Of a stretch of 64,000 nt of DNA, positions 1 to 64,000 are shown piece by piece. Numbering within the stretch: the first letter of the stretch is position 1; each line of letters opens with the position of its first letter. The position numbers and the translations under genes are program-made. A model generated the notes under the pieces. That model was not told where the DNA came from. It ran no database searches and saw only the letters and a list, made by a program, of their open reading frames with translations. Source of the DNA: Bactericera cockerelli (taxonomy: Eukaryota; Arthropoda; Insecta; Hemiptera; Triozidae); contig CM044965.1 in the NCBI GenBank assembly GCA_024516035.1, forward strand, positions 27,790,425-27,854,424, read 5' to 3'.

Positions 1-486
1 TCATCACAAAAGCCCCCTGGTTTGTTAAAAATGAAAGAATCAAAAAGGACCTGAATGTTCAACCAGTGTATAATGTCTGTGTTCAAAGATATATTAATTT
101 CATCAAGGATAATCCTCATGATCTTGGCCACAGAGGCTATGTACGCAGAAAAGGAATACACCTTCCTCAAGATCTCCCTATTATTGTCCATGCACTTCTA
201 GACCATACCTAAATTCCTTTCTTCCTATTACCTAAATTTCTGATTATTACTAGACCACACCTGTATTCCTTTCACCTGAACTCCTGATTATTATTTTAAA
301 CATTTCTAGTCTTTGTGGGCTTAATTCTAATATTTATTTAATTATAAATATTTTACACTGGGCCAATATAGCCTAGGGGTGTGCTCATAATTGTTGTTGA
401 ATTTTTTTTTTTTTTTGTTCTTTTATTTGTTAATATTATTATTATTATTTTTTTTTTGGTTTGTTTGTTTGTTTTTTTTTTTTTTT

Positions 487-517
<31 letters not shown>

Positions 518-702
518 CTCCTACTTATCCTGATCCTTGTATTTGTTTGTATCCTTTTCCTGTTTCTTGTACTGTCTTGTCATGTTTTTTCCCTGTACCC
601 CATTTATCTGTATTTTCCTATCCTATGTACCTTATATCCCCAATTTATAAAAGTTTTAAATAAAACTGAAATAAAGTTTGAATATTCAAAAAAAAAAAAA
701 AA
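1..702 (+). mobile_element. 3' end of a jockey-type LINE
   Basis: An open frame at 3-212 encodes the last 69 residues of a non-LTR reverse transcriptase ORF. It opens with APWFVKNERIKKDLNV and later has YINFIKDNPHDLGHRGYVRR, a C-terminus I recognise from jockey-family ORF2. After the stop comes a T-rich 3' UTR, polyadenylation-like AATAAA motifs near 659-675 and an A-run at 689-702. The 5' part lies outside the window. It is a mobile-element remnant and not a host gene. Confidence 0.8.
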
Positions 703-828
703 GAATTTAAACAAGTTTTTTCCGAGATGGAAGCCAATTTGAAAATAATTATTACTATTTCGATCTCAGCCTTCTCAGCGAAAGAAGTACCTACAATTTA
801 TATCTCACAGGCACGTTGACTGTTGATA

Positions 829-930
829 CCAGTGTCGATGGCACGTTGAATTCACCAGTTTTCGTTCCGTCGATTATGATAAGCAACGTCCAGCGAATTC
901 AGGACTCGGATGGGTGACCATTTAAATTTT
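829..930 (+). repeat. 5S rRNA-derived SINE head, fragment
   Basis: The stretch resembles the body of insect 5S rRNA: a GCACGTTGAATTCACC start, then AAGCAACGTCCAGCG, then GGACTCGGATGGGTGACC. The ends of the 5S molecule are missing and the copy is mutated, so it is a SINE head and not a 5S gene. A short SINE-like body follows to about 980. Confidence 0.65.
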
Positions 931-1166
931 GGACAATCTTGATGCTAGCTATTCCCGGTCCAACTCAAACTGTGCTATCTATTGTTCAATAATTGAATTA
1001 ATTTATTAATAAAGAAAAATGTTAATTCATTGTTTTATCACTATCCAATGTTCTCTTTTCAATGTTCTGCATTTTACTTATTTTCTACACAGGTATCTAC
1101 CAAATGTACTCATTATTCATGATTTCCCAAGCCCTTCAAAGACTTTTTATGCTCGACGGTGTCAGG

Positions 1167-1300
1167 AGTCACAGTGTCCGAGTGGTCTAGCGCACCAGAC
1201 TTACATTGAAGTGAGCTGAGTTTGAATTCCGGAGGAATTAGACTTTTTTATATCTGTATTTTGGATGTTACGTGGTTCACTAATATCTGGTGTGGAAAAA
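1167..1300 (+). repeat. tRNA-derived SINE
   Basis: The head resembles a tRNA: a box A-like TGGTCTAGCGCACCAG near 1182 and a box B-like GAGTTTGAATTCCG near 1216. A T-run and an unrelated body follow. It is degenerate, and the family is not named. Confidence 0.5.
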
Positions 1301-1420
1301 TAAGTATTGGTAGAGACGACCACTTGTGACATACGAGAATAAAAAATGAATATGTTACTTGAAATTTCGTCAACCTACCGACATACGTTGTGATATAAAA
1401 TCACAAATAAACCAGATACA

Positions 1421-1665
1421 GCCAGCGTTGATGGCGCTGTGAACGCACCGGTTCTCGTGGGACCACCAAAGTTAAGCAACGTCCAGGTGAAGACTTCGTG
1501 ATGCTGGCATTTCGACCCAACCCAGGCTGGCTGAAGTTAATGTGGGTAGAAGGTTTGTGAGTTTCCTACGATCGCAGGGTAAAACCCCCGTCGTAATATG
1601 AAAAAAAACAAGATAGGTAAATGCTACCTTTGTCCTAAAATGAGGAGGGTACAGTAAAAATATTT
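1421..1665 (+). repeat. 5S-headed SINE with shared core
   Basis: The head at 1428-1505 follows 5S rRNA closely (CACCGGTTCTCGTGGGACCA, then AAAGTTAAGCAACGTCC). It is joined to a core that recurs throughout the window: CAACCCAGGCTGG, TTAATGTGGGTAGAAGG and GGGTAAAACCCCCGTCGT. The same core is found behind a tRNA head at 51753. Confidence 0.75.
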
Positions 1666-1680
1666 TTTTTTTTTGCATAT

Positions 1681-2205
1681 ATACTTGATTAAAAGATACA
1701 TATAATATTTTTTATTAATATTTAGAATATAATGACAAATATTTAACTTTCAATAAATACAATATGTCTATTGTAAATTAGTTTGTCCAAACTACTTGTT
1801 AGCAAACTTTTTTCTTAATCAGATGTCTTCAGGTCTTTCAGGCTCTATTAGGCCATTCAAAATTAAGGATATCTCTTGAAAGATGTTCGTCTTCCCAAAG
1901 AAAATACGTGGATATACGTAGGTATATAAAAAAGCTTTTCTTTCTTTCTTTCTTGGCGGTGCAAAATTAGCGTTTTGTTTGTTTCTCGAATATTGCCAGC
2001 ATAATTATAAGGGATTATCACAAATTTGTTAAAAAGGTTATCTATTTGCTAAATAAATAAAATACAATAATAGTTAGGAAGTAAAATCACTTCCAAGAAA
2101 TATTATAATGTGTCTTCACGAATTTCAAAAATACCGATGAGAAATCACCGGCAGTTGTAAAGTGACCAATTTCCGAACTCCAAAATTTCAACAAATTTCA
2201 TTCAC
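1681..2205. other. no recognisable feature
   Basis: AT-rich sequence between a SINE and the Harbinger element. I see no coding segment, structured RNA or repeat that recurs in the window. Confidence 0.5.
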
Positions 2206-2207
2206 TT

Positions 2208-3162
2208 TAAGAGCCCGTTCACACCGACTAAAAACAGTTTTTTTACTGGGACAGTAATTTTACTGGTCCAGTATTTTTACTGAGTGACGCATACATTTAA
2301 ATGAGAGCGTTCACATCGGCAACGTTTTACTGTTAACAGTAAAAAAACTGGATCGACAGATTTTTACATCAGATTTTGCCACTAGAAACGGAAACAGTAG
2401 AAAAACTGGCCCAGTAAAAAAACTGTTTCTACATCCAGTCGCTTGTACAATCAAATGGAGATGTTCACACTGCAGTCGGCACAGTTTTTAATGTTTCTGA
2501 AACCTTCGTCTACATAACTACCTAATTATAATATCGTATTTTTCAAATGAAAATTAATTCGTGTCTATTTATTTGTAATTAAAATAAATACAGATTTTTG
2601 TGTTTTTTTCAAAAGTGTTGAGAACAATTTTTTATTTATTATCGTATTTTTACCTTCTATTACCTATATAGGTATAGACGGTATTGGTTTCGGTCCATTT
2701 TTCGAAAATTGAGCTGATAACATTTCTGGACGAATTAGAAGCTCCTTCTGTCTGTAATTTGTGTCCTTTTTCCGTATGTCAGATTGTACTCGTACTAACA
2801 ACTCATCAAAGGAAGCGGCGGACATTCGAAAATAATTGAAAAACTTCACATGGTCCCTTCTTAATTCACACATTAAATTTAGAAATGCTCCTTTTTGATA
2901 CCTTTGTGCCACTATGGGATGATTCTACCATCTTCTCTTATTCCTTCGTTGTCGTTGCCGGTACCAGTACAAAAGCATTAATGTATTCACATCCATCACG
3001 TTCAAAGGCTTTATCACGAATGAACATAAAGAAAAGCATGGAAAAGTAGGACCAGTAAAAATACTGTTTGTAGCCTGTGTGAACGCACTCTGAGAAACTG
3101 GACTGGACACAGTAAAAAAACTGTTCCAGTAAAAACTGTTTTGGTGTGAACGGGCTCTTAGG
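2208..3162 (-). mobile_element. Harbinger-type DNA transposon, deleted
   Basis: Both ends carry the inverted sequence AGAGCCCGTTCACACC. Each is followed by subterminal blocks rich in AAACAGTTTTTTTACTG (2228-2420 and 3048-3145). The flanks read TTA at the left and TTA at the right, fitting the 3-bp TWA target duplication of PIF/Harbinger elements. The interior keeps an N-terminal piece of a Harbinger transposase on the minus strand. The element is too short to be autonomous. Confidence 0.75.
2664..2996 (-). pseudogene. Harbinger transposase N-terminal remnant
   Basis: Read on the minus strand from about 2996, the remnant starts MDVNTLMLLYWYRQRQRR, has an in-frame stop after KRRW, then continues NHPIVAQRYQKGAFLNLM and FFNYFRMSAASFDELL. 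This is the usual N-terminus of insect HARBI1-like/Harbinger transposases. The DDE catalytic domain is missing, so no activity is expected. Confidence 0.7.
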
Positions 3163-3384
3163 GTCAGCTGATTGGAAATGCAAAGAAACGTGTTGTTTAT
3201 TTATATTTATATCTACATCTTTCTGGCTGAAATGGTTTCTGCTCATGCGCTGAGCTGCTCTCAAGATTTGTGAGAAGCGTTCAAAACTTAAGTTCAAAAT
3301 AAATTCTGTCTCTGTGGCTGATATGATTCACTGCGCACGCGTATCCGGACCACTCACACTAAATTTGTTTTAGGGTCGTTCAAA

Positions 3385-3525
3385 AATACGGGCCTTAGTA
3401 AACTGCAAGCTAGCCTGGATTTTAAGGGTTGACTAGTCTGTTCTTTGTTTATAGCCCTCTAGCGAGACACTGGTCTTCTCCCTGCTTAACGTCCCCGCTA
3501 GCCATTAAACAGGAGCTGCTGTAGC
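3385..3525 (+). repeat. dispersed repeat, second copy at 24213
   Basis: The block reads AAACTGCAAGCTAGCCTGG, CCCTCTAGCGAGACACTGG and TCTTCTCCCTGCTTAACGTC. It recurs in the same orientation at 24213-24345. Two copies show a dispersed repeat; no coding content or family name is evident. Confidence 0.6.
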
Positions 3526-3654
3526 GTCTGTAGACGCATGTGGTCTGTGTTGAAGCTTGCCCATCCTGTACTATGCCTCCCCTCTGATGGGCGAGAAGTG
3601 ACACAATACTTGCCATTTAGGTGCTGGGTCAACACGAGCTCACCGGAAGGTATC

Positions 3655-3912
3655 CTTTACCAACAACTAACTTATAATCAAATTTTGAATACAAATTGTC
3701 GCCTCTGGTATTCAAACACGGGACCTTTCGCATGGCAAGCGAGTATCTTCTCGCCTCTAGAAACATTGTACGTATTTCTAGAAGCGAAAATTAATTATGA
3801 AGGGAAATCTAGAATTAACATTCTGTTTATGACTTCCCAACGAATGGAGGGTGAAACCCCCGTCATGATCATATCATCATGCAGTTAAAAGCGACTTTAA
3901 ACCCTAAAAAAA
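3655..3912 (+). repeat. SINE piece(s) with shared core tail
   Basis: 3836-3912 matches the tail of the shared-core SINEs (CGAATGGAGGGTGAAACCCC, then CATGCAGTTAAAAGCGAC). The stretch at 3700-3770 has a reverse box B-like GGTATTCAAACACGGGACC and may be a second, minus-strand tRNA-type SINE. How the two join is unclear. Confidence 0.45.
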
Positions 3913-4149
3913 TTCATCACCGAACGAAACTCTCGTCTTTTTTTCAAATAACATATTCCTTCTCGCAATGTCGCCTCTGGTCTCCATCAATACAAATAGC
4001 AACTCATATTTCCTCAAGAGGTATGAGTAGATCACGCACATACGAGTACAGAACAAAACAAATTGAATGGGTGTCTGGAATAACGGCGTATGATACCAAA
4101 ATTGTAAACACGATTATTTCAGTTTTAGAGCCTGTGTAATGACGTGTTC

Positions 4150-4715
4150 TCCTTCATAGTGTAAAGTAAAAAAAAAGAGGGGGAAACATCTGATTTTTTC
4201 AAGCTCTCAGAGCTAAATCAAAATTTATTTAAAAAATAATTACAAATTCACCATGTAAAACGCTAATACGCATATACATTCAAAATGTCATCAAAATCGG
4301 ATGTACCGTTAATGAGATATAAGCGTTTAAGTAAAAAATTAGTGGTCAGGCGCATGGTCTCTATCACCAAGAACCGCTAGTGCGAAGTTGATGAATTTAA
4401 AATGGGACCATCTACAGAATGTCTTCTATATGTTTACAAAATTTCCTCGAAATCCGTTCAGTCGTTTCTGAAATTTGCCCGTAACAAGGAATGTTTTTAA
4501 CCGACAGACAGACAGTCCGACCGATCGACAGACACAAAACCAAAGTTGCTAGAAAATGGGCGAGGCGGAAAAGCTTTTTAAAAACAATACACCGAAATTA
4601 ATTTTTAAAAACATCCAGAAATATGAAAAAAATGTAATTGGAGCAAAAAAAACGACACAATGCTTCCGATTTCTAATATTAGAAATTTATCGAAGGTAAT
4701 ACATTGTAATCTGAT
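4150..4715 (-). repeat. dispersed element, inverse copy at 19636
   Basis: The block contains a GACA-rich microsatellite at 4502-4530, the phrase GTGGTCAGGCGCATGGTCTC and a palindrome TTCTAATATTAGAA near 4674. All of these recur reversed at 19636-20385. It ends just before the acceptor of the first visible glucuronidase exon. No coding capacity was seen, and the transposon class is unknown. Confidence 0.6.
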
Positions 4716-4720
4716 TTCAG

Positions 4721-4893
4721 ATCCGCGGCAAAGGCCTAGACCTAGCTCTTGTCACGAAGGACTACGAGCTCATCAAGTGGGTGGGGGCTAACGCCTACAG
4801 AACTTCTCACTATCCTTATGCTGAGGAGATCATGGACTTTGCAGACCAGCAGGGCATCATGATTATCAACGAGTGTCCGGCTGTGGATGTTGA
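4721..4893 (+). CDS. GUSB: beta-glucuronidase exon A
   Basis: Acceptor CTGATTTCAG at 4711-4720, donor GTAAGTT at 4894. It encodes 57 residues from IRGKGLDL to NECPAVDV and ends two bases into the next codon. It contains the [13 protein letters not shown] barrel segment that is highly conserved in GH2 glucuronidases. Confidence 0.93.
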
Positions 4894-7800
4894 GTAAGTT
4901 AATAATAATACTCTTTAGTGGATGGTAACCAAAAGGCGAGGTTAATGCTCAAAGCATTTTCTACCACCTAACCCTCAGAGTCTTATTATTATGTGGTCAC
5001 AAACTCAAATTAATGAGGAAAAGTTCATGCACTGGTTGAGAATCTTGATGTACCTCGTACGTCAAGCTGTGCAAGTTAATGTAGCATATCTTGATATCAA
5101 GAATCAAGAACATAAGACGGTATCAGCCAGCTTTCGTGGCGATCCATTTGTTCTAATAATAACACTCTAGTGGAAGGTAACCACCAGGCAAGGTTAATGC
5201 TCAAAGCATTTTCTACCACCTAACACTCAGAGTCTTACTATTATGTGGTCACAAACTCAAATTAATGAGGAAAATTCATACACTGGGTGGGATTCGAACC
5301 AACGGATCTCTTCGCTACCTGGATTACCAGACTATCGCGTTAACCACTTGACTACCACTTGACAAATTAGGGTGGTGCGGAAGAGAATGCCGTTGGCATT
5401 AGCACCGCCCTTGATCAAGTTTTGTTTTTGTTAATTTTAATTTCTGTGTATGTATAATATATATTCTATGTTATTTGTAAATAAAACTTGATCCAACATG
5501 TTTAATAATAATAACTACCAGTGCACATGTGTCTAATTATATGCGTCTACCAGTGCACATGTATCCAATAGTATGCGTCTACCAGTGCTCAAGGTGTCTA
5601 ATAGTCTGCGTCTTCACCTAGCTAGCTCTCCGAACTAACTTTGCTCCCTGAAAATTCTAAAATAGAAATCTTCAAATTACTCAAAATTATTCCTTTTTTG
5701 ACCGTTTTCACAGCTTTTTGTTCAATCTTGTCATTTTTCTATCGTTCAATGGCACCAAAGAAGAAAACAAACCCAACCGTTGATGATAAAAAAGTTTCCC
5801 GGAAAACAACTGTTGTAGAATCATCAGATTCGGAAGATTCCGAAGTCGACATCATGGAAGAGAAAATTGAAAAAGTGATGAAAAAAGTAATGAAAGAATT
5901 TCAGAAAGAGATCAAAATACAACTACAAGAATTTGAAAAGAGTCTGAATTTCACATCTGGAAAGATGGAAGAAATGTTGGAAGAAATGAAAGAATTGAAG
6001 AAACGTCAAGTATCATTGGAAAACGAAAATGAGATATTGAAAGAAAAAGTGAGGAAAATGGAAACATCCGTAGAAGATTTAGAACAATACAGTAGAAATA
6101 GAAATATTGAAATAAATGGAATCCCCTTCACAAAGGATGAAAATCTGGAAAATATAGGCAAAAATATAGGCAATGAGATTAATATGGAAATAAAGGATGG
6201 CGAAATAGATGGAGTTCATCGGATTCCTACAAGAAACAACAAAAATCCTGAACCTGTTGTTGTCCAGTTCTTGTCAAGGAAGAAAAGAGATGAAATAATT
6301 CAGAAGGCAAAGGATAAAGAAATTACAACCACAACATTGAATATGTCTGGCCCTCAAAGAACAATTTATATAAACGAGCATTTGACAAAACAAAGAAAAA
6401 GATTATTGTATGAAACAAAACAAAAGAAAAAAGAATTGGCATATAAATTTGTATGGACAAAAGGTGGTAAGGTGTTCTTGAGAAAAAATGAGAATAGCAA
6501 TGTGATTCAAATACGCACATTTGAAGAACTGGATTACATTAAATAATCAAAAAGTTTTATTATCATTGTAATGAATTTTGAATTTGATAACTTAAATCTA
6601 AATTTTGAAACAAAAAAATATAATACCATACACGATTGGAAAACAATGGAAATGAAAGATAATAAAAACAACATTAACATCATTCACATAAATATAAGAA
6701 CAATTAATGCTACAAAATTTGAAATTCTGAAAGCTTATATCAATGATGTGGTTAAAAAGTTAGATTTAATCATTATTACAGAATTTCTCAGTAACAATGA
6801 ACAAGTAGATATTTATAATATACCTAATTTCAATTTATATACGTTTTGCCGAGAAAATAGAAAAGGAGGAGGAATTGGAGTATATGCAAAAGAAAACTTG
6901 AAAATATCGGAAATAAATACTATGAAATTTAATCATGCAGAAAAAATAGAATTAGAAATACAAAACAAAAACCTTATTATAAATACGATTTATAGACCAC
7001 CAAAACAAAGTGCAAGCTTATTTATTGATGAACTTAACAAATGGTTGAAAAATAAAAATATAATCACAAAAGATGTAATTATTATTGGAGATCTCAACAT
7101 CAACATACTTGAAGACACTCAAATCAAACAGAAATACATAGAAACTCTATATAATCATAAAATAATTAATACTATTAAACTACCGACTCGAGAAGAAATA
7201 GTCAATAATAAATTAGTTTCAACTTGTCTAGATCATATTAATATAAGATCAAAAAATAAATTTGAAGCTGCAGTAATTAATGAAAAAATTGCTGATCATT
7301 ATTTTGTTTTTACAAAAATTATAAATGCAAAAATAGAAGATGGTAACGAAAAAATTAAAATTAAAACTATAGATGAAGAAAAATTGAATGATTTGATTGC
7401 TGAATATGAATGGATAAAATTAATTGAACAAAATGAACATGCTGAGAATTTGTATAACGAATTTATAAAAGTTTTTCATAATTTTTATGAAACATGTTCT
7501 AAAGAAATAGTAATAAAAAAGAAATATGAAGGCAATTGTTGGATAACAAACGAAATCAGAGATCAAATTAAAATCAAAAACAACTTATGGAAAATTTTGA
7601 GAAAAAATCCCCATGACGAACATTTACGAAAAGAATTTAAGAATATGCGAAATAAACTAAATAATATAATTACACAAGAAAAAAAGAAATATAATTCTAA
7701 CATTTTCAAAAAATGTCATGGTGATATGAGAAAAACATGGAAGAATATTGACATTATTATTAATAAGAAGAGAAAAAATAACGAAACTATATTAAAGAAT

Positions 7801-10800
7801 AATTTTAAAAACATCAATTTAAATACAATTGATATTGCAAATAATTTTAACAAAGCTTTTAAAGAAGATATAATAAAGATAAAAGAAGAAAAAGAAATTA
7901 TGACATCTAACATAGAAATTGTTTACAACAACCATTCCGAAAGAGAATTATTTCACATTGAACCAATTAATTCAACAAATTTAAGAAACATTATAAAAAA
8001 TATGAAACCAAATAAAGGACCTGGTCATGATAAAATACGCCCAAAAGATATTAAAAACAATATTATTTGGATTGAACAAATTGTTATAACAATAATCAAT
8101 AGAATTATAAATGAAAAAAGAATACCAATAGAATTGAAAAAAGCTAATGTAATCCCGGTGTACAAGAAAGGCAAAAAAGATATATACTCGAATTATAGAC
8201 CAATTACTGAACTATCAATTATTATAAAAATATTAGAAAAACATATACAAAATCAGTTATCTAAATTCATAGAAGACAATAATATCTTAAACAATAATCA
8301 ACATGGATTTAGAAAAAATAAGAGTACTAAAACTTTATTGAACAATTACACAGAAGATTTGAATAATGCTTTGAATAACAAACAATGTTGTTTAACACTT
8401 TCTCTTGACCTAAAAAAAGCGTATGATACAATAAATCATGAAAAAATTATTGATGTTCTAATGAAAATGGGAATGACAAGTGACACTACATCATTTTTTG
8501 AAAATTACTTCACAGACAGAAGACAATATGTTAAAATTGGAAAAACACTCAGTAATGAAATTTTGATAAACTGTGGATTAATTCAAGGATCTGGATTATC
8601 ACCAACATTATTTAATCTATATGTTAATGACATTAATCTCATTGGTTTAAAATCAAAAATATTACAGTATGCAGATGACACTTTAATTTATGTTGTGCAT
8701 GAAAACAAAAATGAACTTTACAAAACATTTCAACAAGATACAAACAAAATTTTAAAATGGCTACATAAAAAAGATATATTTATAAATAAAGAAAAAACTG
8801 TGGCAATATTATTCGAAAGCCCAATAGCAGAAAGATTTAGAGATAATATTGAAAGGAAAATACAACTACATGAAAACAAATGTCTAGACGAGAATGTTAA
8901 TGGAAATTGCAATTGTAAAACAGTAGAAAATGAAAATAATATGAAATATCTAGGAATACAGTTCAATAAAAGTTTAAAATGGAATAATCATACAAACTGC
9001 TTAAAAAATAAATTAAATAGTATATTACATAAAACACAATTTATTAAGAAAGTCATACCAGTAAATATAAAAGTTATGATATATAAGACTCTATGTGAAT
9101 CAGTGATAAGATATGGAATAGAAACTTATGGATACACAGCAGAGGTCAACTTGAAACCAATAAAAAGTGTACAAAAGAAAATAATAAAGGCAACACTGTA
9201 CCCCAAAACATCAAAAAAAGAAAGAAAAAAATTAATGAATGAATATAAAATTTTAAACTTTAACAACCTATTTAAATATATAATGACTACAAATCACTAT
9301 TACAATGAAGACTATAGACAAATACATGAATCAACATACAACACAAGAAACATCAATTTTATAATACCAACAATATCAAATAAATATGGAGAAACAACAT
9401 TAAAATACCAAATACCAAAAATGCTTAATGAACTACCAATAAAATTAAGAAACATCTTTAGTAGAACTAAAATGAAAAAAGAAATACAGAAACATTATCT
9501 ATCATCAAACAATGATATATAAAACAAAAATAAGAAGAAAATAATAAATGAAATAAAATGGAATAAGAAGTAAAAATGAGACATAATATTCATACAAAAT
9601 TAGGAATATATAATATAAGAAGATAAATGATCCACCCCCTAAAAGTACAACAGGTATTGTACTTCAAGGGGATTTGAAAGAAAAAAAAATGTGAAATGAA
9701 ATAAAATCTATTTATTATTATTATTATTATTATTATTGATGTATTTCACAGATCTTGTCTGGTTCTGAGGTATCATAATATATCCAAGGATTATCCTAAT
9801 CCCTCAGGATATATTTATGTATGACTATGTTGTTCTTCGTATAATGTGGGCTGTTGCTAGGATGACAGATTTTTGTAGGGTGTTCGTGATCATCTGGTTG
9901 CTGTTTCCTGGGATGTTTCTCAAATTTTCAGCAAGGTTTTTACCAACTGTTCCAGTCGCTCCTATGATTACTGGTATTATTTGTGCTTTAACATTCCACA
10001 TCTTCTGAATTTCAATCTGAAGATCCTTATATTTCAGTTTTTTCTCTGCTTCTTTTTCTCTTATATTATTGTCATTGGGTACTGCTACGTCAATTATATA
10101 ACATTGTTTGTTCTTTAGATCTTTGATTACTATGTCAGGTTTGTTTGCCATAATTGTTCGATCAGTTCGTATTTGTTGGTCCCACATTACAATGACATTT
10201 CCATCTGGACTTCTCTCCACAGCATTTGGCTCGTGTTTGTACCATGCTTCTTGTACTTGGATTTCATAATGTTTGCATATGTTATAGTGTAAGTTTTGGG
10301 CAACCTTATTATGTCTGTCCAGGTATTCTTTCTTCGCAAGGATGGGACATCCTGACATAATGTGCCAGATCGTTTCTTCAAATTGTTTACAAAGTCGACA
10401 TTTTCCATCTGTTTGTTCTTTATATATCTTCCTTTTTATATAATTTGTTGTTATGGCTTGATCTTGAGCAGCTACTATTAGGCTTTCAGTTTCTCCTTTT
10501 ATGTCTCCTCTCTCTAGCCAGTTAAATGTGGTCTTCCTGTTTATGTTTTCATCTTTCATGTATCTGCCAAATTGTCCATGCATGATCTTCTGTATCCATC
10601 TTTCCTCTCTTTTATTTATCATCATTTCTTTACATTTGGTCTTTATGTTTCTTATTTCTTCTAGTAATTCCCTTTCTCTTGTATCTTGATAAGTTTCCCC
10701 TAGTTGTTTGATTTTGTATTTTTCTCCCGTTTTCATTAATGTTCTTTCAGATGGTCTTTTGGTTTCATATTCTTTTATTGATCTTATCAATGAGTCTTCT

Positions 10801-13800
10801 TTCTTTTTTATATATTCCATCAATCCAATGATACTTAGTTTATATGTTTGTTCGATATTTGTCATACCTCTTCCTCCTCTATTTCTGGGAGTGTAAAGCC
10901 TGTCTACATCTGCATTAGGGTTATGACAGTTATTCATTGTTAATATTTTCCTTGTTTTTCGATCTATTGATTGTATTTCTGTTATTGTCCAGTTAATGAT
11001 ACCAAAACTGTATGCTAGTACTGGTACAGCAAGAGTTGTTATTGCAGTGATTTTATTTTTACCAGTGAGGTGGCTTTTTAATATTTTTCTAACTCGGTTG
11101 TAATAAGTGTGTGTTAGTTTCTCTTTTACCTTTTTATGTTCTAATCCATCATGTTCTTCTATTCCTAGATATTTGTACAGTTCAGTTCCCTCTAATTCTC
11201 TTATTGTGTCATCCAATACTGTGATATCTTGCTTCTGTTTTACTTTTCCTTTTTCTATTGTGATTTTAGCGCATTTTTCGAGACCAAACTTCATTTTGAT
11301 GTCGTCACTGAAAATTTTAACTGTTTTAAGGAGATGTTCAAGGTCTTCATCATTTCTAGCAAATAGTTTAAGGTCGTCTACATAAAATAAATGGTTAATT
11401 AAGTTTTGGTTTTTTTCTACTCGGTATCCTTTTCCTTCAGTATTTAATTCCCTAGATAACGGGAAAAGTGCCATACAGAAGAGGAGTGGGGAAAGTGCGT
11501 CACCTTGGAATATTCCTCGTTTTATGTGTATTATTCCAATGTCAATTGCTTCTTGTTCTGTACTGAGTCTTAGATTGGTCTTCCATTTCTTCATTGTTGT
11601 TTCTAAAAACTGCACAATTGTTTTGTTGACTTTATTTATTTTCAATGTTTTTACTAACCATGTGTGAGGGACACTATCAAAAGCTTTCTGGTAATCAATC
11701 CACCCCATGCTCAGTGATTTTCTTTTTGTTTTTGCATCTCGTGTAATCATGTTATTAACCAAAAGGTGATCTTTACATCCATAAGTATTCTTTGCACAGC
11801 CCTTTTGTTCGTTTGGGTATAGTTCATTATTTTCAAGGTGTTTGTATAGTCTTTCACTTATAATAGAGGTAATGTTTTTATAAAGTGTTGGTAAACATGT
11901 AATGGGCCTATAATTTTTCGCTTCATTTGTTCTTTCGTTCTTTGGTATTAGATGAGTTATTCCTTCAGTCAGCCAGTCTGGCATTTGGGTTGGATTTTGA
12001 AGAATTCGATTATATGCTTTTGCCAGGGGCTCATGAATAGAAGAAAAGTTTTTTAGCCAGTAGTTTTGAATGCCATCAATGCCTGGTGCTTTCCAGTTAG
12101 AGGATTTGAGGAGAATTGACTTTACTTCTGCTGCCGTTATATTTTGCCATATCATTTCTTCTATTTCTTCGTTTCTTGTTTCATGCCTTTGAATCCACTC
12201 AGCACTCTGGTTGTGTTCCTCAGGTGTTTCCCATATATCTTGCCAAAGCTTTTTTACTTCTGTTGTTTCTGGTGGTATCTCTACTTTGATATTTTTTCCG
12301 TTCAAGGTTTTGTAGAACTGTTTGGGATTATCTTTGAATTGTTGGTTTTGTTTGTAGAACTGATGTCTTTCTTCAAATCTTCGTATTCGTTGTGCTTTGG
12401 CTTGAACATTTTGTTTTAGAGTTTCAATTGTCTTTTCTTCATCTGCTTTATTTTTGATATTATATTTTGAGTATAGTCTTTTCTTTATAGTTTGCATTCT
12501 AGTTGACTCGTTTCCCTGGGAAATTTCAGTGATTTGGGATAGGTCTTTTCTGAGTTTTTTTATTTTTTCTTCTATCCTCATTTTCCACTTTGGCTTTGTA
12601 GTGTTTCTATTTTTTTCTTGTATTCTTATGCCTAGTTTTGATAAAACTACTTCTGCTCCAGCATACGCTAGTATCGCGATTTCTGTAATACTTATGTTAT
12701 TGTGATTCAATTTCTTTTCTTCAAATATTTTGTGTAGTGCTTTATCTATCTTCTTTACTGTAAGTTTTGTTTTCTGGTTGTATGGCACTTTACCAAGTTT
12801 TTCATTGTAGATGGACGATGTGTTATTCACTTTTTCTTTTATGTCTCGTACAATTTCGTCCACTTCTTCATTTTCTGTTGTATGAATGTCTCCTTGATTT
12901 GAAATTGAAACATTACTATCTTCAAGATTGTGTGGTATTGAACCTATTATTTCTGCATAACTTCTTTCTTCAGGTTCGTTTTCAGTCTCATTTGTTTGTC
13001 TTTCGTCCAAGTTTTGTTGTTCCTCTTCTTCACGTAGACGATTTCTCCGAGCAGTCTTTTTAACTTCTTCTAATATTCTATCTAATTGTGTTTGAGGTAT
13101 TTTTTTGTTTTTTAGTATGTAGCGTCTTTGGGTTCCAAGAGTGTTTGCCTTTATTGTTGGTCTTCTCTTTGGGTTTCTACTTCTCCAAATATCATAGGTA
13201 GCTTTGAGATTTGATGTTCCAGTTGTCTCTAGTCCATAGTAGTAGCACCACATTATTTCTTTGTACTCTTCTATGCTCCATTTTTGTCTAGTAGGGTTTT
13301 GATTTTGGTTTGATTCTTCTGTTATTTCAACATTCATTACAGGGTCATTTTGACGGTGATCAGTTTGGTTCATTGAAATATTACTATCTCCCAGGTTTTG
13401 TTGTATTGAGTGTATTACTTCTGTATAACTTCTTTCTTCAGGTTCGTTTTCAGTCTCAATAGTTTGTCTATCGTCCAAGTTTTGTTGCTCCTCTTCTTCA
13501 CGTGGACGATTTCTTCGAGCGGTCTTTTTTACTTCTTCTAATATTTTATCTAACTGAGTTTGAGGTATTTTTTTGTTGTTTAGTATGTAGCGTCTTTGGG
13601 TTCCAAGAGTGTTTGCATTTATTGTTGGTCTTCTGTTTGGGTTTCTACTTCTCCAAATATCATAAGTATCATTGAGATTTGATGATCCAGTTGTCTCTAG
13701 TCCATAGTAATAGCACCACATTATTTCTTTGTACTCTTCTATGCTCCATTTCTGTCTTGTGGGGTTTCGATTTCGGTTTGATTCTTCCACTATTTCAACA

Positions 13801-16800
13801 TTCATTTCAGGGCCATTTTGACGGTAATCACTTTGGTTCACTGAAATGTTTTGTTCTGGAGCTGGAAGAGTACTTATATTGGGTTGTTCATTTAGTATTC
13901 CTTGGGTATTTTCCGTCCGGGTGGCGTCATCATTATGAGGTTCCAGGGCATCCATTTGGTCGATCCGTCTTAATCCTGAGCGTAGTCGACCTCTACGTCT
14001 CAGATCCGAGGCTGGGCTATAAAAAACTCATTTTTTTTTCTGTTGGCATTTCAGACTACCTGCCAGAGTCTTAATTACAGTCGTCCCTTTGAGGGACAGC
14101 TGACCAGGGGAGCCGCCCATTCTGGGTTCAGACGCTTCCTGGATTTTCCTACTGAGCCATACCACTGGGGTACTTACGCTGAGCAGGCGTAATCAATGTT
14201 CATGGAGTATCAGTTTATCTCCACTACTTCCTGGGACGTCACTGGTGATAGTGACCATCCAGGTATCAACCACTTGCTCGGGCCCTGGGGTCGCCACTCC
14301 CCAATGACTGATGAATCAGACATCCCTGGGGCTCACAGGAATCGTCTACATGAGACTTTCCACCTGTGAGGGCTAATTGCAGATGTTTCCATCTGGGCGA
14401 TGGGATCGCCCACCCCTACGCCATGGCTGATTGCAGATGTTTCCATCTGGGCGATGGGATCGCCTACCCCTACGCCAATTATTATTATTATTATTATTAT
14501 TATTCACAGGAACTTCTCCGAGACGCTGCTGCAGAAGCACAAAGACTCCTTGGAGGAGCTGATCAGGCGGGACAAGAATCGACCCAGCACTGTGATGTGG
14601 TCCGTGGCCAATGAGCCAAGGAGTCACCTACCCGGGGCCGACCTCTACTTCAAGTGAGTGAAAATTCCTTCGAAATGAGAAAATCAGTTCCGATATTTTC
14701 GACCTCCGTGGCTCAGTTGTTAAGAGTATTGGTGTCTGGCCCGGAGGTTGCGGTTCGAATTCCCGCCGGAGCGGAAAATTCTAACCGAGTTTTTCCGTTT
14801 CCGGAATGACATGGATGTAAGGGTAAAGTCTCCTGAAGTCATGCGAAAACGGTTCCGGGGCAAAACTATTTTTTTTTTTTTTTTTTTTTAATAAATAAAT
14901 AAATATTTCTAAACATGGAGGAATAAGTAATGGAGAACTCGTAATGCCTCTAACCTGTCACGTAAACAAACTGATAACAGCTATCCAATATGGCGACCAT
15001 GATCACCTTCAAAAACATGTTAAACTAATGAAGAATAAATAATTTGTTATTGTTGTGATTTGCTCTGAGTTCCAGTCAATTCGAAATGGCTGATTTTATG
15101 TGACAGGTTACATGTTCATTGGCCATGAAGCATATTATTATAATATGTTATGAGTTTTCCATTACTTTGGCAGATTAAAACTTGTGAATAAAAGCGAAAT
15201 TGAAGAAAATAATGATATGCTGACAACAACGTAACTGGCAAAATGGCCATTTAAATATAAAAATAGAGTAAAAAAAGGCAAGTGTTTTATCTTTAAGTAA
15301 TTTTGATGTTATTTATTTTGCCTAGTTTATTTTGCCAAAATTGGGTTTAATTATAAGTTCTTCTTTAGGCTTATACAATTTCATTTTGTTAAAAGTAAAT
15401 TTCCAGTGCCAAAACACATTTTATTTGGATTGGCTTTATTTTTTTTCTTTCCTCAACACAACCTCTTCCAATTCCAATCACAAAACACTAATGAAATCCA
15501 CAAAACAAATAAACACAACTTCTTGTGAACTAAAGAGAAACTGCACCCTTCTCACCCAACCTGTTCTAACAGATCAGTCACAAAGTTTGCCCGATACCTG
15601 GACTCGACCCGACCCTTGACTGCCTCGCTCAACTATAACGTGGCCATTGAGAAAGCGGTAAGGCCGTCACCGGTGATCAGTCAGCGGTAGAGTGATGAGC
15701 GGTTGAACGGTTACTGATGAAGCGGAGATTTGTAATGAAGTCTCATGGCCGGTTCTATCAATTTTATGAAACCTCGATTTGATTACGAATCTCGGATTGG
15801 AAACGTTAGTTCCAAAATGATTCGTCAAATCAGCCCGTGTCATTTATTGATGGAATTGGTCAATTTTCAACAACAACAAAAAAACAAATTGTATACCTAT
15901 ATGTAGATGTAAAAGATAAAAATATTACTTTCATTAAAAATCTCCTTGAATCATCTCTTTTGAAAACCTCTCTTCCACTCACTAGATACACCCCTCTCTG
16001 CTGACTGAATATAGGTACCTACATACTTCTGTTTGCAGACTGAACATTACTAATATGATTGCACGTGCCGCCTCTATTTCTTGAGATTGACTCTTTCCTG
16101 TACTGTTCTGATGATTTAAATTCTGCTGACTCAACCAGAAACTGAGAATCTGCGGTCTGACTCAACTTTTACAATTTTCTAACTACCATAGTACTCTCTT
16201 GCTCAATGGTTCATTGGCCTGCTGACTTATAAGTGTTTGTTTTATCTTAGTCAATAAAACATGGACTCTTCCTTTCAATTCTATGAACTTTGCTCTTCAA
16301 AAATTGCTGACTCAACTATCTCAACTTCTCATTTACTACTTATCCTGAATAATACGTTATTAATTAACTAATACTAACTAATTTTCAAATGATTCCTCTC
16401 CTACTTTTGTGAGAGTTGGAGAGGTGGGGAATTAAATGATCTTTGCAGTCCTGGTCTTGGCCCTCATTCCAAAAAAAACCACTCTCACTTTCATAATCCC
16501 CAAATCTATCATCATATAACGCACAGAGTGCGAACGATTTTCTCCGGTGGAAATCTGGCATTCTTTAGAAACATGTCTGTTTTGTTTCCTAACACAGTGA
16601 CATTGTAGAAAAACATTAATTATATTGAAATACAAAAAAATATGATACACAAAAGTTGAAAGGGAGATTTGGGGATTATGAGAGTGAGAGTGCTTTCTGG
16701 AACGAGAGACCTGATTCTTGATTTGATATTTTTTAATTTGATTGGGCAATTAGAGTAAGGTCTACAGTTCACAAAACTACTAGTTATTCTGATGAATTTG

Positions 16801-19800
16801 TATGCTACTTACAAAGACAAACCAAATAACGAAACAGAGGGCGAAATTAATAGACTAAATCGACATCACAAGCTCGGACTTGAGCATTAGTTTCCCCATT
16901 TAAAACAATACCCAAAAACGAGACTAAAGTCCTCTGATTTAACAAATAAGTCTATTAACTCCTTTATCAAAGATGGTGATTGTACAAACAGCCCTTCCAA
17001 TAATTCATCTATCTCCTCCTCCCGGTGTTGGTATCTCTTCTCTTGCTGATCTATAGCTCTCTCTCTCCATCTCTCTCTCTCCTATGCAGGTCCATTCTGA
17101 GCTTCGTGCGAGGCTTAGACGCGTCCCGGCCTTACACGGCCGCCATTGCTGTCGGAGTGGATCAGGACCAGCTGGTGAGTCAGCACACATGTTAGTCAGC
17201 ACACATGTTAGTCAGCACACATGTTAGTCAGCACACATGTTAGTCAGCACACATGTTTGTTTTTTAGTTTAACGTCGCTTTCAAGTGCATGGTCATATCA
17301 CGACGGGGATGTTACTCCAAGTCCAAGACACTCCAAGTCCAAGCTTATATCACGACGGGGATGTTACCCTCCATTTAAAGGAAACTCACAATCCTGCTGC
17401 CCACATTAACCTCACCCAACCTGGTTTGGGCCGGAATGCCAGCATCACAAATGAAGCTAGACGTTGCTTAACTTCGGTGATCCTACGAGAATCGGTGCAT
17501 TCAACGCGCCATCGACGCTGGCAGATGTTTGTGTAGTTGGTGAGTTGACATATTGCCAGTAAAATTCACTTTGTAATCAAATCAATAACTTGGAAGTTGG
17601 TGGTTCAAGTCCTGGTTTCAGCGTGGATTTAGCAAAGCTAGTTTGAGTAGTTGTGATATCACGAAAGTAATTAACACAGATATGATAAATTTATTACTTT
17701 AAATTTACTTTGTCCACCAAAGGATGTAAGAAAGAATAGCAAGAATATAATTATCTATAGGTATTATCATCTATTGTGTGCTAACCCTAACCCTAATAGC
17801 TAACGTAGGTATAGTGGTTTCACGATTGTGCTGATTCTTTGTACTTTTTTTTTTGTTTTGTATTGACCATTGGAATGCTCTCGTCGTGAAAATACCAAAT
17901 AAAAGTTATTATTATTATTCTTCTCTCACCTCCCCAGGGTCAGTTCCTGGACATCATCGGGTTTAACCGGTACAACTCGTGGTACGCTAACCCGGGCCAC
18001 ACCGAAACCATCCGGCTACGAGTAGAGGAGGAGGCGGAGAAGTGGTTCAAGAAGCACAACAAGCCCGTGTATATGAGCGAGTACGGGGCGGACACCATGA
18101 CTGGACTACACATTGTAAGTATATGACTGGGCTACACATTGTAAGTATATGACTGGGCTACACATTGTAAGTATATGACTGGGCTACACATTGTAAGTAT
18201 ATGACTGGGCTACACATTGTAAGTATATGACCGGGCTACACATTGTAAGTATATGACTGGGCTACACATTGTAAGTATGTGACTGGGCTACACATTGTAA
18301 GTATATGACTGGGCTACACATTGTAAGTATGTGACTGGGCTACACATTGTAAGTATATGACTGGGCTACACATTGTAAGTATATGACTGGGCTACACATT
18401 GTAAGTATGTGACTGGGCTACACATTGTAAGTATATGACTGGGCTACACGTTGTAAGTATATGACTGGGCTACACATTGTAAGTATATGACTGTACTACA
18501 AATTGTAAGTATATGACTGGGCTACACATTGTAAGTATATGACTGGACTATCGGACTATTGGATGAAATAATCCGTCGCAGGACCGCAAAAATCAGCCGC
18601 AAGGGCCGCTTCTTTGAATTGGTTAAATATACAAAAAAAGTCAGAGAACAACATTTTCTTAGAATTAAAAAAACAATAGGGATTTACTCTGATCTTTTTT
18701 TTTTTTTTTTTTTTTTTTTGATATCTTGAACTTTTTGGAACTCGTGTGTGAATATCCTGGAGGGTAACACCCCCGTCTTGAGGTGACAATAGTAGTTGAA
18801 CGGGACGTAAAACCCAAGTTAATAATAATAATGTATTTTCTTTTGTCGACAGTATCCGTCCTACGTATGGTCGGAAGAATTTCAAATCGAAATGCTGTCG
18901 GAGCACTTCAAGGCTTTTGATAATCTGCGGAAGAAAAACTTCTTCATCGGGGAGATGATCTGGAACTTCGCGGACTTCAAAACCGCGCAAAGTGAGTATA
19001 ATCAAGTAGCACTCGCCAACAGGCCTATATTAACACGAAACAGAGTTTATATGTATTTTGTTTTATTGTTTTTGCCTACTTCCCGCTAACTTTTATCAAT
19101 AATAATAACACCCAGACAGAAACATCTGCAATCAGCCCTCTCAGGTCGAAAGTCTCATAGAGACGATTTCTGTGAGCACAGTTCACAATGTGCAAAAGTG
19201 GCCGTTTGGAACCATTCCAAAAGCCCAAAAGTGTTTTTTCTCATCAGATTAATGATGGAACCACCAAAGGGAATGTCCACGGGAGAGAGTACGGTGGACA
19301 ATCAAGTCCACCAGCTAATATTTTCCCCACATTGTGAACAGAACAACACCAGGAGACTTGATCATAGATCCGCTCCTGGTGTAACACACTCTCGGGGTGC
19401 TTGACATCCTTGAAAGGAGATACCTAAGTGCAATAATAATAATATCGCCTTATTTATACTGCCGAATTAGGACCAATGAGTCCCATTATTCCAGCAATAA
19501 GTTTGGGAGAAGACAAAGTACCAGAAAAAGAGAAAGATTATATAGGTAATCAGTATAAACAGAAAAGTGAGAAGCTGTATTAGATGTACATGAAAATAAT
19601 ATCAGAACATACCTGGCCAATAATTATTTATGTTATTACTTCCGAGAAATTTCTAATATTAGAAATCGGAAGTATTGTGTTCGTTTTTGTAAAAAAAAAT
19701 ATTTTTTTGCTCCGATTTCAACTTTTTTCATATTTCTGGACGTTTCATAACCTCCTGAGCAAATTTGGTTTTGTGTCCGTCTGTCGGTCTGTCGGTCTGT

Positions 19801-19810
19801 CGGTCTGTCG

Positions 19811-19844
<34 letters not shown>

Positions 19845-22800
19845 TAAAACGATTCCTTGTAACGCGCAAATCTCGGAAACTAATCGACCGATTTTGATGA
19901 AATTTTGTAAACATCTAGGAGACATTCTGTAGATGGTCCCATTTTAAATTCATCGAATTCGTACTAGCGGCTCTGGGTGAAAGAGACCATGCGCCTGACC
20001 ACTAACTTTTTACTTAAATGCTTATATCTCGTGAAAGGTACACCCGATTTTGATGAAATTTTGTATGTATATGCATATTAATGTTCTACACAGGCTATTT
20101 ATCTATATTTTTTAATGAATTATAATTTGACTCTGATATTTAAGAAAATCCGAAATTTTGGACAAAAAAGTCAAAAAATAAGGACCACAACTTGCCAATA
20201 CAGAATTTTTTGTAGAATCTAGAATGTAGAAAAAACGGTTTTCTACCATATAAAACAAATTTGAAGAAAATCGGTTCAGCCGTTTCGGAGATACAAGTAA
20301 TTTAGTATAAAAACTCAAAATTCGCACGTGTACACAATGTGAAACAATCACGAGGAAGTATTGTGTCCATAATTGGCAGTGTTTTTTTCTATTGTTTTCA
20401 GCGACCACCAGGGTAGGAGGAAACAGGAAAGGCATCTTCACCAGGAGTCGGCAGCCCAAATCCTCAGCTCATCATGTGAGGCGACGATACTGGTAAGCAA
20501 ACTAATTACAGTTGTTGTTGATGTTGTAGCCAGCTTGGCTACAGCTGGAGGGGTGAGTGATGGTCTCCAGCCAACTTTATTTCAAACTTGGCTCGTCCTG
20601 AACCACATATTCCTATGTGCGATCAAACATCGGGGGTTTCACGATTCGTCTTAAACTACCTGAGGTGACCTTTTTCACAACACGATTCGTCTCAAGAAAA
20701 ACAAAACACGATTCGTCTCAAATACTCGAAAATCGAAAATATATAATATCCCTTTCAAACTATCCCCATAAGAAAAAATTCCCTCTCGCACCAAAAAAAA
20801 ATCCCGCTCACATCAAGTAGTTTATCAGTAGTAGCATAACGTGTAGATTAAGAAGTGTGGAAACCACCCCCCGCCGGCCTACATCTTCGCGTCCTCAGCA
20901 CTAGACAGCGCTTGTATCGCCGGAGACGGATCCTCTCCTCGCCCCTCACAAAATTTCTTCCCGGTACAAATGTAAACATAAACATAAAAAGTTCAATTTT
21001 TTTCAAGATCGAGATAGTTTCGGCATTTTTGCTGAATTAACAATAAGTAATTGTGATTTGAGCATTTTGAGCTTGGTTTTATGATAAAAATCTTTTCTAA
21101 ATTAGTTGTCAGTACCTTTTTAACTGTTTGATATTATTATGTAACTGTTAAGCTTAATCGCAAAAAGGATACCGAGGAAGAGATTTGCAAAGTGTTACGT
21201 GTGGTGCTGTATGGAGCAGAGACGTGGACGATGAGAAAGAAGGAGGAAAAATATCTGGAGAGCTGCGAGATGTGGGTGTGGAGAAGACTAGAAGGAATCA
21301 AGTGGTCAGATAAAGCCAGAAATGAAGAAGTATTTAGAAGAGTTGGAGAGAAAAGAGAAATATTGAGAACCATGAACAGGAAAAGAAGCTGGCTGGGTCT
21401 CATACTGAGGAGAGATTTTCTGCAGAGAATCATCATGGAAGGAAATCTGGAATGAAGAAGATCAAGAGGAAGAAGAAGGTTTGGAATGCTGACAAACATG
21501 CTGAATGGAAGAACATTTGAACAAATGAAGGAGGATGCCCAATGCCCATGATCGAGTAAAGTGGAGAACGTCAAGTTGAAACGTATTGATGGCTCGTTGA
21601 ATACACCGGTTCTCTTAAGACCACCAAAGTTGGGCAACGTCCAGCGAGATTAGGACTTAGATGCTGGCTCTTCTCGGTGCAACCCAGGCTGGGTGAGGTT
21701 AATGTGGGTAACAGGTTTGTTAGTTTCCTGCGAGTGGAGGGTTGAACCTCTGTCATAACTGACCATAAAGTTGAAATATGACATTAAACTCTAATAAAAC
21801 ACACTAATAATACAAAAGGATTGGTGGGACATGAGTTTTCTTTCCTTCCAACCTGGGTGTTTTCTGTACTAGAAACCACTGGGTTGGAAGGATCTAACTC
21901 TCATCAAAGCTGGCTTTCTTTTTTCAAGTAAAGTGTCATGAAAATTAAGTCATGATTTTTGTTCTTTTTAAGTCTGTAGACTTAAGAAGCAAGGGAAAAA
22001 ATGGAAATATTTAGGGTGAAATTAATAGACATTGATGACTTCAGCATTGGTATCCTATGCTAAGTAATACGCAAATCTAGACTTAGTGTCCAAGAGGTAT
22101 TACAATTTTTTTAAATATTAACTTTGGCCTTAAGAAACAATACATTAAGGATGTTATAAACTTTTTTTCTAAAATATTTTGTTTTGCAAGTTTACATTTT
22201 TGTTTCCATAAGTTGTAATAATTTTTCCTGTATTGAGTGTAAATCCTTAATCTAATTTATTTTATACAAAACAAAAAAAATTGCGTGTGTTCCCTGAACT
22301 TTGCTAGAGAATGTATATTGGTATCTAATTTCTTATACTTTACTTATTTTATGTTGATCAACAAAATAATGAAAATATAAGTATGTTACATTTGTGTATA
22401 AACATGATAATATTAATTATATCTTTTCTATTTGATAAAGTTTGCAGGAAGGTTTAGACACATTATAGTTAGTATCATTATTAAATTTACTTTGGTTCAT
22501 ATTTGCTGTGTGGGCCCCAGAGCAATAAGAGTGCAATTACCTCCACTACAGTACATAATTATTAGTAGAATAGTAAATAAGTTTCTTTGTGTTATTATAT
22601 CACTATTTCAGTGGGTAGCATGGAACTAAAGAACTTGCACAAGTTATCTTTTAATATACAATAGCTTGATTTGACCATAATTCCACCAATTATGTCTGCT
22701 CACAGTACTCACATCAAAGCATCTATTTATTTTTATCTCACAAGGTATATGAGTGGACCCCAGGCATTCAATTATAGAGAGAAAAATTATTGTCTCACTG

Positions 22801-24659
22801 GGTATCGAATGCAGGTCACTGTGTATGCAAGCCTAGTATGCTACTCACTCAGCCACGATTACAACTAATTCTTCCCATAGAATAATAGATATCAAGAAGT
22901 GCAGTAATCTCTTTAGCAACTTCTTTATAAGTTGGATGTTGTCTCGAGACACCCTAATAAAATAATAAATTAATTACTTTAATGAGACACAAAGGAAAAC
23001 TATTACTTGGTATCGCTCGTAAATCATATTGATAGTATTTTGTAATAGGAAGTATTGGGTATATGTATGTACAACATGTTTAAATTGTGCATTTTTTATT
23101 GAGGAAAAATGTACGTGTCAATCGGGATTTGAACCCTACCGTTTGTTACCATTCAGATAAAATAATTGAGTAGGTAACAGTTACCTACTTACCTGATGCC
23201 TATTAATTAATTAGTTACCTATATGTTGTGTGGCTTATTTCTCATTGAGGAATATTACACAGAAGTTTTTGAAATTTCCTTTATAAACCATTTATACTTC
23301 AGGTTAACAGAGTTTTGAACTTTCTAATTTACCTAAATAAGGGAAACGATATTCCCATCTTAAAAAAAAAAAAAAAAAAACAGTAATACTGTCGTGATTA
23401 TAGTGCTCGATTAGGACTATCATGTCCCATTATTCAAACAATAAGTCCAATGTAATACAAAAATTCTGCACATGTCACATCTGCATCGCCCACTCTGAGA
23501 TGTGGAGAGTGTCGCCTTAACCAAAGAGCCATCGTATCATCTCATTGGCAAGAATTAATAACACGTTATGAAGCTATCGAGACAGCCCGCGAGAAATATT
23601 CCGTCTGCGGCGATGGTGTCGCGCTATGTGGCGTGTCCACGAAACTGGGGCTCGTTTCCACACTTATTAATCTACACGCTATGGTAGTAGTTTGATCATG
23701 GATAATACATATAAGGCAATGCCTCAGGTTTATAGTAGGGTTAGGTAAAATGCATAGAAGGCCATGCCTCAAGAATATAGTAGGGTTAGGTAAAATACAT
23801 AGAAGGCCATGCCTCAAGAATATAGTAGGGTTAGGGATAATACATATAACGCAATGCCTCAGGTTTATAGAAGGGTTAGGTAAAATGCATAGAAGGCCAC
23901 GCCTCAAGAATATAGTAGGGTTAGGGATAATACATAGAAGGCCATGCCTAATACATAGAAGGCTAAAGCCTGATATACATAGAAGGTAATTTCGTAATTT
24001 AATGTTTAATAATAAAAAATCCCTCAATATGTACGGTACTTGGAATGTTGCACTGAGACGAATCGTGTTGTTTACTTTTTCGCTAAGATAATAATTTGAG
24101 ACGAATCGTGTGGTCATTTTTATACCTGAAATTCCAACTTTTTTAAAAAACCCTTTTTGAGACGAATCGTGATGCGCCCCAACCATCATGAGGACTTGGA
24201 CTTTTCTTTATAAGCCATTAAACCCTTAGGAAACTGCAAACTAGCCTGGCTTGTAAGGGTCGGCTAGTCTTTTCCCTGTTTATAGTCCTCTAGCGAGACT
24301 CTGGTCTTCTCCCTGTTTAACGTCCCCCAGCCAGACTAATTACAATCCAACTAAGTGGTCAATATTTCCAAGTAAAAAAATACAGTCAATTCAGTGGATA
24401 AAAATACAGATTTACCTCTCGATAGGGCAAAAGGAGCCTCTTTTTAAAAGTAATCTGGATATAAGAAAAAAAAATCCGGTCCTTTGAGTTCTCATACATG
24501 TTCGACTGTATTTTGCAGCGAAATGAATCACAAAAGGTATCATAATGAAAATAATCACGTGTTCCTCATTCCAGGCTACTCAGTGGATACTTAGACAGAA
24601 CTCCAGTGCCCAATGACACGATACCGTACGCTGCAAATGTGGCGCACAACGAACTTTGA
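4721..24659 (+). CDS. GUSB: beta-glucuronidase, 3' seven exons
   Basis: Lysosomal exo-hydrolase that removes terminal glucuronic acid from glycosaminoglycans and conjugates (GH2 family). Exons: 4721-4893, 14510-14653, 17090-17174, 17938-18114, 18853-18991, 20402-20492 and 24575-24659. All introns are GT-AG, phases agree at every junction, and the join gives 297 codons plus TGA. Seen in order: [20 protein letters not shown] and [15 protein letters not shown] (start of the TIM barrel), MWSVANEP with the acid/base Glu, and YMSEYGAD with the nucleophile Glu, then WNFADF and the [17 protein letters not shown] end. Both catalytic glutamates are present and no internal stop occurs, so the gene looks functional. 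The N-terminal half (signal peptide, sugar-binding and Ig-like domains) lies upstream of the window. Introns are swollen by transposons, the first visible one to 9.6 kb. Assignment to a plain beta-glucuronidase rather than another GH2 enzyme is strong. Confidence 0.93.
4903..5016 (-). repeat. tRNA-type SINE, 3' part (family V)
   Basis: Contains AGGCGAGGTTAATGCTCAAA and ATGTGGTCACAAACTCAAAT, the body of the SINE that is fuller at 5153-5365, 32606-32820 and 33533-33765. The tRNA head is missing here. The copy abuts a short AAT run. Confidence 0.65.
5153..5365 (-). repeat. tRNA-derived SINE (family V)
   Basis: Minus-strand SINE with a box B read in reverse as GGGATTCGAACCAACGG near 5288 and a reversed box A region near 5335-5360. 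The body is the AAGGTAACCACCAGGC module. The tail is an AATAATAA run, meeting the rest of the window's TAA-tailed SINEs. Confidence 0.75.
5366..5505 (+). repeat. LINE 3' end fragment
   Basis: The phrase AGAGAATGCCGTTGGCATTA, then CACCGCCCTTGATCAAG and a terminal AATAAAACTTGATCC, recurs at 47985-48112 where it ends in poly-A. The two copies look like the 3' ends of one LINE family, not otherwise represented here. Confidence 0.55.
5512..5615 (+). repeat. three about 35-bp repeats before LINE ORF1
   Basis: Three near-identical units starting TACCAGTGCACATGT, the third reading TACCAGTGCTCAAGG, each ending in a TGCGTC-like string. Repeated 5' UTR units are common in LINEs and may hold an internal promoter; that role is inference. 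Confidence 0.6.
5749..6546 (+). CDS. LINE ORF1 protein (coiled coil, FP-like)
   Basis: Begins [14 protein letters not shown] chose this first ATG over upstream in-frame codons because the preceding frame has no other ATG. The product is 265 residues. Residues about 35-115 are Glu/Lys-rich heptads consistent with a coiled coil. The next part, [18 protein letters not shown] and [13 protein letters not shown], is the RNA-binding domain typical of insect LINE ORF1 proteins and similar to the baculovirus FP protein family. The C-terminus [19 protein letters not shown] is characteristic of the same group. No CCHC zinc knuckle is present. Its role is to bind and package the LINE RNA. It stops 24 bp before ORF2. 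Confidence 0.82.
   Translation: MAPKKKTNPTVDDKKVSRKTTVVESSDSEDSEVDIMEEKIEKVMKKVMKEFQKEIKIQLQEFEKSLNFTSGKMEEMLEEMKELKKRQVSLENENEILKEKVRKMETSVEDLEQYSRNRNIEINGIPFTKDENLENIGKNIGNEINMEIKDGEIDGVHRIPTRNNKNPEPVVVQFLSRKKRDEIIQKAKDKEITTTTLNMSGPQRTIYINEHLTKQRKRLLYETKQKKKELAYKFVWTKGGKVFLRKNENSNVIQIRTFEELDYIK
6571..9522 (+). CDS. LINE ORF2: endonuclease and reverse transcriptase
   Basis: 983 residues, uninterrupted. The N-terminal part is an APE-type endonuclease: [45 protein letters not shown] and the IADHYFVF motif. The reverse transcriptase spans about residues 470-760: [71 protein letters not shown] and the catalytic YADDT at about 699-703. A C-terminal tail follows without a clear zinc finger. It nicks target DNA and primes cDNA synthesis there. 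The layout fits the jockey/CR1 supergroup; I cannot assign the clade. Base composition is far more A-rich than the host exons. Confidence 0.88.
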   Translation: MNFEFDNLNLNFETKKYNTIHDWKTMEMKDNKNNINIIHINIRTINATKFEILKAYINDVVKKLDLIIITEFLSNNEQVDIYNIPNFNLYTFCRENRKGGGIGVYAKENLKISEINTMKFNHAEKIELEIQNKNLIINTIYRPPKQSASLFIDELNKWLKNKNIITKDVIIIGDLNINILEDTQIKQKYIETLYNHKIINTIKLPTREEIVNNKLVSTCLDHINIRSKNKFEAAVINEKIADHYFVFTKIINAKIEDGNEKIKIKTIDEEKLNDLIAEYEWIKLIEQNEHAENLYNEFIKVFHNFYETCSKEIVIKKKYEGNCWITNEIRDQIKIKNNLWKILRKNPHDEHLRKEFKNMRNKLNNIITQEKKKYNSNIFKKCHGDMRKTWKNIDIIINKKRKNNETILKNNFKNINLNTIDIANNFNKAFKEDIIKIKEEKEIMTSNIEIVYNNHSERELFHIEPINSTNLRNIIKNMKPNKGPGHDKIRPKDIKNNIIWIEQIVITIINRIINEKRIPIELKKANVIPVYKKGKKDIYSNYRPITELSIIIKILEKHIQNQLSKFIEDNNILNNNQHGFRKNKSTKTLLNNYTEDLNNALNNKQCCLTLSLDLKKAYDTINHEKIIDVLMKMGMTSDTTSFFENYFTDRRQYVKIGKTLSNEILINCGLIQGSGLSPTLFNLYVNDINLIGLKSKILQYADDTLIYVVHENKNELYKTFQQDTNKILKWLHKKDIFINKEKTVAILFESPIAERFRDNIERKIQLHENKCLDENVNGNCNCKTVENENNMKYLGIQFNKSLKWNNHTNCLKNKLNSILHKTQFIKKVIPVNIKVMIYKTLCESVIRYGIETYGYTAEVNLKPIKSVQKKIIKATLYPKTSKKERKKLMNEYKILNFNNLFKYIMTTNHYYNEDYRQIHESTYNTRNINFIIPTISNKYGETTLKYQIPKMLNELPIKLRNIFSRTKMKKEIQKHYLSSNNDI
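9636..9671 (+). other. 3' UTR stem-loop of the LINE
   Basis: CCCCTAAAAGTACAA pairs with TTGTACTTCAAGGGG around the loop CAGGTA, with 12 of 15 pairs matched. It lies about 40 bases before the element's end. LINE 3' hairpins often serve as reverse-transcriptase recognition sites; that role here is inferred. Confidence 0.6.
9711..9737. repeat. (TTA)n microsatellite between two LINEs
   Basis: About nine TTA units. It ends the AT-rich LINE and touches the 3' end of the minus-strand R4-like LINE, consistent with insertion of the latter into a TAA repeat. Confidence 0.85.
9825..13955 (-). CDS. R4-like LINE ORF: RT and REL endonuclease
   Basis: 1376 residues without a stop. The N-terminal 350 residues consist of two near-identical 156-residue blocks, each with [20 protein letters not shown] and WRSRNP motifs that look like Myb/Trp-type DNA-binding helices. 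The reverse transcriptase (about 600-900) shows [67 protein letters not shown] and the catalytic [11 protein letters not shown] near 857. The C-terminal part has a zinc knuckle [18 protein letters not shown] (about 1183-1200) and a restriction-like endonuclease signature KPDIVIKD followed by IIDVAVP. This order (DNA-binding, RT, CCHC, REL) defines the R2/R4 supergroup. The YVDD and the TAA target point to R4/Dong/Rex6. It cuts target DNA and reverse transcribes its RNA there. The open ORF suggests recent activity. Confidence 0.87.
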   Translation of the reverse strand: MDALEPHNDDATRTENTQGILNEQPNISTLPAPEQNISVNQSDYRQNGPEMNVEIVEESNRNRNPTRQKWSIEEYKEIMWCYYYGLETTGSSNLNDTYDIWRSRNPNRRPTINANTLGTQRRYILNNKKIPQTQLDKILEEVKKTARRNRPREEEEQQNLDDRQTIETENEPEERSYTEVIHSIQQNLGDSNISMNQTDHRQNDPVMNVEITEESNQNQNPTRQKWSIEEYKEIMWCYYYGLETTGTSNLKATYDIWRSRNPKRRPTIKANTLGTQRRYILKNKKIPQTQLDRILEEVKKTARRNRLREEEEQQNLDERQTNETENEPEERSYAEIIGSIPHNLEDSNVSISNQGDIHTTENEEVDEIVRDIKEKVNNTSSIYNEKLGKVPYNQKTKLTVKKIDKALHKIFEEKKLNHNNISITEIAILAYAGAEVVLSKLGIRIQEKNRNTTKPKWKMRIEEKIKKLRKDLSQITEISQGNESTRMQTIKKRLYSKYNIKNKADEEKTIETLKQNVQAKAQRIRRFEERHQFYKQNQQFKDNPKQFYKTLNGKNIKVEIPPETTEVKKLWQDIWETPEEHNQSAEWIQRHETRNEEIEEMIWQNITAAEVKSILLKSSNWKAPGIDGIQNYWLKNFSSIHEPLAKAYNRILQNPTQMPDWLTEGITHLIPKNERTNEAKNYRPITCLPTLYKNITSIISERLYKHLENNELYPNEQKGCAKNTYGCKDHLLVNNMITRDAKTKRKSLSMGWIDYQKAFDSVPHTWLVKTLKINKVNKTIVQFLETTMKKWKTNLRLSTEQEAIDIGIIHIKRGIFQGDALSPLLFCMALFPLSRELNTEGKGYRVEKNQNLINHLFYVDDLKLFARNDEDLEHLLKTVKIFSDDIKMKFGLEKCAKITIEKGKVKQKQDITVLDDTIRELEGTELYKYLGIEEHDGLEHKKVKEKLTHTYYNRVRKILKSHLTGKNKITAITTLAVPVLAYSFGIINWTITEIQSIDRKTRKILTMNNCHNPNADVDRLYTPRNRGGRGMTNIEQTYKLSIIGLMEYIKKKEDSLIRSIKEYETKRPSERTLMKTGEKYKIKQLGETYQDTRERELLEEIRNIKTKCKEMMINKREERWIQKIMHGQFGRYMKDENINRKTTFNWLERGDIKGETESLIVAAQDQAITTNYIKRKIYKEQTDGKCRLCKQFEETIWHIMSGCPILAKKEYLDRHNKVAQNLHYNICKHYEIQVQEAWYKHEPNAVERSPDGNVIVMWDQQIRTDRTIMANKPDIVIKDLKNKQCYIIDVAVPNDNNIREKEAEKKLKYKDLQIEIQKMWNVKAQIIPVIIGATGTVGKNLAENLRNIPGNSNQMITNTLQKSVILATAHIIRRTT
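14366..14478 (-). repeat. 54-bp tandem duplication in the LINE 5' UTR
   Basis: TTGCAGATGTTTCCATCTGG plus the following GCGATGGGATCGCC occurs twice, 54 bases apart, at the extreme 5' end of the R4-like element. A GCGATGGGATCGC near-palindrome is included. Confidence 0.75.
14479..14504. repeat. (ATT)n microsatellite at an exon acceptor
   Basis: About eight ATT units. They flank the 5' end of the R4-like LINE and stand directly before the CACAG acceptor of the next glucuronidase exon, where they serve as its pyrimidine-poor tract. Confidence 0.8.
14510..14653 (+). CDS. GUSB: beta-glucuronidase exon B (acid/base Glu)
   Basis: Acceptor TATTCACAG, donor GTGAGTG. It completes the Glu codon begun in exon A, then reads [18 protein letters not shown] and [18 protein letters not shown]. 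The Glu of NEP is the catalytic proton donor. It ends two bases into a Lys codon. Confidence 0.94.
14698..14895 (+). repeat. tRNA-derived SINE (family P)
   Basis: tRNA-like head with box A GTGGCTCAGTTGTTAAGAG and box B GCGGTTCGAATTCCC, a body with TTTTTCCGTTTCCGGAATGA, and the tail CGAAAACGGTTCCGGGGC before a T-rich end. A reversed relative is at 33125-33298. Confidence 0.8.
14927..15171. mobile_element. MITE with long imperfect terminal inversions
   Basis: The left end AAGTAATGGAGAACTCGTAA mirrors the right end TTATGAGTTTTCCATTACTT. Further in, CTAACCTGTCACGTAAA mirrors TTTTATGTGACAGGTTAC. It is about 245 bp and non-coding; the superfamily is not determined. Confidence 0.65.
15172..16440. 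other. intron, little recognisable
   Basis: AT-rich intron. Near 15590-15625 a reversed box B-like CTGGACTCGACCCGACCC hints at a degraded tRNA-type SINE. Nothing else was recognised. Confidence 0.4.
16447..16725. mobile_element. MITE, about 280 bp
   Basis: Terminal inverted repeats of about 50 bp: CACTCTCACTTTCATAATCC and CCCCAAATCT on the left, mirrored by AGATTTGGGGATTATGAGAG on the right. The middle holds AACATGTCTGTTTTGTTTCC, which recurs inverted at 63815-63885. Confidence 0.7.
16838..16975. mobile_element. small MITE, GAGGGCGAAATTAATAGAC type
   Basis: The left end GAGGGCGAAATTAATAGACT and the right end AAGTCTATTAACTCC are imperfect inversions. Related ends are at 22015-22115 and 53765-53884. 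Confidence 0.5.
17090..17174 (+). CDS. GUSB: beta-glucuronidase exon C
   Basis: Acceptor TCCTATGCAG, donor GTGAGTC. It encodes [20 protein letters not shown] and AVGVDQDQL. The donor is the first unit of a 16-bp tandem array. Confidence 0.92.
17175..17254 (+). repeat. 16-bp array starting at a splice donor
   Basis: Five units of G-T-(G/T)-AGTCAGCACACAT begin exactly at the donor GT. The first unit has the functional GTGAGT; the other four read GTTAGT. Confidence 0.85.
17262..17523 (-). repeat. 5S-headed SINE, minus strand
   Basis: The reversed 5S head at 17440-17523 (ACGTTGCTTAACTTCGGTGA, then CCTACGAGAATCGGTGCATT) is preceded by the reversed shared core (CCCACATTAACCTCACCCAA) and tail. The tail piece ATATCACGACGGGGATGTTA is duplicated. 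Confidence 0.75.
17528..17695 (+). repeat. tRNA-derived SINE (family Q)
   Basis: Box A-like TAGTTGGTGAGTTG region, box B GGTGGTTCAAGTCCTGG near 17597, and a body with AGTTGTGATATCACGAAAG. The reverse of this body is seen at 55262-55402. Confidence 0.65.
17938..18114 (+). CDS. GUSB: beta-glucuronidase exon D (nucleophile Glu)
   Basis: Acceptor CACCTCCCCAG, donor GTAAGTA; exactly 59 codons in phase 0. It reads [20 protein letters not shown], then [20 protein letters not shown]. The Glu of SEYGAD is the catalytic nucleophile. The last 18 exonic bases begin a 26-bp array. Confidence 0.95.
18097..18545 (+). repeat. 26-bp array of an exon end plus donor site
   Basis: The unit is GTAAGTATATGACTGGGCTA plus CACATT. 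GTAAGT occurs 17 times at 26-bp steps from 18115 to 18531, each preceded by the exon-derived CTACACATT. The authentic exon end differs only slightly (CTGGACTACACATT). 26 is not a multiple of three, and TGA occurs in the unit. Confidence 0.93.
18556..18741 (+). repeat. fragment of the element at 54000
   Basis: GCCGCTTCTTTGAATTGGTT, then AGAGAACAACATTTTCT and GATATCTTGAACTTTTTGG, match 54300-54425 almost word for word, interrupted by a longer T-run. Confidence 0.7.
18742..18835 (+). repeat. shared-core SINE tail
   Basis: CTGGAGGGTAACACCCCCGT and TAGTTGAACGGGACGTAAAA, followed by AATAATAATAAT, are the 3' end of the core-SINE family. Confidence 0.65.
18853..18991 (+). CDS. GUSB: beta-glucuronidase exon E
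   Basis: Acceptor TTGTCGACAG, donor GTGAGTA. It encodes [20 protein letters not shown] through [16 protein letters not shown], the conserved end of the GH2 barrel, and leaves one base of a Thr codon. Confidence 0.94.
19100..19445 (+). mobile_element. short R4-like LINE derivative
   Basis: It starts after AATAATAATAA with GAAACATCTGCAATCAGCCC and AAGTCTCATAGAGACGA, which match the 5' end of the R4-like LINE (reverse of 14340-14440). It then diverges and ends at another AATAATAATAAT run. At about 330 bp it is either a deletion derivative or a SINE that borrowed the LINE 5' end. Confidence 0.6.
19446..19625 (-). repeat. SINE tail (family T) and adjoining repeat
   Basis: ATCGCCTTATTTATACTGCC then TGAGTCCCATTATTCCAG are the reversed 3' end of the SINE seen complete at 53588-53764. 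19548-19620 (ATCAGTATAAACAGAAAAGT) recurs at 53430-53500. Confidence 0.6.
19636..20385 (+). repeat. dispersed element with (CTGT)n
   Basis: Opens with the palindrome TTTCTAATATTAGAAATCGG and GAAGTATTGTGTTCG. It contains a CTGT microsatellite (19783-19845) and ends GGAAGTATTGTGTCCATAAT plus TGGCAGTG. The inverse copy is at 4150-4715, and the end recurs at 59462-59543. It stops 16 bp before the acceptor of the next exon. No ORF. Confidence 0.65.
20402..20492 (+). CDS. GUSB: beta-glucuronidase exon F
   Basis: Acceptor CTATTGTTTTCAG, donor GTAAGCA. Reads [20 protein letters not shown] and AHHVRRRYW with the Trp codon split. Without splicing the next codon is TAA, so the donor is required for the last exon. 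Confidence 0.9.
21186..21550 (+). pseudogene. RTE-type LINE ORF2 C-terminal piece
   Basis: Reads [58 protein letters not shown] and [11 protein letters not shown], stops after MEGNLE, and resumes as [20 protein letters not shown]. This is the standard C-terminal region of RTE/BovB-group reverse transcriptase proteins. The 5' part is absent. Confidence 0.75.
21580..21800 (+). repeat. 5S-headed SINE
   Basis: Head GATGGCTCGTTGAATACACC, GGTTCTCTTAAGACCACC and GGGCAACGTCCAGCGAG; core CAACCCAGGCTGGGTGAGGT; tail with AAAGTTGAAATATGACATTA. Complete but diverged. Confidence 0.75.
22015..22115. repeat. MITE-related fragment
   Basis: Begins AGGGTGAAATTAATAGACAT and ends AGAGGTATTACAATTTTT, like the element at 53765-53884, without a clear inverted right end. 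Confidence 0.4.
22120..22730. other. no recognisable feature
   Basis: AT-rich interior of the 3.5-kb element. No ORF, repeat or RNA structure was recognised. Confidence 0.45.
22733..22862 (-). repeat. tRNA-derived SINE (family C)
   Basis: Reversed head: GGGTATCGAATGCAGGTCAC (box B side), then GCCTAGTATGCTACTCACTC. The body has CTCACAAGGTATATGAGTGG. A better copy is at 56466-56765. Confidence 0.65.
23090..23200 (-). repeat. possible degraded tRNA-type SINE
   Basis: A reversed box B-like CGGGATTTGAACCCTACCG near 23120 is the only support. Confidence 0.3.
23395..23545 (-). repeat. SINE (family T), degraded
   Basis: TTAGGACTATCATGTCCCAT and CAAACAATAAGTCCAAT follow the reversed body of the SINE at 53588. 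The head near 23490-23540 is diverged. Confidence 0.5.
23698..23995. repeat. about 45-bp tandem array
   Basis: Six to seven units built on ACATAGAAGGCCATGCCTCA, AGAATATAGTAGGGTTAGG and TAAAAT. Units alternate between AAGAATATAG and GGTTTATAG forms. Open frames on both strands here are products of the repeat. The GGTTAGG strings are internal and not telomeric. Confidence 0.85.
24213..24345 (+). repeat. dispersed repeat, copy of 3385-3525
   Basis: Shares CTGCAAACTAGCCTGGC, TCCTCTAGCGAGACTCTGG and TCTTCTCCCTGTTTAACGTC with 3385-3525. It directly follows the 3.5-kb element. Confidence 0.6.
24575..24659 (+). CDS. GUSB: beta-glucuronidase last coding exon
   Basis: Acceptor TCATTCCAG. Its first base completes the Trp codon of exon F, then reads [20 protein letters not shown] and NVAHNEL, stop TGA at 24657-24659. 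A short hydrophilic tail at this point is normal for the family. Confidence 0.85.
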
Positions 24660-25150
24660 TCTCACCACAAGACTGTTGATGAACTGAGAGTCTCACTAGA
24701 AAACCATGACACTGTTGCTGTTCTGGAAGAACTAGTCTCACTAGAAATCCATGACACTGTTGATGTTCTGAAAGAACTAGTCTCACTAGAAAACCTTGAC
24801 ACTGTTGATGTTCTGGAAGAACTAGTCTCACTAGAAAACCATGACACTGTTGATGTTCTGGAAGAACTAGTCTTACTAGAAAACCATGACACTGTTGATG
24901 TTCTGAAAGAACTAGTCTCACTAGAAAACCATGACACTGTTGATGTTCTGGAAGAACTAGTCTCACTAGAAAACCATGACACTGTTGATGTTCTGGAAGA
25001 ACTAGTCTCACTAGAAAACCATGACACTGTTGATGTTCTGAAAGAACTAGTCTCACTAGAAAACCATGACACTGTTGATGTTCTGGAAGAACTAGTTCTC
25101 ACTAGAAAACCATGACACTGTTGATGTTTTAGAAGAACTAAAACTAGAGC
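24660..25150 (+). repeat. 45-bp array in the glucuronidase 3' UTR
   Basis: About ten units of CTAGTCTCACTAGAAAACCA, TGACACTGTTGATGTTCTGG and AAGAA begin within 20 bases of the stop codon. The first units are the most diverged. Frames stay open on the minus strand because 45 is a multiple of three; no gene is implied. Confidence 0.9.
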
Positions 25151-25331
25151 CATGGGCAATATTTAAGTTCAGTAAATATCTGTTATGTAAATCTCAAAAA
25201 AAAAAGCTAAATAGTTACTAATTCTTGTAAAACTTATTTATCAAAAATGTACTTCTCTCAATTTAACAAGGTATTTATTTACCTTCCTATGTAATATTAA
25301 ACTATTGTCATTACACGAAAGTATTGGTCAA

Positions 25332-25337
25332 AATAAA
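25332..25337 (+). promoter_or_regulatory. candidate polyadenylation signal
   Basis: AATAAA about 670 bases after the glucuronidase stop, followed by T-rich sequence. It is the first clear signal after the array, and the use is inferred. Confidence 0.4.
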
Positions 25338-25446
25338 TTTAAATTGTGTTTCGTCAATTTTTTTCTTTATTTTTCATTAATAGATTCTTGTATAAAATAG
25401 ATATTATGAACTTATTATAGAACATATTTTAAAAAATATATCTATA

Positions 25447-26789
25447 CAGTATGTTTCAGAAAAGGTGGCCACCCCCTCGTAACTTTTGAACGCGACGGAA
25501 TTTTTCAATTCTGTAAAGTCCTAGGTATAGGAAGTGCCCTATGGCCCATCCTATGGTCATATTTATTTTTGGCCCCGGTCGACCCTTCCGGCTTTTAGGC
25601 CATATTTTTTCATTTTTCTCGCGAATTTTAAATGGAATGCTATATTTTTTATTCTTGTTAATTAAAGTCTAATTTAAGCTGAGTATAATGAGCTTTTAAA
25701 ATTTTCAAAAACCTTATCAGGGGCGGAGCTAGTAGGGTGCAAGTTTCAAAATTGTTACACCCTGTATTTCAGTGTTAATTAGATTTTTTAGTACTTTTTT
25801 TATGTTCATAGGTTCAAAATATTGTTTTACACCATATGAAATCAAAAAATTATTCTTGTTTACTTCTAATCAGGGTCATAGTAAGGTTTTTGTAAAAGTA
25901 CTTTTTTTCTCACGTCAATTTTTCCGTAAATTAATGGTGTTCTCGAAATTGGCATTTTTAGAGGTGAAAGTCTGCAGTGACATATGTTTTTTATGCTTGA
26001 AATCGAAAGAAAACTTAACGGAGAAGCGATTAAGATCATAAAAAAAGCCATTTAACCTGCTAGTTTTTTCACGACAGTGTCCGGTAAAGTGGGTGAATTT
26101 CGTATTGGATTTTTTGTTGTTGTTGAGGAAACACAATTGGCATAGAAAATAAATAATATCTAATAAGGGAATAATACTTCAATAAACATAACTAAATGCG
26201 AAATTAAATGAAAATTATTTCTTCTAAATCAGTGCCGGATATTTTTTTTTTATCTCTCTCTCTCTTTTTTTACTTTTCAAAGTTCAAGTTGTATCAAAAA
26301 TAATTATCGGATAATGCTGCTTCTAAAGTCGGCCTAGGGGTCCCCTCTTGAGACAATTTTAGTTGGTAAGTTGGTAAAATCTGTAGAAAACACATTGTCA
26401 ATAATTCTGGAGTCAGTCCGATGGCGCTTTGAATGCAACGATTCTTGTAGGATCACCGAAGTTAAGCAACGACCAGCGAGGAGAAGACTTCGTGATGCTG
26501 GCATACTGGCATTCCGGCCTAGCCCAGGCTGGGTGAGATAAATGTGTTTAGGAGGTTGGTGAGTTTCTTGCGAATGGAATGTAACACCCCCGTTATGATA
26601 TGACCATGCAGTTGAAACGCGATATTAAACCCAAATTTAAAAAAAATCATACTGGTGTTGCTAGTAATGAATACCAGGTCTCTAAATAAAAATCTAATTA
26701 TCTCGAAATTTAAGAGAAAAAAATACCAGGTCAAGTACCAAACTCTTGAGGGTGAAAATGAAACCAATTCAATTATTTTAAAGAGGAGA

Positions 26790-26822
<33 letters not shown>

Positions 26823-27622
26823 AAAAAAATTATCCGGCACTGATTTAGAAGAAATAATCTTCCTTTAATTTCGCATTTAGTTATGTTAATTAAAGTATTA
26901 TTCCCTTATTAGGTATTATTTATTTTCTATGCCAATTGTTTTTCCTCAACAAAAAAAAATTCAATACGAAATTCACCCACTTTACCGGACACTGTCGTGA
27001 AAAAACTAGCAGGTTAAATGGCTTTTTTTATGATCTTAATGGCTTCTCCGTTAAGTTTTCTTTCGATTTCAAGCATAAAAAACATATGTCATTGCAGACT
27101 TTCACCTCTAAAAATGCCAATTTCGAGAACACCATTAATTTACGGAAAAATTGACGTGAGAAAAAAAGTACTTTTACAAAAACCTTACTATGACCCTGAT
27201 TAGAGGTAAACAAGAATATTTTTTTGATTTCATATGGTGTAAAACAATATTTTGAACCTATGAACGTAAAAAAAGTACTAAAAAATCTAACTAACGCTGA
27301 AATACAGGGTGTAACAATTTTGAAACTTGCACCCTACTAGCTCCGCCCCTGATAAGGTTTTTGAAAAATTTAAAAGCTTATTATACTCAGCCTAACTTGG
27401 ACTTTAATTAACAGGAATAAAAAATATAGCATTCCATTTAAAATTCGCGAGAAAAATGAAAAAATATGGCTTAAAAGCCGGAAGGGCCGACCGGGGCCAA
27501 AAATAAATATGACCACAGGATGGGCCATAGGGCACTTTCTATACCTAGGACTTTACAGAATTGAAAAATTTCGTCGCGTTCAAAAGTTACGAGGGGGTGG
27601 CCACCTTTTCTGAAACATACTG
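25447..27622. mobile_element. foldback element 1, about 800-bp inverted arms
   Basis: Arms 25447-26243 and 26827-27622 are near-perfect inversions, tipped by CAGTATGTTTCAGAAAAGG. TA on each side fits a TA target. The 580-bp centre contains a 5S SINE (26411-26645) and a GA-rich tract. No transposase. Arm landmarks: GGAAGTGCCCTATGGCC, GGGGCGGAGCTAGTAGGG, TACACCCTGTA and, at the inner end, CAGTGCCGGAT. Confidence 0.88.
26411..26645 (+). repeat. 5S-headed SINE inside foldback 1
   Basis: Head TTCTTGTAGGATCACCGAAG, TTAAGCAACGACCAGCGAG; core CTAGCCCAGGCTGGGTGAG; tail AACACCCCCGTTATGATATG and ACCATGCAGTTGAAACGCGA. The best preserved tail in the window. Confidence 0.8.
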
Positions 27623-27626
27623 TATA

Positions 27627-29334
27627 CAGTATGTCTCAGAAGTCCTGGCAATGGCCTCATAACTTTTGAATGGGTACGAATTTTTGGATTCTGTTTGTTT
27701 CTAAGGATAGGAAGTGCCCTATGGCCGATTTACTGGTGATGTCAAAATCCAGGTTCGAACCCCGGAAGTGGCACTTTTTTGATAAAAATGGCCATTTCTT
27801 GAGAAATTTAAATGAGAAGGTATTTTTTTTAATTTCATATTATTAATTAACAGGTAAAAATACTGCATTCCTAAAAAAATAAATTTTCTATTACTATCAG
27901 TGGCGGAGCTTCGGTGGTTTCAAACTTAAAAATCTGGTTTTTTGAGACACCCTGTAGCTTTGGTACCGCGGGGTTCAATACAGTCCTCAATGATTTAAAA
28001 TGACGAAAAAAGTGTCTTGGAAGTACTGAAATGGATAAAACTCCGCTATATCACCTCCATCAGTGCCGGAGGGTTGGATAACAATGACCTATTTTCATGA
28101 CAATAATCAATTTTATTAGTTGCATTGTCTTGAAGTGAAAAAGGGTTCGATATCAACTTTAGTTTGTGAACAATTGTTAGAATGAAGACAAGAACAACAA
28201 CAACAACAAATAGATATTGATTAGTTGAGTAAAATGTGTACCTACCTACCTACTACATTATTGTTTTCAAACTTCAACTCTTAGTTAAGTGAAGAGAAAC
28301 AGATTTATTTATCTATTAACTAGATATCTAATTATCCACATTCATATTAGTTACCTACCTGTTTAATTCCTAATAAGTCTAATAACCTATGTATCATGAA
28401 TTTAAGTCAACCTGATTCAGGACCACGCAGGTTCAAAATTAGTTCACTCCTGAGCCTAGGTAGGTACCTACAATATTTATTTGATTTAAAAGTTTACTCT
28501 CTTCGATCCTCATGGCATTGCAATGAGTTTCTTCTCCAATGTGTCCCTTTCTAGATTCAGTAATGAGACTGCGGAATCCCCGGGTTCGATTCTCGGTGGG
28601 AAATATTATAACTCGACTATGTGGTTGGGTGTGTTGGCGGTTCACTCAACCTCATCAAGACAATTGAGTAAATATTTTAATTGAGAATAGCAATCAGTGG
28701 TGGCATTACAAGTTAAATTAAATTCGAAAGAATGAGGTATAATTACTTATACTAGACTTGTAATGCTGTGATACCCACTAAAGTTGCGATTTGGTGATGG
28801 TTGTGTGTTTGTATGGTGGATAATTGAAGACTAGGTAAATAATAGGTAAAATGTGATCTTACAAGTATTATTAACTTTAAACACTTTGCTCTCCGGCACT
28901 GATGGAGGTGACATATCGGAGTTTTATCCATTTCAGTACTTCCAAGACACTTTTTTCGTCATTTTAAATCATTGAGGACTGTATTGAACCCCGCGGTACC
29001 AAAGCTACAGGGTGTCTCAAAAAACCAGATTTTTAAGTTTGAAACCACCGAAGCTCCGCCACTGATAGTAATAGAAAATTTATTTTTTTAGGAATGCAGT
29101 ATTTTTACCTGTTAATTAATAATATGAAATTAAAAAAATACCTTCTCATTTAAATTTCTCAAGAAATGGCCATTTTTATCAAAAAAGTGCCACTTCCGGG
29201 GTTCGAACCTGGATTTTGACATCACCAGTAAATCGGCCATAGGGCACTTCCTATCCTTAGAAACAAACAGAATCCAAAAATTCGTACCCATTCAAAAGTT
29301 ATGAGGCCATTGCCAGGACTTCTGAGACATACTG
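27627..29334. mobile_element. foldback element 2, about 445-bp inverted arms
   Basis: Arms 27627-28072 and 28890-29334 invert each other, tipped by CAGTATGTCTCAGAAGTCC. It is separated from element 1 only by TATA. Arm landmarks parallel element 1: GGAAGTGCCCTATGGCC, GTGGCGGAGCTTCGG, GACACCCTGTAG and an inner CAGTGCCGGAG. The centre holds a tRNA-type SINE. No coding capacity. Confidence 0.88.
28517..28715 (+). repeat. tRNA-derived SINE (family G)
   Basis: Box B GGGTTCGATTCTCGG near 28579; body GGCGGTTCACTCAACCTCAT and CAGTGGTGGCATTACAAG, shared with the SINE at 58095-58335. Confidence 0.7.
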
Positions 29335-29360
29335 TATATAAAATCCATTTACATTCATTC

Positions 29361-30075
29361 ATAATCAACGCAGAGCCTAAACGGCTGGGCCGATTGACTT
29401 CAAATTTTGCAGGAAGCTTCCCCTTATGATGTAGGGGCGTACTAAGAACGGATTTTTTGAAGGAAACAGGGGTTCTCAACTTATGGCCAAAAATTAACAG
29501 TTATTGATAATCAATGCAGAGCCTAAACGGCTGGACCGATTGACTTGAAATTTTGCAGGAAGCTTTCCCTTATGATGTAGGGGCGTACTAAGAACGGATT
29601 TTTTGAAGGAAACAGGGGTTCTCAACTTATGGCCAAAAATTAACATTTATTGATAATCAATGCAGAGCCTAAACGGCTGGGCCGATTGACTTGAAATTTT
29701 GCAGGAAGCTTCCCCTTATGATGTAAGGGCGTACTAAGAACGGATTTTTTTTTTAAGGAAACAGGGGTTCTCAACTTACGGTCAAAATTAGTCATTTTTA
29801 GAGTGTTGTCAGATTCTCAAAAGGGTTGAGCTGAATGACTTGAAATTAGGCAGAAAACTTCTCTCAGTGATGAAGAAGCTTACTATGAAAGGATTTTTCA
29901 AAGATAACAGGGGTCCTCAACTTATGGACAAAAGTAGACATTTTAGCGTCTTGCAAGATTATCAAAACGGTTGAGCCGAATGACTTGAAATTTGGCAGAC
30001 AGCTTTTTTTGTGATGTAGGGGAATAATAAGAAACAAATTTTAAAAGAAAATAGGGGTTCTCAACTTATGGTCAA
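29361..30075 (+). repeat. 146-bp tandem repeats near the Helitron 5' end
   Basis: Three close units start with ATAATCAA at 29361, 29507 and 29653 and contain CTAAACGGCTGGGCCGATTG and GATGTAGGGGCGTACTAAG. Two older units (AGGGTTGAGCTGAATGACTT, ACGGTTGAGCCGAATGACTT) follow to about 30075. The ACGGCTG-CCGATT phrase is common in insect Helitrons. Confidence 0.85.
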
Positions 30076-30114
30076 GCTGGATGGCGAATACTATGTTTTT
30101 CGACTCATGAGAGA

Positions 30115-32340
30115 TACTCTCCTGTCATACATTTGGCCGTCCACTTTGAAAATGGACAAAGGGTAGTTTTTACAACCGAAAATGTCCAACAGAGAATTGA
30201 CAACCCCCCAAAACAACATTAATGGCGTTTTTCTAACTATGCAACCAGGATGAATTTGCAAAGACTCTTTTTTATAATGAAATACCAGCATTTTATGTGT
30301 GGAAAAACAACATGTTCCAAAGAAGGAAAAAAAGATCAATTGTTCCAGGACATCCGGGTGTAAAAAAAGACCAGGTTCTTTGTAAAATTTATACCGTACA
30401 TCCGAATGACTCAGAATGTTTCTACCTACGATTACTTCTACATAAAGTGCGAGGACCTACTTCATTCAGAAGCCTCAAAATGGTAGGCGGCATTGAATAC
30501 CCTACGTTCGATGCTGCATGCCTAGCCATGGGTTTGTTACTTGATGATGCGCAAGCAATGTGAACAGTATTACCAACAGAACTTATTTGGCAGAAATTTC
30601 ATACAACACGTTTCAAATGAGGTCTTTCGTCTCTGAAAAATGCCATTACTCAATAGTGAACAGAGATACGTGTATGAAACTGAATTTCACACCGTCACTT
30701 CATCTCTTGATTCTGTAGGTAATAATTTGTTCTTCCTAGATGCTCCAGGTGGAACTGGAAAAACATTCTTAATAAACCTTTTGTTAGCTACAATACGCAA
30801 AGATGGAAATATTGCCGTTGCTGTTGCATCGTCCGGTATTGCCGCTACACTGATAGAAGGAGGCCGCACTATTCATTCTGCTTTGAAATTGCCGCTCAAT
30901 TTAAATTCAGTAGATACACCAAGCTGTATTATTGGAAAGCAAAGTGATATGGCCAAAGTCCTCAGGGATTTCAAGTTGATCGTATATGATGAATTTACAA
31001 TGACTCATAAAACTGGCTTAGAGACACTGGACCGTACTCTACAAGACATTCATGGTGTTAAAAATCTTATGGGTGGTAAAACTGTGCTACTTTCTGGAGA
31101 TTTTAGACAAACTTTACCCGTTGTTCCACGTGGAACAAGAGCTGGCGAAGTGAAGGCATGTTTAAAATCATCCATTTTGTGGCCACAGATAACTGTTATT
31201 TCTTTAAAGTTGAATATGCGTGTACACCTTCAAGCTGATCAAAATGCAGAAGTTTTTTCGAAGCTTTTGCTTCGGATAGGTGATGGACAGTTACCTGAAC
31301 AAAATGAAAAAATTGTATTTCCTACCGAACACTGTCAGTTATTAGTCGATTAGAACACCTTCCTAGACACTATCTACCCCAATCTAGATGACCCAAGTGT
31401 TGTTGTCCCTGTTTGGCTAAAGATAAGGGCCATACTAACACCAAAGAATGATAATGCTCTGGAAATTAATAATGACTTATTAAAAAGAATACCTTCTGAA
31501 CTATCAACTTACGAAACCGCAGACACTTTTGTGGAAGAGGAAGAAGCCATCCATTACCCAACCGAATTTCTTAATACACTAAATCCTCCTGGCTTGCCAC
31601 CCCATCGGCTATGCCTTAAGGTTGGAGCACCAATAATATTACTAAAAAATCTGAGACCCCCGAAATTGTGTAACGGCACGCGGCTTCAAATTACATCCTT
31701 AAAAAAAAACATTATCGAGGCAGTTATATTCACAGGGGCTGGTGCAGGTGAAACGGTATATGTACACAGGATTATTTTTGTCGGACCGGGGGTTCGAACC
31801 CGGGACTTTCCGCATCGTAAGCGAGTGCTTAACCACTGAGCTATTTGTGTGCTCATTTAATCTGTTCATTAGCAACTATGCACTTGGGTTCTTTTTTTTA
31901 ATGGAAGGCAGGAAAAAATCTTTCAAAGACACCCAGATCCTGCCTGGGTGTGGGATTTCCACCCACTAAAAACCCACCTTCTCTAAAAGCTAACCGCACT
32001 TGGAACCGAAAAATATCATTACTTCAAGTGCGGCGCTGTAGGGCACCTACTGATTTCGTTGTAGTGCCCTCCCATCTCTCTCTTGGGTTCTAATGTGATT
32101 TCCGACTACCACTTTAATTTAAAAAGAGTTCAATTCCCCAGAAAACTATGTTTTGACATGACGATAAATAAGGCACAGGGCCAGACTTTTGAGCTAGCTG
32201 GAATTGACCTTAGAACGATTGCTTCTCCCACGGTCAGCTCTATGTTGCTTTTTCAAGAGTAAGGTCTGCCAAGTCCCTCATTGTGTTACAGCCAGATGGT
32301 ATAACAAAGAACCTGGTGTATAAAGAAGTGCTTCAATAAC
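30115..32340 (+). pseudogene. Helitron Rep-linker and PIF1-like helicase, decayed
   Basis: Helitron helicase of the PIF1/RecD2 type, which unwinds DNA during rolling-circle transposition. Pieces in order: VIHLAVHFENGQRVVFTTEN (30135 on), then after a frameshift LFYNEIPAFYVWKNN and LCKIYTVHPNDSECFYLRLL, a deletion, then the helicase from 30640 with Walker A DAPGGTGKTFLINLL, VYDEFTM and SGDFRQTLPVV. A stop lies after CQLLVD, and the frame continues to VHRIIF near 31770. A minus-strand SINE then interrupts it. Coding resumes near 32106 with SDYHFNLKRVQFP, motif VI MTINKAQGQTF, a frameshift and GQLYVAFSRVRS. The Rep HUH nuclease is missing. With several frameshifts, stops and an insertion, it cannot be functional. 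Confidence 0.85.
31770..32095 (-). repeat. tRNA-derived SINE inserted in the helicase
   Basis: Reversed tRNA-like head GGGGGTTCGAACCCGGGACT then AGCGAGTGCTTAACCACTGA near 31789-31845. The body continues to about 32095, where helicase coding returns. The insertion splits the motif between VHRIIF and SDYHFN. Confidence 0.75.
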
Positions 32341-32408
32341 CATAAAACTTATGCAGCGGCGGTGGCCATGCCTTAAGTAAAATGTGGCCATGCCTTGGCC
32401 ACGCGAAG

Positions 32409-32425
32409 CGGGCGTAGCCCACTAG
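32409..32425 (+). other. Helitron 3' terminus
   Basis: An 11-bp hairpin GGGCGTAGCCC followed by A and the terminal CTAG, with T next. This is the canonical CTRR end with its upstream stem-loop. Confidence 0.85.
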
Positions 32426-32605
32426 TAGAAGATAAAATTTCACCTTTTCCCCTACATTTTTTCTCTCGTTAGACTCAACGGACAATGCAGTAGAATGAAT
32501 CGCAGCTTGTCCAAATCTGATTTTTGCTTAGAGAGAAATTAAAATAAATTAAATCAACTAACTGCTCTATAACGAGTTCCAATATCTGACACAGCATATT
32601 TAATA

Positions 32606-32820
32606 ATAAGACAGTAACACTCTCTAGTAAAAGGTAACCACCAGGCGAGGTTAATGCCAAAAGCACTTTTTTCCACCTAAACCTCAGAGTGTTATTATTA
32701 TGTGGTCACAAACTCAAATTAATGAGGAAAAATTCATGCACTGTGTGGGATTCGAACCAACGGATCGATACGCTACCTGGATTACCAGACTAGCGCGTTA
32801 GGCACTTGACTACCAGTGCT
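32606..32820 (-). repeat. tRNA-derived SINE (family V)
   Basis: Full copy: AAGGTAACCACCAGGCGAGG, ATGTGGTCACAAACTCAAAT and reversed box B TGGGATTCGAACCAACGG. AATAATAA tail. Confidence 0.78.
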
Positions 32821-33124
32821 GATAAGAGGAAATTCAATGACAAAGTCATTGAATGTAGAAACGGCAGTAGTAGTATTTCGACCAACAAGGTGATTCTGTC
32901 CAAGCGGAAAGACACATAATTATGTTTTTTTTGTTAAAGTTTTGTTAAAGACAAAAAAATAAATAAATAAAATTTATTTATTAGTTAAAGACAAAGAACT
33001 GGGTCTACTTCGATAGTTGAAAATTTTAGGGGTCCCGCTAGGTCTATCTTTTATCTTCTTCTTCCGCGAGCAGAATGGTTAGATTTTCAAGAATTTTTTA
33101 GTACCTTGAGGCTTAAAAAAAGGT

Positions 33125-33298
33125 AATTGTACCCTGGAACCGCTTTCGCATTACTTCAGGGCACTTTACCTCTTTACATCCATGCTATTCCGGAAACGGA
33201 AAACCTTTCAGAATAATCTGCTCCGGCCAAGATTCGAACCCGCAACCTCCGGGTCAGTATCCAATGCTTTAAATCACTGAGCTACGGAGGTCGGCCAC
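33125..33298 (-). repeat. tRNA-derived SINE (family P)
   Basis: Reverse of the 14698 family: TACCCTGGAACCGCTTTCGC, CTATTCCGGAAACGGAAAAC, GATTCGAACCCGCAACCTCC and CACTGAGCTACGGAGGTCGG. Confidence 0.78.
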
Positions 33299-33323
33299 CT
33301 AAAGGCTGTAGGATACCTTATAT

Positions 33324-33503
33324 GTACCTTGTACAGCCTAGTATAAAGACAACTCCCCTAAATGCATTTCCTGAGCTGTCCTCGCAAGTATTGGTTCCTG
33401 GGTCCCCAGTTGTAGACGCAGCAGTGAGCCTAGTAGGGAAACAGTATACCTTTACAAACTCTACTACCGAAGGTAAGAATCCAGATAAGTGCACGAGATG
33501 ACG
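33324..33503 (+). other. unexplained 59-codon open frame
   Basis: ATG to TGA, beginning MYLVQPSIKTTPLNAFPEL, with GSPVVDAAVSLVGKQYTF inside and a GTAAGA donor-like string at 33474. I do not recognise it. It could be a host exon or a piece of a mobile-element ORF, or chance. No acceptor or partner exon is evident. Confidence 0.25.
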
Positions 33504-33532
33504 TCATTACCTGTGTTCTATCAGCAATATGA

Positions 33533-33765
33533 TAATAATACTCTTTAGTAGAAGGTAACCACTAAGCGAGGATAATGCTTGAAGTATTTCCTACCACCTA
33601 ATCCTCAGAGTGTTACTATTATGTGGTCGTAAACTCAAATAAATCAGGAAAAATCTAAGCATTGGGTTGGATCTGAACTACATACAGATCACGGATCCAT
33701 GCACTAGATTGTTTACTACCGCCGCGCCGTAACCACATCGACTATCAATGCTTGGGCATTCTTCC
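33533..33765 (-). repeat. tRNA-derived SINE (family V), diverged
   Basis: AGGTAACCACTAAGCGAGG, TACTATTATGTGGTCGTAAA and a degraded reversed head around 33670-33760. Confidence 0.65.
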
Positions 33766-34061
33766 AACAGCTATATTAGCAATACGTCCGAGCACAGAGA
33801 TCAAATACAGTGACGTCAAGGTGTGGTTTTACGTCATCTTACGTACAGATCAGGGTTCAGAAGACTTTTTTTAACTTTCTATTACCCATGAGGCATTGCT
33901 AATCCGTCACTTTTTTCAAAAATTAAACTGATAACAATGCTGGAGGAATTATTCCACGGCCTTGTTCAAAGCTCTTTCACTCTCAAAATCTCCGTCTGAA
34001 CCGCCAAATTTTGTTTGAATAATACCTACATGTTGTAGAGAGTGCGTTAATTTTTAATAGT

Positions 34062-34510
34062 AAAAGAAAGTCGTGTGATCATCACAACTGGTTTACTTCG
34101 CGTTAGTTTCACTCTTTTGCTACTAACTTCTACCTGCATGAGTGAGCTTCACTTTAACGTGCATGAGACTTCCTCTTCTAAATCAACTTCCATGGAACAT
34201 TCCTCTTTGGAATCGAAAGATTATGCCCAAAATCAGCTATTTTTCGAAATTCCAAAACAAAACATTATTCTATATTTTGCTTTTAAATTAAGGCAAAAGT
34301 TGTAGAAAAAAGAAGGTTTCCCGTTTGTTTCCTTACTTTTTATCATTTTCTTTTTTTTATTTAAGTAATAGAAAGTCGTGTAATCAAAACACCTCCTTTA
34401 GCTTCACTTTAATAAACGAGAACTCTCTCTTCAAATTAACTTCCTTGAAATTTTCCTCTTTGGAATCGAAAGATTGTGCCCGCAAATCAGCTGTTTTTCG
34501 AAATTCCAAA
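34062..34510 (+). repeat. tandem duplication, about 300-bp period
   Basis: GAAAGTCGTGTGATCA, GAGCTTCACTTTAA, CTCTTTGGAATCGAAAGATT and TTTTTCGAAATTCC occur twice (34066-34256 and 34372-34507). AAGTCGTGTGAT also occurs at the end of the element at 54000-54650. Confidence 0.65.
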
Positions 34511-34619
34511 AAAAAAAATCAAAATAAAACACAAGGCAAAAGTTGTAAATGTAAAAAAGGTTTCTCAAAAATATTACAATTTCTTTTTTGTGTTTTTCCA
34601 GGCAGTTTTATTTCCTGTT

Positions 34620-34709
34620 TTCAGTTTTCCGATCTCTCCGCTTTACCTTGAGGAGAATCTGAATCCTCACACTGTACAAATGTGTCAAAGCTGTACATAA
34701 ATTCTCTTG
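34620..34709 (+). other. AP1G1: candidate 5' UTR exon of AP-1 gamma
   Basis: CCGATCTCTCCGCTTTACCT through TACATAAATTCTCTT is followed by a consensus donor GTAAGTATG at 34710. The first coding exon at 36835 begins with 5' UTR after a real acceptor, so an upstream non-coding exon must exist. This is one candidate; only transcripts can decide. Confidence 0.25.
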
Positions 34710-34710
34710 T

Positions 34711-35430
34711 AAGTATGTTGGATACATGAGTCCTAGATCTGCCCTACTTGCTTGCAGTGGCCCCTACCATAGGTATTTATTATCTATCACCAGTAACACC
34801 TAGTTATCTTATAGTTAGTTGTCTTGTTGATGGTGTGTCCTGGTGATAAGATAATACTTTGACATGCATTTCGTGGCAAGCACAATGTCGTGCTAAAATT
34901 TTTTTTTTTCTTGGCTTAATATTTCTCAAGAATTGTATTACTTTTTTAAACAGCTGTGGGCATATTTGCCTACACCTTGTAATCATACCATTACTATCTG
35001 TGAATAAATTAGACTACCCTCTTGCTGTTTTTTGACAAAGTGTCCTTAATGATACCTAGCCACACTTCAGTAAGTATTTCTAGTAGATAGTCATTGCATT
35101 ATTTCACACTAAAGCAATAACAACCTATTATTTTATAACATTTTCCTAACATAACTTTCACTGTCCTGGATTAAACTAGATAGCATTTTATTTCCTGTTA
35201 AAGTTAACCCTTAAAGCAATTTGAACTTGAGTCAACTGGAGTTTTTGCTGGGTTCCAAAAGTTTTGAAATTGGTTATTATATGTATGATGAGAAATTTTG
35301 AGTCCCCTGTCAAACAGACATTTTGTTTTTCTACTGAATTACAATTAATGACATTACTTGGTCTCATATATTAATTTGGCATTCCTTACAATTCCTCCTA
35401 AACAACATCTTGTTTATTCATTAGATTTTT
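34711..35430. other. no recognisable feature
   Basis: AT-rich, presumably the first intron or promoter region of AP-1 gamma. No repeat shared with the window was noticed. Confidence 0.4.
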
Positions 35431-35432
35431 AA

Positions 35433-35640
35433 AGTCTGTCCCGGTACCTCCATGGTAAAGGCTGCACTCAGTGAATCTAAAGATTCCAGAATTTGTGGGT
35501 TCAAAACCCAGCCGGGACATGACAACTTATTTGGGATTTTTACCACATAATAATAAGTCTTGGGCTTACTGCTGGAATAATGGTACTTTAATAGGCCTTA
35601 TTGGGCAGTATAAATAAGGTGATATTATTATTAATTATTT
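35433..35640 (+). repeat. SINE with a near-complete tRNA head (family T)
   Basis: Acceptor-stem halves GTCCCGG (35439) and CCGGGAC (about 35512) pair exactly, and the T-arm TGTGGGTTCAAAACCCAGCC is intact. The body CTTGGGCTTACTGCTGGAAT and tail GGCAGTATAAATAAGGTGAT with ATTATTATTAAT mark the SINE. Not a working tRNA gene. Confidence 0.78.
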
Positions 35641-35690
35641 GAAGAGAAAACCTATTATCATGATATATTTTCCTGCCACAGGTTTAATCT

Positions 35691-35735
35691 CATCCATTGG
35701 CTGTTATAAATTTTACCAATGACGTCTACACAAGA
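35691..35735 (+). other. AP1G1: second candidate 5' exon
   Basis: CCTGCCACAG acceptor, a short segment with ATGACGTCTACACAAGAATC, and a strong donor GGTAAGTTT at 35736. It could be an alternative leader exon. Support is splice-site strength only. Confidence 0.2.
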
Positions 35736-35836
35736 ATCAGGGTAAGTTTTTTTTATAGGCAAGTTGATATTAAATCATCAAATAATAATAATTTGTAATA
35801 GACCATTTTGTGAAACTTGATCACTAGTAAAGTTAA

Positions 35837-36131
35837 CTCTTTGTGGCACAGCTCGGATTTTTTTGAATAACCTTTCCGGCACGGTGGTCCCCAGAAAGAC
35901 CACTTGGAAAATGTACCTTACTGCACGGTGGTCCATATGAGAACTGTCTTTAGTATCGTCTCAGCACGCTTCACTCAGCCAGGGACCACTCAAGCTTCTT
36001 CCTATTGGATAAAAGTTTGTGAAAGCTACGGACATTGTCGTAGCTTTCACAAGGCACAACAAGTCAGGAGGGCCCGTGCAGTAAGGGTCAGATTTATGTG
36101 GTCCTCCTTGGGACCACCGTGCCGCAAAGAG
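35837..36131. mobile_element. piggyBac-type MITE with TTAA duplication
   Basis: Bounded by TTAA at 35833-35836 and 36132-36135. Ends CTCTTTGTGGCACAG and CGTGCCGCAAAGAG are inverted. Inside, GTGAAAGCTACG and CGTAGCTTTCAC form a perfect stem near 36019-36051, and GCACGGTGGTCC recurs. TTAA targeting is the piggyBac hallmark. Confidence 0.75.
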
Positions 36132-36139
36132 TTAAGGTT

Positions 36140-36834
36140 TATGCTTAATGCATTTCCCCATCTCATGATCTCAAACTGTCTAAAAGTACTACTATCAGAT
36201 TCTGTGATCTTATTCTCAAAAATAGATGAGGAAAAATTCATACACTAATTTTGATCAAATCCACATACCACACGCTAGGTTGTTCACTGAGTCCATTACA
36301 TCTTAAATATACAGCCCAAGTTCTCATGATGTTTGGTCACACTTAGAAATATGTTTTTCAGCACTCCCTCTAGCTGAAGCCAAGCTGGTTACAACATTAG
36401 CAATATAGAAAACTGTGGGAATAAGTTTAACAGGACCCAATTAAATTAATCTGAAATATTCCACAATACAGATTCAAGGTACAAATTAAATCTGCATCAT
36501 CAGATTTTTAATGTTTTTTTTTACTATCCAGAACCATTACTTGTAGAGTAGCTAGGAAATTTTGTACCAAATTTTCTAACTTGACTATCAATTTTTAAAA
36601 TTTCAAAAATATGGATTGGAGCTTACTGATGATAACCAGTTTCATTATTAAATGGTCCTAATATAATGCTGCAATTCTTCTTTGTAGCATACTGTCCTGG
36701 TAAAACCATAAACTGTTGTATACTGCCAATCAGTAGCTGACTGTTTATAGCTGTGCTAGTTAAAGTTTACAGGCAGCTTGCTATTTTTATTTTAAAAAGA
36801 ACACAACTTCAAATTTTATTTTCTCAATTTTCAG
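36140..36834. other. intron, nothing recognised
   Basis: AT-rich sequence before the first AP-1 gamma coding exon, ending in a good polypyrimidine tract and TTTTCAG. Confidence 0.45.
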
Positions 36835-36841
36835 ATTTAAC

Positions 36842-63405
<26,564 letters not shown>

Positions 63406-63440
63406 GTAAGACTTGTTATCAGCGTTACCATGGTTACAGG

Positions 63441-63722
63441 TGGATTAGTCGCAGAAGGCCCAACCCATGGCCAACCAGGTCCCCCGAACAAAATTCAATT
63501 GATTTTTGTGTATGGGGCTTCATTAAAGACTTGGTTAATGAAACCCCTGTGGACAGCCACGAAGACCTTGTTGCCAGAATTGCCGTAGCTTTCAAACGGT
63601 TCAAAGAGATCAGAAACATATTCAGAAATATCAGAAAAAGCATTTGACGAAGATGCAACTTATGCATCGAGCACGGAGGACGCCAGTATCAACAATTTCT
63701 GAGAAATGGAACAGTTGGATGA
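63441..63722 (+). pseudogene. DDE transposase C-terminal remnant
   Basis: WISRRRPNPWPTRSPEQNSI, DFCVWGFIKDLVNETPVDSH, EDLVARIAVAF, then a stop after FRNIRKSI and RRCNLCIEHGGRQYQQFL. This is the end of the insect transposases whose usual form is WPPRSPDLNPIDFFLWG. The Tc1/mariner-like catalytic region upstream is missing. Confidence 0.72.
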
Positions 63723-63814
63723 AAGTGGTTCTGTAGGGCTCATGACGTTTTCTGAACAATCCTATGTTTTTTCTCCGGTTTCACTGGTCCATTTCAATGA
63801 TCGTGGTGTCTAAT

Positions 63815-63885
63815 GTTAGGAAACAAAACAGACATGTTTTTACAAAAGAGTGCCAGATTTCCACCCGAGAAAAATTTCTAGTAAA
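63815..63885 (+). repeat. inverted copy of the MITE middle at 16447
   Basis: GGAAACAAAACAGACATGTT and AGAGTGCCAGATTTCCACCC are the reverse of 16540-16600. Confidence 0.55.
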
Positions 63886-64000
63886 TCAACTACAAAGTGT
63901 GGCGGAAAAACTGAAACCACCAAACTTTGGATCAGTTTGTCTCTTAGAAACAGGTAAGAGTTTATTTCTAGCATGTTGTGATGATGATTTTAGATGGAAA
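63886..64000. other. no recognisable feature
   Basis: Intron sequence at the window edge. CAGGTAAGAG at 63950 is donor-like, but the preceding bases do not continue the gamma-ear. Confidence 0.4.

Follow-up and report, generated by a model that had tools for sequence, protein, structure and literature searches.

Splice junctions of a psyllid AP-1 gamma gene are multiplied in tandem, resembling exon stuttering in birds

The window, the whole 64,000-nucleotide stretch of Bactericera cockerelli DNA analysed here, carries parts of two genes on its plus strand: the 3′ part of a beta-glucuronidase gene, comprising its six last exons (14510–24659), and most of an AP-1 gamma gene, represented by 15 exons (E1–E15, 36842–63405) and continuing past the window end. 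Exon models for both genes were built from homology alone. The spliced AP-1 gamma protein matched AP1G1 structures (3.6e-262) and the spliced glucuronidase part matched the beta-glucuronidase structure 1bhg (3.2e-63). Among the best 120 of 7477 matches, the proteins closest to AP-1 gamma were those of Cacopsylla melanoneura (82%) and Diaphorina citri (79%), and the best of the other listed matches covering the entire query stood at 72%. Most of exon 5 is absent from both Diaphorina AP-1 gamma models. All modelled introns are GT–AG and the AP-1 gamma frame is intact. The left edge of E1 was set at its ATG, 7 nt inside a likely acceptor, and a possible upstream UTR exon was left out; the models thus contain 30 junctions in AP-1 gamma and 11 in glucuronidase, or 41 altogether. 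Overall GC content of the window is 37%, and the AP-1 gamma introns carry transposon sequence, including a mariner-like transposase in intron 9.

At 13 of the 41 junctions (11/30 in AP-1 gamma and 2/11 in glucuronidase), the adjacent DNA is duplicated or multiplied, as detected by Tandem Repeats Finder (TRF), self-BLAST and division of each array into its units (splitting), in agreement with the initial annotation, which had listed the same sites and units and put the number at 13 of about 40. The units, which range from 16 to 190 bp, differ at each of the 13 sites and are unrelated; judged by its letters, every unit demonstrably originated from its own junction, upholding the view that the arrays are not one mobile repeat. 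In AP-1 gamma, six donors (exons 6, 7, 8, 11, 12 and 14) and five acceptors (exons 6, 8, 10, 12 and 13) are affected. Donor-side units consist of an exon end and the intron start, and acceptor-side units of a polypyrimidine tract, AG and an exon start. Two arrays, at the glucuronidase exon 2 donor and the AP-1 gamma exon 6 acceptor, are confined to the intron, with an edge 3–4 nt from the junction, and two sites, the AP-1 gamma exon 7 donor and exon 13 acceptor, hold spaced two-copy duplications. The arrays have grown on the intron side, and no duplication lies wholly inside any AP-1 gamma exon. GT was kept in 74/75 donor copies and AG in 37/37 acceptor copies.

All arrays at AP-1 gamma donors lie on the plus strand. 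At exon 6 (47499–47671), a 94-bp unit is repeated 2.6 times across the junction (47630–47878; TRF, self-BLAST and splitting), with GT lost in the third copy. Exon 7 (48176–48355) is followed by a spaced 111-bp duplicate (48308–48473; self-BLAST and splitting) that includes 48 nt of exon end and the donor, and that differs from the exon by three counted substitutions, all synonymous, and a 9-nt insertion. The exon 8 donor array (49289–49833; TRF and unit splitting) contains 13 copies of a 42-bp unit made up of 36 nt of exon end plus GTAAGC; all of its donors are in frame and the entire array is open. At exon 11 (54663–54775), a 44-bp unit is present 4.9 times (54750–54964; TRF and unit splitting). 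The exon 12 donor array (56882–57696; TRF, self-BLAST and splitting) holds 8.2 copies of a unit of about 96 bp, comprising about 80 nt of exon end and the intron start; differences among its copies are mostly synonymous, and the units have an in-frame TAA right behind GT. Largest is the exon 14 (59811–59969) donor array (59905–62813; TRF, self-BLAST and splitting), in which units of 105, 109 and 111 bp with a 214-bp higher-order period present 26 donors, counting the real one, over 2.9 kb; 19 of 25 copies are shifted by 1 nt from the reading frame of the real exon. An unstranded insertion (60016–60167) with AAT repeats at its end separates copy 1 from copy 2, and its T-run alone matches elsewhere in the window. 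Judged by eye, the exon 14 unit boundary shows about 6 nt of microhomology, AGCAGT.

Acceptors of AP-1 gamma, likewise on the plus strand, show the mirror-image arrangement. Upstream of exon 6, 20 copies of a 24-bp unit (47014–47494; TRF and splitting) lie in the intron only and stop 4 nt before the exon. The exon 8 (49094–49324) acceptor array (48788–49111; TRF, self-BLAST and splitting) has 4.6 copies of a 67-bp unit that holds a branch-point-like TACTAA, AG and the first 18 nt of the exon. At exon 10 (52791–53006), a unit of about 92 bp (52517–52805; TRF, self-BLAST and splitting) yields three copies of AG plus exon start, the real exon included, spaced by TTCTA microsatellite growth. The exon 12 (56793–56962) acceptor array (55421–56461; TRF, self-BLAST and splitting) consists of 26 upstream copies of a 39-bp unit formed by the polypyrimidine tract, AG and the first 11 nt of the exon. 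An unstranded dispersed insertion, putatively SINE-like (56462–56767), with four diverged relatives (73–74%) elsewhere in the window, parts this array from its source copy at 56768–56803, and the array is open in the frame of the exon as far as the insertion. Before exon 13 (58958–59194) lies a spaced, 190-bp duplicate, about 79% identical, that includes AG and the exon start (58449–58975; self-BLAST and splitting).

In glucuronidase, two plus-strand donor arrays were found by TRF and unit splitting. The exon 2 (17090–17174) array (17178–17257) comprises five copies of a 16-bp unit, intron only, beginning at intron position +4, and the exon 3 (17938–18114) array (18097–18550) comprises 17.5 copies of a 26-bp unit consisting of 18 nt of exon end plus GTAAGTAT, with donors intact in 17/17. 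Arrays in this gene are not confined to junctions: the interior of intron 5 holds one with a 45-bp unit (23700–23986) and a weak one with a 37-bp unit (24267–24337), and the 3′UTR holds ten copies of a 45-bp unit (24689–25140). A 54-bp pair lies further upstream (14371–14477), in an intron whose 5′ exon is not in the model.

By self-BLAST, self-identity within arrays spans about 79% at exon 13 to 99% at the exon 8 donor, with 83% at the exon 6 donor, and this spread, together with the three unit types and the 214-bp period at exon 14, shows ongoing turnover. The same range of identities and the splitting of two arrays by insertions indicate that the arrays are likely to be real DNA. Tandem arrays are hard to assemble, and an assembly or polishing error could in principle create or inflate them; however, an assembler of genomic reads is blind to splice sites, copies within arrays share point variants and a higher-order organization, insertions break up two arrays and two of the duplications have diverged (79% and 83%), making an artefact very improbable.

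The excess of duplications at junctions was evaluated in AP-1 gamma using all 12 self-BLAST clusters of direct duplications with offsets of ≤800 bp in 36842–63405, some with hand-trimmed edges; under the null model, each array was reduced to a single unit, and segments of unit length could fall anywhere except wholly within exons. Eleven of the 12 local duplications lay ≤5 nt from a junction (2.0 expected, P = 5.5e-9), bearing out the proposed excess over intron interiors, and 10 of 12 were on a junction when a distance of 0 nt was required (P = 6.1e-8). The twelfth is an off-junction pair of dispersed-element copies. Strict adjacency in a TRF-only test of 12 merged rows (period 10 or more; shorter periods left out) was found for 6/12 (1.23 expected, P = 4.7e-4), with three arrays failing because insertions or microsatellite growth part them from their source. 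Survivorship offers one account of this pattern: duplications would arise everywhere, those in exons would be purged and those deep in introns would be overwritten by transposons or decay, leaving the junction-proximal ones. The introns do hold transposon sequence, such as the transposase in intron 9, and the excess falls to P = 0.03 when intron space is reduced to 3 kb. Yet P = 9e-4 remains at 5 kb, a cut that allows for transposons, and several arrays look young (99% at the exon 8 donor), leaving little time for interior counterparts to be lost; we consider survivorship improbable.

Support from glucuronidase was weaker. Two of its five local duplications lay ≤5 nt from a junction (0.25 expected, P = 0.02) and only one at 0 nt (P = 0.18), in a test that leaves out the 54-bp pair and the 3′UTR array and that becomes 2/7 if these are added as non-junction. 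The junction excess is strong in AP-1 gamma and only suggestive in glucuronidase, so that the initial annotation's description of a pattern common to two unrelated genes holds firmly for the first and weakly for the second. The evidence for the interpretation developed below comes from essentially one gene.

Even within AP-1 gamma, arrays are clustered: 11/18 junctions of exons 6–14 carry them compared with 0/12 elsewhere (P = 6e-4, for a boundary drawn after seeing the data). This distribution bears on whether junctions are true mutational hotspots, where R-loops, stalled polymerase, a nuclease or recombination initiation would break exon edges. Consistent with such targeting, the interiors of AP-1 gamma introns account for the bulk of the gene yet lack a comparable array; donors (6) and acceptors (5) are both affected; all four units of ≤50 bp (24, 39, 42 and 44 bp) sit on junctions (P = 4e-5, rising to 4e-3 with intron space set at 5 kb, for a subset picked afterwards); and the two intron-only arrays have an edge ≤4 nt from a junction. 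However, none of the 12 junctions of exons 1–5 and 15 has an array despite belonging to the same transcript, which argues that transcription or splicing alone is insufficient, and glucuronidase has arrays in an intron interior and its 3′UTR. On balance, targeting of junctions as such appears rather unlikely.

Variation among exon copies gave mixed indications of constraint. Relative to the real exons, the pooled copies showed 27 synonymous and 24 nonsynonymous differences, in a count that weighted transitions 3:1 by assumption, dropped truncated or gapped copies (retaining 3/4 copies at exon 11, 7/8 at the exon 12 donor and the 16 full copies at glucuronidase exon 3), considered only the last 37 nt of exon 14 and skipped the 9-nt insertion at exon 7. 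An all-neutral model predicts 14.0 synonymous differences (P = 1e-4), whereas a model in which copies drift and the source exon changes only silently predicts 22.0 (P = 0.10); as the pooled ratio fits the second model, the copies taken together resemble records of an exon that went on evolving, not coding sequence. Two arrays lean against this neutral-copy picture. At the exon 12 donor, differences were 9 silent to 2 replacement (P = 4e-4 versus the all-neutral model and P = 0.015 versus neutral copies of an evolving exon), and at exon 14, 0/37 exon columns vary among 25 copies compared with 7/46 intron columns among 24 (P = 0.015). All of these P values are guides only, as variants within an array are non-independent and not every copy was counted. 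The case for coding selection was judged weak: the exon 12 donor alone is silent-biased, and the pooled data agree with the model of drifting copies and a silently changing source exon.

These patterns also bear on whether the arrays have been selected, with extra donors and acceptors boosting splicing efficiency or giving regulated isoforms. Retention of GT in 74/75 donors and AG in 37/37 acceptors, the in-frame, open exon 8 donor array, the exon 12 acceptor array that is open to its insertion, the 9:2 silent bias at the exon 12 donor and the invariant exon columns of exon 14 would all be expected of functional sites. Such retention is weakly informative, however, given that copies are near-identical anyway; furthermore, the exon 12 donor units meet an in-frame TAA just past GT, 19/25 exon 14 copies are out of frame by 1 nt, the third exon 6 copy has no GT and the source exon alone explains the pooled silent excess (P = 0.10). 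We regard a selected function as quite improbable.

Base composition separates array-bearing from array-free exons, with median GC at third codon positions (GC3) of 0.81 in the former (10 exons) and 0.57 in the latter (11 exons; P = 0.02), and GC3 rises from 106/204 in exons 1–5 to 393/485 in exons 6–13 (P = 5e-14, for a split chosen afterwards). The association is imperfect: exons 11 (0.59) and 14 (0.43) bear arrays at modest GC3, and no array accompanies the high GC3 of exon 9 (0.78) or of glucuronidase exon 1 (0.83). Units themselves have a median GC of 0.41 and fall below 0.45 in 8/13 cases, and the window contains a single G-quadruplex (G4) motif, within exon 13; GC-rich or G4-forming units were rejected as the driver on these grounds. 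The idea that arrays raise exon GC through conversion is contradicted by the lower GC3 of duplicated parts within array exons (0.68 versus 0.80 in the rest, P = 0.006, a result on which exon 14 weighs). Any GC link more likely reflects regional recombination or repair activity than unit GC or G-quadruplexes.

Together, these observations favour, with a probability of roughly 0.6, the interpretation that the AP-1 gamma and glucuronidase arrays are local tandem expansions of the kind termed 'exon stuttering'. In the proposed sequence of events, a short segment that crosses or abuts an exon–intron border would be duplicated in place by a repair or replication error, after which copies would expand, contract and partly homogenize within the intron through unequal exchange, gene conversion or slippage. 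The process would be tolerated if the exon-attached copy, that is, the first donor or the last acceptor, gives normal mRNA and other splice products are either not made or not fatal. In line with the proposal that splicing can mask the copies, use of the exon-attached splice site is predicted to yield a conserved protein, and the Cacopsylla alignment is gap-free at array-bearing junctions except near those of the variable hinge or linker (exon 12 donor/exon 13 acceptor and exon 14 donor). The underlying cause may be a gene segment that is active in recombination or repair and has elevated GC3. Several observations count against this interpretation: explanations invoking GC-rich or G4-forming sequence fit poorly, given a median unit GC of 0.41 and one G4 motif; the GC3 trend has the exceptions listed above and is lower in the duplicated exon parts; AP-1 gamma lacks the interior arrays common in chicken; and the exon 12 donor array, with 9/11 differences silent (P = 0.015), departs from the neutral-copy model.

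A broader possibility, which we put forward tentatively and think doubtful, is that a process specific to splice junctions operates throughout the AT-rich genome of B. cockerelli, and perhaps in psyllids generally, with junctions rather than introns at large as the hotspots. If so, exon stuttering would be separated from high GC and G-quadruplexes, pointing instead to the exon edge itself, with co-transcriptional breaks and recombination initiation at exon edges as candidates. Junction specificity and array age should be directly measurable, as long-read assemblies of about 0.6 Gb are available for other psyllids, three of them described in PMC12203342. A text search of that psyllid genome paper found neither 'tandem repeat' nor 'satellite'. 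The arrays also carry a warning for annotation, because some in-frame examples could pass as repeat-rich coding sequence.

Multiplied splice sites have precedents. The human IFI6/6-16 gene contains a minisatellite with multiple splice donors (Turri et al. 1995, via PMC4526556) and, like the psyllid arrays, has a tandem unit that places a splice donor at the end of an exon; its donors are usable. IFI6/6-16 is a single locus, whereas the psyllid DNA has 13 affected junctions with unrelated units, acceptors among them, and its copies are putative splice sites. Introns can also be gained through tandem genomic duplication of AGGT segments (reviewed in PMC3443670), which likewise involves tandem duplication of splice-like sequence that is tolerated via splicing. 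That route places a new intron within an exon; in the psyllid, the sequences multiplied are junctions already present, and the protein remains as it is in relatives. Creation of new introns by AGGT duplication was accordingly rejected for these arrays, whose units hold an existing junction and intron sequence and whose protein has no added or lost stretch outside the variable hinge.

The closest counterpart is in birds. Hron et al. (February 2026; PMC12954441) described 'sequence stuttering' on chicken dot chromosomes, consisting of local intron expansions, and within it a subset, 'exon stuttering', in which a lateral part of an exon and its donor or acceptor are copied through the adjoining intron. 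They reported it in 236 introns of 115 genes, with exon parts of 20–187 nt (median 36) in 1–44 copies; over 90% of the sources lay ≤1 base from the exon border. This anatomy is the same as that seen here, so the junction arrays are not the undescribed genome trait that the initial annotation took them for. Among the matches listed in a search of the open-access literature, a scope mostly outside subscription papers, no report of stuttering in an insect or other invertebrate appeared. When the published screen for exon stuttering (cut-offs of 20 nt and 42.1 bits; PMC12954441) was re-run on the window, all 48 matches of AP-1 gamma exons fell in adjacent introns, whereas distant introns gave none and neither did 20 shuffles. 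Six of 14 AP-1 gamma introns were positive, all on the donor side and each with at least one source match ending exactly at the exon border. Acceptor copies fail the screen because the common exon stretch is too short, and glucuronidase (0/5 introns) fails because its exon part, at 18 nt, falls short of the 20-nt minimum.

Chicken stuttering and AP-1 gamma share imperfect, locally expanded tandem repeats, tens to hundreds of bp long, in introns, and the bird and psyllid cases have in common an exon edge copied with its splice site into the adjacent intron, a source at the border and unaltered exons. A tie to high coding GC may be a further parallel: here, GC3 is higher in array exons, but the units are AT-rich and the lone G4 motif lies in exon 13. 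In birds, stuttering has been proposed to stem from GC-rich, highly recombining dot chromosomes, with GC-rich genes of gerbils as the one other hint (PMC12954441), whereas the psyllid introns and units are AT-rich, the introns bear transposons and the host is an insect. The screen was positive for 6/14 introns of AP-1 gamma compared with 190/5,572 on chicken dot chromosomes. Placement differs as well: in chicken, arrays often lie purely within introns and a minority involve an exon, whereas the AP-1 gamma arrays are confined to junctions, and the absence of a comparable interior array suggests that something favours junctions more strongly than in the bird. Extensive variation in intron length among individuals is a main feature of the chicken system; the psyllid case is known from one assembly. 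On this reading, the psyllid arrays are an insect example of exon stuttering, of which the placement at junctions in an AT-rich, transposon-bearing gene is the most surprising feature. That an AT-rich insect gene shows this anatomy, in a denser form and with a closer tie to junctions, points either to an independent origin or to a widespread, overlooked instability.

Tandem repeats are also found away from the modelled junctions of the beta-glucuronidase gene. Within intron 5, a 45-bp array with GGGTTAGG motifs, which we take to be telomere-like, occupies positions 23700–23986, away from any junction, and therefore speaks against tandem multiplication being exclusive to splice junctions. The 3'UTR holds a 45-bp unit repeated ten times (24689–25140), which begins about 30 nt past the stop codon and carries open reading frames on both strands. 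At the other end of the modelled gene, a 54-bp segment present in two copies (14371–14477) lies 32 nt 5' of the first acceptor in the gene model; an ATT microsatellite 3' of this duplication extends into the acceptor itself.

The region also contains sequences related to mobile elements. Two long reverse transcriptase open reading frames, at 6547–9519 on the plus strand and 9828–14027 on the minus strand, face each other across 6547–14027, and a 468-bp tandem duplication (90% identity, 12904–13847) is internal to the open frame of the latter. AP-1 gamma intron 9 harbours a Mariner/Mos1-type transposase (50608–51479; Pfam HTH_48 and Transposase_1), the coding sequence of which is divided between two frames. 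A helicase-like reading frame with a GGTGKT motif (30637–31353) lies near a 146-bp tandem array of around five copies; together (29347–31353) they look like a Helitron-type element plus its own satellite, the name Helitron being our assumption.

At the AP-1 gamma exon 8 donor, where a 42-bp unit is repeated 13 times (49289–49833), the exon 8 frame stays open across the entire array (49289–49885). Judging from sequence, splicing from a donor further along the array would lengthen the protein by n × 14 residues without a frameshift. Exon 13 (58958–59194) contains an in-frame sequence, GGGTTCGATTCCCGGCGG (59049–59066), that resembles the B box of a tRNA. Protein alignment revealed that the 13 residues around it have no match in the Cacopsylla and Diaphorina proteins; this stretch is perhaps an exonised SINE fragment inside a conserved gene.
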